64,000 nt of DNA from Paraburkholderia agricolaris (lineage in GTDB: Bacteria; Pseudomonadota; Gammaproteobacteria; Burkholderiales; Burkholderiaceae), in NCBI RefSeq assembly GCF_009455635.1, contig NZ_QPER01000002.1, positions 3,224,001 to 3,288,000 on the forward strand, given 5' to 3'. Below, piece by piece: positions 1 to 64,000 of the stretch. The notes under the pieces were generated by a model. The model was not told where the DNA came from. It searched no databases and was given only the letters and a program-made list of their open reading frames with translations. The position numbers and the translations under genes are program-made. Position 1 is the stretch's first letter. Each line of letters opens with the position of its first letter.

Positions 1-69
1 GAGGTAATCGATTGCCCCTGCTGATCGCGACGGCTATCCGTTTTCATCAACCTACCAAAACTCGTCATC

Positions 70-585
70 ATGTCAGTCAATTGGCCGGAAACAATCTTCG
101 AGCACTTCAAAACCGCTGATGTGCGGCAAGTAGCATATGTGCCCGATGCGGGGCACAAACGTCTTATCGAACTGTGTGAAGCAGACGCCGAAATCCACGC
201 GGTTTCGCTGACCACCGAAGAAGAAGGGGTGGCCATGATGGGCGGCGCATGGGTCGGCGGCCAGCGCGGCGTATTGCTGCTGCAGTCGAGTGGCGTGGGC
301 AACTGCATCAACATGCTCTCGCTGCAACACGAATGCCGCATGCCCATCGTGATGCTGGTCACCATGCGCGGAGAGTGGGGCGAATTCAATCCCTGGCAGG
401 TGGCAATGGGCAAATCCACCCAGCAAGCCCTCGAATCGGCCGGCGTTTATGTCTACCGCGCGGATGATCCCGCCGACGTCCCCGAGACCGTACGCGCCGC
501 ACTGAATTTTGGCTACAACACGTCCCGGATGGTCGCTGTCCTGATCGGACAGCGCGTTATCGGCACCAAAAACTTTAACAAGTGA
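70..585 (+). CDS. ThDP-dependent decarboxylase, PYR-domain subunit (ComD-like)
   Basis: This 171-residue protein resembles the alpha subunit of sulfopyruvate/phosphonopyruvate-type decarboxylases, which bind the pyrimidine ring of thiamine diphosphate. A TTEEEGVAM segment (Glu50-52) fits the conserved Glu that activates ThDP, and a Gly-rich stretch followed by SSGVGN is typical of the PYR fold. It is about half the length of a one-chain enzyme, and the next gene encodes the other half, so the two should form a heteromeric 2-oxoacid decarboxylase. The substrate cannot be read from sequence: sulfopyruvate, phosphonopyruvate or a plain 2-oxoacid are all possible. Aminotransferase and aldehyde dehydrogenase neighbours favour decarboxylation of a transaminated amino acid (inference). 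Its stop overlaps the downstream GTG start. Confidence 0.85.
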   Translation: MSVNWPETIFEHFKTADVRQVAYVPDAGHKRLIELCEADAEIHAVSLTTEEEGVAMMGGAWVGGQRGVLLLQSSGVGNCINMLSLQHECRMPIVMLVTMRGEWGEFNPWQVAMGKSTQQALESAGVYVYRADDPADVPETVRAALNFGYNTSRMVAVLIGQRVIGTKNFNK

Positions 586-1199
586 GCACGAACATGACTC
601 AGCAGACGACGCCCCTGAACCGTCGACTGACGGTGAAGCGGATTCTCCGCGATCGGCAGCAGGACGTTCTGGCAGTAACCAGCCTTGGGAATCCGACCTT
701 CGATGTTGCCGCCGCAGGAGATACGCCGCAGAACTTCTATCTTTGGGGTGCTATGGGCGGAGCTGTTTCCTTTGGACTCGGCATTGCGCTTGCACAACCT
801 GAGAAGCGCGTGATCGTGTTTGTTGGCGACGGTGAAATGATGATGGGCCTCGGATCGCTCGCGACCGTGGGCGTCGATCGGCCGGCCAATCTCTCGATCG
901 TCGTGATCGACAACGAACACTACGCGGAAACGGGTATGCAACTCGCCCATGCGGGGCGCGGTGTCGACATCACGGCAATCGCGCGCGCGGCCGGGTTCGA
1001 AAAGGCGACGACGGTCTACACGGAGGGCGAACTCGAAGAATATGTCGACGTCATTCTCAAGGCCAAGGGTCCCGTGCTCGTCACGGTAAAGGTCGGAACC
1101 GACCCCGAGCCCACCGCCCTTCCGCCCCGGGACGGTCCGTACCTGCGAAGCCGTTTCCGCGAAGCACTGCTTGGCGCGAAGGCCCACGCAAGTCAATAA
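582..1199 (+). CDS. ThDP-dependent decarboxylase, ThDP-binding subunit (ComE-like)
   Basis: This 205-residue protein is the PP-domain partner of the preceding subunit. It contains the diphosphate/Mg-binding signature GDGEMMMG (residues 82-89) followed about 25 residues later by IDNEHY with the expected Asn111. The GTG start at 582 overlaps the upstream stop (GTGA), pointing to translational coupling; an ATG at 594 is an alternative that loses only four residues. Family knowledge: ComE-like subunits bind the diphosphate of ThDP and decarboxylate 3-sulfopyruvate or related 2-oxoacids to aldehydes. The aldehyde could feed the aldehyde dehydrogenases at 4630-6183 or 12995-14473 (inference). Confidence 0.87.
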   Translation: MSTNMTQQTTPLNRRLTVKRILRDRQQDVLAVTSLGNPTFDVAAAGDTPQNFYLWGAMGGAVSFGLGIALAQPEKRVIVFVGDGEMMMGLGSLATVGVDRPANLSIVVIDNEHYAETGMQLAHAGRGVDITAIARAAGFEKATTVYTEGELEEYVDVILKAKGPVLVTVKVGTDPEPTALPPRDGPYLRSRFREALLGAKAHASQ

Positions 1200-1328
1200 G
1201 CGCCAAGGCGCGGACTCCTGAAGGAAAGCGGTGTGGCGGCTAACTGCCGCCCCACCGCTTTCTTCGCTCCCGCCCCGCTTTGCCCCCCTGTACAATCGAG
1301 ATCACCGTGACTTCACGCTGATCCCCTT

Positions 1329-2093
1329 ATGCCCGCCAAGGCCTATTCCGATATGTTGGTGGAGGTCTTTCGACAGCTGGACCGGCAGCCCGAGATGCTG
1401 GAGCGCGTCTTCGATTGCTTTCCGGACGTGCTGTATTACATCAAGGACGCTGAAGCGCGCTATCTTTCCGTCAATCAAACGCTCATCAATCGAAGCGGGA
1501 TGGCGCGCGAAGATGTGATTGGCCAGACGGCCGACCAGCTGTTTCCGGTGACCGGTGCAAGCACCAACGCGCAAGATCTGAACGTTATCGAAACCCAGTC
1601 TCCGATTGTCGATCGCCTGCGTCTTTACTCGTCAGGATCGGGACATCGATACTGGTGCCTAAGCTCCAAGTTTCCAGTTCTCAACGAGGACGGACGAGCA
1701 ATCGGACTGATCGGCATCTCGCGCGATCTGCCTCGCCCCGATGAACGGCACCACGGTTACCGCCGCTTACTGGAATATCTGGATTATCTGGAACAGAACC
1801 TCGGACAGAACATCCTGGTCACCGAAGCGGCAGAACGCGCATCTATTTCTGTCGACACGTTGGAACGCCTGACCCGTGAAGTGTTTCATCTGACGCCCAA
1901 GCAACTGCTGATGAAATTGCGGATCGACCACGCGTGCAAACTACTCGAAACGACGGACAACAGCATTACGGATATCGCGACGGACTGCGGCTACGCGGAC
2001 CACAGCGCTTTTGCGCGGCAATTCAAGTCCGCCACGCACCTCACGCCCCGACAGTATCGGAACGCGCGGGGGCGTGGCCTGCATCCACACTGA
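1329..2093 (+). CDS. AraC-family regulator with N-terminal PAS sensor domain
   Basis: The 254-residue protein has a PAS-like domain (roughly residues 22-135, with YYIKDAEARYLSVNQ) and a C-terminal AraC/XylS double helix-turn-helix (about 150-250, with DIATDCGYADHSAFARQFK). PAS-AraC proteins usually sense a small ligand directly. It lies downstream of the decarboxylase genes on the same strand after a 130-bp gap and runs tail to tail with the FAD oxidoreductase, 18 bp apart. It is a likely local activator of the surrounding catabolic genes (inference). The start was chosen at the ATG that begins just before the PAS domain. Confidence 0.9.
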   Translation: MPAKAYSDMLVEVFRQLDRQPEMLERVFDCFPDVLYYIKDAEARYLSVNQTLINRSGMAREDVIGQTADQLFPVTGASTNAQDLNVIETQSPIVDRLRLYSSGSGHRYWCLSSKFPVLNEDGRAIGLIGISRDLPRPDERHHGYRRLLEYLDYLEQNLGQNILVTEAAERASISVDTLERLTREVFHLTPKQLLMKLRIDHACKLLETTDNSITDIATDCGYADHSAFARQFKSATHLTPRQYRNARGRGLHPH

Positions 2094-2111
2094 TCAACCG
2101 CCTGCCGGGCG

Positions 2112-3275
2112 TTAGTAAACACCCTCTTCGATCACAAGTTGGCCGGACGTGAGCCGCGCCGGCGAGAGCGGCGACAGGTCCAACGTTCGGAACTCGCCGA
2201 AGGTCAGCAATTCAGCCATTGCACGACCGACGCCCGGACTGTGCATCATGCCGTGGCCGCTGAAACCAGCCGCCACGAACGAGTTTTCCGGACCTGACTG
2301 ACCGACAAGGCCGTTCTGGTCGAGAATGTTGTATTCGTAATAGCCAGCCCATGCGTGTTCCACACGTAAAGCCTCAAACGCAGGGATCCGCTCTGCCAGC
2401 GTCGGCCAGATGATCTCGTCAAACTCGGAAAACTGCACGTCGAGCGGTAGGTTATCCAGATCCATCTCCGCCGAAGGCGAGACGATGCACAGGAAATGGT
2501 TCTGCTCCCTGCGCAGGTATACGCCAGACGTATCGATCAGAATCGGCATATCCGGAATCGGCGTCGGACATGACACGACGAACGCTGAACGCCGCCTTGG
2601 CCGAACCGGCAGATCGACACCAACGCTCTTCGCAAGCGGCGCACACCACGCACCGCTCGCATTGACGAACGTATCCCCGGCAATTTCCCGCCCATCGGTC
2701 AGTTCGACGTGAGTAATCCGGTCTCCGCGTGTGCGGTAACCCGACGCTTCACCCGTGGCGAAATGAACGCCCGCCTCTCTCGCACGGTTTCTGAACCATT
2801 GCATCACGCTGTAGCCATCAAACCAGCCTTCGCCGGCAAGGCCTTCAACGGCATAAGTCAGATCGCTGACGTTCATCCACGGGTAGCGCTGCCGCAACGC
2901 TTCCGCGGAATGCTCCCCCAGCTCGACACCTAACGACCTGGCCAGAGCGCTCCGCCAACGTAGCACGCTCTCCTGCTGCGCATTGCCCACGAACAGATAG
3001 CCACAATCCACCAGATCGACACCGGCACCGTACCGCGCCTTATCCCGCTCGCAGGAGGAGAAGAATTCATAACCGAATTGCGATAGCTGAATGCAAATGG
3101 GCGTTGAAAACTGCTGCCGGATCGAACTCGCCGAAAGCGACGATGACGCGATTCTGTAGGTCGGATCTTTTTCGATCACCCAGATCTCACGTCCGGGCGT
3201 CTTCTGGAGGCTCAGGAAATACGCGATTGAACAACCAATTGCACCACCACCCGTGATGACAATCCTTTCGCTCAT
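2112..3275 (-). CDS. FAD-dependent oxidoreductase, DAO family
   Basis: This 387-residue protein belongs to the glycine oxidase/D-amino acid oxidase/sarcosine oxidase group. An N-terminal dinucleotide-binding motif (ITGGGAIGCSIAYFLS, residues 6-21) is followed by a DAO substrate domain and a C-terminal GFSGHGMMHSPGVGRAMAE segment that closes the FAD site. Members oxidise secondary or primary amines to imines. It is the last gene of a minus-strand set that starts with the aldehyde dehydrogenase at 6183 and includes an aminotransferase, so it probably works on the same amino acid or an N-substituted form of it (inference). Confidence 0.88.
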   Translation of the reverse strand: MSERIVITGGGAIGCSIAYFLSLQKTPGREIWVIEKDPTYRIASSSLSASSIRQQFSTPICIQLSQFGYEFFSSCERDKARYGAGVDLVDCGYLFVGNAQQESVLRWRSALARSLGVELGEHSAEALRQRYPWMNVSDLTYAVEGLAGEGWFDGYSVMQWFRNRAREAGVHFATGEASGYRTRGDRITHVELTDGREIAGDTFVNASGAWCAPLAKSVGVDLPVRPRRRSAFVVSCPTPIPDMPILIDTSGVYLRREQNHFLCIVSPSAEMDLDNLPLDVQFSEFDEIIWPTLAERIPAFEALRVEHAWAGYYEYNILDQNGLVGQSGPENSFVAAGFSGHGMMHSPGVGRAMAELLTFGEFRTLDLSPLSPARLTSGQLVIEEGVY

Positions 3276-3333
3276 GATTTACCTTCGAAGGCTCGTTGGG
3301 CTCCTGAGAGCCGAGCAGTGTGTGAATAAGGGA

Positions 3334-4560
3334 CTATCGGAGCGCCACAATTTCGAGGCTTTGACACGCAGCGTGAATCCGCGCAAGCGCTTCGTTCAAG
3401 TCGTCGAGTGATGCGGCATAAGAAAGTCTGAAGTACGGCGAGAGCAGAAACCCGGAACCTGAAACAACGGCCACGTTGGCCTCTTCCAACAGGTACATGA
3501 CAAAGTCCTGGTCGTTATTCAGAAGCCTGCCGCCCGGCGTACGGCTTCTAATGACACCATGGCAACCCACAAACGCATAAAACGCGCCTTCGGGCTCGTT
3601 ACAGTGAAGTCCCGGAATATCGCTCAGCGTTTTGACTACAAGCTTCCGACGTTCGTCGAAAGCCAATCGCGATCTCTCGACGAATGACTGATCGCCATTG
3701 AGTGCTTCAATTGCAGCGTATTGCGACACCGATGACGCACTGGTGACGATCTGCCCTTGCACGAGATTCATGGCGCGGATGAGCGCAGCCGGTCCGGCGG
3801 AATAGCCAATCCGCCAGCCTGTCATCGAGTACACCTTGGAGACACCGTTGATGATGAGCGTGCGCTCCTGCAACTCCGGCGCCACGTTCAGGATATTGAT
3901 GAACGGGCTTCCGGTATAAATGAGCTTTTCGTAGATGTCGTCCGACAGCACCCAGACGTGGGGATGTCGACGTAGTACTTCGGCGATGCTGCGGAGTTCC
4001 TCAGCCGAGTAAACCGCCCCGGTCGGATTCGATGGCGAATTCAGCATCAGCCACTTGGTGCGCGGCGTGATCGACGCTTCCAGCTGCGCAGCAGTCAGTT
4101 TGAAGCCTGCCGCTTCGTCGCACGCCGCGACGATTGGCGTGCCGGTCGCCATTTTGACGATCTCCGGATAGGAGACCCAGCACGGCGCGGGTACGATCAC
4201 TTCATCGCCCGGGTTAAGAGTCGCGAAAAAGGCCGCGAAAATCGCCTGCTTCGCACCGACGGAGACGCTGACTCCATCCACCGGGTAGTCGACTCCATTG
4301 TCATGCTTCAGTTTCGCGACGATCGCCTCGCGCAACTCCCGAATACCCGCGGCCTCCGTGTAGCGTGTCTTGCCTTCGCGCATCGCACGAACCGCCGCCG
4401 CCTGGATATTCTCGGGTGTGTGAAAGTCTGGTTCGCCTTGCGACAGGGAAATGACGTTCTTCCCGGCACGGCGCAGTTCTGCCGCTTTTGCTGCCATTGC
4501 CATCGTCTGCGCAGGGGCGATCTGGCCAATGCGGTCTGCAATGAAGCCCATTGTGTTCAT
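3334..4560 (-). CDS. PLP-dependent aminotransferase, class I (aspartate aminotransferase type)
   Basis: The protein has 408 residues, normal for the family. Visible hallmarks are LSQGEPDFHTP near the N-terminus, NSPSNPTG (about 174-181), the PLP-lysine segment SKVYSMTGWR with Lys242, and a C-terminal FRLSYAASLDDL with the carboxylate-binding Arg. It should move an amino group between an amino acid and a 2-oxoacid. It lies 69 bp downstream of the aldehyde dehydrogenase and 58 bp upstream of the DAO oxidoreductase on the same strand. The resulting 2-oxoacid would suit the ThDP decarboxylase at 70-1199 (inference). Specificity cannot be set from sequence. Confidence 0.93.
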   Translation of the reverse strand: MNTMGFIADRIGQIAPAQTMAMAAKAAELRRAGKNVISLSQGEPDFHTPENIQAAAVRAMREGKTRYTEAAGIRELREAIVAKLKHDNGVDYPVDGVSVSVGAKQAIFAAFFATLNPGDEVIVPAPCWVSYPEIVKMATGTPIVAACDEAAGFKLTAAQLEASITPRTKWLMLNSPSNPTGAVYSAEELRSIAEVLRRHPHVWVLSDDIYEKLIYTGSPFINILNVAPELQERTLIINGVSKVYSMTGWRIGYSAGPAALIRAMNLVQGQIVTSASSVSQYAAIEALNGDQSFVERSRLAFDERRKLVVKTLSDIPGLHCNEPEGAFYAFVGCHGVIRSRTPGGRLLNNDQDFVMYLLEEANVAVVSGSGFLLSPYFRLSYAASLDDLNEALARIHAACQSLEIVALR

Positions 4561-4590
4561 TCCGTTTGTTTTAAAAGCCTACCGTGTGAA

Positions 4591-4618
4591 CCGGGGTCGC
4601 CTGTCGGTGGCGCCCCGG
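4591..4618. other. Intercistronic GC-rich hairpin
   Basis: Arms CCGGGGTCGCC and GGCGCCCCGG pair with one bulged base around a 7-nt loop, in the gap between the aldehyde dehydrogenase and the aminotransferase genes. There is no clear T-run, so it may act as an attenuator or mRNA-stabilising structure rather than a full terminator. Confidence 0.4.
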
Positions 4619-4629
4619 AACACGCACGC

Positions 4630-6183
4630 TTACAGACGTTCAGCCACTGCCTTCATTTGCAGGAACTGCAGAAGGTAGTCGGGACCACCCGTCTTGGTAT
4701 CGGTACCCGTGAGGTTGAAGCCGCCGAACGGCTGAACACCGACCAGCGCGCCCGTACACTTGCGGTTGAAGTACAGATTGCCAACGTGGAAATCGCGGCG
4801 GGCTCGTTCAATGCGGCTGCGGTCGTTCGAGAAGAGCGCACCGGTCAGCCCGTAGACCGTGTCATTGACCACGGCCAGACCTTCCTCGAAATCCTTGACG
4901 CGGATCGCGGCAACGAACGGTCCGAACACTTCCTCTTGTGCAATGCGCGCGCGGGGCGACACGTCGCCGAAGATGGTCGGCTCGATCAGATAGCCCGCTG
5001 CATTTTCCACGGCCTTGCCGCCGGTCAGCAGCTTGCCCTCGGTGTGACCGATGTCGATATACGACAGCACCTTCTTGTACTGCAGCTCATTGCACACCGG
5101 ACCAAAACTCGGATTGTCCTTCGCCTCGCTGACAACGAGTTCCTTCGTCTTCGCGACGACCTTCTCGAGCAAGGCGTCATAGACCGAATCCACCACGATC
5201 AGACGCGAGCAGGCCGAACACTTCTGGCCGGAATAGCCGAAGGCTGCCTGGATCACTGCAGTCGCTGCGTCATCGAGATTGGCCGTTTCATCGACAAGAA
5301 TCGCGTCCTTGCCACCCAGTTCGAGGAAGACCCGCTTGAACCATTTCTGGCCTTCGGCAAGCTTCGCAGCGGACTCGTTGATCTGGGCGCCGGTTGCGAG
5401 CGAGCCCGTGAAGTTGATGAAGCGCGTTTTCGGATGGGCGACCAGATACGACCCGATTTCGCGTCCGGTACCCGGCAGATAATTCACCACGCCAGGCGGC
5501 AAACCTGCTTCGGCGAAGATGTCGAAGATCTTGGCGAGGGACACCACCGTATCTTCCGCAGGCTTGCAAACCACCGTGTTACCCACCACGATCGCGCCGA
5601 CCGTCATGCCGGTCATCAACGCCATCGGAAAATTCCACGGCGAAATCGTCACGCCCACGCCGAGCGGGATATAGAAACTCTCGTTCTCTTCACCGGAATA
5701 ATCGATCAACGAGCCGAGGCCGCCGACATGCTTGATAGCCTGGCGTGCATAGTACTCGGTGAAGTCGATCATTTCCGCAACTTCGGCGCTGGCCTCGACA
5801 TAGTTCTTGCCGATTTCATAGACCAGCCATGCCTCGAGTTCGCGCTTGCGCCTGCGCATGATTGCGGCGGCCTTCAACATGACGCGCGATCGATCCTCTT
5901 GGCTCCAACGCTTCCACGATTCGAAGGCCGCCCAGGCGGCTTCCAGCGCGGCGTCCGCGTGCCGCGTCGTCGCCTTGGCGGTATAGCCAACGACCTCTTC
6001 CGGATTCGACGGATTGGTCGAGACGAGTGTCGCCTCGGTCTGCACGCGCTCGCCATTGATAATCAGCGGATATGTCTTGCCAAACTCGGCACGCACCTTC
6101 TTCAGTGCCTGCTGCATGTCTGCCTTGGTACTTTCGGTGTCGAATAAATCGAACGGCTCGTTCTTGAACGGCGCAATCAACAT
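4630..6183 (-). CDS. Aldehyde dehydrogenase, 1-pyrroline-5-carboxylate dehydrogenase type
   Basis: The 517-residue enzyme has the full aldehyde dehydrogenase fold: SPWNFPMAL, catalytic Glu288 in FLELGGKD, nucleophile Cys322 in [10 protein letters not shown], and a C-terminal [17 protein letters not shown] stretch typical of the P5C dehydrogenase/RocA group. It oxidises a semialdehyde to the acid with NAD(P). It is the first gene of a minus-strand group with an aminotransferase and a DAO oxidoreductase, and it faces the LysR gene at 6475 across a 291-bp divergent promoter. Substrate may be glutamate semialdehyde or the product of the ThDP decarboxylase (inference). A second P5C-type enzyme lies at 48415-50034. 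Confidence 0.9.
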
Positions 6184-6263
6184 CGCTTTCTCCAGATTGA
6201 ATGGGTTTGGCTGCTCTGCCGCTCTGACGATCGCGGCACGCTACCGTGAACCGATTGTCCGGC

Positions 6264-6321
6264 GCGAAATTCTTCCGGTCTTGATCTAGTCGCCTTTAAT
6301 TTTGCGGAATTTTGCACACTT
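6264..6321. promoter_or_regulatory. Putative operator element, copy A, in the aldehyde dehydrogenase/LysR divergent promoter
   Basis: This 58-bp stretch begins GCGAAATTC, has CGGTCTTGA, and ends TGCGGAATTTTGCACACTT. An element with the same parts in the same order and near-equal spacing lies at 16101-16155, upstream of the quinone reductase gene. GCGAAATTC..CCGG and GCGGAATT read as inverted versions of one core. It is about 80-140 bp upstream of the aldehyde dehydrogenase start and 150-210 bp upstream of the LysR start. The LysR product is the natural candidate binder (inference). Confidence 0.5.
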
Positions 6322-6474
6322 ATAAAGCCACTGGTCAGGACAACCAACACCGATATGCCTCTCCTAGCGATACGTCATGAAATTCCATGGGTAACATCGT
6401 AAATACCGATTTGCGGATTTCTGCTATTTGCTACACTGGATGAACGGCGCATATTTTCATTCGGAGCACGTATC

Positions 6475-7395
6475 ATGGCCATGCATTTCGATCTGATTGA
6501 TCTTCGTCTCATCACATGTATTGCTGAGACGGATAGCTTGACGCGTGGTGCCGAGCGGTTTCATATGTCTGTCCCCGCGGCAAGCACTCGCATCAAGAAT
6601 CTGGAAGAAAGCATGGGGGCAAAACTGCTGTACCGGACCAGCCAGGGGGTTACCCTGACGCCACCGGGTCAGGCATTTCTTCACCACGCCCGGCTCGTCC
6701 TGTCGCAGCTCGAACAGTTGCGCGGCGACATGCAGGAGTACGCACGCGGTGTGAAAGGCCATGTGCGGATTTTTGCGAACACTACCGCAACCACTGAATT
6801 CCTCCCCAACGACCTGCGCGACTTTCTCGCCGAGCATCCCGACGTGAACGTCGAGCTTCGCGAACGTTTGAGCCATGACGTGGTGCGCGCGGTCAGTGAA
6901 GGCACTGCGGACGTCGGCATAGTGGCAGGTAATGTCCGACCGGAATCCCTGCGCGTCCTGCCATACCGCTCGGATCGCCTCATACTGGCTGTTTCGAATT
7001 CGCATCCCCTCGCCGGGAAGACGTCGATCCCGTTCGAGCAGGCGACCGGGTTTGACTTCGTGGGAATGCCTGAGGCTAGCGCGATACACACGTTTCTGGA
7101 CCGCGTAGCAAACGACATGCACAAGAAGCTTCAGGTGCGAATTGAAGTGGGCAACTTCGAAGCACTGTGCCGAATGATCGAGGCCAACGTCGGGATCGGC
7201 GTGTTGCCTTGCTCGTCAGCGGTACGCTACGTGAAAACCATGAACATCAGGCTCGTTGAAATCGAAGACGACTGGGCGACGCGAAATCTCCTGATCTGCG
7301 TGCGCAACCTCGACCTGCTGCCGTCTTTCGCGCGGGAACTGGTCGACCTCCTCACGCAGAAGTGCAAGACCGATCCTGGGCCCCAGCCAGCCTGA
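6475..7395 (+). CDS. LysR-family transcriptional regulator
   Basis: The 306-residue protein has the N-terminal winged HTH (residues 5-65; ETDSLTRGAERFHMSVPAAS) and a LysR substrate-binding domain (about 95-295). It is transcribed away from the aldehyde dehydrogenase gene and sits just upstream of the hydratase-to-aldehyde-dehydrogenase operon, the classic LysR position for controlling both sides. Two in-frame ATGs (6475 and 6481) are close together; the first is used. A small hairpin (GCCTGA..TCAGGC, 7390-7404) overlaps its stop codon. The ligand is unknown, but probably an intermediate of the local pathway. Confidence 0.92.
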   Translation: MAMHFDLIDLRLITCIAETDSLTRGAERFHMSVPAASTRIKNLEESMGAKLLYRTSQGVTLTPPGQAFLHHARLVLSQLEQLRGDMQEYARGVKGHVRIFANTTATTEFLPNDLRDFLAEHPDVNVELRERLSHDVVRAVSEGTADVGIVAGNVRPESLRVLPYRSDRLILAVSNSHPLAGKTSIPFEQATGFDFVGMPEASAIHTFLDRVANDMHKKLQVRIEVGNFEALCRMIEANVGIGVLPCSSAVRYVKTMNIRLVEIEDDWATRNLLICVRNLDLLPSFARELVDLLTQKCKTDPGPQPA

Positions 7396-7500
7396 ACGTC
7401 AGGCAGTTAGTCTGCGTTTAAAGCCCTCTTCTCCACACACAAATTGTAGTCAGCAGACAGGTGCGTCAATCTAGCGTGAACAACGCTACCCGACGCCCCA

Positions 7501-8385
7501 ATGACTGCTGAACTCGACTACCTGCGCACCTGGATCGGCCGTACCCAGACCGAACGCGAATTTGTCTCGCCGCGTCTCGCGCAACAACTCGCTGCCACGC
7601 TGGACTATGAGGACGTGCCGCGTGTCGGCGGGCGGTTGCCTCCGTTGTGGCACTGGGCGTTTTTTCCTCACATTGTTTCGCAGTCGCAGGTCGGCGCGGA
7701 CGGACATCCGACACGCGGTGGCTTCCTGCCGCCGGTGCCGTTGCCAAGACGCATGTGGGCGGGCAGCCGCGTCCGGTTCGAGCGGTCACTCGTGGTCGGC
7801 AGCGAAGTCTCAAGGACGTCGCAGATTCTCGACGTGGCCGCCAAAGAAGGGCGCACAGGAAAGCTGGTGTTTGTCCGTCTGCGTCACGAACTGGAAGACC
7901 TCGAAGGTCCACTGATTTCCGAAGAACAGGACGTTGTGTATCGCGAGTCCGCAGCAACCGCGTACACCGCGGCAACCGGCCCGCGCGCGCCGACCGATTT
8001 CACATGGAGACGGGAGATCGTACCGGATCCGGTACTACTTTTTCGCTACTCCGCCGATACCTTCAACGGGCATCGTATTCACTATGACCGCACCTACGCT
8101 AATGAACAGGAAGGCTATCCGGCGCTCGTCGTCCATGGGCCACTGACTGCGACGTTGCTGATCGATCTGCTTCGTCGCAGCCTGCCAGGCGAGTCAATTG
8201 CTTCTTTCTCGTTCAAAGCGGTCAACCCGCTCTTTGACAGCGCCCCTTTTTCTATCTATGCAGCCCGTATGCCCGGATCAACCGAAGTAAAGCTCTGGGC
8301 AGCCAATCCCGACGGCGTGTTGTGCATTGATGCCGTGGCGACGCTGACGGCGCCCGCGCATGCCTTTCAAGAAAATGAACTCTGA
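7501..8385 (+). CDS. FAS1-like dehydratase/MaoC hydratase (mesaconyl-C4-CoA or itaconyl-CoA hydratase type)
   Basis: This 294-residue protein has an N-terminal FAS1-like dehydratase/hot-dog half (residues 1-150, with GGFLPPVPLPRRMWAGS) and a C-terminal MaoC-like half (about 170-280). Fungal HTD2 and bacterial mesaconyl-C4-CoA hydratases share this layout. Members hydrate 2,3-unsaturated acyl-CoAs. It opens a six-gene plus-strand operon (7501-14473) with an acyl-CoA dehydrogenase 14 bp downstream, which would supply its enoyl-CoA substrate. The CitE-like lyase in the same operon could cleave its hydroxyacyl-CoA product (inference). Confidence 0.83.
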   Translation: MTAELDYLRTWIGRTQTEREFVSPRLAQQLAATLDYEDVPRVGGRLPPLWHWAFFPHIVSQSQVGADGHPTRGGFLPPVPLPRRMWAGSRVRFERSLVVGSEVSRTSQILDVAAKEGRTGKLVFVRLRHELEDLEGPLISEEQDVVYRESAATAYTAATGPRAPTDFTWRREIVPDPVLLFRYSADTFNGHRIHYDRTYANEQEGYPALVVHGPLTATLLIDLLRRSLPGESIASFSFKAVNPLFDSAPFSIYAARMPGSTEVKLWAANPDGVLCIDAVATLTAPAHAFQENEL

Positions 8386-8401
8386 GGAGTAGAGACAAGT
8401 G

Positions 8402-9559
8402 ATGGCCAACATCGACCCCTATCAGGACATTCGCGAAGCCGTTCGCGATTTGTGTTCCAACTTTCCCGCCGAGTACTTCCGCAAGATCGACGAGGAACGA
8501 GCCTACCCCGAGACCTTTGTACAAGCCCTGACCGACGCCGGTTGGCTGGCGGCCCTCATTCCACAGGAATATGGGGGTTCGGGGCTCGGATTGACGGAAG
8601 CTTCGGTCATCATGGAAGAGATCAATCGCAGCGGTGGCAATTCCGGTGCTTGTCACGGGCAGATGTACAACATGGGGACGCTGCTCAGGCACGGCTCTGC
8701 AGAGCAAAAGGCCAGATATCTTCCGGAAATCGCCTGCGGAAAGTTGCGACTTCAGTCCATGGGCGTGACCGAGCCGACGACCGGCACCGACACCACCAAA
8801 CTCAAGACGACTGCGGTTCGCAAGGGTGACCGTTATGTGGTCAATGGCCAGAAGGTCTGGATCTCTCGGGTTCAACACTCCGACCTGATGATTCTGCTGG
8901 CGCGAACCACACCGATCGATCAGGTTGCAAAGAAATCGGAGGGCATGTCGATCTTCCTGGTCGACTTGCATCAGGCAATCCGCAAAGGCATGACGGTTCG
9001 CCCGATTCCGAACATGGTGAATCACGAGACTAACGAACTTTTTTTCGACAACCTCGAGATCCCCGCCGAAAACCTGATCGGCGAAGAAGGCAAAGGCTTC
9101 AAGTACATTCTTGATGGCCTGAACGCCGAGCGCACACTCATTGCCGCCGAATGTATCGGCGATGGGTACTGGTTCCTTGACAAGGTCTGTAAGTACGTTA
9201 AAGAACGCGTCGTCTTCGGTCGCCCGATTGGACAGAACCAGGGCGTGCAGTTTCCGATCGCCCGCGCGTACGTCAACGTCGAAGCGGCGAGCTTGATGCG
9301 CTATAAGGCCTGCGAGCTTTTCGACGCAAAACAGCCAGCCGGCGCGCAAGCCAATATGGCCAAGCTACTCGCCGCAGACGCTTCGTGGGAAGCCGCAAAC
9401 GCTTGCCTGCAATTCCATGGCGGCTTTGGTTTTGCCAACGAATACGACGTCGAACGCAAGTTCCGCGAAACCCGGCTCTATCAGGTCGCACCGATCTCGA
9501 CCAATCTCATTCTCTCGTACGTAGCCGAGCATCTGCTCGGGCTGCCACGTTCTTTCTAA
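8402..9559 (+). CDS. Acyl-CoA dehydrogenase
   Basis: About 385 residues, with the three-domain acyl-CoA dehydrogenase layout: N-terminal helices, a beta domain with MGVTEPTTGTDTTKLKTTA and WISRVQHSD, and a C-terminal helical domain ending in LQFHGGFGFANEYDVERKFRETRLYQ cut short by the family's usual close. It should introduce a trans-2,3 double bond into an acyl-CoA with FAD, passing electrons to ETF. ATG 8402 is preferred; a GTG directly in front (8399) is the alternative. It lies between the hydratase and the CoA transferase, matching an activation-dehydrogenation-hydration series. The chain is probably short and branched or dicarboxylic given the company it keeps (inference). Confidence 0.93.
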   Translation: MANIDPYQDIREAVRDLCSNFPAEYFRKIDEERAYPETFVQALTDAGWLAALIPQEYGGSGLGLTEASVIMEEINRSGGNSGACHGQMYNMGTLLRHGSAEQKARYLPEIACGKLRLQSMGVTEPTTGTDTTKLKTTAVRKGDRYVVNGQKVWISRVQHSDLMILLARTTPIDQVAKKSEGMSIFLVDLHQAIRKGMTVRPIPNMVNHETNELFFDNLEIPAENLIGEEGKGFKYILDGLNAERTLIAAECIGDGYWFLDKVCKYVKERVVFGRPIGQNQGVQFPIARAYVNVEAASLMRYKACELFDAKQPAGAQANMAKLLAADASWEAANACLQFHGGFGFANEYDVERKFRETRLYQVAPISTNLILSYVAEHLLGLPRSF

Positions 9560-9569
9560 GGGGAAGAAC

Positions 9570-10748
9570 ATGAAACCGCTGGACGGCGTGAAGGTCATCA
9601 CCCTTGAACACGCGATTGCAGCGCCCTTCTGCACGCGTCAGCTCGCGGATCTTGGCGCACGCGTGATCAAGATCGAACGCCCTGGTGTCGGGGACTTCGC
9701 GCGTGCCTATGATGAGCGCGTGCACGGCATGGCCTCGCACTTTGTATGGTGCAATCGCTCGAAGGAGAGCCTCACGCTCGACGTCAAGGCCCGCCAGGCG
9801 CAGGATATTTTCGCGCGCCTGCTCGAGGACACTGACGTGCTGGTGCAGAACCTGGCACCCGGCGCCGCAGCACGACTGGGTCTCTCGTATGAAGCGCTGC
9901 GTGAGAAGTATCCCCGCCTGATTGTCTGCAACATCTCCGGTTACGGATCCGATGGTCCCTATCGGGACAAGAAAGCCTACGACCTGCTGATCCAAAGCGA
10001 GTCCGGTTTCCTTTCGATCACCGGCGGTCCAGAGTCGCCGGCAAAAGCCGGCTGCTCCATTGCCGACATCGCGGCAGGGATGTACGCCTATACGAACATC
10101 CTCTCTGCGCTTCTGCAACGTTCGAAAACCGGGTTGGGTCGGGAAATCGACGTCTCGATGCTCGAGAGCATGGTGGAATGGATGTCGTATCCCCTTTACT
10201 ACGCGTTCGACGGCGCTTCTCCGCCACCTCGCGCGGGCGCCGCTCACGCAACCATCTACCCGTATGGACCGTTCCCCGCCGGCGATGCGAAGACGGTCAT
10301 GCTGGGTTTGCAGAACGAGCGTGAATGGGGTGCCTTCTGCTCGCAGGTTCTGCTGGAACCCGAGCTCGCCGTCGATCCCCGTTTCAGCTCCAACTCAAAG
10401 CGCACGGCCGCGCGCGAGGCGCTGCGCGAAATCATTGTCGCCGCGTTCAGCAAACTGACTTCGGAAGAGGTCATCAAGCGGCTGGAAATCGCGCAGATCG
10501 CCAACGCGCGCATGAATGATATGGCCGACGTGTGGTCGCATTCCCAGCTTGAAGAACGCAAACGTTGGGTGAACATCGACTCCCCCGCAGGCGTCATTCC
10601 CGCCTTGCTGCCGCCAGGCGTCAGTCAAGCGTCCGAGGTTCGAATGGACGCCGTGCCCGCGTTAGGCCAACACACCGAAGCCCTTTTGAATGAATTGGGT
10701 TTTTCGACCGATGCCATCCGCGAGCTTCGTGAAGCGGCAGTAATCTAA
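9570..10748 (+). CDS. Family III CoA transferase (CaiB/BaiF)
   Basis: The 392-residue protein starts MKPLDGVKVITLEHAIAAPF and contains DLGARVIKIERPGVGDFAR, the typical CoA-binding front of CaiB/BaiF enzymes, followed by KARQAQDIFARLLEDTDVLV with the conserved Asp that forms the acyl anhydride or thioester. These enzymes move CoA between carboxylic acids, often using succinyl-CoA as donor. It begins 10 bp after the acyl-CoA dehydrogenase with a GGGGAAGAAC ribosome site. In this operon it would activate the free acid made by an aldehyde dehydrogenase (inference). Confidence 0.92.
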   Translation: MKPLDGVKVITLEHAIAAPFCTRQLADLGARVIKIERPGVGDFARAYDERVHGMASHFVWCNRSKESLTLDVKARQAQDIFARLLEDTDVLVQNLAPGAAARLGLSYEALREKYPRLIVCNISGYGSDGPYRDKKAYDLLIQSESGFLSITGGPESPAKAGCSIADIAAGMYAYTNILSALLQRSKTGLGREIDVSMLESMVEWMSYPLYYAFDGASPPPRAGAAHATIYPYGPFPAGDAKTVMLGLQNEREWGAFCSQVLLEPELAVDPRFSSNSKRTAAREALREIIVAAFSKLTSEEVIKRLEIAQIANARMNDMADVWSHSQLEERKRWVNIDSPAGVIPALLPPGVSQASEVRMDAVPALGQHTEALLNELGFSTDAIRELREAAVI

Positions 10749-10771
10749 CTCCCGGTTAAGGTAAGCATGTT

Positions 10772-12148
10772 ATGAGCAACACCCAGATTCTTGCCTCGTT
10801 TGCGGCCAATCTGAAGTTTGAACAGATACCCAAGGACGTGGTGGCCCGCACGGAAGACCTCTTCCTCGACTGGTTCGGGTCAGCACTGGCCGGCCGCGCG
10901 GCGCGCCCGGTCGAGACGATCCAGAAGTACGGATTCGCTTTCGGTCCGCAGTCCGGTCCCTGTGAAGTACTGATCTCCCGCCGAACCACCAGCCCGCTCT
11001 TCGCGGCAATGATCAACGCCGCCGCATCGCACTTCGCCGAACAGGACGACCTCCACAACAGCTCAGTCCTGCACCCGGCAACCGTCGTCTTCCCCGCAGC
11101 ATGGGCCGCCGCGCAAGCGCTGGGCAGAAGCGGCAAAGAGTTCATCGCTGCATCTGTCGCGGGCTATGAAGTGGGCATCCGCGTCGGTGAATTCCTCGGC
11201 CGATCGCACTACAAGATTTTTCATACCACCGGTACCGTCGGTACGATCGCAGCAGCAGCCGCGGTCGGCAATCTCCTGCGATTGAGCGCCGAGCAGATGG
11301 TGAATGCGTTTGGCTCCGCCGGCACCCAGGCAGCAGGACTCTGGGAATTCCTTAAAGACGCCGCTGACTCCAAGCAACTGCATACGGCCAAGGCGGCGGC
11401 GAACGGTCTTCTCGCGGCCTACCTGGCAGCTGACGGCTTCACCGGTGCGAAGGACATCTTCGAGGGCGCGAAAGGCATGGGCGCCGGCATGTCCACGCAT
11501 ACGCACCCGGACAAACTCGCCGAAGCGCTCGGAGAGCGCTGGGCGCTGATCGAAACCTCTTTCAAGTATCACGCTTCCTGCCGGCACACTCATCCGGCGG
11601 CCGATGCCCTGCTGCAGGTTATTCAGCGCGAAAACCTCGTGCCGGATGACATCGAGACGGTGGTGACTCAGGTTCACCAGGCTGCGATCGACGTGCTTGG
11701 ACCGGTAATCGATCCCCAGACGGTCCATCAGGCAAAGTTCTCCATGGGCACCGTACTCGCGCTGGTCGCGGAATTCGGCCACGCGGGCGTACGTGAGTTC
11801 GACGGCCATTACAACGAAAGCAGGATCGCGCACTTCTGCAAGAAAGTTTCGATGGTGCTCGATCCCGAAGTCGATACGGCCTATCCGTCACGCTGGATTG
11901 GAAAGGTCATCGTTCAGACAAAGGATGGTCGCTCCTTCGAGGGCCGCGTGGATGATCCCAAGGGCGATCCAGGCAACACGCTCACGCGCGCCGAACTCGA
12001 ACACAAGACCATCACGCTGGGTTTGTATGGCAATGCGGCCACCGAAGACGAACTCAAGCACTCAATCACATCGGTATGGACGATTACCGATGCAACCGTT
12101 GTACCCAGACTGCTCCCCGAATCGAAACTGGAGGCCCAACATGGCTGA
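10772..12148 (+). CDS. MmgE/PrpD family protein
   Basis: The 458-residue protein matches the MmgE/PrpD superfamily, which includes 2-methylcitrate dehydratase, cis-aconitate decarboxylase and iminodisuccinate epimerase. It shows the helical N-terminal domain (DWFGSALAGR, about 30-40), the AAASHFAEQDDLHNSSVLHP region that lines the active site, and SFKYHASCRHTHPAADA. Activity cannot be chosen from sequence; isomerisation, dehydration or decarboxylation of a polycarboxylate would all fit. Its last eight bases overlap the start of the CitE-like gene, so the two are translationally coupled. Confidence 0.88.
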   Translation: MSNTQILASFAANLKFEQIPKDVVARTEDLFLDWFGSALAGRAARPVETIQKYGFAFGPQSGPCEVLISRRTTSPLFAAMINAAASHFAEQDDLHNSSVLHPATVVFPAAWAAAQALGRSGKEFIAASVAGYEVGIRVGEFLGRSHYKIFHTTGTVGTIAAAAAVGNLLRLSAEQMVNAFGSAGTQAAGLWEFLKDAADSKQLHTAKAAANGLLAAYLAADGFTGAKDIFEGAKGMGAGMSTHTHPDKLAEALGERWALIETSFKYHASCRHTHPAADALLQVIQRENLVPDDIETVVTQVHQAAIDVLGPVIDPQTVHQAKFSMGTVLALVAEFGHAGVREFDGHYNESRIAHFCKKVSMVLDPEVDTAYPSRWIGKVIVQTKDGRSFEGRVDDPKGDPGNTLTRAELEHKTITLGLYGNAATEDELKHSITSVWTITDATVVPRLLPESKLEAQHG

Positions 12149-12968
12149 CCTTGCACCCCGGTCGTATCTCTTCGTTCCCGGCAACCGGCCGGACAGATTT
12201 GCCAAGGCGGCGGCGTCGGGCGTCGATGTTGTCGTTATCGATCTGGAAGATGCGGTGCCGCCCGCCGAGAAGAAGATCGCGCGGGCAGCCCTCGCTGAGT
12301 GGCTTTCGACAAACGGTACGCCCGTGGCGGTCCGTGTGAATGATGTGAACAGCGAATGGTTTCGCGACGACATCGCCGTATGCCGCGCGCCCTCCGTCGC
12401 CGCCGTCATGCTGCCCAAGACGGAACGCATCGACGATATCTTCCTGTGCGAGTTCGCCGGCAAGCCGACCGACATCTTGCCGATGATCGAAACGGCCCAA
12501 GGTTTTCGGAATGTGGTCGCCATCGCCCAGCACCGGCTGACCACTCGACTCGTGTTCGGCAACGTGGATTTCCAGCTCGACCTCGGCATTGACGGCGACG
12601 ATGAGCAGCTTCTGTACTTCCGCTCACAGATCGTCTTCGCCTCTCGCATCGGCAACCTGCTGGCGCCGGTGGACGGGGTGAGCACCACACTCGACGATCC
12701 CGCGCAGATCACGCGCGACACGGTCCGTGCAAAGCGGCTCGGCTTCGGCGCCAAGCTTTGCATTCATCCGAGGCAAGTGGCCGCAGTCAACGCCGCGTTC
12801 GTCCCCAGCGAGAGGGATGTCGAATGGGCGCACCGGGTTGTCGAAGGCGCAGCTGCATCCCACGGCGCGGCCGTTGCCGTGGACGGTCGCATGGTTGACC
12901 GGCCGGTCATTCTGAAGGCGCAGGAAATCCTGGCAGAGTCACAACGACGCCTGCCCGTTGGCGCCTGA
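12141..12968 (+). CDS. HpcH/HpaI-CitE family CoA-ester lyase
   Basis: The start is the ATG at 12141, preceded by GGAGG and overlapping the MmgE/PrpD stop; the open frame extends upstream but that part is out-of-frame coding sequence. The 275-residue product begins with RSYLFVPGNRPDRF, then VIDLEDAVPPAEK with the metal-binding acidic residue, PMIETAQGF, and KLCIHPRQVAAVNAAF. These are diagnostic of CitE-like (malyl/citramalyl-CoA type) lyases. Such enzymes split a 3-hydroxyacyl-CoA into acetyl- or propionyl-CoA and a 2-oxoacid. In this operon it is the obvious final C-C cleavage step (inference). Confidence 0.9.
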   Translation: MADLAPRSYLFVPGNRPDRFAKAAASGVDVVVIDLEDAVPPAEKKIARAALAEWLSTNGTPVAVRVNDVNSEWFRDDIAVCRAPSVAAVMLPKTERIDDIFLCEFAGKPTDILPMIETAQGFRNVVAIAQHRLTTRLVFGNVDFQLDLGIDGDDEQLLYFRSQIVFASRIGNLLAPVDGVSTTLDDPAQITRDTVRAKRLGFGAKLCIHPRQVAAVNAAFVPSERDVEWAHRVVEGAAASHGAAVAVDGRMVDRPVILKAQEILAESQRRLPVGA

Positions 12969-12994
12969 TTCAATATCAATGGGAGACGAGAGTC

Positions 12995-14473
12995 ATGCAA
13001 CGGTTTGAGATGTATATCAACGGCGAATCTTGCCAGTCCGGTTCGGGAGAGTGGTTCGATACGGAAAATCCGTTCACGGGAGAAACCTGGGCGCAGATTG
13101 CAAAAGGCAACGGGACCGACGTCGACCGCGCGGTCCTTGCGGCGCATACCGCGTTCAGTACAGGACCATGGTCACAGATGTCTCCGAGCCAGCGAGGCCT
13201 GCTGCTTCATCGGGTCGGCGACCTGATCGCACGAGACGCAAAGCGGCTTGCCGAGCTCGAAGTTCAGGACAACGGCAAGCTCATCGCGGAGATGCTCGGC
13301 CAGTGCCAGTATTTGCCCCAGTGGTATTACTATTTCGGCGGCCTGGCGGACAAGATTCAGGGTGCGGTCATTCCGCTCGACAAGAAAGGCTATTTCAACT
13401 TCACGCGCAACGAACCGCTGGGTGTCGTCGCCGCCATCACGCCGTGGAATTCGCCGCTTTTGCTGGCTACGTGGAAGATTGCACCCGCGTTGGCCGCAGG
13501 TTGCACGGTTGTGATCAAACCGTCCGAGTTCACGTCGGCTTCCACCATCGAGTTTGCGAAGCTCTTCACCGAAGCCGGCTTTCCACCGGGCGTAGTGAAC
13601 GTTGTGACCGGATTCGGTGCGGACGTTGGCTCGCCTTTGGTGGAACACCCGCTGGTCAAGAAGATCACGTTCACCGGCGCAGACTCCACAGGCCGCGCGA
13701 TCAACGAGGCGGCAGCGCGTCAATTCAAACACGTTAGTCTCGAACTCGGCGGCAAGTCACCCAACATCGTGTTCGAAGATGCCGATCTCGAGGACGCAGT
13801 GAATGGCGCGGTTTCCGGCATCTTCGCCGCGACCGGACAGACCTGTATTGCCGGTTCGCGGCTGTTGCTGCAAGAAAGCATCTACGATACGTTCGTCGAC
13901 AAACTCCTGAGGCTGGCACGTACCGCGAAAATGGGCGATCCGTCGAATATGGATACACAGGTCGGACCGGTAACGACGCGTCCTCAATACCAGAAGGTTC
14001 TCTCGTACATTGAAACCGCAAAGCAGGAAGGGGCGACGCTGCTGCTCGGTGGAAAACCTGGGAGCGCACCTGAATGCGGTAATGGCTGGTTCGTCGAGCC
14101 GACCATTTTCGGTGACGTGAACAACAGGATGCGAATCGCGCAGGAGGAAGTTTTTGGCCCCATCCTGTCGATCATCAAGTTCAAAGACGAAGACGACGCG
14201 GTTGCACTGGCCAATGATGTGCGCTTCGGTCTGGGCTCAGGGGTATGGACGAAAGATATCGGCCGCTCCATTCGTGTCGCCGAAAAGCTGCAGGCCGGCA
14301 TGGTCTGGGTGAACAGCTATCGCGCGGTGAGCTACATGTCACCGTTTGGCGGCTACAAGGATTCGGGACTTGGTCGCGAGAATGGTATCGACGCGATCCG
14401 CGAGTATCTGCAAACGAAGAGCGTCTGGATCAATACGGGGGTCAAGACTGCAAACCCCTTCGTCATGAGATAA
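12995..14473 (+). CDS. Aldehyde dehydrogenase (betaine-aldehyde dehydrogenase type)
   Basis: A standard 492-residue aldehyde dehydrogenase: ITPWNSPLLLATWKIAPALA, Glu250 in SLELGGKSPN, catalytic Cys284 in TGQTCIAGSR, and the C-terminal SPFGGYKDSGLGRENG. It differs from the P5C-type enzyme upstream and is closer to broad NAD-dependent aldehyde dehydrogenases. It is the last gene of the hydratase operon and is followed at once by a strong hairpin terminator. It may oxidise the aldehyde released by the ThDP decarboxylase (inference). Confidence 0.92.
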   Translation: MQRFEMYINGESCQSGSGEWFDTENPFTGETWAQIAKGNGTDVDRAVLAAHTAFSTGPWSQMSPSQRGLLLHRVGDLIARDAKRLAELEVQDNGKLIAEMLGQCQYLPQWYYYFGGLADKIQGAVIPLDKKGYFNFTRNEPLGVVAAITPWNSPLLLATWKIAPALAAGCTVVIKPSEFTSASTIEFAKLFTEAGFPPGVVNVVTGFGADVGSPLVEHPLVKKITFTGADSTGRAINEAAARQFKHVSLELGGKSPNIVFEDADLEDAVNGAVSGIFAATGQTCIAGSRLLLQESIYDTFVDKLLRLARTAKMGDPSNMDTQVGPVTTRPQYQKVLSYIETAKQEGATLLLGGKPGSAPECGNGWFVEPTIFGDVNNRMRIAQEEVFGPILSIIKFKDEDDAVALANDVRFGLGSGVWTKDIGRSIRVAEKLQAGMVWVNSYRAVSYMSPFGGYKDSGLGRENGIDAIREYLQTKSVWINTGVKTANPFVMR

Positions 14474-14480
14474 ATGTGAC

Positions 14481-14508
14481 AATGCCCCGCGGCGAACCGC
14501 GGGGCATT
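14481..14508 (+). terminator. Rho-independent terminator after the catabolic operon
   Basis: A perfect 12-bp stem (AATGCCCCGCGG / CCGCGGGGCATT) with a CGAA tetraloop lies 8 bp after the aldehyde dehydrogenase stop. A short T stretch follows the stem. It separates the plus-strand operon from the minus-strand VOC gene and could work in both directions. Confidence 0.85.
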
Positions 14509-14554
14509 TCCAGATTCGATCAGTATGACGAACGGATCACTCGACGAGCATGTT

Positions 14555-15040
14555 TCAGGACTTGATCCCTTGTGCCGCTTTGGTGCTCGGCGCCCGGACC
14601 TCCAACGTGACCCCTGCCCCTTCGTTGACCGTCTTGAAGTACGTGAAGCCGCTTCGATCATCGAGGCGCCCGCGTGCCAGAACATCCAGCCCCATGTTCG
14701 CAGCCTGTTCCTCTGCTTTATCGCAGCTCTCCACAGAGAAGCCAAGATGAAATACGCCCTCTCCACGCGTTTCCAGAAAACGTCGTTGCGGCGTGTCTCC
14801 GTCTCCTGGCTGGCAAAGCTGTAGCTGAGCGTTGTCGATGTTCGCGAACTTATAACGCATCTTCAGAAAGGCTGGGCGCTCGTAACCGTCCAGTTCGTAC
14901 GCATCCATCGGCGGAAAATCCGTCCACGGACCGACTCCGATCGATTCGTAATACTTCACGGCCTTCCCGATATCGCGAACCACGATGCAGACGTGGTGTA
15001 GCTTCTGAAACATGGGCAGCTTTTCCATCGTGTGTTTCAC
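14555..15040 (-). CDS. VOC family protein (methylmalonyl-CoA epimerase/glyoxalase type)
   Basis: The 161-residue protein has the vicinal oxygen chelate pattern: FQKLHHVCIVVRDIGKAVKYY at the start and GVFHLGFSVESCDKAEE in the second half, giving the His/Glu metal ligands expected of the fold. The arrangement recalls methylmalonyl-CoA epimerase. It lies 68 bp downstream of the quinone reductase on the same strand and probably shares its promoter. An epimerase acting on a 2-methyl-branched CoA intermediate of the neighbouring operon would be consistent (inference), but isomerase or dioxygenase activity is not excluded. An alternative start is the internal ATG five codons in. Confidence 0.83.
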   Translation of the reverse strand: MKHTMEKLPMFQKLHHVCIVVRDIGKAVKYYESIGVGPWTDFPPMDAYELDGYERPAFLKMRYKFANIDNAQLQLCQPGDGDTPQRRFLETRGEGVFHLGFSVESCDKAEEQAANMGLDVLARGRLDDRSGFTYFKTVNEGAGVTLEVRAPSTKAAQGIKS

Positions 15041-15108
15041 TCCTCGTCAGGTTCAATGCCGGGCCACAGAAACGCTCGAAAGCAGCGGCAGCCCGACGTC
15101 ACAGCGGA

Positions 15109-15918
15109 TCATCCCGCCTTCGCAATCTTCTTCGGCGTGTAGGTTTGCGCCGCCTCGTCGTGCGACTGGCCGACGGCAGGGTTCCACTGAAAGCCGGAAC
15201 GGGCCACGACGCCTGGCTTCAGACGCTGGTCCGGACCAAAGTCGGCAAAGGGGTGAAAGAACAAGGGCTGCGTGCTCTCGATCGCACGCAACCGCTCCGC
15301 GTAGGAATCGAGGTATGCCTGCCGGTCTTCAGGGCTCACACGGCCAGGCATCCATGCCACGTGCGGCGGCAGCACTTCGAAGCCGAGGTAATTGAAGATT
15401 CCGTTGTGAATCGGCCAGAGAATGTGATTGATATCCCCGTCGACACCGTCCGGCTCGTAGAGGCTCGCGGCCGTTCCCGTCGTGGTCGAAACCATTGCCT
15501 TGCGGCCCTTGAACATGCCGGTCTCGTATTTGCGCCCGGTCGCATAGGCGAATCCGCGGGTCATCACGCGATCCACCCAGCCCTTCAGGATCGCGGGCAT
15601 GCCGAACCACCACATTGGATACTGGAAAATGATCAGATCGCTCCAGAGCACCTTCTGTTGTTCGGCGTAGACGTCAGGCGTTGGTTTCGTGAACGTCGCG
15701 AACATATGTTCCTGTTCCGCCGACAGATCGAGGAAATCAGGATTGAGACGCTCGCCCACGAAATCTTCGACGCCGAGCTCGGGCCGCCAATTCAGTTGAT
15801 ACAGGTCTGTTACCTGAACCTCATGTCCTTGCGCCTTCAAGGTCGAGACAGCCGTATCTTTCAGCGCACCGTTGAACGACCTGGGTTCAGGGTGAGCGAA
15901 GACGATGAGCACTTTCAT
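15109..15918 (-). CDS. NAD(P)H dehydrogenase (quinone), flavodoxin-like fold
   Basis: The 269-residue protein starts MKVLIVFAHPEPRSFNGALKD, the signature of the NQO1/modulator-of-drug-activity flavoproteins, and contains FQYPMWWFGMPAILKGWVDRV and the MVSTTTGTAA loop. It should reduce quinones or nitro compounds with NAD(P)H using FMN or FAD. The upstream intergenic region holds an operator-like element shared with the aldehyde dehydrogenase at 6183, so expression is probably tied to the catabolic locus. Its own role there may be protective (inference). Confidence 0.9.
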   Translation of the reverse strand: MKVLIVFAHPEPRSFNGALKDTAVSTLKAQGHEVQVTDLYQLNWRPELGVEDFVGERLNPDFLDLSAEQEHMFATFTKPTPDVYAEQQKVLWSDLIIFQYPMWWFGMPAILKGWVDRVMTRGFAYATGRKYETGMFKGRKAMVSTTTGTAASLYEPDGVDGDINHILWPIHNGIFNYLGFEVLPPHVAWMPGRVSPEDRQAYLDSYAERLRAIESTQPLFFHPFADFGPDQRLKPGVVARSGFQWNPAVGQSHDEAAQTYTPKKIAKAG

Positions 15919-16312
15919 GTGAAAACTCCATAAAAACCAGTTCTTTGAGCGTGCCGGCCGGTGGCCTACGCTTGAATTCGTTCCGTGTGCGCGGCAGTCA
16001 TTCCGCGGAATCGCAGCCGGCAGGCTCGGGGATCGCTTCCCATTCTGGAACGCAATCCCTGTGGCGGCGGTCCAGACGGTTTACAACATTCTGGATCCTG
16101 GCGAAATTCCGGTCTTGAGGAGGCTCGGTCAATTCGTGCGGAATTCTGCACATTTCATGAAGACAAGACTTATTGAGCCAGCCGAAAATCCCACTCAATA
16201 AGGGGGTCCAACTCTTCAACCGGATCCACAACGCTGCGGAGAATTGCCGCAATCCGCCTGTTCGGAAGCCGCGTGGCAGGAAACACGCAGCCCACGTGCG
16301 CCGGATCATCGC
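15919..16312. other. Intergenic promoter region upstream of the quinone reductase gene
   Basis: This 394-bp gap has no supported gene. It holds a 12-bp palindrome ATTCCGCGGAAT at 16000-16011 and the operator-like element B at 16101-16155. The part nearest livF (16160-16312) shows nothing recognisable. Confidence 0.6.
16101..16155. promoter_or_regulatory. Putative operator element, copy B, upstream of the quinone reductase gene
   Basis: It begins GCGAAATTCCGGTCTTGA and ends TGCGGAATTCTGCACATTT, matching copy A at 6264-6321 in order, orientation and spacing. Both copies lie upstream of minus-strand genes. A palindromic ATTCCGCGGAAT with the same GCGGAAT core is about 90 bp closer to the gene, at 16000-16011. 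Confidence 0.5.
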
Positions 16313-17038
16313 TCAGGCCGCATCGAGCTGGGATGTCTCGCCCTCCAGATAAGCGGCCCGCACGGCGGGGTTGGCCAGCAGTTCGGCACCGCTCCCCTCG
16401 AGGGCAATCTGCCCGTGCTGGAGCACGTAGCCTCGATGCGCAACGCGCAACGCATGATGCGCATTCTGCTCGACAAGCAGAATCGTCATCCCGAGTTGCT
16501 CGTTCAACTCCCTGATAACCGAAAAGATCTTCTTGATGAAAATCGGCGCGAGCCCAAGCGACGGCTCATCGAGCAACAGCAACCTGGGCCGCGACATCAA
16601 TGCGCGGCCTATCGCAAGCATCTGCTGCTCTCCTCCTGACAGCGTACCGGCACGCTGCGAAGCTCTGCTTCTCAGGATGGGAAACATCTCGTACATGCGC
16701 TCGAGATCATCCACGGTCCGGCGATTGCCTGACGTATCGCCCATCAGCAGATTCTCGAGAACCGTCATCCGTTGAAAAATGCGGCGCCCTTCGGGCACGA
16801 CCGCAATGTCGAGCTTGCCGATCGCATGCGATGGCAGATTCGAAATAGTCTGTCCGTCGAATTCGATCTTCCCACCGCTGGCCCGCGGATAGCCGAAAAC
16901 GGTATTCATCAGCGTCGACTTGCCTGCGCCGTTCGCGCCGATCAACGTGACGATCTCACCGGTCTTCACATTCAGACTGACCCCGTGTAGTGCCTGGACG
17001 CTGCCATAGTGGGCACTGAGTTCGGTAACCTTAAGCAT
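16313..17038 (-). CDS. livF: Branched-chain amino acid ABC transporter ATP-binding protein LivF
   Basis: The start is ATG 17038, giving MLKVTELSAHYGSVQ and overlapping the livG stop by 8 bp with a GGAG site inside livG; a longer frame to 17065 is not needed. The product has Walker A GANGAGKST, the ABC signature LSGGEQQML, and Walker B LLLLDEPSLGL, with the short-loop form typical of LivF. About 241 residues, as usual. It powers the importer together with LivG. It is the last gene of the livK-H-M-G-F cluster. Confidence 0.95.
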   Translation of the reverse strand: MLKVTELSAHYGSVQALHGVSLNVKTGEIVTLIGANGAGKSTLMNTVFGYPRASGGKIEFDGQTISNLPSHAIGKLDIAVVPEGRRIFQRMTVLENLLMGDTSGNRRTVDDLERMYEMFPILRSRASQRAGTLSGGEQQMLAIGRALMSRPRLLLLDEPSLGLAPIFIKKIFSVIRELNEQLGMTILLVEQNAHHALRVAHRGYVLQHGQIALEGSGAELLANPAVRAAYLEGETSQLDAA

Positions 17039-17882
17039 GAGCTGATTTCTCCTGCGATGCTTCACCGAGTGACGGCGTCTCGTCGTCCTCGCCGAGGTAT
17101 GCGCTGATCACATCGGGATTCACCTTGATGTCGGCCGGCAAGCCCTCTGCAATTTTCTTCCCATGATTGGGCACGACAATATGGTCTGAAACCTTCATCA
17201 CAACGCTCATATCGTGTTCGATCAGTAATATCCCGATGCCTTGCTCCCTCGCGAGAGAGGTCAACAACGCGGTGAGTTCTGCCGACTCGCGCGGATTGAG
17301 GCCTGCAGCAGGCTCATCCAGACACAGCAGAATGGGGTTCGCGCACATCGCGCGCGCGATCTCGACGCGACGCTGCACCCCATATGGCATATCACCGGCA
17401 GGCTTGTTAGCTATATCCCGAACGCTCAAACGCTCGAGCCACGTCAAAGCGTTGTCTATCGCCTCGTCGTTCGCGCGTCGAAAAGACCTCGCATTGAATG
17501 CGCCGGCAATCGAGAACCTGGACGCTTCCTGCAACACATTGTGCTGGGCAATCATCAGGTTCTCGAGCACGGTCATACGCGGGAACAGCCGTATGTTCTG
17601 GAACGTCCGGACGACCTGGCCAAGCCGCGCCACGTCGACATTCCGCATCGCATCCAGCCGAAGCGCCCCATGACGGGGATGCCCCAACGTGATGGCACCC
17701 GTGGTCGGCTTGTAGAAGCCCGTCAGGCAGTTGAAAAACGTCGTTTTTCCGGCGCCGTTCGGCCCGATCACCGACGTCACCGCTCCTGCGCGCGCCGTCA
17801 TGGAAAGGTCCTCGATCGCGCGAAGGCCGCCGAACTGCATCGTCAGGTTCTCTACGCTGAGCAGCGATGTGGATGCGTTCAT
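17031..17882 (-). CDS. livG: Branched-chain amino acid ABC transporter ATP-binding protein LivG
   Basis: 283 residues with Walker A GPNGAGKTT, signature MPYGVQRRVEIARAM (the LivG variant of the ABC signature), Walker B ILLCLDEPAAGLNP, and the C-terminal VSDHIVVPNHGKKIAEG segment. It is slightly longer than the usual 250-260 because of a tail after the BCA-type C-terminal domain. The start overlaps the livM stop by 4 bp and its end overlaps livF, so the genes are tightly coupled. Confidence 0.95.
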   Translation of the reverse strand: MNASTSLLSVENLTMQFGGLRAIEDLSMTARAGAVTSVIGPNGAGKTTFFNCLTGFYKPTTGAITLGHPRHGALRLDAMRNVDVARLGQVVRTFQNIRLFPRMTVLENLMIAQHNVLQEASRFSIAGAFNARSFRRANDEAIDNALTWLERLSVRDIANKPAGDMPYGVQRRVEIARAMCANPILLCLDEPAAGLNPRESAELTALLTSLAREQGIGILLIEHDMSVVMKVSDHIVVPNHGKKIAEGLPADIKVNPDVISAYLGEDDETPSLGEASQEKSAHA

Positions 17883-19168
17883 CGTTTTGCCTCCACGCGA
17901 GGCGCGCTGACCGTCGCACGGCGATGGCTGATCAGACCGCCTGGGCGCACGACCATGATAAACACCATTGCAACACCGAAAAGCAGCATTCTGTACTCGG
18001 AGAAATCACGCCCTAACTCGGGCAAAATCACCAGCAAGGCCGCCGCAAGAACGACGCCGAGCTGGCTTCCCATACCGCCGAGCACCACGATCGCGAGAAT
18101 CGTGGCCGACTCCGAAAAGGTGAAGCTCTCTGGCGAAATGAACCCCTGCCGGGCGGCGAAAAACACGCCGGCGAATCCCGCCAGCATTGCGCCGGTTGCA
18201 AAGGCAGACAGTTTCACATTCGTTACGTTGATCCCCATGGCTTTGCAGGCGATCTCGTCTTCGCGCACCGCTTCCCACGCGCGCCCCACGGGCAGCCGTC
18301 TGAGCCGCGAGACGAGAAGATTCGTCAGCAGCGCGAGTGCGAGGATCAGGTAGTACAGAAAAACGACTCGCTGGCCTGGCGAGTATTCAAGACCAAACAC
18401 GGTCGCGAAGGTCGGACCCGCACCGGACGCCTGCATGGGGAGCCCGAAAAAGGTTGGCTTCGGAATCGAAGACACGCCATTGGGACCGCCGGTCACGTCA
18501 CCCCAATTCACGAGTATCAACCGTATGATTTCTCCGAACCCGAGCGTGACAATCGCCAGATAATCGCCTCTGAGCCGGAGAGTCGGATAACCCAGCAACA
18601 TGCCGAACGCCGCTGCGAGGCCACCGGCGATCGGCAGACACTGCCAGAAACCAAAACCGAAATGTGTCGACAACAAACCGTATGTGTAGGCGCCTACCGC
18701 ATAGAACGCGACATAACCCAGGTCCAGCAGTCCTGCCAGCCCGACAACGACATTCAGGCCCCAGCCAAGCATGACGTAGATCAGTACGGTCGTCGCTGTA
18801 TCGACGACATAGCGGTTGCCGGCGAACAACGCGGGCAACAGCACGGCGAACGCCACGCATCCGGCACCCACCCAGACAAGCGAGCCATTACCCGTGACTT
18901 GAGGAGCGGGTCTGGCCCGCGACCGGCGTTTTGAAAAGAGACTGAAACGTTGCAGCAAAAGCTGCATGACGATGCGTCCGGCAAATGCGATCGCAACGAA
19001 GGCCGCCAGCAGCGCCCAGCGCGTCTGAACCTGCAGACCATTGCCACCATCTCGCGTCGTCAAACCCAGCATAGGCAAGCCGACGAGGCCCGCGACCAGC
19101 GCCGCGCCAAGTGCATCCTTGAGGCGGAAATGTAGATTCGTTTGCTGCATGACTGTCGAACTCATCAC
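17879..19168 (-). CDS. livM: Branched-chain amino acid ABC transporter permease LivM
   Basis: The 429-residue inner-membrane protein has an extra N-terminal part with two hydrophobic segments (about residues 15-75) followed by the LivM core with GWGLNVVVGLAGLLDLGYVAF and the EAA-like loop VGRAWEAVREDEIACKAMGI. It forms the channel with LivH. Its start overlaps the livH stop by 4 bp. Length is toward the long end for LivM because of the N-terminal extension. Confidence 0.94.
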   Translation of the reverse strand: MMSSTVMQQTNLHFRLKDALGAALVAGLVGLPMLGLTTRDGGNGLQVQTRWALLAAFVAIAFAGRIVMQLLLQRFSLFSKRRSRARPAPQVTGNGSLVWVGAGCVAFAVLLPALFAGNRYVVDTATTVLIYVMLGWGLNVVVGLAGLLDLGYVAFYAVGAYTYGLLSTHFGFGFWQCLPIAGGLAAAFGMLLGYPTLRLRGDYLAIVTLGFGEIIRLILVNWGDVTGGPNGVSSIPKPTFFGLPMQASGAGPTFATVFGLEYSPGQRVVFLYYLILALALLTNLLVSRLRRLPVGRAWEAVREDEIACKAMGINVTNVKLSAFATGAMLAGFAGVFFAARQGFISPESFTFSESATILAIVVLGGMGSQLGVVLAAALLVILPELGRDFSEYRMLLFGVAMVFIMVVRPGGLISHRRATVSAPRVEAKR

Positions 19169-20082
19169 ACCTTCTCCACTTCGGGTCGACCGAGAAGCCC
19201 GGACGGACGAAACATCAAGACCACAATCAGGATGACGAAAGTGGCCACATCCTTGTATTCGGGCGAGAGGTAAGCGGCCCAGAATGCTTCGATCAAGCCG
19301 ATGATCACACCGCCCAGCATGGCTCCGGGAATCGAACCAATTCCACCGAGCACGGCTGCGGTAAACGCCTTGATGCCCGCTTCGAATCCGATCGAGAAAT
19401 CAATCACACCGTAGTACAGCGTCACCATGACCCCTGCGACGGCCGCCAGTGCGGCGCCAATCATGAACGTCAGGGCGATGATCCGATCGACGTTGTAGCC
19501 GAGGAATTGCATCATCCTTTGATCCTGCTCACAGGCTCGCTGCTGCCTGCCAAAAGGTGTTTTATTGATGAACAACGTGAAGGCGCACATCAGCAGAATC
19601 GTTACTGCAACAATGAGAATTTGCACGTACGAAATGTATGGCCCGTGAAACTGCTCACCTGAGAAAAGGTTCACCCCTCCGCTCACAAGCGGCTGGATGG
19701 ACTTGACTCGTGCGCCTTGAGTAAGCTGAACCATGTTCTGCAGGAAAATCGAAATTCCGATCGATGAAATCAGCGGCGCAAGACGATTGGAGCCACGCAG
19801 CGGCCGATAGCCGACACGCTCGACGGTCCATCCGAATACGGACGTCAGTGCGATCGATACGATCAACGTAATTGCAATGCTCGCCACGACCGACGAGACC
19901 CCGCTGCCAGCAAGCAGCGTGAAGCACGTCACGGCGATGAACGCGCTCACCATGTATATATCGCCATGAGCGAAATTGATCATGCCGATAATGCCGTAGA
20001 CCATCGTGTAGCCGATCGCGATCAGGCCATAGACAGCGCCCAAGGTCAGCCCATTGATTAATTGTTGCAGTGCCTGGCTCAT
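19165..20082 (-). CDS. livH: Branched-chain amino acid ABC transporter permease LivH
   Basis: 305 residues, starting MSQALQQLINGLTLGAVYGL, the typical LivH front, followed by about eight hydrophobic segments and the cytoplasmic EAA-like loop QRACEQDQRMMQFLGYNVDR. It pairs with LivM. It lies 86 bp downstream of livK, from which it is separated by a strong hairpin. Confidence 0.95.
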   Translation of the reverse strand: MSQALQQLINGLTLGAVYGLIAIGYTMVYGIIGMINFAHGDIYMVSAFIAVTCFTLLAGSGVSSVVASIAITLIVSIALTSVFGWTVERVGYRPLRGSNRLAPLISSIGISIFLQNMVQLTQGARVKSIQPLVSGGVNLFSGEQFHGPYISYVQILIVAVTILLMCAFTLFINKTPFGRQQRACEQDQRMMQFLGYNVDRIIALTFMIGAALAAVAGVMVTLYYGVIDFSIGFEAGIKAFTAAVLGGIGSIPGAMLGGVIIGLIEAFWAAYLSPEYKDVATFVILIVVLMFRPSGLLGRPEVEKV

Positions 20083-20105
20083 GTCCTCTCCGGTGAATCT
20101 GCTGC

Positions 20106-20138
20106 AGAGGCGGCGCAGTAGAACGACGCGCCGCCTCT
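20106..20138 (-). other. livK-livH intercistronic hairpin
   Basis: An 11-bp perfect stem (AGAGGCGGCGC / GCGCCGCCTCT) with an 11-nt loop sits between livK and livH. In the direction of transcription no T-run follows, so it probably stabilises livK mRNA or partly stops transcription, giving more binding protein than permease. This is a common arrangement in binding-protein operons. Confidence 0.65.
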
Positions 20139-20168
20139 TTCCTTGCTACAAAAACTGGACAGGACGCG

Positions 20169-21284
20169 TCACTTCACATAGTCGTAGTTGTTGCCCTTCC
20201 ACCGGTAGACCACATAGCCTGGGCTCTTCAGATCGCCTTTCGCGTCGAAGTCCACCTGGCCGACTACCGTGCTGAACGATGCGTTGTGAAGCTGCTTTAC
20301 GATCGCCGCATAGTCGGTGGAGTTGGCTTTTTTCGCAGCCTCTGCAAAAACCTGCATGGCGGCGTACGAGTACAGCATGTAGCCCTCCGGCTCGATCTTC
20401 TGCGCGCGAAACGCCGCCACCACCTTTGCCGCTGCCGCACTCTTGCGCGGGTCGGGTGGGAAGGTGAACAGAACCTTGCTGATCTCCGGTCCAGCCGCGG
20501 TAACCAGTTCATTGTTCGTGAGTGTGTCGCCGCCGAGGACCGTCAGATCCAGCCCGGCCTGGGCCGCCTGGCGAAGGATCAGCGCCACTTCCTGGTAGTA
20601 GCCGCCGTATGCAAGGATTTGAATGCCGTTTGCCTTCAGCTTGCTGACCAGGCCGGAGTAGTCTTTCTCGCCGGCCGTGATCGACTGGCGCAGCGCCACG
20701 GGTGTCTGCTTCGCCGCCAGATCTTTTGCAATCTCGTCCGCCAGACCACCGCCATAAGCCGTCTTGTCGTCAATGACGGCGATTTTCTTGCCCTTGAAGT
20801 TCGCGGCGATGTAGTCGGCCGCGACCTGTCCTTGCTGGTCGTCCCTGCCCGTGATCCGGAAAACCCCCTTGATGCCGCGCTCCGTGATTTTGGGGTTGGT
20901 CGACACAGTTACTTGGGGAATCTGCGCGTCGTTGTAGACATCCGACGCGGGCAACGTGGAACTGGAGCACCAGTGGCCATCGACGAACGCCACCTTCTTG
21001 TTGACGAAACTGTTGGCGACGGAAACTGCCTGCTTGGGATCGCAAACGTCATCACCGACGACCAGGTCGAGTTGCTGCCCGAGCAAACCACCTGCCGCAT
21101 TGATGTCTTTCACCGCCTGTTCCGCGCCTTTGCGAAACTGGTCTCCCCCCGACGCATACTCCCCCGTCATCGGACCTGCCACTCCCACCACAACGCTTGC
21201 GTCCGCGGTGGCCGCGCAGGCTAGCGCCACACCGCCCATGCTGAGTGCCGCACCTAATTTAACCAATCCTTTCCGGCCGTTCAT
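20169..21284 (-). CDS. livK: Branched-chain amino acid ABC transporter substrate-binding protein
   Basis: ATG 21284 is preferred because GGAG lies 8-9 nt upstream; ATGs at 21290 and 21296 are alternatives. The 371-residue product has a Lys/Arg-plus-hydrophobic signal peptide ending near ATADAS, then the periplasmic binding fold beginning VVVGVAGPMTGEYASGGDQ with GDDVCDPKQA and DDKTAYGGGLADEIAKDL, typical of Leu/Ile/Val-binding proteins. Ligand could be a branched-chain or other amino acid. The position next to the catabolic locus suggests it imports the pathway substrate (inference). Confidence 0.94.
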   Translation of the reverse strand: MNGRKGLVKLGAALSMGGVALACAATADASVVVGVAGPMTGEYASGGDQFRKGAEQAVKDINAAGGLLGQQLDLVVGDDVCDPKQAVSVANSFVNKKVAFVDGHWCSSSTLPASDVYNDAQIPQVTVSTNPKITERGIKGVFRITGRDDQQGQVAADYIAANFKGKKIAVIDDKTAYGGGLADEIAKDLAAKQTPVALRQSITAGEKDYSGLVSKLKANGIQILAYGGYYQEVALILRQAAQAGLDLTVLGGDTLTNNELVTAAGPEISKVLFTFPPDPRKSAAAAKVVAAFRAQKIEPEGYMLYSYAAMQVFAEAAKKANSTDYAAIVKQLHNASFSTVVGQVDFDAKGDLKSPGYVVYRWKGNNYDYVK

Positions 21285-21447
21285 AACCATCTCCAAGAGC
21301 AGGCTTCGATGCAGGAACGAACAGGTCTCGGCTATCGTTCCTGAGTGTCGCCTCGCATTCGTTCACGAGGTAGAGCGCAGGTTGCCGACGCCAAAAACAA
21401 GTTGGAATTTGATTGTTCGAAAGCGGGGATTAGGTGCAGGCTAAAGA

Positions 21448-21491
21448 TGCGGAATGCCGCGGTACTTGCACGGCAAAGCGCATAGTTCCGC
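21448..21491. promoter_or_regulatory. Putative operator upstream of livK
   Basis: Inverted half-sites TGCGGAAT (21448-21455) and GTTCCGC (21485-21491) lie 165-210 bp upstream of the livK start. Their core matches the GCGGAAT element upstream of the aldehyde dehydrogenase and quinone reductase genes, but the match is shorter. Confidence 0.3.
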
Positions 21492-21534
21492 GGTTGACCA
21501 GAGATAATGGCCGAGTAAACGACTAGTCGGCAAA

Positions 21535-21933
21535 CTACGCGTACTTATCGCCGACAGTGCTGCGGATAGGATACGTGTCGTACACGATTATCATGCGTTC
21601 GATGAGACCATCGACGTCGAACTCGAACACATCGACGCACTCGAAGCTCGCCGTCGAACCGTCTTTGAGCACCCAGTCGTAGATGAAGTAACCTGTCGCG
21701 CGCCGAGCGCCCGTTGTGCTTACGCAGATGTCGATAGGTGTGATCGTGCTGGCTCCCGATGCTTCGCTGACTTTGGCAAAGAACGGTGCAGCTTGCTTCC
21801 AACCAAGAAATGGCGAGAAAATCTGTGCGTCCGGTGCGAACAGAGCGCAGATCGCAGCAACGTCGCCGCGCTCCAACTCTTTGAGGTAGGTACGAACTTG
21901 CTGCGTATAGAGTAATTCCGGCGATGACACCAC
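21535..21933 (-). CDS. SnoaL-like/NTF2-fold protein
   Basis: The 132-residue protein has the SnoaL_2/NTF2-like pattern: an N-terminal helix (YTQQVRTYLKELERGDVAAI), CALFAPDAQIFSPFLGWKQA, and C-terminal strands with FECVDVFEFDVDGLIERM. Members are small ligand-binding enzymes or isomerases; the function here is unknown. It is divergent from the LysR at 22014 with an 80-bp promoter gap, so that LysR probably controls it (inference). Confidence 0.82.
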   Translation of the reverse strand: MVSSPELLYTQQVRTYLKELERGDVAAICALFAPDAQIFSPFLGWKQAAPFFAKVSEASGASTITPIDICVSTTGARRATGYFIYDWVLKDGSTASFECVDVFEFDVDGLIERMIIVYDTYPIRSTVGDKYA

Positions 21934-22013
21934 AGTAACCTCCGATAATTCGTTAAAGATGCGGCCCGGTCAAACGAGCACGCCCCTGGTTAAAATACGA
22001 TAGCGACGCACCG

Positions 22014-22955
22014 ATGACCGAACAATCGAAAAATTCGCAAGCGGGGTATGCACCCGGAACATACCCGCTGGCCGATCTGACCCGCACGCTACCGTCGCTA
22101 GCCGGAATTCAGGCGTTCGTCGCTGCGGCGTCTCTCGGCAGCATCAGTAAGGCCGCAGATCATCTGTGCCGCACGCAGGGAGCGGTCAGTCGGCAGATCC
22201 AGCAACTGGAAGCGCACTATCAATGTGCACTGTTCGTGCGTCACGCGTCAGGGCTGGCATTGACAGCAGAGGGAGACGCGCTGCTTACGGTGGCAGTCAA
22301 AGTGCTGACGCAGCTCGTTCAGCATGCTGCAATTCAGCATGGCGGGGCGTCGGTGCTCACGGTGCGGTTACCGTCCACGTTTGCGATTCGCTGGTTGCTT
22401 CCGCGGCTGACAGAAATCAATAATGCGCTGGGCGGCACTGAAATGCGCATCTCGACATCCGCTGACGACGTGCCGGATTTCACCGCGCCGGATGTCGACG
22501 CCATTGTTGTGCGTGGCACCGGACAGTGGGTCGGCGCAGAAGCGGTACCGCTGTTTGCCGAGACGCTCGCGCCAATGTGCGCACCCGCATTGGCAGTGTC
22601 TCTCAGATCGGTCGCCGATCTTGCGGACGTGACTTTGCTACATCCTGGACCTGGTTATGCGGAATGGCGTGGTTGGCTTGACAGTGTCGGGGCGACGTAC
22701 ATCAACGCTCGACAGGGTCTTGTATTCGACACACTTGAATTGACGCTCACTGCCGCAGCGGAAGGTCATGGGGTTGCAATCGGCGACCCACGCATGGCGC
22801 AAGACAAGCTTGAAGCGGGCTTCCTGACGACACCGTTTCGCGAGGCATTGCGAAACGGCGCGTCGTACTTCCTGGTATATCCATCTCAACGTGCAGCACA
22901 GCCGGAGATTCGTGCGCTTGCCGACATCCTCGTGCGATTGGCGCAAGAAGTGTGA
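22014..22955 (+). CDS. LysR-family transcriptional regulator (GcvA-like)
   Basis: 313 residues with an extended N-terminal tail, then the HTH at about residues 28-85 (FVAAASLGSISKAADHLCRTQGA is the DNA-binding segment region) and a substrate-binding domain. The order PSLAGIQAF..SISKAADHLCRTQ resembles GcvA-type LysR proteins. It is divergent from the SnoaL-like gene and overlaps the following thioesterase frame by four bases. Confidence 0.9.
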   Translation: MTEQSKNSQAGYAPGTYPLADLTRTLPSLAGIQAFVAAASLGSISKAADHLCRTQGAVSRQIQQLEAHYQCALFVRHASGLALTAEGDALLTVAVKVLTQLVQHAAIQHGGASVLTVRLPSTFAIRWLLPRLTEINNALGGTEMRISTSADDVPDFTAPDVDAIVVRGTGQWVGAEAVPLFAETLAPMCAPALAVSLRSVADLADVTLLHPGPGYAEWRGWLDSVGATYINARQGLVFDTLELTLTAAAEGHGVAIGDPRMAQDKLEAGFLTTPFREALRNGASYFLVYPSQRAAQPEIRALADILVRLAQEV

Positions 22956-23524
22956 CTGACGCGAGTACGCCAGACAAAAGGCGATCGCCACATGCGTTCG
23001 TCAATCCATCAGCCGCGTCATTGGAGCTGGAGCCGCTTGCGTCGCTCAATAATATGGAATCTGACAATACAATCCCCTTTATGGCACATATACCTGACTC
23101 CCTATTCGCTGAACGCATTCGCGCCAGCTTCATGCGTCAGAATGCGATGACGTTGATCCAGGCGACTATGCCCGTGGTTGAACATGGCCACACCGAAATT
23201 CACCTACCGGTTTGGAATGGTGTCGAGCAGCAGCATGGCTTCGTACATGGCGGCGTAGTGGGAATGATTGCCGACTCTGCTGGCGGATATGCGGCTATGA
23301 CATTGGTACCGGCCAGCGCTTCAGTCTTAACCGTCGAATACAAGCTGAATCTGCTTGCCGCGGCCGACGGCAACAGCCTCATTGCCCGTGGCCGGGTAGT
23401 CCGTCCCGGCCGTACGCTTATCGTCACTCAGGCAGAAGTATTCGCCGTCAAAGGCGGCGATGAAACGCTATGTGCGTTGATGCAACAAACCATCATGGTG
23501 ATGCATGGCAAGGTAGAGAAGTAG
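22952..23524 (+). CDS. PaaI-family hot-dog thioesterase
   Basis: The C-terminal about 140 residues match the PaaI/4HBT thioesterase fold: QQHGFVHGGVVGMIADSAGGYAA carries the HGG motif and the catalytic Asp, and VRPGRTLIVTQAEVFA follows. Such enzymes hydrolyse acyl-CoA thioesters. The frame can start at GTG 22952, coupled to the LysR stop, but the family is about 145 residues long, so ATG 23054 or 23081 may be the true start; none has a good ribosome site. It may release CoA from dead-end acyl-CoAs (inference). Confidence 0.8.
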   Translation: MTDASTPDKRRSPHAFVNPSAASLELEPLASLNNMESDNTIPFMAHIPDSLFAERIRASFMRQNAMTLIQATMPVVEHGHTEIHLPVWNGVEQQHGFVHGGVVGMIADSAGGYAAMTLVPASASVLTVEYKLNLLAAADGNSLIARGRVVRPGRTLIVTQAEVFAVKGGDETLCALMQQTIMVMHGKVEK

Positions 23525-23799
23525 ATCGAGGTTGAGCGCGCCCGGCGCAGCATGACGACTTTGCGTGTAGTTGCACCCCGCTCGCCTGCGGAAGCCTGAA
23601 ACCTTGGCCAACCCCACAGATGCGCACGAAGTGTTGCTCCGCATCGGGCAGGTGGACCCGGTCCTTTTTCATTGCGCTCCGTGCGTGAGCCAGATGCTCT
23701 TGCGAGTTGCACCCAGTCAGAACGTGAAACGAGTAGCTCCTCCCCGTTTAAAGCTTGGGAGCAAGCGAGCACCCTCCTTTTTAATAACGAGTAGAAAAT

Positions 23800-24630
23800 A
23801 TGGCTGGATATCTTCATCAAGGCGAGAGCGCCGCAAGCCGCAAAGCGGTCACCGTGTCTTCGCTATTGAATATGAAAAATGCAGGCGAAAAGATTGCAAT
23901 GCTGACCTGTTACGACGCCAGCTTCGCATCGTTGATGGATCGCTGTGGCGTTGATATGGTGCTGGTGGGCGACTCGCTCGGCAACGTACTGCAGGGTCAC
24001 AGCACGACATTGCCGGTCACGCTGGCGGATATTGCCTATCACACAGCGTCGGTCACTCGAGGAAACCGATCTGCCTTTGTGGCTGCCGACATGCCATTTG
24101 GTACGTATGCAACACCGCAATCCGCATTCGACAATGCTGTGAAACTGATGCAAGCGGGTGCGCAGATGGTCAAACTTGAAGGGGGCGCCTGGCTGGTCGA
24201 TACCGTCAAATTTCTCACTGAGCGTGGCGTACCGGTTTTCGCTCATCTTGGCCTGACGCCGCAGTCCGTGCATCGACTCGGTGGGTTTAAGGTACAAGGG
24301 AAAAAAGCAGAAGACGTGGAGCAATTGAAAGCCGATGCCATTGCACTGCAGGCAGCAGGCGCATCGCTTCTCCTTCTTGAGGCCATTCCCACTTCCGTCG
24401 GCAAGGAGGTGACTGAGTTGCTGGATATCCCGACAATCGGCATCGGGGCTGGTCCAGACTGTTCGGGGCAAGTGCTGGTAATGCACGACATGTTGGGCGT
24501 CTTTCCCGGCAGGACCGCTCGCTTCGTACGCAACTTCATGCATGGGCAGTCGAGTATCGAGGGCGCTATCCGCGCCTATGTTGAAGCAGTGAAGGAGAAC
24601 CTGTTCCCCGCGTCCGAACACTGCTTTTAA
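23800..24630 (+). CDS. panB: 3-methyl-2-oxobutanoate hydroxymethyltransferase
   Basis: The 276-residue protein is a full-length Pan[28 protein letters not shown] holds the Mg-binding Asp residues, followed by [65 protein letters not shown]. It makes ketopantoate from 2-oxoisovalerate and methylene-tetrahydrofolate in pantothenate synthesis. No panC or panD lies nearby, so it may be a second, stand-alone copy. The 275 bp upstream contain nothing I can name. Confidence 0.95.
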
Positions 24631-25532
24631 GCACGGCAAGGATAAAAGGCTTTCTTCATTTCCATGGAGGACCGCGCACGGCTTGTGCACCAACGACAGT
24701 TGGGCTGCAAGAACTAGCGTGAGCGACCTTCGAATTCCGTCGCTTCCGCCCAATTTCGCCGCTCTTGCGACCTGGAAGAAGTCAGAACAATCGGCGCGTC
24801 GACGATAGCCTGACAGAACGCCAGCAAGGCGTTCCGGCGGAAGGCAGCCGATTCCAACAGTTGCCTGCAAAGCCGCACCAGGTTTGACTCCCGCTCTGCC
24901 CGAACACGACCTACCCATCATCCTACCCACACAGCAAAATCAATAGCTCAAAACGCCCACGGACCGCTTCCAATGCGGTTCTTGCTAGTGGGCTTCAAGT
25001 GCTCTCTCAATTATTCCCACTCGGCTGCACATACCCGGCTGGCCGCTGTGCTGTCGGGCCCTCAGCGACTTCATGAGCACCGATACCGACTTTTTATTCC
25101 AGCTTTCAGCAACTCGCATTGGACAATCGATACCATTTCAATTCAAAAATCGCATTGATGCTCGCCCATGACGAGCACATAGTCCTGATCGAACAAATGC
25201 GCCCGCGGAGATGCCGTTCGGTGTGCAACTCCGCAGTCTACATACGACAACGCAGCAAAACTCGTGCAGACAGATATCAGACCGGCGCCCATTCCTATCT
25301 GGAAAATCCCATGACAATCACGGTGGATTGCGCATTTGAACAAAGACCAAACTCTGTACGTTGTCGTACCGCTTTGTGCCGCGCGTGCGCGTAGCGTGTC
25401 TTCTATCGTCGACCAGTGGGGAGAAATCATGCTTGGACGAATCTTCAACTGGAGCACCTGCGGATCGTGTCTGGTATTCGGTGTGGCGCTCTCACTTCTC
25501 TCGTCGTTTTGAAAATCAGACCGGGAGGCGCC
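24631..25532. other. Gene-free stretch holding a dispersed repeat copy
   Basis: About 900 bp without a convincing gene. The first third holds repeat copy A (about 24700-24945). The rest (24950-25532) is lower in GC than its surroundings and contains only short frames with no family resemblance. Confidence 0.6.
24700..24945. repeat. Dispersed intergenic repeat, copy A
   Basis: The core runs from CGTCGACGATAGCC (24797) to CTACCCAC (about 24930). It contains AAGGCGTTCCGGCGGAAGGC and ACCCATCATCCTACCCA, shared with copies at 42.4 and 61.7 kb in the same orientation. Weaker similarity to copy C extends upstream to about 24700. No transposase or clear terminal inverted repeats are seen. Minus-strand short frames with CLPPERL and GYRRR recur in each copy but look like chance translation of the repeat. 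Confidence 0.85.
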
Positions 25533-25748
25533 ATGACAGACAGGACCATATCAAGCAAGACACACGACGCTCACATGAGTGTCAACGATCACGTAGCCGA
25601 TGGTTGGGTGGCAAGCGTGTGCGTCGTTCCGAAAGGTGCGCCAAAAGGCAATGAAACCATCAAACTCGCCACGCTCTTCGAAAGTGAAGATCTCGCATGG
25701 GAATCGGCTGAGACGCTTGCACGTGCGGAGCTCAACAATCGGAAATAG
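25533..25748 (+). CDS. Small conserved-looking hypothetical protein
   Basis: ATG 25533 follows a GGGAGG ribosome site, giving a 71-residue acidic-to-neutral soluble protein (MTDRTISSKTHDAHMSV at the front, then VADGWVASVCVVPKG and ALFESEDLAWESAETLARAE-like helix at the end). I do not recognise a family. It opens the stress island, 77 bp upstream of the DUF1269 gene, and may be co-transcribed with it. Confidence 0.6.
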   Translation: MTDRTISSKTHDAHMSVNDHVADGWVASVCVVPKGAPKGNETIKLATLFESEDLAWESAETLARAELNNRK

Positions 25749-25825
25749 CACGCGGCCACACTTCCAAACCTTATCAGGCACAGCAAAGCAGCCTGCTGCC
25801 TTTCATTTTCTCAAGGAACAATCGC

Positions 25826-26377
25826 ATGACTCCCTATGACGTCGTAATCGCGGTCTTCGATGACCACCGTAAGACCGATGCCGCCGTGCGCAAGTTGATA
25901 GACGGCGGCTTCGATATGAAGAATTTCAGTGTGGTTGGCAAGGGTTACCACACCGAAGAAAAAATCGTCGGTCTCTACACGATCGGCGATCGCATGAAGA
26001 TGTGGGGCAAGTACGGCGCCTTCTGGGGCGGCCTGTGGGGCCTGCTGATAGGCGGCGTGTTTCTGACGATTCCGGTGCTCGGGCCGATCGTGGTGCTGGG
26101 CCATCTCGCCGTTATCATCGTGTCGACGGTGGAAGGGGCAGTTGTTGTCGGCACCCTCAGTGCTTTGGGCGCAACGCTCGTCAATGCTGGGTTGCCGAAA
26201 GAAAGAGTGATCCATTACGAGGCCGCCATCAAGGCCGATGGATTCATCGTGATGGCTCACGGCACGCCGGATGAAATGGCGCGGGCAAAGGCCGTGCTCA
26301 CGACCTACCAACCGACACTTCTCGATTGGCACGAAGGCGTCACGCCCACCGAGCCCGCCACTCCCGAAACTGCCTGA
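25826..26377 (+). CDS. DUF1269 family (general-stress-protein-like) membrane protein
   Basis: 183 residues. The N-terminal part (1-50) resembles the domain of GSP17M-like proteins (VIAVFDDHRKTDAAVRKLIDGGFDMK), followed by a Gly-rich hydrophobic region (about 60-120) that could enter or cross the membrane, and a C-terminal soluble part with EAAIKADGFIVMAHGTPDE. Members are linked to stress but have no defined activity. A recognisable ribosome site AAGGAACA precedes it. It shares the stress island with the gad genes downstream on the other strand. Confidence 0.82.
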   Translation: MTPYDVVIAVFDDHRKTDAAVRKLIDGGFDMKNFSVVGKGYHTEEKIVGLYTIGDRMKMWGKYGAFWGGLWGLLIGGVFLTIPVLGPIVVLGHLAVIIVSTVEGAVVVGTLSALGATLVNAGLPKERVIHYEAAIKADGFIVMAHGTPDEMARAKAVLTTYQPTLLDWHEGVTPTEPATPETA

Positions 26378-26454
26378 TGGGTCGGTACGGCGTCGCCGGT
26401 CATGAGGAGCACACGTTCATGGACGGCGACGATTCAGGAAATCAGCGCGCGCAC

Positions 26455-27975
26455 CTATTTCAGCGGTATCGCAGCGGGACTAACAAGCGGCACGTCATGA
26501 GCAATCGCCCAGTCGCTGCGTCGCACATGGTGGATGATCAACGGAATGCCTGCGAACACAACGATGCCGAGCACGACCAACCCCGTGTAAAGCCATGGTG
26601 AGCCGACCGGCAACTGGTCCGGCGGGAAGAACGATACGACGAAACTGAACAGAACGCCGGCGAAGCCTACACCGGCCGTCAGCCACATGCCGGCTGATCC
26701 TCCGGGGACCGTGAAGGGACGTGGCAAAGCTGGTGCGGAGTAACGCAACCGGATCGCCGCCGCATACATCAACATGTAAGCGATCAGGTAAAGCGCGATC
26801 GTCATCGCAGAAATCAGGAAGAACGCGACCGAGACATCACGGATCACGAAGTAGAAGCAGGAAATGACGGTCACTATCAGACCTTGCGCCAGCAGAATAT
26901 GAGTCGGCATGCCTTTGTTATTCTTCGCCTGAAGGAGCGGCGGCAACTCGCCCTCATGCGCTGTCTCGAGCAGGCCGCGCGACGGGCTGCCGAGCCATGC
27001 CAGCACGCCGCTGATTGCACCGACGCCGACCAGCAGCGACAAGCCCGACACAGCCCAGTTCATGTGCCAGATGTCGGCAAGCACGGCGCCAAACGAGTCG
27101 AACACGCCGGATTGCAGCGAGATCTTCTGGTACGGCAGGATTGCCGCGATCGGCAATGCACCAAGTGCGAAGATCAGCACCGAAATCAGCGCCCCCAGTC
27201 CTATGGCCGCCGGATAACCGCGACTCGGGCTGCGCATGTCGATCACGTGAACCGCCTGCACCTCAACACCGGCAAACAGCAGCACGATGCCGGCAAGAAA
27301 CGAGATCGTTCCGAAACCGTGAATCGCGGGCCAGTAACGGGAATGACCATCCTGAGACAGTGCCGCATCGTTCAGGTGTTGCCAGCCGAGCGGGTGGCCG
27401 CTGCTGATCCAGTAGCCGAGCAGCCCCAGCAGCACCACGCCCGGTACGATGGTGCCGATCACGAAGGTCCAGTTGGCGATCTTTGCGAAGACTTCCACGC
27501 CTTGCAGCACGACCCACGTCGCGAGCCAGTACGCGACGATGCAGAAAATCCCCACGTAGACACCGTTCTTCGCCAGCTCCGGCCGCCCGATCGTGTACGC
27601 GAGCGCTGCCGCGCCGAATGTCAGCGCGACCGGAAACCAGACCACGTTCTGGATCCATTGCAGCCAGATTGCAAGAAAACCCCACCGTGTGCCGAACGCT
27701 TCCGCGACCCACGTATAGATCCCCCCGCGCCGGTCCGCAAAAGCGCCGCCCAGTTCAGCCGAAATCAGCGACGCCGGGATCAGATAAAAAACCACGGTAA
27801 ACGCGAGATAGACGAACATCGTCATCTCCTCCTTCGCCAGCAAAGGAAGTCCGCGCAGGCTGGTGACCACGGCTGCGGCTGTCATCAAACCAATCGACGT
27901 GACGCTCAGATACTTACCGCGCTTTGCGGTGTCTGCGGCCGGCAACGCGGCCGAGGTGGTAACGCTGTTATCCAT
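26455..27975 (-). CDS. gadC: Glutamate:GABA antiporter (APC superfamily)
   Basis: The 506-residue protein has about twelve membrane segments and starts its first segment with YLSVTSIGLMTAAAVVTSLRGLPLLAKEEMT, as in GadC/YjeM-type exchangers. Length matches GadC. It lies 27 bp downstream of the glutamate decarboxylase on the same strand, forming a gadBC unit that would import glutamate and export GABA, consuming a cytoplasmic proton per cycle. The C-terminal plug region is shorter and less basic than I would expect for E. coli GadC, so pH gating may differ (inference). Confidence 0.88.
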   Translation of the reverse strand: MDNSVTTSAALPAADTAKRGKYLSVTSIGLMTAAAVVTSLRGLPLLAKEEMTMFVYLAFTVVFYLIPASLISAELGGAFADRRGGIYTWVAEAFGTRWGFLAIWLQWIQNVVWFPVALTFGAAALAYTIGRPELAKNGVYVGIFCIVAYWLATWVVLQGVEVFAKIANWTFVIGTIVPGVVLLGLLGYWISSGHPLGWQHLNDAALSQDGHSRYWPAIHGFGTISFLAGIVLLFAGVEVQAVHVIDMRSPSRGYPAAIGLGALISVLIFALGALPIAAILPYQKISLQSGVFDSFGAVLADIWHMNWAVSGLSLLVGVGAISGVLAWLGSPSRGLLETAHEGELPPLLQAKNNKGMPTHILLAQGLIVTVISCFYFVIRDVSVAFFLISAMTIALYLIAYMLMYAAAIRLRYSAPALPRPFTVPGGSAGMWLTAGVGFAGVLFSFVVSFFPPDQLPVGSPWLYTGLVVLGIVVFAGIPLIIHHVRRSDWAIAHDVPLVSPAAIPLK

Positions 27976-28002
27976 TTCGTGCGCTCCTGTAACGAGGTGA
28001 CC

Positions 28003-29388
28003 TCAATCGTGATGGAACGTAGGGCCGGCGGTGGAATGCAGCACCGGATTCTTCGTCAGATGCTCGACCGCGTGCCCGATGTCCTTGAGCAACATCGCCG
28101 CCATATCGCGGGTCACGCCGCGCCGGATCAACACGCGCTGTACGACGGTGTCCTCGCGCCCCGCAGGCAACTTGTACGAGGCGATCTGCCAACCGCGCAT
28201 GCGTACCTGATCAGACAGATCGAACAGCGTAAAGCCCGCTGTTTCAGGATGCTTCAGCTTGTAGCAGACAGCCGGCAACGCGCCGCGCCCGTCGTAGATC
28301 ATCTCCAGCGCGTCGATCTTCGCGAGACCGTCGGCCAACGCTTGCGCGGTGTCGGCGCATTCCTGCTGGATATGTCGATAACCTTCACGGCCCAGGCGCA
28401 GCAACATGTAGTACTGCGCGATGATCTGTCCGGCCGGCCGCGAGAAATTCAGGGCAAACGTCGGCATGTCACCGCCCAGATAGTCAACGCGGAAGATCAG
28501 GTCGTCGGGCAAGTCCTGCGTGCTGCGCCAGACTACCCAGCCGACCCCGAGCGGCGCGAGCCCGTACTTATGACCCGACGCGTTGATCGATTTGACGCGG
28601 GGCACGCTGAAGTCCCATTCGAGATCGGGCTGGATGAACGGTGCGACGAAACCGCCGCTAGCGGCATCGACGTGAATCGGAATGTCGAGTCCAATATTGG
28701 TTTGCAGGGCGTCGAGCGCGGTCGCCAGCGCCTTCACCGGTTCATAAACGCAGGTGAACGTGATGCCAAGCGTGGCCACGACACCAATGGTATTCTCGTC
28801 GCAATACTGGGCCAGATCTTCCGGCCGCAGTCCGGTCGCGTCGCCGCTGAGCGGAACCTGCCGCATCTCGACGTCGAAGTACCGGGCGAATTTTTCCCAG
28901 CACACCTGCACCGGCCCGCAGACGAAGTTCGGCTTGTCGGCCGGTTTGCCTTGGGCTTCCTGGCGCTTCTTCCACTGCCACTTGAGCGCGAGACCACCGA
29001 GCATGCAGGCCTCGCTCGACCCCGTCGTTGAACAACCGGTGGTCTTCCAAGACTTCGGGGAATGCCACAGGTCGGCAAGCATATGCACGCAACGCATTTC
29101 GATCTCCGCAGTTTGCGGATACTCGTCCTTGTCGATCATGTTCTTGTCGATCGACAGATCCATCAGCCGGCGAACCTCGTCGTCGGCATAGGTGGTGCAA
29201 AACGTCGCGACGTTCTGTCGCGAGTTGCCGTCCATGAATAACTCGTCACGTACCAGATCGAATACCGCGCGGCGGTCGGACGAGGTCTCTGGAATCCGGT
29301 ACTTCGGCAGCGAAGAGCCGGAGATCGTCGCGGCGTATTCGTCTGCAACAGCATCGGGCGTAGCGGGAGGGGATTTTAGAAAGGTCAT
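28003..29388 (-). CDS. gadB: Glutamate decarboxylase
   Basis: ATG 29388 follows an AAGGAG site, giving 461 residues; a longer frame to 29439 is less likely. The PLP lysine lies in SINASGHKYGLAPLGVGW, and HVDAASGGFVAPF, GCSTTGSSEACMLGGLALKW and CVYEPVKALATALD are typical of GadA/GadB. The enzyme turns glutamate and a proton into GABA and CO2, the core of acid resistance. A GTACGG-TG-CCGTAC palindrome lies about 130 bp upstream. Confidence 0.95.
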   Translation of the reverse strand: MTFLKSPPATPDAVADEYAATISGSSLPKYRIPETSSDRRAVFDLVRDELFMDGNSRQNVATFCTTYADDEVRRLMDLSIDKNMIDKDEYPQTAEIEMRCVHMLADLWHSPKSWKTTGCSTTGSSEACMLGGLALKWQWKKRQEAQGKPADKPNFVCGPVQVCWEKFARYFDVEMRQVPLSGDATGLRPEDLAQYCDENTIGVVATLGITFTCVYEPVKALATALDALQTNIGLDIPIHVDAASGGFVAPFIQPDLEWDFSVPRVKSINASGHKYGLAPLGVGWVVWRSTQDLPDDLIFRVDYLGGDMPTFALNFSRPAGQIIAQYYMLLRLGREGYRHIQQECADTAQALADGLAKIDALEMIYDGRGALPAVCYKLKHPETAGFTLFDLSDQVRMRGWQIASYKLPAGREDTVVQRVLIRRGVTRDMAAMLLKDIGHAVEHLTKNPVLHSTAGPTFHHD

Positions 29389-29785
29389 GTCGTGACACTC
29401 CTTGCTTGAAATGAACGCGGAAGGTGCGAGAACGAGCACCCGAGCGAAGGGAAAGGGGATGTTGGGCAGACGGGGAAGCTTCCGTACTCACGGTGCGCGC
29501 ACGACGGATCGAAGTCGGTACGGTGCCGTACTGCATTGCGGCATTCCAGGTGATCCGTTCATTGCATTACACCGGCATTGAGCGCAAGGTAGTGCTATTC
29601 ACTGCGCTGTGCTACTCGACCGTATTCGACGCTGGGCGCCCCGCCACTTTCGACGATGCAATCGACCTTGCCATGCAGTTCGGCAAGGACATCGCGACGG
29701 CAAGGTTCAAGCTGTTGCGCTGTGAGTTCACACATCTCAATCCCGCGACGGCGGCCACCGTCCGAACGAACTCTTCGAGGTCGAT
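29389..29785. other. Divergent promoter region between gadB and usp
   Basis: This 397-bp gap has no supported gene. It contains a 14-bp palindrome at 29518-29531. A plus-strand open frame through 29424-29807 looks partly protein-like (RPATFDDAIDLAMQFGKDIA) but has no start with a ribosome site and no family match I can name. Confidence 0.5.
29518..29531. promoter_or_regulatory. Palindromic operator candidate GTACGG-TG-CCGTAC
   Basis: A perfect 6-2-6 inverted repeat centred 136 bp upstream of gadB and about 260 bp upstream of usp. The same 14-bp palindrome (read as its complement, GTACGGCACCGTAC) recurs at 31556-31569 upstream of the alcohol dehydrogenase. Confidence 0.5.
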
Positions 29786-30310
29786 ATGTACAAACACATT
29801 CTTGTAGCGATCGACGGCAGTGAAACGTCTGAACATGCGTTCGCCGCCGCTTTACAACTCGCTGGCGAGAGCGGCGCGCAATTGCAACCGATTTATGTCG
29901 TCGACAATCCGTTGATGGCGTACGACGCCTCCGGCTACGATCCAACGATCCTGCATGACGCGTTCGTGAAAGAAGGTCAGCGCTTGCTGGCGGACACCCT
30001 GGCGCGTATGAAACGCGAAAACGTGACCGGCACGCCGCGGATGGTGGACGTCGCGCCGATCGGCGAAGATATCTCAGAGCGCATCCGCATCACGGCCAAC
30101 GAATTCAATGCGGACCTTCTGGTGCTTGGCACGCACGGACGACGGGGCTTCAAACGGCTGTTTCTCGGCAGCGTCGCCGAGCGCGTGGTGCGCAGCGCCA
30201 ACTGTCCAGTGTTGCTGGTGCCGAGCCGCCAGATGCAAACCGCGCACGTAGAGCCGGCCCAAACGGATCATGCCGACGTTGCCGCTGCGATGCTGACAAT
30301 GCCGCGCTAA
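29786..30310 (+). CDS. Universal stress protein, UspA family
   Basis: The 174-residue protein has the Usp front [19 protein letters not shown] and the ATP-binding G-x2-G-x9-G-S motif in [20 protein letters not shown], so it is expected to bind ATP. A C-terminal tail of about 25 residues after CPVLLVPS is extra. A GAGG ribosome site lies just upstream. Usp proteins accumulate under starvation, hypoxia or acid stress; the gad and Crp-type neighbours fit that. Confidence 0.94.
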
Positions 30311-30340
30311 AGCAGCACCGGTAAGATCGTGGCGAAACGG

Positions 30341-31378
30341 CTACGCCGCGATGATCACTTTCAGCGCGTGCGTGTCTGCAGCATGCTCGAAGGTCTCGTA
30401 CGCATCGAGAATCTGATCGAATCTGAAGCGATGTGTGATCAGAAGCCCGGCGTCGAGATTGCGAGCGCGTAATGTGTCCAGCAGCATCGGTGTACTGACG
30501 GTATCCACAAGTCGCGTGGTGATGGTGATGTTACGGTCCCACAGGTGTTCGAGATGAAGATCCACTTTAACGCCATGTACGCCAATATTAGCAATCGTCC
30601 CACCAGGCGCGATGATCGCCTCGCACAACTCGAAGGTAGCCGGAATGCCGACTGCCTCTATTGCGGTGTCGACGCCGCGGTCGGCCGTGAGTTTCATCAG
30701 CGCCTCGACTGCCTTGCCGTCCCCGCTGTTGACCACGGCCGTGGCACCGAAGCGCTGCGCTGTCTCGAGTCGGCTGTTGTCGAGATCAACCATGATGATC
30801 TTGGCTGGAGAGTAAAACCTTGCTGTGAGCAGCGCAGCGAGCCCAATCGGCCCGCTGCCGACAATAGCCACGGTACTACCGGGCTGCACCTTGCCATTAA
30901 GCACACCGCACTCAAAGCCTGTCGGCAGGATATCGCTCAGCATCACCAGCGCCTCTTCGTCAGCATCGCCGGAAATCCGGTGGAGACTGGTATCCGCGTG
31001 CGGAATCCGCACGAACTCGGCCTGTGTACCGTCAATCTTGTTGCCAAGAATCCAGCCACCGCTGACGCAGTGGGAATACATAAGTTTGCGACAGTACAGG
31101 CACTTTCCGCATGCGCTGATGCATGAAATGAGGACCTGCTCACCCGGTTTGAACGCGGTGACACCTGCACCGACCTGATCGATCACGCCGGTGCCTTCGT
31201 GACCAAGCACGCGTCCCGGCTGGCAGGTCGGAACGTCACCTTTGAGAATGTGGAGATCCGTACCGCAAATTGTCGTCTTACTGATCTTGACGATCGCGTC
31301 GGTGGACGCCTCTATCTCCGGCTTGGTTCGTTCTTCAACGGCCTTCTTGCCAGGACCAAGATAAACGAGTGCTTTCAT
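30341..31378 (-). CDS. Zinc-dependent alcohol dehydrogenase
   Basis: ATG 31378 has GGAG upstream, giving 345 residues. The catalytic zinc region (TTICGTDLHI and GHEGTGVIDQVGAGV), four structural-zinc cysteines (CGKCLYCRKLMYSHC plus the preceding Cys) and the NAD site (AIVGSGPIGLAAL) are intact. It belongs to the medium-chain family, close to bacterial short-chain alcohol or formaldehyde dehydrogenases. Candidate palindromic operators lie 120-190 bp upstream. In stress islands of this type the enzyme probably removes reducing power by fermentation under low oxygen (inference). Confidence 0.92.
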   Translation of the reverse strand: MKALVYLGPGKKAVEERTKPEIEASTDAIVKISKTTICGTDLHILKGDVPTCQPGRVLGHEGTGVIDQVGAGVTAFKPGEQVLISCISACGKCLYCRKLMYSHCVSGGWILGNKIDGTQAEFVRIPHADTSLHRISGDADEEALVMLSDILPTGFECGVLNGKVQPGSTVAIVGSGPIGLAALLTARFYSPAKIIMVDLDNSRLETAQRFGATAVVNSGDGKAVEALMKLTADRGVDTAIEAVGIPATFELCEAIIAPGGTIANIGVHGVKVDLHLEHLWDRNITITTRLVDTVSTPMLLDTLRARNLDAGLLITHRFRFDQILDAYETFEHAADTHALKVIIAA

Positions 31379-31500
31379 TGTCGGTAACTCCGGTTGCATG
31401 GGGTCGGCCCGTACGCAGCGACGCGTCTATTTGGGCGCCTGATGTGATGCGCAACTGTCTTCATCTGAAGCCACTCTGCCGCGTCCTTTGAAAAAAGTCG

Positions 31501-31569
31501 GTACGGTGGCGAACCGCATGGCGGTGGCATGCTGGACCGAACGAGTACGGCACCAGTACGGCACCGTAC
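31501..31569. promoter_or_regulatory. Cluster of GTACGG-type operator sites upstream of the alcohol dehydrogenase
   Basis: A degenerate site (GTACGGTGGCGAAC, 31501-31514), a second degenerate site beginning GTACGGCACC at 31545, and a perfect one (GTACGGCACCGTAC, 31556-31569) lie here. The last two are 11 bp apart, one helical turn. The perfect site equals the palindrome upstream of gadB. Confidence 0.5.
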
Positions 31570-31672
31570 CGACATCGCGCCAGCTCGCGAGCAACGTGTT
31601 TCAGGCGACCAGGGCGGCGGGATTGCCGCCCTGGCTTGACCTCTTGCAGCACCTTCCAATCGCATCCCTCCA

Positions 31673-32155
31673 ATGAGCACTCCGCAACTCCTCTCCGTCC
31701 GCCCCCCGCTTATGCCGGGAAGCGGCGCGTTGCGGCCCGGAACGAAGGCGGTCGCCGAGACCGGCCTCGTGCACATCGCTCCCGGGTTGCTCGGCAAAAC
31801 ATCGCGGCTGCGCTCATTCATGTTCTGGATCATCGGACTAATGGGCTTTATCGCCGTCATTCTGGTGGTGCTTCACATCGGCTCGCTGCAAAAGATGACC
31901 GAACTGATCCGCTCGGCGCGGCCAGCCTGGATGCTGGCCGCGCTTGCAGTTCAGTCCGGTACGTATGTCAGCGCGGCGTTCGTCTGGCGCGCCGCCTTGC
32001 GCCAGGCCGGTCATCCACTCTCCCTGCGCACCCTGATTCCACTGGGCATAGCCAAGGTCTTTACCGATCAGGTGCTGCCGAGCGGCGGCATCAGCGGCAC
32101 GATACTGGTGGTGCATGGCCTGACCGGCCGGCTCGTACCCGCGGCCATTGCGATG
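31673..32155 (+). pseudogene. Truncated flippase-like (UPF0104/LPG synthase TM) gene
   Basis: The frame encodes an N-terminal part of a lysylphosphatidylglycerol-synthase-type membrane protein: segments at FMFWIIGLMGFIAVILVVLH, AWMLAALAVQSGTYVSAAF and the conserved LPSGGISGTILVVHGL. After about 32155 the sequence stops resembling the family although the frame stays open and runs on into the Crp-type gene. Full-length members have about 300 residues or more with six or more segments, so this is a remnant. No good ribosome site precedes the ATG. Confidence 0.65.
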
Positions 32156-32242
32156 AATTCACCCACGATCACGCCATCCTGCGTGGGTACTCAATCCAAC
32201 CGATGTTTCGCTACCTCAGTGCGGCGTCTGGTAGGGCTGCCC

Positions 32243-32248
32243 TATAAT
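32243..32248 (+). promoter_or_regulatory. Consensus -10 box TATAAT upstream of the first Crp-type gene
   Basis: TATAAT lies about 58 bp upstream of the ATG at 32306. No good -35 box is seen 16-18 bp further up, so activation by another factor may be needed. Confidence 0.4.
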
Positions 32249-32305
32249 GGGGTAAGGCTCGCCCGGATCGCCACCCGGATTGCACAGGCATGTCGAGGAG
32301 CGACG

Positions 32306-33025
32306 ATGTCGAAATCGCATCAACCCAACGAGAATCACCTGCTATCGGTCTTGCCGGAGGCAGAATGGAAACGTATCGAACCGCATCTAGTGCCGGTCGA
32401 TATGCCGCTGGGACAAGTGGTATACGAATCCGGCGACCGCCTCGATCACGTCTATTTCCCCACCAACGCCATCATTTCGCTGCTGTACGTCATGGAAGAT
32501 GGCGCATCCGCCGAGATTGCGATCGTCGGTAATGAAGGGCTCGTCGGCATTGCGCTTTTTATGGGTGGAGAAACCACGCCCAGCCGCGCCGTTGTGCAAA
32601 GCGCAGGCCACGCTTACCGGCTGGAGGCTCGCATTCTTAAGGAGGAGTTTCATCGCGCCGGCCCGGTGCAACGGCTGCTGCTTCGCTACACTCAGGCGCT
32701 GATTACCCAGATGGCGCAAACCGCGGTCTGCAACAGGCATCATTCGATCGATCAACAGTTGTGCCGCTGGCTGCTCCTGAGCATTGACAGATTACCGTCC
32801 CATCAGTTGAAGATGACTCAGGAACTGATCGCCAATATGCTGGGTGTGCGCCGCTCCGGTGTGACCGAAGCCGCCACAAAGCTCCAGGATGCAGGATTGA
32901 TCCGCTACAGCTATGGCCATATCGAGGTGCTGGATAGGACCGGCCTCGAGAAGCGCGTCTGCGAATGTTATGACGTTGTCAGACGTGAATTTGAACGGCT
33001 TTTGCCCGATCTGCGCGCAATCTAG
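32306..33025 (+). CDS. Crp/Fnr-family regulator, paralogue 1
   Basis: The start is ATG 32306; the open frame continues upstream but only through the flippase remnant. The 239-residue product has a cyclic-nucleotide-type beta-barrel (residues 12-125; MPLGQVVYESGDRLDHVYFP, ASAEIAIVGNEG), a long helix, and a Crp-type winged HTH (about 165-225; ELIANMLGVRRSGVTEAATK). It has no Fnr-type N-terminal cysteines, so an Fe-S oxygen sensor is unlikely. Two near-copies lie at 36081-36800 and 41254-41973. The ligand is unknown. Confidence 0.9.
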   Translation: MSKSHQPNENHLLSVLPEAEWKRIEPHLVPVDMPLGQVVYESGDRLDHVYFPTNAIISLLYVMEDGASAEIAIVGNEGLVGIALFMGGETTPSRAVVQSAGHAYRLEARILKEEFHRAGPVQRLLLRYTQALITQMAQTAVCNRHHSIDQQLCRWLLLSIDRLPSHQLKMTQELIANMLGVRRSGVTEAATKLQDAGLIRYSYGHIEVLDRTGLEKRVCECYDVVRREFERLLPDLRAI

Positions 33026-33036
33026 GGGGAAGGACA

Positions 33037-33074
33037 GACGGGTCACAGCCTTTCGTTAAGACCTATGACCCGTC
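33037..33074. terminator. Inverted repeat between convergent genes
   Basis: Arms GACGGGTCA (33037-33045) and TGACCCGTC (33066-33074) pair perfectly around a 20-nt loop, between the first Crp-type gene and the convergent PRC-barrel gene. It may end transcription from both sides; no T-run is present. Confidence 0.45.
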
Positions 33075-33100
33075 GAGGCCGAATACCCCGGCATCGGGGC

Positions 33101-33925
33101 TCATGGTGCGATCATTCGTTCACCCGGCAAAGCAGTCCTCTCTTTCGACCAATACCCCTCCCTGCCGTAAAACTCGTACAACGCCGTTTCGTAGTCCCGA
33201 TCGACTGGAATCGCATCGTCGTATGCCGGGCTTTGCTTGATCGCATCGCGCGTTAACGTCGTTGAAACGGTTGAGCCGAACCAGTCGATCAATTCGATCC
33301 ATTCTGTCGCCAGCAGGACTTCCTTGCCGCCGGGCCACCAGTTGCGCGTATCGACGGTCAGATAGCGTATGACCCAGGTTTCATCGTCGAAGATAAAACC
33401 GGAAACGTGACCGATGCTGCCGTCGATCGTTTCGATGTGGTACCCCTTCACCGCTTCGGTGCTTCGCAAATGGGTGTCCACCGGCGGCTCGTCGGCCTCG
33501 GGGTCCGGGTCGACAAGCGGAGAAACGCCCAATGGGAGTGCCGCCGTCGCAGCGGGTCCGTCGAATGCGGGATAGGCCCCCATTCCCCACACATTTGCTC
33601 CGCCCCAGTACGTCGGATAGCCGTAGTATCGCAGGTACTGGATCTCATGTTGACGCGACACAGGCTTATGCGCGTCGATATTCGGACTGTCCCTCACCTG
33701 TTGCCGCGTGAGTTTCACATGCACGGCGCTTGATCCAGGATCCGAGTGAGAAACGGCATACGGAGAAATCAGCACCTGCCGATCCCTGAGCCAGTCACCA
33801 GTTTCGACCACCAGATAGCGAACGCCCCACGCTTCGTCATCGAAGTAGACTTGCGTGACGGTTCCGACGTCACCGTCGTTCGCCTTGACGGTGGATCCCT
33901 GTAAAAACTCTATATTGCGCAACAT
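33101..33925 (-). CDS. PRC-barrel protein with two PRC domains
   Basis: ATG 33925 follows a GGAG site, giving 274 residues; a longer frame to 33964 is not favoured. Two PRC-barrel-like units are visible (about residues 1-75 with VGTVTQVYFDDEAWGVRYLV, and about 150-235 with IGHVSGFIFDDETWVIRYLT). A linker with GAYPAFDGPAATAALPLG lies between. PRC barrels occur in photosynthetic reaction centre H subunits and RNA-processing proteins; in soil bacteria they often appear in stress clusters with no known activity. Confidence 0.85.
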   Translation of the reverse strand: MLRNIEFLQGSTVKANDGDVGTVTQVYFDDEAWGVRYLVVETGDWLRDRQVLISPYAVSHSDPGSSAVHVKLTRQQVRDSPNIDAHKPVSRQHEIQYLRYYGYPTYWGGANVWGMGAYPAFDGPAATAALPLGVSPLVDPDPEADEPPVDTHLRSTEAVKGYHIETIDGSIGHVSGFIFDDETWVIRYLTVDTRNWWPGGKEVLLATEWIELIDWFGSTVSTTLTRDAIKQSPAYDDAIPVDRDYETALYEFYGREGYWSKERTALPGERMIAP

Positions 33926-33994
33926 GTTCGATACTCCGTTTCGGCTTCCCTGCGCCCGATTCACCGCGTTGTCTCTCAGCTGGAAAACGCGCGT

Positions 33995-34141
33995 TCAGTG
34001 AATGTGACTTCCGAAAAGCCCCAGCAATCCGATCACAATCAGATAGATCGCCACGATGTAGTTCAAAAGACGTGGCACGACAAGAATCAGGATGCCGGCA
34101 ATCAATGAGACTAGTGGACCTGCACTCGTGAGCATGTGCAT
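33995..34141 (-). CDS. DUF3096-like small membrane protein
   Basis: This 48-residue protein is encoded by a short frame (ATG 34141, stop 33995-33997) with a GAGGAG ribosome site. Its sequence contains SLIAGILILVVPRLLNYIVA followed by a second hydrophobic stretch (YLIVIGLLGLF), the layout of DUF3096 proteins. Two adjacent hydrophobic stretches suggest an inner-membrane hairpin. Function is unknown. It lies between the PRC-barrel gene and the SYLF lipoprotein gene, all on the minus strand. Confidence 0.75.
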   Translation of the reverse strand: MHMLTSAGPLVSLIAGILILVVPRLLNYIVAIYLIVIGLLGLFGSHIH

Positions 34142-34198
34142 GATTCTCTCCTCGCTCGCACGCAGCACACACCGAATGCGAGCCTCGATCCGCTCGCG

Positions 34199-34786
34199 TT
34201 ACAGGGTTTTGAGCCGGCTGACCTTCGTGCCGTCGAGCGTCACGCCTGCCATCAGCCCACTGTTGGTCAGCACGAACGCGTCCACCTGACCGGTTGCGGT
34301 ACCCGTATCGACATTGCCGTTCGCACCGATCTTCAGCAACGCCACCGACGCATCGCCGCCCGCCGACCAGCCTTCGCTGTTACGGAATTTCGCCAGCGAT
34401 TCCTCCGTCATGAACAGAAAGACGATCGCCTTCGACTGCGCGCCGGCTTGCCAGCCAATCGACCCCGTTGCCGTGCTGTAGTACCCGACGGTACGCCCGC
34501 CAACCCGCAACGAGCCCTCGCCATACTGGCCGCCGATAACGAAGCCCGCATCGATGACCGACGGGAATACCAGCACCCCACGGGCCTTCTGCACTAGTTC
34601 GCGCGATCCGTTTGCGGCGGTGTAGAGACGTCCCAAAGTCGAATCCACACCTGCGTCGATACTATGACGCTTGTTCATCTGTGCACCACTGGCGTCGGAC
34701 GGGCTTGTTGTGGTGCAAGCTGACAGCGCTAGCCCGATCGCGAGGATCGAACCGGGTGTCGTAAATAGAAAAGTTCTTCGCAGCAT
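34199..34786 (-). CDS. SYLF (YSC84-related) domain lipoprotein
   Basis: ATG 34786 with a GGAGG site gives 195 residues; the frame extends to 34843 but lacks a ribosome site there. The signal MLRRTFLFTTPGSILAIGLA leads to the lipobox LSAC, so the protein is lipid-anchored. The remainder matches the SYLF domain (GVLVFPSVIDAGFVIGGQYG, GYYSTATGSIGWQAGAQSK), as in the BPSL1445-type lipoproteins of Burkholderia. The role of the bacterial domain is not established; lipid binding is proposed for eukaryotic relatives. Confidence 0.9.
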   Translation of the reverse strand: MLRRTFLFTTPGSILAIGLALSACTTTSPSDASGAQMNKRHSIDAGVDSTLGRLYTAANGSRELVQKARGVLVFPSVIDAGFVIGGQYGEGSLRVGGRTVGYYSTATGSIGWQAGAQSKAIVFLFMTEESLAKFRNSEGWSAGGDASVALLKIGANGNVDTGTATGQVDAFVLTNSGLMAGVTLDGTKVSRLKTL

Positions 34787-34983
34787 TGTGGCCTCCACTT
34801 CCTCAGATAGCGACTCTGACACTACGCCCGATCGACTCTGCAAGCGGTACGTCAGCGTACAAACTGCCGGCTATCTATGGCGTGTGGACGCTAATTTTCG
34901 GCTTGTACGGTAACGTGCAGACATTGGCTCAAAGCCGACATACCTTACGGCAGAGGCATTGACCAGCCTCCTAAAGGAAAAAA

Positions 34984-35196
34984 ATGTCCATGCATGAGTT
35001 CGCCAAAGATCTCGCCCACCTTGAGTACGTTCTGCCGATGCTCGAACGGGGCAATCCGCTGTCACTATCGTACTGGCGGCAACGCATCACTTCCCTGGAA
35101 GCAAAGCAAGCCCTCCTGCCCGACGGAACCAGACGTGTAGCCCGCTTGCTTAGGTTCTTCAACGAGTTCGAGCGTGGTGCGGCGCTGACCCGGTAG
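34984..35196 (+). CDS. Small hypothetical protein
   Basis: A 70-residue protein (MSMHEFAKDLAHLEYVLP start) with an AAAGGA ribosome site a few bases upstream. It is predicted to be mostly helical, Arg/Lys and Leu rich, with no signal or membrane segment. I do not recognise a family. Divergent from the SYLF lipoprotein and followed by the exported PRC protein, it belongs to the stress island by position. Confidence 0.6.
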   Translation: MSMHEFAKDLAHLEYVLPMLERGNPLSLSYWRQRITSLEAKQALLPDGTRRVARLLRFFNEFERGAALTR

Positions 35197-35285
35197 CACC
35201 TCGCGTCATGTGCGGTTGCGTGAAGCGTCAGCGCTAGGAAGCAAGGCGCATGACCGCACCGCATCCTAAACAGAGTGAGGTCACC

Positions 35286-35678
35286 ATGAAACGGATTAAT
35301 CATTCATTGTCTGTGGTTCTGCTGGTCACGGCGATGACAAGCGGGCCGCTTTGGGCTCAAGGAACACCGCAAACTATCAATGCGAAACGAGTCGACGTAG
35401 TACAACTGGCGAGCGGGTATCGCGCCTCCAAGATCAACGGTTCTTCCGTCTACAACCGCAACAAGGACACGATCGGGACTATCGACGATGTGATCGTCGG
35501 TCCGGCTGATCCGACGCCGTACCTTATCCTTTCAGTGGGCGGGTTTCTGGGCATGGGGACTCATCTGGTCGCGATACCGTTCAGCAGTGTCCAGATCGTC
35601 GACAAACAAATGCGGCTACCGGATGCGACCAAAGAATCCCTGCGGGCGTTGCCCGAGTTCAAGTACGCGCCGGACTAG
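35286..35678 (+). CDS. Exported PRC-barrel domain protein
   Basis: ATG 35286 after GAGG gives a 130-residue protein; a longer frame from 35250 exists but the signal peptide starts at the second ATG. The signal MKRINHSLSVVLLVTAMTSG ends near LWAQG, then a PRC-barrel unit follows (VYNRNKDTIGTIDDVIVGPA and PYLILSVGGFLGMGTHLVAI). It should be periplasmic. It has one domain, unlike the two-domain PRC protein at 33101. Confidence 0.85.
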   Translation: MKRINHSLSVVLLVTAMTSGPLWAQGTPQTINAKRVDVVQLASGYRASKINGSSVYNRNKDTIGTIDDVIVGPADPTPYLILSVGGFLGMGTHLVAIPFSSVQIVDKQMRLPDATKESLRALPEFKYAPD

Positions 35679-35837
35679 CTCCGGGTAGTCCTCAGATGAG
35701 CTAATACTGGAGCGGTGCAAATCAGTTCCGCCGTGCGGCCAAAGCGCATACGCGCGGCCGCCGCCGTCAAGATTGCCTGCGCGTCGCAGCATCGTCCCCG
35801 GGTACCGGCAAAGGTCAGCACAGTGCCATGCCGTCGC

Positions 35838-36068
35838 TCAAGCGTACTCGCGGGGGCGAAATGAAAACTCCGCAAAGGCATCAATCCCGCTTAGTTCGGC
35901 GCGACGGCACCAATCCTGCAACTGAAGGAGCAACTGCTCACACGGCACATTGGAGCGGTCCCACATCGCCATGAGTTCCTCTCGCAACTCAACGCATGTA
36001 GGCAGCTTCTGGTCGCCGTCGCGCCGCAATGCCGGAGGTTGCCGAACGAGGGCCGCGCTCCCGCGCAC
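35838..36068 (-). pseudogene. Possible C-terminal remnant of a fatty-acid desaturase
   Basis: The minus-strand frame contains LREELMAMWDRSNVPCEQLL, then a helix-like LQDWCRRAELSGIDAFAEF stretch, and ends in REYA. This recalls the C-terminal tail of delta-9 acyl-CoA desaturases in Burkholderia (from memory). The His-box core of a desaturase is absent, so if the assignment is right this is a fragment left directly downstream of the second Crp-type gene. It could instead be a small unknown gene. Confidence 0.35.
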
Positions 36069-36080
36069 ATCATAGGTGGC

Positions 36081-36800
36081 CTATAGCGCTCTCAAGTCTG
36101 GCAACAGGCGGTCGAATTCCCGCTTCACCACCCCGTAGCATTCACACACGCGCTTTTCAAGCCCCGGTCGATCCAGCACTTCGATGTGACCGTGGCTGTA
36201 ACGGATCAGACGGGCCTCCTGCAACTTCATCGCCGCTTCGGTGACACCGGGCCGGCGCACCCCAAGCATGTTGGCAATCAGTTCCTGAGTCATCTTCAGC
36301 TCATTGGACGGCAGGCGGTCGATGCTAAGCAGCAGCCAGCGGCACAACTGCTGGTCGATCGAATGATGCCGGTTGCACACCGCGGTCTGCGCCATCTGGG
36401 TGATTAGTGCCTGGGTATAGCGCAGCAGCAGTCGCTGCATTGGGCCGGCACGATGAAACTCCTCCTTAAGAATGCGAGCCTCCAGCCGGTACGCCTTCCC
36501 CGCGCTCTGCACAACAGCCCGGCTTGGCGTGGTGTCGCCGCCCATGAAGAGAGCAATGCCCACCACCCCCTCATTGCCAACGATCGCAATCTCGCCGGAC
36601 GCGCCGTCTTCCATTACATACAGCAGAGAAACAATCGCAGTGGACGGGAAATAGACGTGATCGAGGCGGTCACCGGATTCGTAGACAACCTGACCCAGCG
36701 GCATATCCATTTGCACCACGTGCGGTCCGATACGGGCCCATTCTGCTTCAGGCAACACGGCAAGCAGATGGTTGTCGCGAGGTTGATTGATACTCGACAT
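36081..36800 (-). CDS. Crp/Fnr-family regulator, paralogue 2
   Basis: ATG 36800 gives 239 residues, equal in length to paralogues 1 and 3, and leaves out an upstream extension with no family match. It has a cyclic-nucleotide-type barrel (MPLGQVVYESGDRLDHVYFP) and a Crp-type HTH (ELIANMLGVRRPGVTEAAMK). It differs from paralogue 1 at scattered positions, including the residue after GVRR in the recognition region. A GGGGGTG ribosome site precedes the start. It lies downstream of the large sensor kinase on the same strand, 141 bp away. Confidence 0.9.
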   Translation of the reverse strand: MSSINQPRDNHLLAVLPEAEWARIGPHVVQMDMPLGQVVYESGDRLDHVYFPSTAIVSLLYVMEDGASGEIAIVGNEGVVGIALFMGGDTTPSRAVVQSAGKAYRLEARILKEEFHRAGPMQRLLLRYTQALITQMAQTAVCNRHHSIDQQLCRWLLLSIDRLPSNELKMTQELIANMLGVRRPGVTEAAMKLQEARLIRYSHGHIEVLDRPGLEKRVCECYGVVKREFDRLLPDLRAL

Positions 36801-36941
36801 GAGACACCCCCGAAATCGCGAAAGAAGTGGCGTCGTATTCGTAAGATTGCGATAAGGAAGATAGGCAAGCGCAGTTGCCCCCCAGTCCATAACAGATTAT
36901 ATGGCGGCACAGAACCGGCGGCACATCCAGGCGCCAGAGCG

Positions 36942-39900
36942 CTAGCCGTGCCTATCGCTCGCGGTTCCCTCTGTCCCCGTGGCAATTACCCTGAGCAAGG
37001 CTTCATAGTCGACCGGCTTGGTCAGATGATGGTCGAACCCAGCCTCGGCCGACCTGCGGCGATCTGCCGGCAGTCCGTAGCCGGTAGTGGCGACCAGCAT
37101 TGCGTTTCGATTGGCTCTGGATTCGCGTAGCCTTCTCGCTACCTCGTAACCGTCCATGCCGGCGAGTCCAATGTCGAGAAGTACGACATCGGGATTGAAA
37201 GTTTCCGCCACGCTGATTCCCAAAACCCCTTCCAGGCTGGTTTCGACCCGATGGCCGTCATTCGTCAGAAGCATTGCCAGCGCCTCGCTCGCATCCGCGT
37301 TGTCGTCAATGATGAGAATCCGCTTTGGACGCACGGCAACGGGTGTCGGCTGCGTATTCATCCGCTCCCCGGTGACGAGCCCCAGGTCAAGTGGCAGATC
37401 GACGACGAATTCACTGCCGGTCCGACCGTCGCTGATGGCCCGAACCGAGCCGCTGTGCAACTCGACCAGCCGCCGCACTACCGACAGGCCCACACCAAGG
37501 CCGTTCTGGCGCTGACTATCGGATACGGGTCCTTGAACGAACATGTCGAAAAGGCTTCCCAGCATCGAGGACGGGATACCTCTTCCATTGTCCTTGATGC
37601 TGAGCGAAAGCCGATGGGCCTTTCTGGTTGCCCGCAACTGTATGGATCCACCCGGCGCGGTATATTTCGCGGCATTGATCACGATATTCTCGACGACCTG
37701 TGACAGGCGTGTCGGGTCCGCGTTCAGCCAGACGGGCTCTTCCGGCAAGGAGACGGACAGCGTATGACGACGCTCATCAACAATGGGCTGACAAACCTCG
37801 ATTGCGCTCTGAATGATTGTTTTGAGCAGAACCGTCTGTCGATTCAACTCGATACTGCCACTTGTTATCCTGGAGATATCGAGCATGTCGTTCACGAGGC
37901 GCATCATCGCGCTACCCTGCCGTTGTACGACGCCGGCGGCCCAGGTCTTCTGGGGATTCGCGACCGTTTCCGACACGAGCAGACTTCCTGCGGAGACCAG
38001 GGCCGCAAGTGGGTTACGCAGTTCATGGCCGAGCGTTGCCAGAAATTCGTTTTTCCGCCGGTCGGCCAACGCCAACTGCTCAGCGCGCTCGCGAAGATGA
38101 GCATTGCTCGCGCTGCGGTTAACGAGGTCGCGCTCAGTCGATGAAACCGCAATAGCGTTGCCCCCGTTGTCCGACAGGACCGACAGCGTCAGCCAAATAT
38201 CGATCACGCGCCCGTCCTTCGTTACCCGCTGTGTTTCGTAGGAATGCAGCGCCTCGTTGTGCTCAGCATGACGGATGAAGTCGAGATGATCCTGCCTGGC
38301 ACCGCGCGGCACCAGGTCGGAGACTGTCATGCCCAACGCTTCGATCTCGCTATAGCCATACATTGAGCCCGCAGCGCGGTTCCAAGCGAGAAAACGGCCT
38401 TTGAGGTCGAATACCGTCACGGCGTCGTTTGAATCCTGAACCACCGCCGCAAGGCGCCGGGCGCGTTCGTCGGCCAGCTTGACGTGGGTAATATCGGTCC
38501 AGGTGACCACGACGCCAGCAGGCGGCGCTTCGCGAACCGTAATATATGGCGTAACACGGCGAACATACCATTCCGCAGTCGCGGTTTCGATTTCCTTGTC
38601 GACCTTCTGATCGAAGCCCTGCAGTATCCGGTCGACTTCTGAAGATAAAGCGTCGCCGAGCGGGTTGCCGAGGACGTCTACTATTCTGCGTCCGATGTCA
38701 GGTGGCCCAAGTCCCAGGATTCTCGCCGCACTGGGGGTAAATCGTCTGATCAGACTCTGTCGGTCGAGAAGCAGCGTCGCGATATCCGTGCTGGCCAGCA
38801 GATTTGTGACGTCCTCGTTGAGGAGCTCCATCTGATGAATCTTCAGCTCAAGCTGGGAATTGAGGGCATTCAACTGTTCGTTGACAGTCTGCAGTTCCTC
38901 TTTCGAGGTTTCAAGCTCTTCGTTCGCGGAGCGCAGCTCCTCGTTCATCGAAAGGATTTCTTCGTTCGATACCCGCAATTCGCTGTTGCTCTCTTCTAGC
39001 TCCTCGATCGTGCTGCCGAGCTCCACCTGTGTGGTGCGCAATTCGCTCTCGAGGTGCCAGAGGTCGGAGTCGGCGCCCGAGGGGGCTGTCGATACAGGCC
39101 GGTCAACCGTCGGCAACCTGGCGAAGAGAACAAGCAATGCCTTGCCGGCGTGGGTCGTGTCGAACGATCTCGTCACCGTGATTTTCACCGCGGGCGCGCC
39201 TCCGTCAGCAACGACTTCACTGACCGGTGAGCCTCCCTGATCCTGCGTTGCCCGGCGCAATACAATCCGCAGTTTGAGGCGCAGGCCTTCGCGCGCCATG
39301 TCGAGAATGTTGCCGGTGGGCTCACCTGCCGGTTGCGTCAGATATTCGTCCGTCGAGCCGCTCACGTAGAGCACCTGGTGGGAGGAATTGATGAGTACCG
39401 ATGCGGCATGGTGCTCTTCGAGCAAGGTGGCGTTGACCAGTTCCGCATAACCTTTGCTGCGGACCCCGATACGGCTCGCTGGTGGGAATTCCTCGCGGCG
39501 TGTCGTTCTGGCGGAAAACCGGTAGCCACTGGGTGCCGACGTCACGGCCGGACTGCGTTGATAAATCCTCCAGGCTCTGGACACCTCCCTGAATTGTGTC
39601 GAATCGGGGTCGGTACTCTCCGAACGGCCAAGAAACAGATAGCGCGTCGGATTAAGCGCGAAGTGGAACAGCTCGAACACCCGTTGCTGCGCTTCCGGTT
39701 CGAGGTAGATCAGCAGGTTCCGGCAACTGATCAGATCGACCCGGGAAAACGGCGGGTCGGCAATCAGGTTCTGCGGAGTAAACAAAACCGTTTCACGAAG
39801 TTCCTGCCGGATCTGGAATCCGTCGTTGTGAGCCTGAAAGAATCGCTCGAGCCGCGCCTCACCAACCGGTGACGCCACGCTGGATGAATAGACGCCCTGC

Positions 39901-40988
39901 CGTGCGCGCGCCAGCGCCACCCGATTCACATCAGAGGCAAGGATCATGAACGGGCGCGTTGCCTGCCGCTTCTCGATTTCTTCAGTCAGCAACATGGCCA
40001 TCGAATAAGCCTCTTCGCCCGTTGCACACCCGGGCACCCATACTCGAACCGGCTGCTCGCTTTCTGGCTCGTCGAGAAGTGCGGCCAGAACGCGATCGGA
40101 TAATGCGGTCCAGGCATCGGGATCGCGGAAGAACTCCGTCACACCGATCATCATGTCCAGGCTAAGCGCCTGAGCCTCCTCTACCGAAGCTTTCAGGACG
40201 TCGCAATACGCGTCCAGGCTGTCGACCCGGTTGACCGTCATGCGACGGGCAATGCGACGTTGAAGCGTCCCCCGTTTGTAGCCCCTGAAATCCGAGCCGG
40301 AAACAGCGAGTGCTCTGAGCACTGGTTCGAGATCAACCGGCTGTGCAGGATCAACCGCGACCTGTGGCATCCCGCGCGCGGATCGTCTGATGTAATCGAA
40401 CAGCGCAGCAGGCAGTTGTTCGACCGGGAGCACGTAGTCCACCAACCCCGTGGCGATTGCGTAGTTTGGCATTGCGCTGTGCTCGGCCGTTTCCGGCGTT
40501 TGCGCCATCACCATACCGCCCTCAGCCTTGATCGCTCTAAGACCTGCCGAGCCGTCCGCGTTCGCGCCCGTGAGCACAATCCCGATAGCACGATCATGCT
40601 GGTCAGCGGCCAGCGACGTAAAAAACTCGTCGATTGGCATGGGGATTGCTGGACGATCAACGACGGCACGCAGTCGAAAAGTGTGCTGTTCAATCACCAC
40701 CGACACTTTCGGCGGAATGACGTAGACCTGCCCCGCACGCAATCGTGCGCCGTCTTCGATCGCTGACACGGGTAAAAGGGTGTCTTTGGCCAGCAAGGCC
40801 GGCAGATGGCTGTCAGAACCCGGCGCCAGATGAACAACGATCACAAAGGCGACGTCGTCCGGAATCGCCGAGGCCGAACTAAAAAAGAGGCTCAGTGCAT
40901 GAAGGGCACCGGCCGACGCACCAATCGCGACTATTCGAGGAGCAACTGCCAGGTCGGGCGCAGTAAAAGTGTTATTGGAATCATTCAT
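36942..40988 (-). CDS. CheB-CheR-PAS hybrid histidine kinase with receiver domain
   Basis: 1348 residues. In order: CheB methylesterase (about 12-195; VAIGASAGALHALSLFF), CheR N-terminal and methyltransferase domains (about 210-470; WVPGCATGEEAYSMAMLL), a Glu/Leu-rich coiled coil (about 645-730; NSELRVSNEEILSMNEELRS), PAS domains (about 735-965), HisKA with phospho-His in LATLGHELRNPLAAL, HATPase (ENIVINAAKYT, DNGRGIPSS), and a receiver (about 1225-1345; VVLLDIGLAGMDGYEVARR). It is a signal hub with no chemotaxis genes nearby. It is divergent from the third Crp-type gene. Confidence 0.93.
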   Translation of the reverse strand: MNDSNNTFTAPDLAVAPRIVAIGASAGALHALSLFFSSASAIPDDVAFVIVVHLAPGSDSHLPALLAKDTLLPVSAIEDGARLRAGQVYVIPPKVSVVIEQHTFRLRAVVDRPAIPMPIDEFFTSLAADQHDRAIGIVLTGANADGSAGLRAIKAEGGMVMAQTPETAEHSAMPNYAIATGLVDYVLPVEQLPAALFDYIRRSARGMPQVAVDPAQPVDLEPVLRALAVSGSDFRGYKRGTLQRRIARRMTVNRVDSLDAYCDVLKASVEEAQALSLDMMIGVTEFFRDPDAWTALSDRVLAALLDEPESEQPVRVWVPGCATGEEAYSMAMLLTEEIEKRQATRPFMILASDVNRVALARARQGVYSSSVASPVGEARLERFFQAHNDGFQIRQELRETVLFTPQNLIADPPFSRVDLISCRNLLIYLEPEAQQRVFELFHFALNPTRYLFLGRSESTDPDSTQFREVSRAWRIYQRSPAVTSAPSGYRFSARTTRREEFPPASRIGVRSKGYAELVNATLLEEHHAASVLINSSHQVLYVSGSTDEYLTQPAGEPTGNILDMAREGLRLKLRIVLRRATQDQGGSPVSEVVADGGAPAVKITVTRSFDTTHAGKALLVLFARLPTVDRPVSTAPSGADSDLWHLESELRTTQVELGSTIEELEESNSELRVSNEEILSMNEELRSANEELETSKEELQTVNEQLNALNSQLELKIHQMELLNEDVTNLLASTDIATLLLDRQSLIRRFTPSAARILGLGPPDIGRRIVDVLGNPLGDALSSEVDRILQGFDQKVDKEIETATAEWYVRRVTPYITVREAPPAGVVVTWTDITHVKLADERARRLAAVVQDSNDAVTVFDLKGRFLAWNRAAGSMYGYSEIEALGMTVSDLVPRGARQDHLDFIRHAEHNEALHSYETQRVTKDGRVIDIWLTLSVLSDNGGNAIAVSSTERDLVNRSASNAHLRERAEQLALADRRKNEFLATLGHELRNPLAALVSAGSLLVSETVANPQKTWAAGVVQRQGSAMMRLVNDMLDISRITSGSIELNRQTVLLKTIIQSAIEVCQPIVDERRHTLSVSLPEEPVWLNADPTRLSQVVENIVINAAKYTAPGGSIQLRATRKAHRLSLSIKDNGRGIPSSMLGSLFDMFVQGPVSDSQRQNGLGVGLSVVRRLVELHSGSVRAISDGRTGSEFVVDLPLDLGLVTGERMNTQPTPVAVRPKRILIIDDNADASEALAMLLTNDGHRVETSLEGVLGISVAETFNPDVVLLDIGLAGMDGYEVARRLRESRANRNAMLVATTGYGLPADRRRSAEAGFDHHLTKPVDYEALLRVIATGTEGTASDRHG

Positions 40989-41253
40989 GGCGCGCCGCTG
41001 GAGACTGCTGGAGTGCCAGTGTAGCGCTTATTACACAGCGATTGTTCGAGCTTCCAGCGGACGAGCATTTCGCGTATATCGGCGCGCGTCGCAAATGGGC
41101 AAGCGCGAAAGCGCATGGGAGGTGAAACGGGCTAACGACTCCAGGTTCTACGTACCACGCACGGTGCTTCGGATTTCAGCATTGATGTGTCACTCGTCGG
41201 AACAGAACGACGAACCGACAAGATTTTCAGACGACCCCTGAGGGAAGCAGTAC

Positions 41254-41973
41254 ATGTTGAAGGAAGATCATCGAACCGGCAATCACCTGCTCGCGGTACT
41301 GGACGAGGCGGAGTGGGCACGTATTGCACCGCATCTGGTACCCGTGGAGCTGTCATTGGGACAGGTCATCTACGAGGCTGGCGACCCGCTCGACCATGTC
41401 TATTTCCCATCAACATCCATCGTGTCGTTGCTGTACGTATTGGAAAGCGGCGCATCCGCTGAAATTGCCATTGTGGGAAACGAAGGGATCGTCGGCATTG
41501 CCCTCTTCATGGGCGGTGAGACCATGCCAAACCGTGCAGTAGTCCAAAGCGCAGGACGAGCGTATCGACTGAATGCTGACGTGCTGAAAGGGGAATTCCA
41601 TCGCGCGGGTGCGGTACAACGCCTGTTGCTGCGCTATACCCAGGCATTGATCACGCAGATGGCGCAGACCGCCGTGTGCAACCGGCACCACTCAATTGAC
41701 CAGCAACTCTGCCGGTGGCTGCTGCTAAGCCTTGATCGTCTAACCTCGAACGAACTGACGATGACGCAGGAACTGATCGCCAACATGCTCGGTGTTCGGC
41801 GAGCCGGCGTGACGGAAGCGGCCTTGAAACTGCAGGACGCCGGGCTTATCCATTACAGCTATGGCCGCATTGAAGTCCTAGACCGGCCTGGGCTCGAACT
41901 GCGGGTGTGTGAGTGCTATCGCGTTGTCAAGCGAGAGTGCGAAAGACTGCTGCCGAATCTGAAGGCCATGTGA
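41254..41973 (+). CDS. Crp/Fnr-family regulator, paralogue 3
   Basis: 239 residues. The barrel (LSLGQVIYEAGDPLDHVYFP) and HTH (ELIANMLGVRRAGVTEAALK) match paralogues 1 and 2, with the most divergence at the N-terminus (MLKEDHRTGNHLLAVLDEAE). Like the others it lacks Fnr-type cysteines. It is transcribed away from the CheB-CheR kinase gene with a 265-bp promoter gap between them. The three paralogues could compete for the same sites (inference). Confidence 0.9.
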   Translation: MLKEDHRTGNHLLAVLDEAEWARIAPHLVPVELSLGQVIYEAGDPLDHVYFPSTSIVSLLYVLESGASAEIAIVGNEGIVGIALFMGGETMPNRAVVQSAGRAYRLNADVLKGEFHRAGAVQRLLLRYTQALITQMAQTAVCNRHHSIDQQLCRWLLLSLDRLTSNELTMTQELIANMLGVRRAGVTEAALKLQDAGLIHYSYGRIEVLDRPGLELRVCECYRVVKRECERLLPNLKAM

Positions 41974-42298
41974 CGGGTTCAGCGTTCAGTAAGCTCGCGG
42001 GAACGCTCTCCCCGCACGGATCAATCTCGACGCGACCGCCCTGTTGAATCGAGTGCCAACCCTCCTTCGAGGAGGGGCAGTTCATCCTGCGCGAGCCGCC
42101 GTTCGAGAAAGCAAAGCGAGCGACTGTTCCTGGTCGAGCTCAGTTTGATGATGAGCGGCCCAGTATGACCCGTTGCAGCCGGGCGGCTGCCCGTCAAGGT
42201 CGCGCGATCTCAAGCCCATATAGGACGTTCACCCATCTTCCTACCCATACTTCGTGTGGAAATTGTGCGGGATCGTAGCGGAAGCAGCAAGCACGTCG

Positions 42299-42497
42299 TT
42301 ACCCATTGACTGCTTTGAAATCAGCGCTCTGGCGGCCTGGAAAAGCCCAAGAGTCACAACGTCGACGATAGCCTGAAGGAGCGCCCACAAGGCGTTCCGG
42401 CGGAAGGCAGCCCCCTCCAACAATTGACCGCAATGCTCGGCCAGGTATGACTCCCGCTCTGCCCGAACACGGCCTACTCATCATCTTACCCATACTC
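42299..42497. repeat. Dispersed intergenic repeat, copy B
   Basis: The core runs from CGTCGACGATAGCC (42360) to TTACCCATAC (42495), in the same orientation as copies A and C. It shares AAGGCGTTCCGGCGGAAGGC and CTCCCGCTCTGCCCGAACAC with copy A. It carries the same longer GGAGCGCCCACAAGG piece as copy C. Confidence 0.85.
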
Positions 42498-42821
42498 CAA
42501 GCTCAATGGAGCTACAGACTCGAAACCGGCACGCATGGCGCTTCCGATCCTGTCGTCGTGTCGCGCTATCTCAAATGCCCACTCGAGATTGATAACCACC
42601 CGCCGCAAAGCCAACGCTAAGCTTTGCTTGGGCCAATTTTGGCCCCGATACCGTCCGCGACACCGGCATTTCTTTCTGGCACTCGACGGCCTTAGGTTGT
42701 CTCGACTGCGGCGACGATTTTCATTGTCCAACCGCCGCTCGCCTAACTACGTCGGCCGGCGGACGCGCGCCTGAGCCGACTTTGCTTTGGCATGTTGATG
42801 TAGGCATGCGCCCTCACTGCA

Positions 42822-42866
42822 CCACAGCGGTCGTTCAACAACGGCAATCTCGAACGACCGCTGTGG
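42822..42866. repeat. Long perfect inverted repeat (possible structured RNA or terminator-like element)
   Basis: Arms CCACAGCGGTCGTTC (42822-42836) and GAACGACCGCTGTGG (42852-42866) are a perfect 15-bp stem with a 15-nt loop. Outer GTTGATG (42794-42800) and CATCAAC (42867-42873) add a second pairing block with a 21-nt bulge on one side. No T-run follows. No gene is adjacent on either side. Confidence 0.6.
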
Positions 42867-43121
42867 CATCAACGAACGCGTACTCTCGACCCGTTGCGAA
42901 CGGTAGCCACTTCTCGCCTATAACGAACGCCTTCGAGCTAGACTGGCCGCTCGCCAATGCGAACACCGAGACGAATGCGTAACCGCGATCGTCATTCAAA
43001 CAGCTTTGCTCCTTTAAGCCTGCGACGAGAATTGCGGAATCGAGCGCGAACCACTACCTACTGATTGGGCAAGTAGGACACGCTCGTCACCTAGTTGGAA
43101 TGACTCAGCGTAGCTGAACAG

Positions 43122-44576
43122 TCAATAGTGGATGTCTGGATAACGCTCGTGCCAGGAGTGGGCTTCTTCCAGCGCAGTAGCCAGTTGCAGAAGCGTACCT
43201 TCGCCGCCGAGCGGGCCGACGAACTGAACACCGATCGGGAGTCCCGCACTGCTGGTGTACAACGGCAGCGAAATGCCCGGTTGGCCACCGACATTGAACG
43301 GAAACAGGAACGCGGTGTCTGGCAGAAATTCGGCGTTATATGCCTCGTAGTCTCCTTTGCTCATCTGATAAGACGAACCGAGCGCGAACGCGGTACGGCG
43401 CATTACCGGCGTGATGAAAACGTCAAAAGGGGCAAGGTCCTGGGCGATATCGATGGCTGCATAGCGAATCGTGTCGATATCTTTCGCGTGCTGCAGCCCA
43501 TCAATGCTGCGCCCTTTCGCGACGTTCTCCCACGTGTAGGCCTCGACGTCGTCCCGAGTCAGCGGATGGCCGAACGTCGCAGCCGCGGCGTCGAACTGAA
43601 CCGCGGCTTGAACCGCGATCACCTGCCGGTATGCTTTCCACGCGTCTGCCGGGTTGACGGCGAGATCGTGCTCTTCGACGCTATGGCCGAGCGCTTCGAC
43701 CTGACGGGCTGTCGCCCGGACTGCTTCCGCCACCTCGGGATCGACACTGCCGCCGCCGGGAAGTGTCACGCTAAAAGCACAGCGCAGCTTGCCCGACGGC
43801 TTCAACGCGATATCGGAGAACGACTGTTCCGGCAGCGGCAGAGCATACGGCTCGCCAGCACGTGCGCCGGCGACCGCGTCAAGGTAGGCCGCGGTGTCCC
43901 GAACCGAGCGCGACAGACACAGGAACACAGCGCCCCCGTGCCAGAAATCGGCCGCTGGCGACAAGGTGATACGGCCGCGCGACGGTTTGAGTCCCACCGT
44001 TCCGCACATGGCGGCCGGCATACGGATGGAGCCGGCCCCGTCGCTTCCCTCCGCAAGCGGCACCATGCGCGAAGCGACGGCAGCGGCCGCGCCACCGCTG
44101 GAGCCGCCCGGGGTCAGTTGCGGATTCCAGGGGTTACGCGTCGGCCCGTTAAGCGCGGGCTCGGTCGTCAATGCCCAGCCGTTTTCCGGAACGTTAGTAA
44201 AGCCGAAGGGCACCAGACCGGCAGCGCGCATTCGGCGAACTGCTTCGTTATCAGCCGTTGAGACCGGATTGAATTTTTTATAGAAACGACAACTGTTGGT
44301 TGTTTGTGTGCCCGCGGCAGCCGTTGCCAGATCCTTGAGAAGAAACGGCACCCCGGCAAACGTACTGCTGAGCGACACCTGCGTCGCTTCTTTCCGGGCC
44401 TGCTCATAGGCTTTCTGAGTGACTGCGTTCAACTGGGGATTCAAAGTCTCAACCGCATCGATTGCCACCTCGAGCAGTTCGAGCGGCGAAATCTGCTTCT
44501 GCTTTATCAGCGCGGCGAGTCCGAGCGCATCGGTGCTCGCGTAAAGTTGCGCCAACTCGGTCTTGGTGCTGCTCAT
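43122..44576 (-). CDS. Amidase (amidase signature family)
   Basis: ATG 44576 follows GAAGGAG, giving 484 residues; a longer frame to 44642 is not favoured. The Ser-cisSer-Lys triad is visible: LLKDLATAAAGTQTTNS (Lys), GGSSGGAAAAVA (cis-Ser) and GSDGAGSIRMPAAMCGTVGL (nucleophile Ser). It should hydrolyse a carboxamide. It lies 99 bp downstream of a nucleoside-type MFS permease on the same strand, which may import its substrate (inference). Confidence 0.9.
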   Translation of the reverse strand: MSSTKTELAQLYASTDALGLAALIKQKQISPLELLEVAIDAVETLNPQLNAVTQKAYEQARKEATQVSLSSTFAGVPFLLKDLATAAAGTQTTNSCRFYKKFNPVSTADNEAVRRMRAAGLVPFGFTNVPENGWALTTEPALNGPTRNPWNPQLTPGGSSGGAAAAVASRMVPLAEGSDGAGSIRMPAAMCGTVGLKPSRGRITLSPAADFWHGGAVFLCLSRSVRDTAAYLDAVAGARAGEPYALPLPEQSFSDIALKPSGKLRCAFSVTLPGGGSVDPEVAEAVRATARQVEALGHSVEEHDLAVNPADAWKAYRQVIAVQAAVQFDAAAATFGHPLTRDDVEAYTWENVAKGRSIDGLQHAKDIDTIRYAAIDIAQDLAPFDVFITPVMRRTAFALGSSYQMSKGDYEAYNAEFLPDTAFLFPFNVGGQPGISLPLYTSSAGLPIGVQFVGPLGGEGTLLQLATALEEAHSWHERYPDIHY

Positions 44577-44674
44577 TTCCCTTCTCCTTTCAACTAACGT
44601 TTTTTCGGTCGTCCTTCTATGGCCGACCGTCCTGCTAATCAAAGTCGCCGTGCGTCGGGCCGATGCTCGCGCCC

Positions 44675-45889
44675 TCAGGCGGGAAGCGACTGGGTCGACT
44701 CCGCTTTCTGCCGTCCGCGAAAGCCGATCAGATGCACGAAGGCCGCAACGCAGGCGAGACCGAGCGGATAAAGCCAGAACGATTTCCAGCTTGCCAGAGC
44801 GAGTCCGCCAGACGCCGCCGGCACGTACGAGTTGTAGAGATGCCCGGCGACCTGAGCGCCGATCAGCATGCCGAGGCCGTAGGTGAAGAACATTACCAGA
44901 CCCTGCGCTTGTCCTTTGGCCGCTGCCCCAGCAATCTTCTCCGTGTAGATGAAGGCGGTCACGAATAGAAAGTCATAACAGATGCCGTGGATCGCTATGC
45001 CGATGAAAACCAGCGTCAGACTCGGCGGCAACGAGCCGGCAGAGTACAAACAGTATCGGACGATCCATCCGATCATGCCCGCCAGAATCATCCATTTATA
45101 GCCGACACGCTTGATCAGGAGGGGGATCAACGCAATCGCCACGAGGTCGCTCAATTGGCCGATGGTCATCACGGTGCCGACCTGCTTGAAGCCGACGGCA
45201 TCGGCGAACGTCGCGGTGTACGCGTAGTAAAACGTCAGCGGCACGGTAATCAACATCATGCACAGCAGCAAAATGACGAATTGCCCATGCTTGAACAGCA
45301 CGAGACCGTCCCGGAAGGAAGAACCTCGTTGTGCGAGAGTCGTAGCGTTCGGCCGTCGTTTCGGCAAAGTCAGGCTGACGAACCCGAGGATCGCCGAGGA
45401 CACGGCAGCGATATCGAAGATCACCGTACTATCCGACAACCCCAGCGATCCGATGAAAAAGCCCGGCACGATCCACCCCACATTGGCGAATATGCGCAGA
45501 TAGGGAAAATTCTCCGCTGTACCCAGATGGTGGAAGGCGACGTTATTGGTCAGCGACAAGGTCGGCATGAAGCACATGTTGTAGACGAACAGCGTGGCCA
45601 GCAGCCAGAACGCGTCATGATGTTCGATCAACGACGGAACCAGCGCGAGCAGCACCGCGCCGATCAGGTGCAGAACGGCCAAAACGCGTTCGGCGCTAAA
45701 GTACCGGTCGATCAGATAGCCGAATAGAAACGGTGTGATCAGCGACGCGACTGGGCCGAGCGAATAAACATTGCCGATCTCGCTGCCCAATCCATGCTTG
45801 CTCAAGACGAGCCCTGCGGTGACGAACCACGCCCCCCAGATAAAAAAGTTGAGAAACATTACCGCGGCGATACGCACATAGACGCTCAT
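44675..45889 (-). CDS. MFS transporter, nucleoside:H+ symporter type
   Basis: The 404-residue protein has about twelve hydrophobic segments and resembles the nucleoside:proton symporter family (NupG/XapB/YegT): MFLNFFIWGAWFVTAG at the start and PFLFGYLIDRYFSAERVLA. It should import a nucleoside-like or heterocyclic compound with protons. It lies between the porin and the amidase on the same strand; the three may form an uptake-and-hydrolysis set. Confidence 0.88.
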   Translation of the reverse strand: MSVYVRIAAVMFLNFFIWGAWFVTAGLVLSKHGLGSEIGNVYSLGPVASLITPFLFGYLIDRYFSAERVLAVLHLIGAVLLALVPSLIEHHDAFWLLATLFVYNMCFMPTLSLTNNVAFHHLGTAENFPYLRIFANVGWIVPGFFIGSLGLSDSTVIFDIAAVSSAILGFVSLTLPKRRPNATTLAQRGSSFRDGLVLFKHGQFVILLLCMMLITVPLTFYYAYTATFADAVGFKQVGTVMTIGQLSDLVAIALIPLLIKRVGYKWMILAGMIGWIVRYCLYSAGSLPPSLTLVFIGIAIHGICYDFLFVTAFIYTEKIAGAAAKGQAQGLVMFFTYGLGMLIGAQVAGHLYNSYVPAASGGLALASWKSFWLYPLGLACVAAFVHLIGFRGRQKAESTQSLPA

Positions 45890-46105
45890 GATGCTTCCTC
45901 TTTAACTGAGGCAGGACGTTGAATGCGGGCCAAGGCACGCGCCGGTATGTCCGGCGGCGACCTCGTCGGCCCCTGAAAAGGCGCACGCCGACGCGACGCC
46001 CAGGCTGCCGAATTGATCTCGAGCAGATGCCATACATTTCCTTCCAAAGCTGTTGATACGACTCGGGGTACCTCAATCGACGTTCGTCAATCGGGTGCAG
46101 ACAAA

Positions 46106-47215
46106 TCAGAAGGTATGTTTCATCGCAATGCGCAGCGCTAATTGACGCCGGTTGCTCGACGCGTCCAGACCGGTGATCTGTGCGACTTGCGCGGCTCCCG
46201 CGGCCTGCTCATAAATGGCCATCGCGTAGAGATCGGTTCGCTTCGACAGGAAATAGTCGGCTAACAGGTTGAACTGGTGGTACTTGGGACTTGCGTCCGT
46301 CGCATTGTTGTCGCCGAAAGTATAGGTGTAGGATCCGAGCACGCTGAACGAAGGTGTCACGTCATAGTGCACTGCGGCCTCGAGATTCTTGAAACTCACG
46401 TTATGTCCCGCATCGCCGCCTTCGAAAAGCGTATTCGTATAACTCAGCAGAAATTTGGCTTGACCCAGCGTGTACGAAGCGCCCACACCCAGGATGTTCT
46501 CGTACTTCGCCGCTGCCAGATAACTTCCGTACACGGTGTTGGTGAACGCAGCGCTGTTTTGCAGGTAGCTATTCAGTCCGCTCGCAGGACTGTTTGCACG
46601 AAGGTAAGCAGCGCCGACCCCAAACGGTCCGTACGAGTAGTTCGCACCCGCACTCCACATCCCGTTTTTGTTGAACTGCCCCGGAATGCCGCCAAGGCTA
46701 TATACCCCACCGAAGGTCAGACCGCCATAGTTCACGCTTTTGTACTTGATGGTGTTGGTCTCCACCACACTGTTGTCGGTATTGTCGACGTCCAGAGGGT
46801 GTGCAAAGTACAAGCCTGCATAGCCGCCATTCGACGTGTACGGAGCAACGTAATCGACGATCGAATCGTATTGAACACCCATCGTGAGCGTGCCGAATTG
46901 GCTGCTGGCGAGACCGACATAAGCTTGTCGCGTGAATTCGGCGTTGTTTCCATAGCCTTGCCCAGTGAATCCGCTAAAGCCGCTTTCGAGCTTAAACACG
47001 GTTTTCAATCCGCCGCCCAGATCCTCAGCTCCCGTCAAGCCCCAATGACTGCCGACCGGCACACCGCTTACCGCCTGAACGCTGCTCTTACCACCTTGAT
47101 TCGTGGAATACGTGAGACCTGAATCAATCAGACCGTACAGCGTGACACTGCTTTGCGCCGATGCTCCACATGCATAAGCAAAAACTGCAAGACCAAAAAC
47201 AAAACGCGAGTTCAC
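46106..47215 (-). CDS. Outer-membrane porin (Burkholderia type)
   Basis: 369 residues with a signal peptide (MNSRFVFGLAVFAYACGASA, cut before QSSVTLYG) and a 16-strand trimeric-porin pattern typical of Gram-negative porins: SSVTLYGLIDSGL at the start, GLTGAEDLGGGLKTVFKLE, and the terminal Phe after AMKHT. It should let small solutes through the outer membrane. It faces the RpiR gene at 47506 across a divergent gap holding the RpiR-type palindrome. Confidence 0.93.
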   Translation of the reverse strand: MNSRFVFGLAVFAYACGASAQSSVTLYGLIDSGLTYSTNQGGKSSVQAVSGVPVGSHWGLTGAEDLGGGLKTVFKLESGFSGFTGQGYGNNAEFTRQAYVGLASSQFGTLTMGVQYDSIVDYVAPYTSNGGYAGLYFAHPLDVDNTDNSVVETNTIKYKSVNYGGLTFGGVYSLGGIPGQFNKNGMWSAGANYSYGPFGVGAAYLRANSPASGLNSYLQNSAAFTNTVYGSYLAAAKYENILGVGASYTLGQAKFLLSYTNTLFEGGDAGHNVSFKNLEAAVHYDVTPSFSVLGSYTYTFGDNNATDASPKYHQFNLLADYFLSKRTDLYAMAIYEQAAGAAQVAQITGLDASSNRRQLALRIAMKHTF

Positions 47216-47469
47216 TTTTCATCTCCAAGAGTGGTTGCATAGGTGACATACGCGGCAATCTCCGGTGACGGAATCGAGCCGTAATGTCACGTCAATTTTT
47301 TGTAGTAATACTAAGCAAAGTGTGTCGATTGGCACATTTCCAGATGCTCCTTCCATAACGCTGCTCAACGATACTCAGTACCTTGCTAACATGCGTCTTT
47401 CGAGACCCTCTTCCTTCAATCAGGTCACGCGGCCACTTGACTGTGACCGTGGAACAAGCTTAAGTAGAG

Positions 47470-47483
47470 GAAAAATATTTTTC
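47470..47483. promoter_or_regulatory. Palindrome GAAAAATATTTTTC upstream of the RpiR gene
   Basis: A perfect 14-bp palindrome 23-36 bp upstream of the RpiR ATG. It is the core of the longer palindrome at 57490-57513 in the permease/N-formylglutamate amidohydrolase promoter. The position suggests autoregulation by the RpiR protein (inference). Confidence 0.55.
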
Positions 47484-47505
47484 AATAGGTAAAAACGTGT
47501 CGATC

Positions 47506-48381
47506 ATGAAAAAAACATCTCAGACGCTGCTTGACCGCTTACGTTCGTCACTCCAGGCCCTCAGTCCTGCCGAGAAGCGGGTAGCGATGACCTTGATAGC
47601 GGATTTTCCGATCACAGGCTTGAAGACCGTGGTCGAGATTGCGAACGCGGCGGGCGTGAGCGCCGCGACCGTATCGCGCTTCGCGGAAACGATCGGCTTT
47701 TCGAGCTTTCCCGAGTTTCAGCGCGCGTTGCACGGCGACGTGGTAGCCCGCTTCTCGTCGCCCGGTGCCCTATTCGACAGGCTCCCGGAGCCTGCGCCGG
47801 ACGCGGGCGATCCGGCCAAAGCCACGCGCCTGTTTACGCGACTCATCAGTCAGACCATGGATTCGCTAAACATGGACGAGGTCCGCTCCTTCGTTGAAAA
47901 GCTCGCCGACCCCAAGCGGACGATCTACTTTCTGGGTGGCAGGCAAAGCACATCGATCGCGCGCTACTTCCATCAATTACTGCACAACTTACGCGGCCGC
48001 ACGGTATTCATCGACGCCGTGGACACTGCCGCCATCGACATGCTGCTGGAACTCGATGCGCGCGCCACGCTGGTCGCGTTCGATTTCCGCCGCTATCAGC
48101 AGGACACGGCGAATTTCGTGCAAGCCGCAGCCGCGCGTAAGGCACAGATCGTTCTGATTACCGATCCGTACATGTCGCCGGCCGTCAAATACGCCAGCCA
48201 GGCATTCATTTGCCAGACAGAAACCGGCTTCCCATTCGACGGCTATACCAGTGCGCTGGCGCTCGTCGACTTCTTCATGCATCAGATCTTCGTCACGAGC
48301 GGTGAAAAAGTTCACGACCGGATCTCGCGACTCGAAGGCGTACGAGAGGAATTCGGACTTGAATACGTGTTGAAGCAATGA
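47506..48381 (+). CDS. MurR/RpiR-family transcriptional regulator
   Basis: ATG 47506 is preferred; a GTG at 47497 in frame adds three residues. The 291-residue product has an N-terminal HTH_6 domain (about 1-77; VEIANAAGVSAATVSRFAET) and a C-terminal SIS domain (about 125-265; RTIYFLGGRQSTSIARYF). The SIS domain senses sugar phosphates or other small ligands. The gene is convergent with P5C dehydrogenase and shares a hairpin with it. Confidence 0.93.
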   Translation: MKKTSQTLLDRLRSSLQALSPAEKRVAMTLIADFPITGLKTVVEIANAAGVSAATVSRFAETIGFSSFPEFQRALHGDVVARFSSPGALFDRLPEPAPDAGDPAKATRLFTRLISQTMDSLNMDEVRSFVEKLADPKRTIYFLGGRQSTSIARYFHQLLHNLRGRTVFIDAVDTAAIDMLLELDARATLVAFDFRRYQQDTANFVQAAAARKAQIVLITDPYMSPAVKYASQAFICQTETGFPFDGYTSALALVDFFMHQIFVTSGEKVHDRISRLEGVREEFGLEYVLKQ

Positions 48382-48408
48382 GCGGCGCGACGTCGGCGTC
48401 GCGCCGCT
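48381..48408. terminator. Bidirectional hairpin between convergent RpiR and P5C dehydrogenase genes
   Basis: An 11-bp perfect stem (AGCGGCGCGAC / GTCGCGCCGCT) with a 6-nt loop starts at the last base of the RpiR stop. It sits where both genes end. No T-run is present. Confidence 0.6.
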
Positions 48409-48414
48409 GCGCCC

Positions 48415-50034
48415 TTAGAGCGCGACCATGTGAGGATAGGCATATGAGCGGTCGGCGATGCGCGTCTCCTTGATGGTCCGCGGCGACACCCAGCGCAGCA
48501 GGTTAAGCGGCGAGCCCGCCTTGTCGTTGGTGCCGCTGCGGCGCGCTCCACCGAACGGCTGCTGTCCGACCACGGCGCCAGTCGGCTTGTCGTTGATATA
48601 GAAATTGCCCGCGGAGAAGCGCAACGCGTCGCGCGCCGATGCGAGCGCACTGCGCTCCTGCGCGAACACGGCGCCGGTCAACGCGTACGGACTAGTTTCG
48701 TCGACGAGACGCAGCACCTCGTCCCATTTGGCGTCCGGATAAACATACACGCTCAGCACCGGACCGAAGATCTCTTCCCGCATCGTCACGGCCAGCGGAT
48801 CGCTTGCTTCGATCACCGTCGGCTCGATGAAATATCCGCTCTCGTCGTCGCTCGATCCGCCAGCCACAATTTGCGTCACGGCATCGGACTTCGCCACGTC
48901 CAGATAACCGTTGATCCTCGAGAATGCTTTGCGATCGATCACCGCGCTTATGAAATTCTCGAAATCCGTCACCCGTCCCGCCCTGATTTCGGCAACCGCC
49001 GCCACGAGGCGCTCCTTGACCGCCGGCCAAAGCGACGAAGGGATGTATGCGCGCGACGCCGCGCTGCATTTCTGTCCCTGGTATTCGAACGCACCGCGGA
49101 TCAACGCGATGCTGAGCGTGTCGACGTCGGCGGAGCGGTGCGCAAGTACGAAGTCCTTCCCGCCAGTTTCACCGACAAGACGCGGATAACCGCGGTACAG
49201 AGGTAAGTTGATCGATGCCGAGCGCCACAGCGAATCGAACACCGTCGTGGAACCCGTGAAATGCAGCCCGGCGAATTCGCTCGACGCCAGCACGGCTTGC
49301 GTGACGGTCGCCGCGTCACCAGGAACGAAATTGATGACGCCAGGCGGCAATCCGGCTTCTTCCAGCAATTGGAGGAACAGGTAGTTGCTAAGCGCCGCAG
49401 TCGCCGCCGGCTTCCATACGACTGTGTTGCCCATCAGCGCCGGGGCGCACGCGAGGTTGCCGCCGATCGCCGTGAAGTTGAACGGCGTTACCGCGTAGAC
49501 GAAGCCTTCGAGCGGCCGGTATTCGAGCGAATTACCGACGCCTTTTGACGACACCGGTTGCATTGACTGAATCTGACGTGCAAAGCTCACATTGAAACGC
49601 AAGAAATCGATCAATTCACAAGCCGAGTCGATCTCCGCTTGTTGCACCGTCTTGCCCTGGCCGAGCATGGTTGCCGCGTTCAGACGTTGGCGCCAAGGTC
49701 CCGCGAGCAGGTCCGCTGCTTTCAGAAACACGGCCGCGCGGTCCTCGAATGACCAGCGAGACCAATCGCACTGAGCTTCGACAGCGGCGTCGATCGCGCG
49801 CCCGACTTCCGGCAAACCGGCCTGCGCTACCTGTGCGAGCACATGAGCGTGCTGATCGGGACGCGTGACTGCTACCGTATCGCCCGAGACAATGCGGCGC
49901 GCGCCGACGACCACCGGAATTTCAACGACCGCGGACAACTGGGTATTCAATTCGGCACTCAGAATGGAGCGTTCGTCCGAACCGGGACGGTACGTCAGAA
50001 CCGGTTCATTGACCGGTAATATTTCGTTGTTCAT
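48415..50034 (-). CDS. pruA: L-glutamate gamma-semialdehyde (P5C) dehydrogenase
   Basis: The 539-residue protein matches the stand-alone P5C dehydrogenase family rather than the RocA-like enzyme at 4630: QGKTVQQAEIDSACELIDFL, VTPFNFTAIGGNLA, LVGETGGKDFVLAH, YQGQKCSAASRAYIP with the catalytic Cys, and PFGGARRSGTNDKAGSP near the C-terminus. It oxidises glutamate semialdehyde to glutamate with NAD. It is the last gene of the long minus-strand train and would deliver the final glutamate if the substrate is a proline- or glutamate-type amine (inference). Confidence 0.92.
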   Translation of the reverse strand: MNNEILPVNEPVLTYRPGSDERSILSAELNTQLSAVVEIPVVVGARRIVSGDTVAVTRPDQHAHVLAQVAQAGLPEVGRAIDAAVEAQCDWSRWSFEDRAAVFLKAADLLAGPWRQRLNAATMLGQGKTVQQAEIDSACELIDFLRFNVSFARQIQSMQPVSSKGVGNSLEYRPLEGFVYAVTPFNFTAIGGNLACAPALMGNTVVWKPAATAALSNYLFLQLLEEAGLPPGVINFVPGDAATVTQAVLASSEFAGLHFTGSTTVFDSLWRSASINLPLYRGYPRLVGETGGKDFVLAHRSADVDTLSIALIRGAFEYQGQKCSAASRAYIPSSLWPAVKERLVAAVAEIRAGRVTDFENFISAVIDRKAFSRINGYLDVAKSDAVTQIVAGGSSDDESGYFIEPTVIEASDPLAVTMREEIFGPVLSVYVYPDAKWDEVLRLVDETSPYALTGAVFAQERSALASARDALRFSAGNFYINDKPTGAVVGQQPFGGARRSGTNDKAGSPLNLLRWVSPRTIKETRIADRSYAYPHMVAL

Positions 50035-50081
50035 ATCATGTCCAGAAAAGATGGATGCGCGAGAAACGTGCCGGAGACCGG

Positions 50082-51773
50082 CTACATATTCGGATAATTC
50101 GGACCGCCACCACCTTCAGGCGTCACCCAGACGATGTTCTGGGTCGGGTCCTTGATATCGCAGGTCTTGCAGTGCACGCAGTTCTGCGCGTTGATCACGA
50201 GCCGCTCGCTGCCGTCGTCGTTCTTCACGAACTCATAGACTGCGGCCGGGCAGTAGCGCGATTCCGGACCGGCATAGGTCTGCCAGTTCACATTCACCGG
50301 CACCGAAGGGTCTTTCAGCGTCAGGTGATCCGGCTGGTTCTCTTCATGATTCGTGTTCGAAATGAACACCGACGAGAGCCGGTCGAACGTCAGCTTGCCA
50401 TCCGGCTTCGGATAGACAATCTGCTTGCACTGCGATGCGGGTTTGAGCATCTCGTGATCGGAATGCTGGTGATGCAGCGTCCACGGCACATTGCCGCCCA
50501 GCAGCTTCTGCTCGATGCCGACCATCAGCGTACCGAGGTACAGGCCCTTGCTCATCCACTGCTTGAAGTTGCGCGCGCGATGCAGTTCCGTGTGCAGCCA
50601 CGAAGTCTTGAACGACTCCGGATAGGCCGTCAATTCATCGCTGGTGCGGCCAGCCTGCACGGCCTCAAATGCGGCATCGGCGGCCAGCATGCCGGTCTTG
50701 ATCGCCGCATGCGAGCCCTTGATCCGCGATGCGTTCAGGAAGCCCGCATCGTCGCCGACCAGTGCGCCGCCCGGGAACACCAGCTTCGGCAACGACATCA
50801 GCCCGCCTGCGGTGATGGCCCGTGCGCCGTACGACACCCGCTTGCCGCCTTCCAGAATCGCCCGGATGGCCGGATGCGTCTTGTAGCGCTGGAATTCCTC
50901 GAACGGCGACAGGTACGGATTCGTGTAGCCGAGGCCGACCACGAAGCCCACCACCACCTGGTTGTTGTCCATGTGATAGAGGAACGAGCCGCCGTACGTG
51001 TCGTTCTCCAGCGGCCAGCCGGCGGTGTGCATCACCAGACCCGGCTTGTGCTTCACCGGATCGATTTCCCACAGCTCCTTGATGCCGATCCCGTAGACCT
51101 GCGGATCGACGCCTTCGCGCAGCTTGAACTTGTCGTTCAGCTGGCGGCCCAGGTGCCCACGCGCGCCTTCGCAGAACAGCGTGTACTTCGCGTGCAACTC
51201 CATGCCGAGCTGGAAGTTCTCGGTCGGCTCGCCATCCTTGCCGATGCCCAGATTGCCGGTGGCGACACCTTTGACCGAGCCGTCGTCGTTATACAGAATC
51301 TCGGCGGCGGGAAAGCCCGGGAAAATCTCGACGCCGAGCGCCTCGGCCTGCTGACCCAGCCAGCGCGTGACGTTCGCGAGGCTCACCACGTAGTTGCCGT
51401 GGTTCTTGAAGTTGTCCGGCAGCGCCCAGACCGGCACGCTTTTAGACCCGGTTTCGGTCAGGAACAGGAATTTGTCTTCGGTCACGTCCACCGTCAGCGG
51501 CGCGCCTTTTTCTTTCCAGTCAGGGATCAGTTCGGTGATCGCGCGCGGATCCATCACCGCGCCCGACAGGATATGAGCCCCGATCTCCGAGCCTTTTTCC
51601 AGTACGCACACGCCAATCTCGACGCCTTTCTCAGCCGCCAGCTGCTTCAGGCGGATCGCCGCGGACAGGCCAGCCGGGCCGCCGCCGACGATCACGACGT
51701 CGTATTCCATCGACTCGCGAATCACCGCCGAATCGGCGGCAGCGCGCGAGTTATCGTTTCCTACGAAACCCAT
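50082..51773 (-). CDS. Electron transfer flavoprotein-ubiquinone oxidoreductase
   Basis: 563 residues. An FAD motif (VVIVGGGPAGLSAAIRLK, about 27-44), a quinone-binding middle part and a C-terminal 4Fe-4S segment (NCVHCKTCDIKDPTQ) are all present, as in ETF-QO. It passes electrons from reduced ETF to ubiquinone in the membrane. It is 24 bp downstream of the amidohydrolase gene. Placement in this catabolic train implies that one of its dehydrogenases uses ETF; the trimethylamine-dehydrogenase-like protein is the obvious donor. Confidence 0.95.
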   Translation of the reverse strand: MGFVGNDNSRAAADSAVIRESMEYDVVIVGGGPAGLSAAIRLKQLAAEKGVEIGVCVLEKGSEIGAHILSGAVMDPRAITELIPDWKEKGAPLTVDVTEDKFLFLTETGSKSVPVWALPDNFKNHGNYVVSLANVTRWLGQQAEALGVEIFPGFPAAEILYNDDGSVKGVATGNLGIGKDGEPTENFQLGMELHAKYTLFCEGARGHLGRQLNDKFKLREGVDPQVYGIGIKELWEIDPVKHKPGLVMHTAGWPLENDTYGGSFLYHMDNNQVVVGFVVGLGYTNPYLSPFEEFQRYKTHPAIRAILEGGKRVSYGARAITAGGLMSLPKLVFPGGALVGDDAGFLNASRIKGSHAAIKTGMLAADAAFEAVQAGRTSDELTAYPESFKTSWLHTELHRARNFKQWMSKGLYLGTLMVGIEQKLLGGNVPWTLHHQHSDHEMLKPASQCKQIVYPKPDGKLTFDRLSSVFISNTNHEENQPDHLTLKDPSVPVNVNWQTYAGPESRYCPAAVYEFVKNDDGSERLVINAQNCVHCKTCDIKDPTQNIVWVTPEGGGGPNYPNM

Positions 51774-51797
51774 AATGTCACCTGTCGACTCTCGGTC

Positions 51798-52967
51798 TCA
51801 CAAGCACAGTTCAGGCAGCGAAAGATCGAGGGACCTGTCTACACCTTCGAGCGGATAGATACGCCGCGCATTGCGAAAGGCGACAGAAGCCGCAATCTGC
51901 TCGGCGTCCTTTGTTGTACACGCGCCAGCGGCGACCCACTCATCCAGCACGATACCGAGCGTTTTGCGGAACTGCAGCGCGCCAAGAAAATGCAATTCAG
52001 GCAGACCGAATGCGTCCGAACTGAACAGCTGCTTCGAGAACGGCCCCATCTCCATCGCATGCCGCATCGCGGTCGTTGCCGACGGACCTAGAAAATTTAG
52101 GATCGCGCCAACGTCGTAATACACGTTCTGGAAAATTTCCGAGAGCCACCCTGCTTCGCGAATGAACGGATAGTTGTGCAACAACGTCACGGGCACGCCG
52201 GCCTCCTCCGTCAATTTCAGAAAGTCTGTGAAGTGCGTCGGATCGCATGCGTGCATGTAGACGTCGGGATCGCCGAATCCGACATGCAATTGCAGCGGAA
52301 ACTGCTTCTCCTGGCAAATATCGAGGCCGAGAAAAAGACCGAAGCGCAGTAATACCGGGTCCATCAGACGAGGGGCGTCATCGCCCATCGAAGCAAGCCA
52401 CCGACCTGCTGCGGCTTCGACTTCCTGCGCCGATGGCCGCGTCTGATCGATCTTGAATGTGGCGCGATAGGCGACCACGCTCTTCAGACCGACCGCGTTG
52501 ACGACACGGCTGCGCAACTCCGCTTCGCAACGTCTCGCGAAACCAGCGGCATCGCCGTTGCGCGCCACGCTTTCGATGACCGCCTCGATGCGCACCACCT
52601 CGCGGGCCGCGGCCGCACCGAGCCGACCCACCTCGACGGTGTCCGTGAGGCGAGCCGATCGGTGTCCGGTGTCCACAAGATACGTGGCGATGCCAGACGC
52701 GCGCAGCAGGCGCCGCGACACTTCTTCCGCGCCGAGCTCGAGACGCCGGGCCACGTACGCATCCGGGTCGACGAACGGGTCGAGGTCCAGCACCGGCGCG
52801 CAGTGACGGCGGATCAACAATCCGAGGGGCTTGTCGAAGTGACTGGTGCCGGGCGTGGGCGGCCGGTAGCTTTCCGACATCAGCCCCTCAAGTCCTTTCC
52901 GGTCGAGATCGCTCTTGATGGTGCCGTGGCAGTGATGGTCAACGAGTGGCAAATTGAGATCGATCAT
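51798..52967 (-). CDS. Amidohydrolase family protein (FluG N-terminal type)
   Basis: The 389-residue TIM-barrel protein has an N-terminal metal motif (LVDHHCHG), His/Asp ligands later (LQLHVGFGD, LLHNYPF, FSSDAFGLPE), and is 9 bp downstream of a glutamine-synthetase-like gene. In FluG-type proteins these two domains are fused, amidohydrolase first. Adjacent genes therefore suggest a two-protein version of that system. Reaction unknown; hydrolysis of a gamma-glutamyl or amide bond is plausible (inference). Confidence 0.83.
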   Translation of the reverse strand: MIDLNLPLVDHHCHGTIKSDLDRKGLEGLMSESYRPPTPGTSHFDKPLGLLIRRHCAPVLDLDPFVDPDAYVARRLELGAEEVSRRLLRASGIATYLVDTGHRSARLTDTVEVGRLGAAAAREVVRIEAVIESVARNGDAAGFARRCEAELRSRVVNAVGLKSVVAYRATFKIDQTRPSAQEVEAAAGRWLASMGDDAPRLMDPVLLRFGLFLGLDICQEKQFPLQLHVGFGDPDVYMHACDPTHFTDFLKLTEEAGVPVTLLHNYPFIREAGWLSEIFQNVYYDVGAILNFLGPSATTAMRHAMEMGPFSKQLFSSDAFGLPELHFLGALQFRKTLGIVLDEWVAAGACTTKDAEQIAASVAFRNARRIYPLEGVDRSLDLSLPELCL

Positions 52968-52976
52968 TGCATGTCT

Positions 52977-54287
52977 CTAGTAGATGTTGCGGTAAATGGC
53001 GCAGAGTTCTTCCGGCGATTTATCCTGCACGGCCGCGATCTCCGATCGCTTCACGCTTTGGAACGCGTCGTGCAGCAGAGGCGGCATCCAGGAGCGCGCT
53101 TCTGTGTCGTTAGCCAGTGCATCAAGCGCTTCGAGGAGGCTGGCGGGCAGCGGCGCGATACTGAGCGAGCGGCGCTCCTCGTCGGATAGATCGGCGGGGT
53201 CGCGATCGACCATCGGCGGCAGCGGAAGCTTGTCGCGAATGCCGCTGAGGCCCGCGTAGGCAAGCATGCCGATGAGCAGATACGGATTGCACAGACCGTC
53301 CGGCGGACGGAATTCCAGATTAATCGCACGTGCGCGATCTGTCTCGTCGCGCGACGCTGGCGGGCAAACGCGAATCGCAGCCTCGCGGTTTTGCAGGCCG
53401 AATGAGCCGTAGCCGCAACTCCAGTGGTGCGGACCGAGGCGCAGATACGAGACGGGTGCCGGCGCCGCGATCGCGCAAATGGCGGACATGTGCCGCATGA
53501 TGCCCGCGACGAATGAACTGGCCAGCGGCGAAATCAGCGCGGGAGAGTCGCGATCGTAAAGAACCGGCTTGCCGGCTGCATCGATGAAGCTGAAATGGAC
53601 GTGTTGACCGTTGCCGACTTCATTCGGTGCGGGCTTCGGCGCAAACGTGATCCTCACGTCCTGGCGGCGTGCGACTTCGCGCAGCACTTCGCGAATCATC
53701 ACCGCGCGATCCGGGCCCGCCATGCCCGCGGCGGGCCCGCAAGCGATTTCGAGCTGCCCCGCGCCGAATTCCGGTTCGACTGTCTGCGGATCCAGCCCGG
53801 CTTCCCGCAACGCGAACACGGCCGCGTCGAAAAATTTCGCTGAGGTCCGGAATGCATCGAGCGTGTACACTGGCCGTGCCGAGACTTCCGGTTCGCCGAG
53901 CCGCGTGAACTCGAACTCGAACGCGCTAAGCATGGTCCAGCCGGTTTCCTGGCGCAACGCGCCCAACGCAGCTTCGCAAAACGAGCGCGGACAACAATCC
54001 CAAGGCCTGCCGTCCCGATCGATCGAGCGTGTCAGCACCATGTTGAACATGGGCCACCCATCACGCGCGGCCAGCATCGCATTGGCGCCGACCGGCACCT
54101 GCCGCACCTCGTCGAGCGGACCCCACGGATTGTCCGCAACCGTGCCGAAAGGCAGAATCGCCTGTCCGGCGGAAGGCCAGCCTACCCCGTAACGGCCGGC
54201 AGCACTGAGCTGGTCCTGCAGTACCGACCTGCACCGGACTAGACCAGTGAGATCGCACCAACTCAACATCGCCACGTCTCCGTTCAT
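52977..54287 (-). CDS. Glutamine-synthetase-family ligase
   Basis: ATG 54287 with AAGGAG upstream gives 436 residues. Fold hallmarks are present: SAFEFEFTRLGEPE, NGQHVHFSFIDAAGKP (His/metal region), NLEFRPPDGLCNPYLL. The sequence is closer to gamma-glutamylation ligases (PuuA, GmaS, FluG C-terminal) than to biosynthetic GlnA: the usual Tyr-adenylylation loop is not visible. It probably joins glutamate to an amine, or acts in the reverse sense, with the neighbouring amidohydrolase. Confidence 0.85.
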   Translation of the reverse strand: MNGDVAMLSWCDLTGLVRCRSVLQDQLSAAGRYGVGWPSAGQAILPFGTVADNPWGPLDEVRQVPVGANAMLAARDGWPMFNMVLTRSIDRDGRPWDCCPRSFCEAALGALRQETGWTMLSAFEFEFTRLGEPEVSARPVYTLDAFRTSAKFFDAAVFALREAGLDPQTVEPEFGAGQLEIACGPAAGMAGPDRAVMIREVLREVARRQDVRITFAPKPAPNEVGNGQHVHFSFIDAAGKPVLYDRDSPALISPLASSFVAGIMRHMSAICAIAAPAPVSYLRLGPHHWSCGYGSFGLQNREAAIRVCPPASRDETDRARAINLEFRPPDGLCNPYLLIGMLAYAGLSGIRDKLPLPPMVDRDPADLSDEERRSLSIAPLPASLLEALDALANDTEARSWMPPLLHDAFQSVKRSEIAAVQDKSPEELCAIYRNIY

Positions 54288-54427
54288 TTCAACTCCTTCG
54301 TGTTCCACTGCAAATCAAATGACCTGGCACGTATTCAATCTACTAGTTCAATCGCCTGCATCAGCGAATCTGTTCTCTCGACAGCCACGGGCTCAGGGCG
54401 AAAATTGGGACTCGCCCCAGATACTGC

Positions 54428-56488
54428 TCAGACTTCGGCAAGCATGATGATTTCGCGACGCATCGCGAGATGCGCGGCGGGCTCCCCCAGTTCGCGCGCA
54501 GCCCGATGCCCCGAGTAAACCGCTGCGGCAATCGTGCCGGGCGCATCGCAATCACCGATCAGACGAACTGACTGAACGCCCGCGTCCCGCAGCCGCTCGG
54601 GTGCGCCACTGAGCGAGTCATGGACGCTCTGGACCGGTTCCCGCGACGTAACCAGCAGCACGGCGGCCGCTTCGACGACCTTCGTCCGGCCCGTGTACAC
54701 GCAATTGAGAACCACACCGTCCGCGCGCAAACCCGCGACCGACAACGACGGCAAAATGGTAACGCCCGCCTCGATGAGCCGCCGTTGAATGCGCCCCTGC
54801 TCCAGCGTGTTGTGCGTCCAGGCCGCGACGTCCGGCGCCGGCGTGACGAAGATGACTTCAACGCCTTTCGCCACCAGCAGTTCGGCCAGCACGCTGCCCA
54901 TGTAGTAGTGATCGTCGTCGAACAGCACCAGCGGCGACGGCGCCTCTGCGCCGGCAAGAATGTCGTCCGGCGTCAGCACCTTCAACGAGCCGGGCGCATC
55001 CAGCGGTTCGCGAATCGCGCGGCCCAGCCCGTCGCGCCGCCAGACCGAACCCGTCGAGATGAAAACGTGCTGCGCGCCAAATTCGACGATCTCGTCAGCG
55101 CCGGTTTCGCTTTCACGATAAATCTCGACATTCGTCAGACGGCTCAACGCGTCGAGCCTGTAGTCGATAACCCGCGACCACGTGGCGAGACCCGGCAGCC
55201 TGGCTTCACGCGCGACCCGGCCGCCCAACGTGCGGGTGGCTTCGACCAGTACGACCTCGTAACCTCGCAGACCGAGCACTCGCGCGCATTCAAGTCCGGC
55301 CGGCCCGGCGCCGACCACCAGCGCAGTGGCGTCGTTCTGACGCGGCTGAACGCGTTCTGGATGCCAGCCACGTCGCCATTCTTCGCCCATCGTCGGATTC
55401 TGCGTGCAGCGAATCGGCGTACTGGTGTGATCGCCCGTCACGCAGATGTTGCAGCCGATGCACTCGCGAATCTCGTCCAGCCTGCCCTCTTCGATCTTCT
55501 TCGGCAGGAACGGGTCGGCGATCGACGGACGCGCTGCGCCGATCAGATCGATTACACCACGCCTGACTTGCGAGACCATCGTGTCCGGCGAAGTAAAGCG
55601 GCCGACACCGACGACCGGTTTGCTGGTAAGCGACTTGATGCCCGTGAGGATTTCTTCCTGGTACGCTTCGCCGGCGAAGCGGGACGTGACGCTGTCGTTG
55701 GACCAATCGGCCACGTTGACGTCCCACAGGTCGGGCAACTCGGCCAGCAGCGACAGGATTCGCGTTCCTTCGGAGTCCTTGGACAAACCGACCGGTCCCG
55801 TCTGCTCGTCGATCGCGAGGCGAACCGCAACGGCACAGCGGTCGCCTACCGCGTCCCTGGTGTCTTCGATGAGCTCACGCAGGAGCCGCACGCGGTTCTC
55901 CAGGACGCCGCCGTATTCGTCGTCGCGCCGGTTGTTACGGCGCGTCAGGAAATGAAACGGCAAACCGAGATCGTGTCCGGCGTAGACGTAGACGACATCG
56001 AAGCCGGCATCGCGCGCACGAAGCGCGGCGGCACGATGGATCGCACGGAGCGCCTTGATATCGGCAAGCGTCATCGCCCTCGCCTGGATCGGGTCGTAAC
56101 CTCTAACTGGCGTGTTAGACGGCGCCCAAGGTATCTCCCTACTGGTTCTGTTCGGTGCCGAATAGCCGTTGAAAGCAAGCTCGACGCCCGCCAGCGCGCC
56201 GTGCTCGTGGACCGCCTGCGTCATGCGCTGGAGCGCCGGAATGTCCCGTTCGTCCCACAACCGGGCTTCGACGTACGGCGAGAATTCGCTCAGCGGACTG
56301 ATCTCGCATTCCTCGGTGCAGATGACGCCCCAGCCGCCTTCGGCTTTGACGCCGCGCATACCGGCCATCGCGGACGGATGGGCATGACCCATGCCGTTGC
56401 AATGAGGTACCTGGTAAAAGCGGTTCTTCGTGCGGACGGGACCGATTTGCACCGGTTCGAAAAGAATGTCGTAACGTGGATCGCGCAT
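54428..56488 (-). CDS. Trimethylamine dehydrogenase-like flavoprotein
   Basis: ATG 56488, with GGAG 8 nt upstream, gives 686 residues. It aligns closely with trimethylamine/dimethylamine dehydrogenases: DILFEPVQIGP, KNRFYQVPHC with Cys30 (site of the covalent FMN link), Fe-S cysteines in CIGCNIC (343, 346, 349) plus Cys361, and a C-terminal dinucleotide domain with VVGAGPAGLECARVL. The substrate position equal to Tyr60 of trimethylamine dehydrogenase is Glu60 here, so the substrate differs. Electrons should go to ETF. Its start is 24 bp inside the downstream edge of the hydrolase operon. Confidence 0.88.
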   Translation of the reverse strand: MRDPRYDILFEPVQIGPVRTKNRFYQVPHCNGMGHAHPSAMAGMRGVKAEGGWGVICTEECEISPLSEFSPYVEARLWDERDIPALQRMTQAVHEHGALAGVELAFNGYSAPNRTSREIPWAPSNTPVRGYDPIQARAMTLADIKALRAIHRAAALRARDAGFDVVYVYAGHDLGLPFHFLTRRNNRRDDEYGGVLENRVRLLRELIEDTRDAVGDRCAVAVRLAIDEQTGPVGLSKDSEGTRILSLLAELPDLWDVNVADWSNDSVTSRFAGEAYQEEILTGIKSLTSKPVVGVGRFTSPDTMVSQVRRGVIDLIGAARPSIADPFLPKKIEEGRLDEIRECIGCNICVTGDHTSTPIRCTQNPTMGEEWRRGWHPERVQPRQNDATALVVGAGPAGLECARVLGLRGYEVVLVEATRTLGGRVAREARLPGLATWSRVIDYRLDALSRLTNVEIYRESETGADEIVEFGAQHVFISTGSVWRRDGLGRAIREPLDAPGSLKVLTPDDILAGAEAPSPLVLFDDDHYYMGSVLAELLVAKGVEVIFVTPAPDVAAWTHNTLEQGRIQRRLIEAGVTILPSLSVAGLRADGVVLNCVYTGRTKVVEAAAVLLVTSREPVQSVHDSLSGAPERLRDAGVQSVRLIGDCDAPGTIAAAVYSGHRAARELGEPAAHLAMRREIIMLAEV

Positions 56489-56511
56489 GCTGTTCTCCAG
56501 TCTGTCCGCCA

Positions 56512-57375
56512 TCAGGAAACGAACCACGACGACGGCGCCGGCAAAAACGCCTGCTGCAGGCTGCGATCCTCCGCATACCACTCGTCGATCGACTCACAAT
56601 CGAGCAGTGCGTCGACGAAGATGTCAGCCCATCTGATCGCGTCCGCCTCCGTTTCAACCAGGTCCTGGCGAAACTCGACCTGCACATGCGCGAGGCCGCG
56701 CCGCCCCGCATGCTCGGGCGTCGTGAAATCGATGCCGAGGTCGAGCGAATACGGCAGGTTGTCGCCGACGGTCAACTCGCGGTTGGTGCCGAGTCGCGCG
56801 AGCAGCGGCCTGGCAACACGCGCGTCGTGCGACCAGCTAATGCCGATTCCCCATGGACGCGTCCGCCCTCCCCACTGCGCCGCGCACGAGTGAAGCGAAA
56901 TGAAAACGGGCAAACCGCCTCGCGCTTGCATGCTGCCCAACTCGTTTGCGATCGCTTGCTGATAAGGCCTGAAGATTTCATCGACGCGGGCCTGACGGTC
57001 TGCATCGGTCAGCCCGGCGTTACCTGGAATCCGCACGCCCCCGGACACCGCCGGTATCGATGCAGTATCGGCCGGATAGCGGTTGCAGTCGATCACCAGC
57101 CGCGAATAGCCGCACTCGATCAGCGTGCAGCGCAGGCGCTGCGCGATTCTTCTGCCGATAGCCTGCGTGCCGATGTCCCAGCCGATGTGCGTGAATCTGT
57201 CCGCGTCGCTTAGCCCGAGTTCGCCAAGCGCAGCCGGCACGCGTGCGGATGCGTGATCCGATACCACCAGCCAGTCGAGATTCCCGCCGCGATACAGCGC
57301 GACCGGTGAAGGATCCTCTTCCGACAGCAACGTAGCGTTTGCGGACAGGGAACTGCGTGAGTGGATCGTGTTCAA
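56512..57375 (-). CDS. N-formylglutamate amidohydrolase (HutG-like)
   Basis: 287 residues with the N-formylglutamate amidohydrolase fold: DWLVVSDHASARVPAALGELG, HIGWDIGTQAIGRRIA, LVIDCNRYPAD and FISLHSCAAQWGG, which carry the Zn and catalytic residues. It releases formate and glutamate. It is the first gene of the long minus-strand train, and the likely promoter is the palindromic region at 57376-57702. There are no other histidine-utilisation genes in view, so the route is not ordinary histidine breakdown. Confidence 0.87.
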   Translation of the reverse strand: MNTIHSRSSLSANATLLSEEDPSPVALYRGGNLDWLVVSDHASARVPAALGELGLSDADRFTHIGWDIGTQAIGRRIAQRLRCTLIECGYSRLVIDCNRYPADTASIPAVSGGVRIPGNAGLTDADRQARVDEIFRPYQQAIANELGSMQARGGLPVFISLHSCAAQWGGRTRPWGIGISWSHDARVARPLLARLGTNRELTVGDNLPYSLDLGIDFTTPEHAGRRGLAHVQVEFRQDLVETEADAIRWADIFVDALLDCESIDEWYAEDRSLQQAFLPAPSSWFVS

Positions 57376-57702
57376 GGGTGCCGCCTCCAGAAAGTGCCTC
57401 GCCGCACCTCTCTCCTCGATGGAAAGATAATCTCATGCGTCGTATTTTTTTAGATTATGTAACGTTTTTTTCATTTTTACCAGCAGTCGGATATGAAAAA
57501 TATTTTTCATATCATGCCGTTTACCCCGTTGCGTCGTTTTTCTCTCGACCGTAACATGCGCTCCCAAATAGCCTGGCCGAGGGCATCGGCACGTCGCCAT
57601 CCGGTACGAATCGCGCTGGTCCGCGCGCCGCCGCTGCCTCGATCCCAGCTCAAAAACGTCATCGCGCCTGCAGCGCGAGGCACTCGATAAGTGAGGAGCA
57701 AG
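57376..57702. other. Divergent promoter region of the permease and catabolic operon
   Basis: A 327-bp gap between the N-formylglutamate amidohydrolase and permease genes. The centre (57430-57520) is AT-rich and contains the palindrome at 57490-57513. The permease-proximal part (57520-57700) is GC-rich and has nothing recognisable. Confidence 0.55.
57490..57513. promoter_or_regulatory. Long palindromic operator, RpiR type
   Basis: A perfect 24-bp palindrome whose centre is GAAAAATATTTTTC, flanked by GATAT and ATATC. The core equals the palindrome upstream of the RpiR gene at 47470-47483. It lies between the hydrolase operon and the permease and should control both (inference). Confidence 0.6.
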
Positions 57703-59046
57703 ATGAACGTAGAGGAATTCGGATACACCCAGGAGTTGCGCCGCAGCCTGACTTTTCGCGACCTGATCGTCTACGGCCTGCTCTGGATGATTCCGGTCGC
57801 GCCGTTCGGCATCTACGGTTACGTCTCCGACGCCGCTCACGGCATGGTGGCTCTTGCGTATCTGGTCGGCATCGTTGCGATGTTTTTCACGGCAATGAGC
57901 TACAAGGCAATGTCGGAAGACTTCCCGCTGGCAGGTTCGGTCTATACCTACGCGCAGCGTGGGATCGGAGAGACCGCCGGCTTTCTCGCCGGGTGGTTGA
58001 TCCTGCTCGACTACGTTCTCATCCCGTCGCTGCTGTACATCGGCAGTGCTGCCGCGTTGGGTCCGATGTTCCCGGACGTGCCCAAGTGGATCTGGGTCGT
58101 CGGGTTCGTGGTGTGGGGAGCGGGTGTCAATCTTCTAGGCGTCGAATTCACCGCGAAGGCCAGCAAGGCGATGCTTTACGCACAGCTAGCCGTGCTGCTG
58201 GTGTTTTGCACAGTCGGCCTGCATGCCCTTTACTTCAGGGGAATCGGCGCGGGACGGCTAACCTGGGCGCCGCTTTTGCAACCGCACAGCTTCAGCATCA
58301 AGGTCGTCTTCTCGGCCGTTTCGATCGCCGCGCTGTCGTTCCTCGGTTTCGATGCGATCTCGACGATGTCTGAGGAAGTGAGTGGCGACGACAGAAAACT
58401 GGTCGGCCGCGCGACGGTCGCGTCGCTCATCATCGTCGGCGCGTTGTTCATTCTGCAGACCTGGATCGCCGCCGATCTTGCACGCGGCATGAAATTCACG
58501 TCGGTGGATACGGCGTTCTACGAAACGGCCGGGGTGGCGGGCGGCAAATGGTTATACCAATTGACGTCATGGTCGACCGTGATCGCATGGGGTGTCGCCA
58601 ATTCGCTCGTGTCGACAGCATCTATCGCCCGCATTCTCTATTCGATGGCACGCGACGGCAGAATCCCGGCCGTGCTGGCCAAGGTGTCGCGCAACTACAA
58701 AGTGCCCTATGTCAGCGTTCTTCTAGTCGCGGCCGTGTCGTTGATCGTATCGCTCTGTTTTGTGGATCAACTCGATCGGATAACCACGTTCGTCAACTTC
58801 GGCGCGCTAACGGGATTCCTGGTACTACATGTCTCCGTGGTCAATCACTTCGTTATCCGCAGGAAATCCCGAGACTTCGTGAGACATATTCTTTTTCCGG
58901 CAATCGGCTTTGGCATCGTCGCTTACGTGCTTTATTCGATGGGCCGCGAGACGTGGATCCTTGGACTCAGTTGGCTCGCAATCGGCGTTGTGTACCTCGT
59001 CACGCTGACGAAGGTACTCGGTCGCACAGCTCAACTCGATGTTTGA
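57703..59046 (+). CDS. Amino acid permease, APC family
   Basis: ATG 57703 follows GAGGAG; a GTG at 57691 is a less likely start. The 447-residue product has about twelve membrane segments with the APC front (LTFRDLIVYGLLWMIPVAPF) and FLGFDAISTMSEEVSGDDRK. It should import an amino acid or amine. It is divergent from the catabolic operon, so it is a good candidate for the importer of that pathway's substrate. Confidence 0.92.
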   Translation: MNVEEFGYTQELRRSLTFRDLIVYGLLWMIPVAPFGIYGYVSDAAHGMVALAYLVGIVAMFFTAMSYKAMSEDFPLAGSVYTYAQRGIGETAGFLAGWLILLDYVLIPSLLYIGSAAALGPMFPDVPKWIWVVGFVVWGAGVNLLGVEFTAKASKAMLYAQLAVLLVFCTVGLHALYFRGIGAGRLTWAPLLQPHSFSIKVVFSAVSIAALSFLGFDAISTMSEEVSGDDRKLVGRATVASLIIVGALFILQTWIAADLARGMKFTSVDTAFYETAGVAGGKWLYQLTSWSTVIAWGVANSLVSTASIARILYSMARDGRIPAVLAKVSRNYKVPYVSVLLVAAVSLIVSLCFVDQLDRITTFVNFGALTGFLVLHVSVVNHFVIRRKSRDFVRHILFPAIGFGIVAYVLYSMGRETWILGLSWLAIGVVYLVTLTKVLGRTAQLDV

Positions 59047-59097
59047 CCCGTGAGGGCCGTTGTCGCTCGCCGGAACCGCTGTGAAAAGATTGAAGCG

Positions 59098-59127
59098 AGA
59101 CGAAGCTGCGAACCGCCAGCTTCGTCT
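59098..59127 (+). terminator. Terminator between permease and etfA
   Basis: An 11-bp perfect stem (AGACGAAGCTG / CAGCTTCGTCT) with an 8-nt loop is followed by a T-rich stretch on the plus strand. It ends the permease transcript and may also stop transcription from the convergent etf genes. Confidence 0.75.
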
Positions 59128-59157
59128 TCCTTCTTTCGATTGCAGTCTGATCAGCGC

Positions 59158-60093
59158 CTATGAGAGGTCAACGGTGAGGGCTGGCACGACCGTGAACAGA
59201 TCGCCCACCAGACCGTAATCGGCGACGCTGAAAATCGGCGCTTCCGGATCCTTGTTGATCGCCACGATCACCTTCGAGTCCTTCATGCCGGCCAGATGCT
59301 GGATCGCACCCGAGATGCCGACCGCCACGTACAGTTGCGGCGCGACGATCTTGCCGGTCTGACCGACCTGATAGTCGTTCGGCACGAAGCCCGCGTCCAC
59401 TGCGGCACGCGAGGCGCCCAGCGCTGCGTTCAGCTTGTCGGCCAGCGGTTCCAGAACCTTGGTGTAGTTCTCGCCGTTGCCCAGACCGCGGCCACCCGAG
59501 ACGATGATCTTCGCCGAGGTCAGTTCCGGACGGTCCAGCTTCGTCACTTCACGGCTCACGAATTGCGACAGGCCGCTATCGGCGGCTGCTTCGATCTTCT
59601 CGACCGTTGCGCTGCCGCCAACGGCCGCGACGGGGTCGAAACCGGTCGTGCGGACCGTGATGACCTTGATCGGGTCAGCCGATTGAACGGTAGCGATCGC
59701 GTTGCCGGCGTAGATCGGGCGCTCGAACGTGTCGGCGCTGTCCACTGCGGTGATGTCGCTGATCTGCGCGACGTCCAGCTTCGCGGCGATACGCGGCGCG
59801 ATGTTTTTACCGTAAGCGGTGGCCGGCGTGAGGATGTGCGAATAGTCCTTCGCAATGTTCAGCACCGTGGCTTCAACGTTTTCTGCCAGACCCGCTGCGA
59901 GTTGCGGCGCGTCAGCCAGCAACACCTTGCTCACGCCTGCAATTTTCGCAGCCGCATCCGCTGCGCCCTGCGCGTTTTCGCCTGCCACCAGCACGTGAAT
60001 ATCGCCACCAATCTTCTGCGCGGCTGCGATTGTGTTCAGCGTCGCGGCCTTGATCGACGCGTTATCGTGTTCTGCAATTACCAGATTCGTCAT
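59158..60093 (-). CDS. etfA: Electron transfer flavoprotein alpha subunit
   Basis: 311 residues with the usual ETF-alpha layout: N-terminal half with [17 protein letters not shown], and a C-terminal FAD domain with [46 protein letters not shown] and [12 protein letters not shown]. It carries FAD and passes electrons to ETF-QO (at 50082). It lies 13 bp after etfB. Confidence 0.96.
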
Positions 60094-60106
60094 TTCGTCC
60101 GTCTCC

Positions 60107-60856
60107 TCACAGCACCTTGGCTTCGGTCTTCAGCTTCTCGACCAGCGTCTTCACATCCGGCACCTTCACACCGGCGGAACGCTTCGGCGGCTCAACGACT
60201 TTCAGCGTCTTCAGGCGCGGCGTCACATCAACGCCGAGGTCTTCCGGCTTGATGACTTCCAGCGGCTTCTTCTTCGCCTTCATGATGTTCGGCAGCGTCA
60301 CGTAGCGCGGCTCGTTCAGGCGCAGGTCGGTCGTGATCACGGCCGGCAGGCTCAGCGACAGCGTTTCCGCGCCGCCGTCCACTTCGCGCGACACCGTCGC
60401 CTTACCGTCGGCCACGACAACCTTCGAGGCGAACGTGGCTTGCGGCAGATTCGCCAGCGCAGCCAGCATCTGGCCGGTCTGGTTCGAATCGTCGTCGATC
60501 GCCTGCTTGCCGAGGATGACCAGTTGCAGCTGTTCCTTGTCGACCAGCGCCTTGAGCAGCTTGGCCACGGCCAGCGGCTGCAGTTCTTCGTTCGACTCGA
60601 TCAGGATCGCGCGGTCCGCGCCGATCGCGAGCGCCGTGCGCAGCGTTTCCTGCGCTTGCGCCACACCCGCCGACACGGCAATCACTTCGGTCGCCACGCC
60701 CGCTTCGCGCAGACGCACGGCTTCTTCAACCGCGATTTCGTCGAACGGATTCATCGACATCTTCACGTTCGCGATGTCGACGCCAATTTTCCTCGGATCG
60801 ACACGCACTCTTGTGTTCGCGTCGATTACTCTTTTGACTGCCACCAATATCTTCAT
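60107..60856 (-). CDS. etfB: Electron transfer flavoprotein beta subunit
   Basis: 249 residues starting [20 protein letters not shown], with the AMP-binding and recognition-loop region ([16 protein letters not shown] and [20 protein letters not shown]). Partners with EtfA. The promoter region upstream (60857-61020) is AT-rich and has a TATAAAAT-like -10 on the minus strand. It accepts electrons from acyl-CoA dehydrogenases and from amine dehydrogenases such as the one at 54428. Confidence 0.96.
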
Positions 60857-62092
60857 CTTCTCAAGCCTCGCTGCCCCATGGAAAGTTGCTTCGCAGACAC
60901 CGCGTCAACCTATGTCGACGCGGTCAACCCATAGAGTATTTTATTTCACAAACACACATTTTATATAACATGAATTATTTTTTTCTTTCCTGACTCACCG
61001 GTTTTTCCTCTTTCCAGAATAAGCTTGATGGAACATGACGGCAGAAAGCGCCGAGCAGAGAAGTACAGCGTGCAGCCTTACCAGCCAGAAGGCGGCAGGC
61101 CGCGCGAGCGCCGGATCAGCGGGAAAAGAAGGTGCCTGTGGCAGTAAATGCCCTGTTGAGGGCACTTCATTGCGCAGGTCAAGACATTCCAATCGAGCAA
61201 GTCCTTGTTTTACTGCTGCATCCGTCGCCCACCGCGGCGACGCGTGCCCGCCGTTGACGCGCCATTGCGGCTGGACGGAAATCATCGATTGGGTGTTGCG
61301 GTCGCGAGCGTCGCCGATCGAGCCATCGGCGATAAAAGACTTCTCGGCAACGAGCCATGTTGAGCGATGGCGGCTAGTTAGTTTTAACTTATTTGTACGG
61401 CTGGCATTCAGGATGGTGCTAAAGAAATCGCGAGGTGAGCCGATTCAAGAAGCTCGCTGTCGCCGATTGACACTGAATAATGATCACGGGCTGCTGGTGA
61501 TCACATACGTCTAAAAGACGAGATAACTGGACGCCTAGCGTTGGCGACGAATGCACGCTCACCGAAGCAAAGTTGCCGTTCGAATGCCGCGGCGTCCGCC
61601 CATCTTCGCTGCTCTTGCGACCCGAAAAAGGCAAAAGAGTCATAGCGTCGACGATAGCCTAAAGGAGCGCCCACAAGGCGTTCCGGCGGAAGGCAGCCGA
61701 CTCCAACAGTTGTCCGCAAAGCGCCGCCAGGTTTGGCCCCCGCACTGCCTGAACACAGCCCACCCATCATCCTACCCATACTGCAAAATCAGTAGCCGCG
61801 AGACTCCCCGAAAGCTAATTCTTTTCCGCGACGCCACACAGCGGTGAGGTTGCAGCGATAACCGATGTTCGCGGCTGAGCACCGGACATTTGAATCTGGC
61901 CAGGCGTAGCGCGAGCGGCTTAACAGAAACTGACAGCCGTGTCGGCTTTGGCAACCAGGCATGGAGAATACAAGAAGACGCTGCACTGGCCATTGCGAGT
62001 GGCGATTGCGAACTAAAAACTAGAAGCCACGTCCCAGTCGTTTCCGTTGAGGAGCAAAGCGTCGAGGCGAGGCTAGCCGACCACCATCGTAT
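60857..62092. other. Gene-free stretch holding repeat copy C
   Basis: About 1.24 kb. The first part (60857-61020) is the AT-rich etfB promoter. A 159-residue plus-strand frame at 61035-61514 has no family match and its composition is unlike a gene. Repeat copy C covers about 61530-61790. Nothing else is recognisable. Confidence 0.5.
61530..61790. repeat. Dispersed intergenic repeat, copy C
   Basis: The core runs from CGTCGACGATAGCC (61646) to CCTACCCATAC (61781), same orientation as A and B. The extended left part (CTCTTGCGACCC at about 61610) also matches copy A. Confidence 0.85.
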
Positions 62093-62566
62093 CTAGGAGC
62101 GTCCGACCGTCGGCATCACAAAGAGGCGTTCATCCCACACCACGGGTTGCGGCTCGGTCACAACAATCCGCGTCGCGTCGGGGTGTGCGGGATTGACCAG
62201 CACGTTGAACTCTGCACGGACGACAATGGAAGGTACCATCAGGAGCGCGGTACGCGACTCGGTCAGCCAGGCGTCGCCGAACTCCCTTGCCGCCTGCAGT
62301 GATGGCGCATCCCATCCCCCTGGCAACGATTCGGCCGAATGGAGTTCGACGCTAATATCGTCGGGAACCGCTGCTTCAACCCATCCGTGTGTCTTCGGTA
62401 CCTTGCCGATGCGCGCATGAACAAGAACCTCGAGCATCGCACCGGCGAAAGTCGACGCGGCGTAGATGACCGGTCGCCCCGGGCTATTGAAGCGGCCGCC
62501 CACCAGCATCGCGCCGGTGCCACTCCAGACCGTGTGTCGAGTATCGGCGATTCGAAACAACTTCAC
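62093..62566 (-). CDS. RES-domain toxin (NAD-degrading type)
   Basis: 157 residues. The RES domain is visible: MKLFRIADTRHTVWSGTGA, GGRFNSPGRPVIYAASTFA, GAMLEVLVHARIG, with the conserved Arg and Glu. Family knowledge: RES toxins break down NAD and are neutralised by an Xre/ParS-like partner. The start overlaps the antitoxin stop by four bases, the typical order with the antitoxin first. Confidence 0.9.
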   Translation of the reverse strand: MKLFRIADTRHTVWSGTGAMLVGGRFNSPGRPVIYAASTFAGAMLEVLVHARIGKVPKTHGWVEAAVPDDISVELHSAESLPGGWDAPSLQAAREFGDAWLTESRTALLMVPSIVVRAEFNVLVNPAHPDATRIVVTEPQPVVWDERLFVMPTVGRS

Positions 62567-62991
62567 GCCGGCAACCCATAAAACAGTTTCCAGAGCAGCT
62601 CTTCGACCCGGCGCGCGCCGAGCTCGGTCAGCGCAACATCGAGTGGCGCCCGCCCTTCGAGCTCCGGGTGCGGCGTCGACAGGAATTCCCGCGCGTCCTC
62701 TTCGTCGTTCCAGACGTAGGCCGTCGTCGCGACGATCCTGGCCAGCCGCTCAGTCTTTTCCGATTCGTCTGGCGTCAGCCGATCGCGACGCCGCTTATAA
62801 GTCGCTTCGGGGATGATGCGGGCAAGTAGCGCACGCCGGGCGTCAGCACCCTGCGTCGCATGTTCGACGCCCGCGCGCAGCGCGGACTTGGGCAGTCCGT
62901 CGCGGACAAGTGCTTCGAGTTCCGCGAGCGTGTGCGGGACCTGCCGCAGTTCCATGACTGCGGCCACTGCCTCAGGCGTAATCAGTGACAT
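62563..62991 (-). CDS. Xre/MbcA/ParS-type antitoxin (DUF2384-like)
   Basis: ATG 62991 after a G-rich site gives 142 residues; a longer frame to 63036 is less likely. The C-terminal half (LARIVATTAYVWNDEEDAREFLSTPHPELEG and RAPLDVALTELGARRVEELL) matches the antitoxin-binding DUF2384 region of RES partners. The N-terminal half should bind DNA. It precedes the RES toxin and overlaps it. Confidence 0.88.
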   Translation of the reverse strand: MSLITPEAVAAVMELRQVPHTLAELEALVRDGLPKSALRAGVEHATQGADARRALLARIIPEATYKRRRDRLTPDESEKTERLARIVATTAYVWNDEEDAREFLSTPHPELEGRAPLDVALTELGARRVEELLWKLFYGLPA

Positions 62992-63007
62992 GGGACCCCC
63001 GATTAAA

Positions 63008-63021
63008 GTATCAGTTGATAC
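63008..63021. promoter_or_regulatory. Palindromic operator of the toxin-antitoxin genes
   Basis: GTATCA-GT-TGATAC, a perfect 6-2-6 inverted repeat, lies 17-30 bp upstream of the antitoxin ATG. A half-site TGATAC at 63038-63043 follows. On the minus strand a promoter fits over it: -35 TTGCTA (63047-63052), 16-bp spacer, -10 TATGAT (63025-63030). Binding by the antitoxin would block the promoter. Confidence 0.65.
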
Positions 63022-63036
63022 CAAATCATAGCGCAA

Positions 63037-63456
63037 TTGATACCGCTAGCAAACCCATCTTCAACTAGCAGACTCCATCGGGGAGACTGCCGGGACGGCT
63101 TCCTCGACATCGTCCATGGCTGCGAGAATCACCCACATCGCATGACGGCCCGTTACGGCCTACAGAAATCTTTCATACACGACATGCTCAAGCAATTAAG
63201 CATCCGCTCGCGACGGGATGTCGCACTGGACATACGGATATACCATTTATAGTGCATCGCACAAGCCCGTGCGATCGGTAGATGCGATCCGATGGCTGTG
63301 TTATATTGCACTGCACAAACTTCGTCCGATCGGCAAGCGCGATCCGACGGCCGCGTCCGGCGTTGCCGGGTTGCGGACCGAGATGCCGCTGAAGTTGAGT
63401 CGACACGCCTGTCAGCTACGTCCAGTTTCTGTCTACATCATCAAAATGAGGTCCCT
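63037..63456. other. Gene-free stretch with an imperfect tandem repeat
   Basis: About 420 bp with no supported gene. It contains two copies of a roughly 49-bp unit (63252-63300 and 63306-63354), each with a GCGATC..GATCCGA segment, 54 bp apart. Confidence 0.5.
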
Positions 63457-63612
63457 GTGAAATACCTTACCCGCATCGCCGCGTCTGGAGCACTCCTGGT
63501 CGTCGCTCTCGGTATTGTTACCTTCGCCCAGATCAAGTTCGCGCCGCAATCCGCAGACAACAACCCGGTGGCACGGATCGTCCTGAACGTCGAATCGCAA
63601 CTGAACGGTTGA
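63457..63612 (+). CDS. Possible small membrane protein
   Basis: A 51-residue frame from GTG 63457 with a GAGG site, encoding a basic N-terminus (KYLTRIAASG), one hydrophobic segment (ALLVVALGIVTFAQI) and a polar tail. It could be a small exported or membrane protein. No family is recognised. It is followed by a hairpin terminator. Confidence 0.45.
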   Translation: MKYLTRIAASGALLVVALGIVTFAQIKFAPQSADNNPVARIVLNVESQLNG

Positions 63613-63656
63613 GCGACTCCACCGCCGTATGTAGCTCGCGCCCCGCAGGCAAAGAA

Positions 63657-63691
63657 AAACCCGCCAGGCTCCGAAGAGAACTGGCGGGTTT
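63657..63691 (-). terminator. Terminator hairpin
   Basis: Stem AAACCCGCCAG / CTGGCGGGTTT with a 13-nt loop. On the minus strand the stem is followed by a T-rich run (TTTTTCTTT), so it mainly fits a minus-strand gene ending upstream of it, which supports a gene entering from the right edge. Confidence 0.7.
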
Positions 63692-63692
63692 G

Positions 63693-64000
63693 AGCTACTG
63701 ATTTCGGATTCACATACCAGGCGATGGTAACGGAGTTGACGCCTGCTCAGGCTCCTCCAGCGACCAGTCAGCCTCCATATCCACGGCATCCAACACCTTG
63801 GCCAGTCAACAATCGTCAATTCGAGACGCTTCGTCGTGGCCTCGTGAGACAGGCAATCTTTCCCCTTCGACGTTTCGATTATCAGAAACTCGAAGAGCGT
63901 GTCGCCACACTGATCCAGCGCAAGCCAGCACTCCCCGCCCTCGCAAATTGTCACCGCGCAACCTGAAGGCATGGGCGAATCCAGAATTTGTGCAGCAGCC
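63693..64000 (-). pseudogene. Partial or broken minus-strand coding sequence at the window edge
   Basis: From the right edge a minus-strand frame reads ILDSPMPSGCAVTICEGGEC and on to FEFLIIET; another frame further on reads LAKVLDAVDMEADWSLEEPE and stops near 63715. Together they look like one gene split by a frameshift, ending just before the terminator at 63657-63691. No family is recognised, and the rest lies outside the window. Confidence 0.3.

What the first reader, a model, noticed from the sequence alone, without database searches (positions are those of the whole stretch)
70..15918. Enzyme set fits an undescribed route from an amino acid to a cleaved hydroxyacyl-CoA
The locus has, in order of logic, an aminotransferase, a two-subunit ThDP decarboxylase, two aldehyde dehydrogenases, a family III CoA transferase, an acyl-CoA dehydrogenase, a hydratase of the mesaconyl/itaconyl-CoA type and a CitE-like lyase, next to an amino acid importer. 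A 3-methylglutamate-like amino acid would give methylsuccinate, then mesaconyl-CoA and citramalyl-CoA, and finally acetyl-CoA and pyruvate. I know no described pathway with this exact set. The gene functions come from sequence; the pathway is inference. The ComDE-like decarboxylase also leaves a sulfonate amino acid open.
Basis: partly seen in the sequence, partly recalled or inferred. Interest (0 to 1): 0.8.

Follow-up and report, generated by a model that had tools for sequence, protein, structure and literature searches.

The report
Amino-acid route to methylsuccinate breakdown
A soil-type bacterium carries one gene block that appears to take up an unusual methylated proline-like amino acid, convert it to methylsuccinate and split that into two central metabolites; the second half is known chemistry, while the first half looks undescribed and would give methylsuccinate a natural source.

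Summary
The gene set is really there, and it is conserved in 18 of 22 related genomes compared (17 in the same order as far as the fetched DNA goes, one rearranged). It has two parts. The lower part (7501-12968) is not new: it is the published itaconate/methylsuccinate module (Ich, Mcd, Ict, Msi, Ccl). The upper part is the interesting one. An aldehyde dehydrogenase sits in the same operon as the methylsuccinate genes and recurs with a two-subunit ThDP decarboxylase. Among 398 family genomes this P5CDH (E <= 1e-180) occurs in 8, each time in this cluster. I infer: methylated proline (4-methylproline most likely), methylglutamate semialdehyde, methylglutamate, methyl-2-oxoglutarate, methylsuccinate semialdehyde, methylsuccinate, then acetyl-CoA and pyruvate. 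All substrates are inferred.

The parts
70..585 (+). ThDP-dependent 2-oxoacid decarboxylase, alpha (N-terminal) subunit
   Evidence: PF02776; best NCBIfam sulfopyruvate decarboxylase alpha, below cut-off
582..1199 (+). ThDP-dependent 2-oxoacid decarboxylase, beta (C-terminal) subunit; overlaps alpha by 4 bases
   Evidence: PF02775; best solved relative a phosphonopyruvate decarboxylase beta subunit, 9iz3
1329..2093 (+). PAS-AraC regulator, conserved with the cluster
   Evidence: PF12833, PF08448; >=60% in 18 of 22 genomes
2112..3275 (-). DAO-family FAD oxidase; proposed methylproline oxidase
   Evidence: PF01266; 47% identical to the DAO beside a piperidine-6-carboxylate dehydrogenase in the same genome; best PDB match 1y56_B, listed as sarcosine oxidase
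3334..4560 (-). class I aminotransferase of the aspartate type; proposed methylglutamate aminotransferase
   Evidence: PF00155; PRK06107 550.2 bits, below cut-off 617; best PDB matches aspartate aminotransferases B and A, 6f35 and 6f77
4630..6183 (-). 1-pyrroline-5-carboxylate (glutamate-5-semialdehyde) dehydrogenase
   Evidence: TIGR01237 726.3 bits, above cut-off 659.65; aligned over full length to solved P5CDH 2bhp; 8 of 398 family genomes at E <= 1e-180, each in this cluster
6475..7395 (+). LysR-type regulator upstream of the methylsuccinate operon
   Evidence: PF03466, PF00126; 58-61% identical to a LysR 1-8 kb (start to start) from Ccl in 7 of 8 fetched loci of the canonical methylsuccinate cluster
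7501..8385 (+). Ich, itaconyl-CoA/mesaconyl-C4-CoA hydratase
   Evidence: best solved relative itaconyl-CoA hydratase 8khg, E 5.9e-71
8399..9559 (+). Mcd, methylsuccinyl-C4-CoA dehydrogenase
   Evidence: acyl-CoA dehydrogenase domains; no NCBIfam model above its cut-off; assigned by family and operon partners as in PMC12290011
9570..10748 (+). Ict, itaconate/methylsuccinate CoA transferase
   Evidence: PF02515; no NCBIfam model above its cut-off; assigned by family and operon partners as in PMC12290011
10772..12148 (+). Msi, (S)/(R)-methylsuccinate isomerase of the MmgE/PrpD family
   Evidence: PF03972, PF19305; H87 E90 H101 Y147 H151 K201 K265 match the residues named in PMC12290011 with an offset of one
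12141..12968 (+). Ccl, (S)-citramalyl-CoA lyase
   Evidence: PF03328; RipC 166.8 bits, below cut-off 375; best solved relatives 8khl and 9nzb, acyl-CoA lyase beta chains
12995..14473 (+). ALDH2, proposed methylsuccinate-semialdehyde dehydrogenase; 26 bases after Ccl, same operon
   Evidence: PF00171; >=54% identical homologue in 23 of 80 loci fetched by the decarboxylase alone
15109..15918 (-). Flavodoxin_2 family oxidoreductase, conserved with the cluster, role unknown
   Evidence: PF02525; best NCBIfam KefF, below cut-off; >=60% in 17 of 22 genomes
16313..21296 (-). LivFGMHK-type ABC importer (16313-17065, 17031-17882, 17879-19168, 19165-20082, 20169-21296)
   Evidence: closest solved relatives of the binding protein 3ip5 and leucine-specific binding protein 1usg

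Best explanation
The block is one catabolic pathway for a C-methylated proline, most likely 4-methylproline, with 3-methylproline also possible. LivKHMGF imports it. The DAO-family oxidase oxidises the N-C5 bond to methyl-pyrroline-5-carboxylate, which opens to methylglutamate-5-semialdehyde. P5CDH gives methylglutamate. The aminotransferase gives methyl-2-oxoglutarate. The two-subunit ThDP enzyme removes CO2 to give methylsuccinate semialdehyde. ALDH2 gives methylsuccinate. The known module then finishes: Msi brings (S) to (R), Ict makes (R)-methylsuccinyl-C4-CoA, Mcd makes mesaconyl-C4-CoA, Ich makes (S)-citramalyl-CoA and Ccl splits it to acetyl-CoA and pyruvate. Shown here: gene families, operon layout, conserved order, Msi active-site residues, P5CDH membership. 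Inferred: every substrate above methylsuccinate, the methyl position, and the transport step. My own derivation: the configuration at C4 is untouched and its CIP priorities keep their order, so a (4R)-methyl substrate should give (R)-methylsuccinate directly and a (4S)-methyl one (S)-methylsuccinate, which would explain why Msi is kept.
For: Lower half equals the published five-gene methylsuccinate cluster (PMC12290011: abstract, whole Results and Discussion read). ALDH2 follows Ccl by 26 bases in that operon. Block kept, as far as the fetched DNA goes, in 12 of 15 same-genus genomes with ThDP-beta >=79% and in 5 of 5 other-genus genomes with >=80% in the sample. In G373 a different order (AraC, P5CDH, LivKHMGF, DAO, Flav, ThDP, ALDH2, Msi) keeps much of the unit together. 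P5CDH is above its curated cut-off and at E <= 1e-180 occurs in 8 of 398 family genomes, each in the cluster, and at E <= 1e-150 in 1 of 399 sampled order genomes, the own one. The genome has a proline dehydrogenase domain in a 1423-aa frame that also holds an aldehyde dehydrogenase (PutA-like), so plain proline is covered. The DAO is 47% identical to one next to a piperidine-6-carboxylate dehydrogenase (NF050084, 806 bits, above cut-off 730) in the same genome: a cyclic imino acid oxidase paired with the dehydrogenase for its ring size. Of 80 loci fetched by ThDP-beta alone, 20 carry Mcd >=60%, 23 ALDH2 >=54% and 12 both, in 1.19 Mb, whereas 103 of 141 sampled same-genus genomes carry 1-3 Mcd copies per genome of mostly 7-10 Mb. 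The binding protein's closest solved relative is 3ip5; Atu2422 is reported to serve uptake of GABA and, as deduced, proline, alanine and valine (PMC5924552 passage; that 3ip5 is Atu2422 is recalled). 4-Methylglutamate-5-semialdehyde and 3-methyl-pyrroline-5-carboxylate are known intermediates on the biosynthetic route from leucine to 4-methylproline (PMC5676206 passages).
Against: No experiment and no substrate shown. Nothing in the sequence sees the methyl group directly; it is inferred from the methylsuccinate module. G117 keeps ThDP next to the methylsuccinate operon but lacks the DAO, this aminotransferase and P5CDH; G047 and G074 have ThDP without the methylsuccinate module in the stretches fetched; G472 has only ThDP and ALDH2. 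Less similar ThDP pairs (46-56%) in G034, G124 and G054 lie about 20 kb from a methylsuccinate operon; in G034, the one annotated, Rieske-type oxygenase and FAA-hydrolase genes surround them, so the decarboxylase family need not always use methyl-2-oxoglutarate. 60 of the 80 named loci show no Mcd >=60% (10 of these 60 are under 10 kb). G373's DAO is only 38% identical, its Ccl-like gene 33%, and tblastn with the window proteins saw no AT, Ict, Ich or close Mcd beside the cluster; Mcd is elsewhere in that genome. In G010 the DAO reading appears interrupted. The AmaA-like label rests on a neighbour gene named in one locus (L177); no NCBIfam model matched that DAO at E <= 1e-30, and a few database names of its relatives say sarcosine, dimethylglycine or 4-methylaminobutanoate oxidase. 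Mapping the LivK pocket onto 3ip5 was inconclusive.
Confidence: 0.55

Rival explanations
1. Open-chain substrate, close to the first reader: the cell imports 3- or 4-methylglutamate or 4-methyleneglutamate; the aminotransferase, ThDP enzyme and ALDH2 make methylsuccinate or itaconate, and DAO plus P5CDH serve a side substrate.
For: The chain from methylglutamate down is identical; Ict and Ich also handle itaconate (PMC12290011). G117 (L052) has an aminotransferase, an aldehyde dehydrogenase and a 3-hydroxyisobutyrate-dehydrogenase-like gene but no DAO or P5CDH near the same operon.
Against: DAO, aminotransferase and P5CDH form one conserved run in 17 of 22 genomes, and P5CDH tracks the cluster in 8 of 8 family genomes that have it; a side role would not demand this. 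Mcd and Msi are not needed for itaconate.
Confidence: 0.2
2. Another C-methylated or ring-substituted precursor of the same node, for example 5-hydroxyleucine, 4-methyleneproline or 4-hydroxymethylproline, feeds methylglutamate semialdehyde.
For: 5-hydroxyleucine is one oxidation from 4-methylglutamate semialdehyde (PMC5676206 passages). ThDP variants in G074 and G047 lie near GMC oxidoreductases, in G074 also with an aminotransferase and an aldehyde dehydrogenase.
Against: No alcohol dehydrogenase was found among the genes scanned at 70-21296, and the DAO is most like one with a cyclic imino acid partner.
Confidence: 0.13
3. Two unrelated neighbours: an itaconate/methylsuccinate operon beside an ordinary proline-type amino acid operon.
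For: Each half can stand alone: the canonical methylsuccinate cluster shows no ThDP in the 8 fetched loci that hold it; in 7 of the 8 an AmaA/AmaB-like pair lies within 3-11 kb, but those seven of the nine loci were picked because Mcd and a DAO shared a contig.
Against: ALDH2 is inside the methylsuccinate operon; the halves stay together in four genera (g1, g10, g12, g25); 7 of the 14 same-genus genomes with the ThDP-Mcd cluster are listed with at least one further Mcd copy, so this copy looks specialised.
Confidence: 0.08
4. A sulfonate or phosphonate amino acid (cysteate type) is transaminated and decarboxylated by a ComDE-like enzyme.
For: Best NCBIfam names of the two subunits include sulfopyruvate and phosphonopyruvate decarboxylase; the acyl-CoA dehydrogenase has a weak match to 3-sulfinopropanoyl-CoA desulfinase, 200.9 against a cut-off of 600.
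Against: All of these are below the curated cut-offs; no sulfonate or phosphonate enzyme reached its cut-off among the genes scanned at 70-21296 in the listed matches; partners act on C5 dicarboxylates.
Confidence: 0.02

Closest known systems
Itaconate/methylsuccinate degradation cluster of Pseudomonas aeruginosa PA0878-0886 and Cupriavidus necator (PMC12290011, PMC9875883)
   Same: Ich, Mcd, Ict, Msi and Ccl families in one cluster; Msi active-site residues conserved
   Different: Here the operon also holds an aldehyde dehydrogenase and is joined to a decarboxylase, aminotransferase, P5CDH, FAD oxidase and amino acid importer that would make methylsuccinate
AmaA/AmaB L-pipecolate branch of lysine catabolism in Pseudomonas (PMC12930750 passage)
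   Same: oxidation of a cyclic imino acid followed by a dehydrogenase for the ring-opened semialdehyde
   Different: P5CDH (five-membered ring) replaces the piperidine-6-carboxylate dehydrogenase, and the product goes on to a decarboxylase
PutA proline catabolism
   Same: pyrroline-5-carboxylate chemistry ending in a glutamate
   Different: unfused, with a DAO-family oxidase and not a Pro_dh domain; a PutA-like gene is present elsewhere in the genome
Sulfopyruvate decarboxylase ComDE
   Same: two short ThDP subunits
   Different: below curated cut-offs; dicarboxylate context
Itaconate reduction to methylsuccinate by gut IrdA (as told in PMC12290011)
   Same: a biological source of methylsuccinate
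   Different: anaerobic reduction of itaconate, not oxidation of an amino acid

Membership tests
Itaconate/methylsuccinate five-gene cluster | Ich, Mcd, Ict, Msi and Ccl families side by side | tested here: met
   7501-12968
Itaconate/methylsuccinate five-gene cluster | Msi residues His88, Glu91, His102, Tyr148, His152, Lys202, Lys266 (P. aeruginosa numbering) | tested here: met
   H87 E90 H101 Y147 H151 K201 K265; the paper says most are shared by the whole MmgE/PrpD family
Itaconate/methylsuccinate five-gene cluster | measured activity on methylsuccinate and its CoA esters | not testable with these tools
   needs enzyme assays
RipC itaconate C-C lyase (NF038242) | score above curated cut-off | tested here: not met
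   166.8 against 375 bits; the P. aeruginosa-type and Y. pestis-type clusters are said to be convergent (PMC12290011)
L-glutamate-5-semialdehyde (P5C) dehydrogenase TIGR01237 | score above curated cut-off | tested here: met
   726.3 against 659.65 bits
L-pipecolate oxidase AmaA | DAO-family oxidase paired with a piperidine-6-carboxylate dehydrogenase | tested here: inconclusive
   window DAO is 47% identical to a DAO with that partner, but is itself paired with P5CDH
Sulfopyruvate decarboxylase ComDE | TIGR03845 and TIGR03846 above cut-off | tested here: not met
   114.9 against 147.95; 136.2 against 221.5 bits
N-methyltryptophan oxidase / sarcosine oxidase beta family | NCBIfam score above cut-off | tested here: not met
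   63.4 against 257 and 59.6 against 529.45 bits
Branched-chain amino acid binding protein PRK15404 | score above cut-off | tested here: not met
   363.7 against 477 bits; closest solved relative is 3ip5

The most novel reading that the evidence does not exclude
A previously undescribed aerobic pathway: a methylated proline (for example from nonribosomal peptides; plant sources are recalled) is oxidised through methylglutamate and methyl-2-oxoglutarate, decarboxylated by a new specificity of a two-subunit ThDP enzyme, and delivered as methylsuccinate to the known module. The ThDP pair recurs near Mcd-like genes in Proteobacteria and in one Acidobacteria and one Gemmatimonadetes MAG (20 of 80 loci, 12 of them with an ALDH2-like gene), with different upstream enzymes, so that amino acids and 2-hydroxy acids would be widespread natural sources of methylsuccinate.
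Probability: 0.45. Interest if true: 0.7.

Novelty: new variant of a known kind. Interest (0 to 1): 0.55.

Why it matters
[quoted passage not shown] If true, this locus offers an aerobic source with named enzymes and a named candidate nutrient, predicts which stereoisomer needs the isomerase, gives a function to a ThDP decarboxylase subfamily whose closest curated names are sulfopyruvate and phosphonopyruvate decarboxylase, and would suggest that soil bacteria eat methylated proline of the kind found in peptide antibiotics.

Tried and rejected
Considered and rejected. Sulfonate/phosphonate route: scores below cut-offs. Plain proline or hydroxyproline catabolism ending in succinate: a PutA-like gene is elsewhere, and the methylsuccinate genes would be pointless. 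The two halves as unrelated neighbours: conserved in four genera and, in part, in a rearranged form in a fifth. MmgE/PrpD as 2-methylcitrate dehydratase or cis-aconitate decarboxylase: the curated PrpD model scores only 39.7 against 950 bits, the gene sits among its published partners, and Msi residues are present, though the family shares most of them; the nearest solved chains are labelled IRG1 and IDS epimerase.

Led nowhere. Ligand prediction for the binding protein by mapping pocket residues on 3ip5 was inconclusive (the position list was recalled). Names of DAO relatives were mostly generic, with a few sarcosine, dimethylglycine or 4-methylaminobutanoate oxidase labels (best 120 listed of 3760 and 7942). 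The genes around G472's ThDP pair showed no methylsuccinate module. An unidentified gene upstream of the G373 cluster matches LacI-family regulators.

Literature. In the listed titles and abstract starts of searches (20 of 34 papers listed; 20 of 98; 15 of 32,904; 20 of 95; 15 of 45; 12 of 33) I saw no paper on methylproline catabolism, methylsuccinate semialdehyde or a decarboxylase for methyl-2-oxoglutarate; the unlisted papers were not seen. In one search no listed paper held the methylsuccinate-semialdehyde terms, and the one title naming a 4-methyl-2-oxoglutarate is about the 4-hydroxy compound. The library is open-access only, so older or subscription work may exist. PMC6667623 (legend passage) and PMC12930750 (passage) give the AmaA and AmaB names in opposite order; I follow the latter.

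Full report
What is in the sequence. The window is G000:C2:3224001-3288000 of an 8.7 Mb, two-contig genome. Its closest named relatives by the ThDP gene are Paraburkholderia. Pfam and NCBIfam give a coherent set. On the plus strand: ThDP decarboxylase alpha and beta, a PAS-AraC regulator, then a LysR regulator followed by Ich, Mcd, Ict, MmgE/PrpD, Ccl and an aldehyde dehydrogenase (ALDH2); from Ich to ALDH2 the gaps are 10-26 bases, with MmgE/PrpD and Ccl overlapping. On the minus strand: P5CDH, aminotransferase and DAO oxidase, and further on a Flavodoxin_2 protein and a five-gene Liv-type importer.

The lower half is known. PMC12290011 (abstract, whole Results and Discussion read) shows with purified enzymes that Ict prefers (R)-methylsuccinate, the MmgE/PrpD protein interconverts (S) and (R), and the acyl-CoA dehydrogenase makes mesaconyl-C4-CoA; the Ich and Ccl steps to acetyl-CoA and pyruvate are taken there from earlier work and seen in cell extracts. 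The window's MmgE/PrpD protein has all seven residues named there, with an offset of one. Ich is closest to a solved itaconyl-CoA hydratase.

The upper half. ALDH2 lies inside the methylsuccinate operon, which makes an aldehyde precursor of methylsuccinate likely. The ThDP pair scores below the curated sulfopyruvate decarboxylase cut-offs. The aminotransferase is of the aspartate type. The first aldehyde dehydrogenase is a true P5CDH: above its cut-off and aligned over its full length to a solved P5CDH. The DAO is 47% identical to a second DAO of the same genome that sits next to a piperidine-6-carboxylate dehydrogenase scoring 806 against a cut-off of 730. In the pipecolate branch AmaA takes L-pipecolate to piperideine-6-carboxylate and AmaB takes that to 2-aminoadipate (PMC12930750 passage). 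Here the same type of oxidase is paired with the dehydrogenase for a five-membered ring. Joined to a methylsuccinate module this points to a methylated proline. PutA-like proline catabolism is present elsewhere in the genome.

Conservation. ThDP-beta orthologues of >=79% identity occur in 16 of 144 genus genomes including the own one. In 12 of the other 15 the run is kept as far as the fetched sequence goes (G008's contig ends inside Mcd); G117 keeps ThDP plus the methylsuccinate operon and ALDH2 but not DAO, this aminotransferase or P5CDH; G047 and G074 keep the ThDP pair without the rest. All 5 orthologues of >=80% in other genera of the family sample carry the run. G373, of a further genus, has another order with AraC, P5CDH, LivKHMGF, a 38% DAO, Flavodoxin_2, ThDP, ALDH2 and Msi, and its Mcd genes lie elsewhere. 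G472 has only ThDP and ALDH2. That makes 18 of 22. P5CDH at E <= 1e-180 is present in 8 of 398 family genomes, each time in this cluster, and at E <= 1e-150 in 1 of 399 order genomes, the own one.

Wider association. Twenty of 80 carry Mcd >=60%, 23 ALDH2 >=54%, 13 Ict >=45%, and 12 both Mcd and ALDH2, in 1.19 Mb. The other fifteen include Burkholderiales, Alphaproteobacteria, a Granulosicoccaceae MAG, an Acidobacteria MAG, a Gemmatimonadetes MAG (Mcd 75%, Ict 51%, ALDH2 36%, Ccl 36%, Msi 39%, DAO 30%) and Novosphingobium sp. Chol11, where an FMN-dependent 2-hydroxyacid-dehydrogenase-type gene stands nearby. For comparison, 103 of 141 genus genomes carry 1-3 Mcd copies each at this similarity. 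Results the other way: 60 of 80 loci show no such Mcd, 10 of them under 10 kb; and of 15 genus ThDP copies at 46-53%, 13 were looked at, of which three have Mcd within about 5 kb, three have a methylsuccinate operon about 20 kb away, and seven show neither; around G034's pair lie aromatic-degradation genes.

Mechanism. The proposed steps are in Best explanation. The reactions from methylsuccinate on rest on homologues with published assays. The steps above it rest on family membership, gene order and chemical logic. 4-Methylproline is preferred over 3-methylproline because 4-methylglutamate-5-semialdehyde and 3-methyl-pyrroline-5-carboxylate are known intermediates of its biosynthesis from leucine (PMC5676206 passages), but both isomers would end in methylsuccinate. 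The importer fits a small neutral amino or imino acid: its binding protein is closest to 3ip5, and Atu2422 is reported to serve GABA, proline, alanine and valine (PMC5924552 passage; that 3ip5 is Atu2422 is recalled). The Flavodoxin_2 gene is conserved but unexplained.

Verdict. Observation confirmed; interpretation partly supported and refined. [quoted passage not shown] Novelty: a new front end on a known module.

Noticed in passing
L157-L162 (G034, G124, G054): A methylsuccinate operon (Mcd 97% identical) lies about 20 kb from a different ThDP-ALDH2 pair; in G034 the genes around that pair include Rieske-type oxygenases, FAA hydrolases and an RraA-like aldolase, perhaps an aromatic route into C5 dicarboxylates.
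   Followed up: partly
L163 (G075:C100:33000-52935), 6837-19005: A 58% DAO paralogue clusters with an aminotransferase (46%), 5-oxoprolinase-like carboxyltransferase and LamB/YcsF genes, a biotin carboxylase, ETF subunits and a Liv-type permease: possibly a lactam amino acid route.
   Followed up: partly
L177 (own genome C2:3484000-3503999): The own genome keeps an Ich homologue (46%) beside the AmaA/AmaB-like pair; seven of eight other fetched genus loci, most picked for this proximity, hold such a pair and the full canonical methylsuccinate cluster, so the rest of that cluster seems lost here.
   Followed up: partly
L170-L175, L178: In these genus loci the canonical itaconate/methylsuccinate cluster lies within 3-11 kb of a DAO-aldehyde dehydrogenase pair like the one named piperidine-6-carboxylate dehydrogenase in L177.
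   Followed up: no
L051 (G010), about 4500-5700: The DAO reading appears interrupted (two pieces, 84% and 77%) while the neighbouring genes give single matches.
   Followed up: no
window 26455-29439, minus strand: A PLP-dependent decarboxylase (Pyridoxal_deC) next to an amino acid permease.
   Followed up: no
window 36942-40988, minus strand: A 1348-aa CheB-CheR-PAS-histidine kinase-receiver hybrid.
   Followed up: no
window 48415-59046: Aldehyde dehydrogenase, glutamine-synthetase-like, FMN oxidoreductase and amino acid permease genes, perhaps a gamma-glutamyl amine pathway.
   Followed up: no
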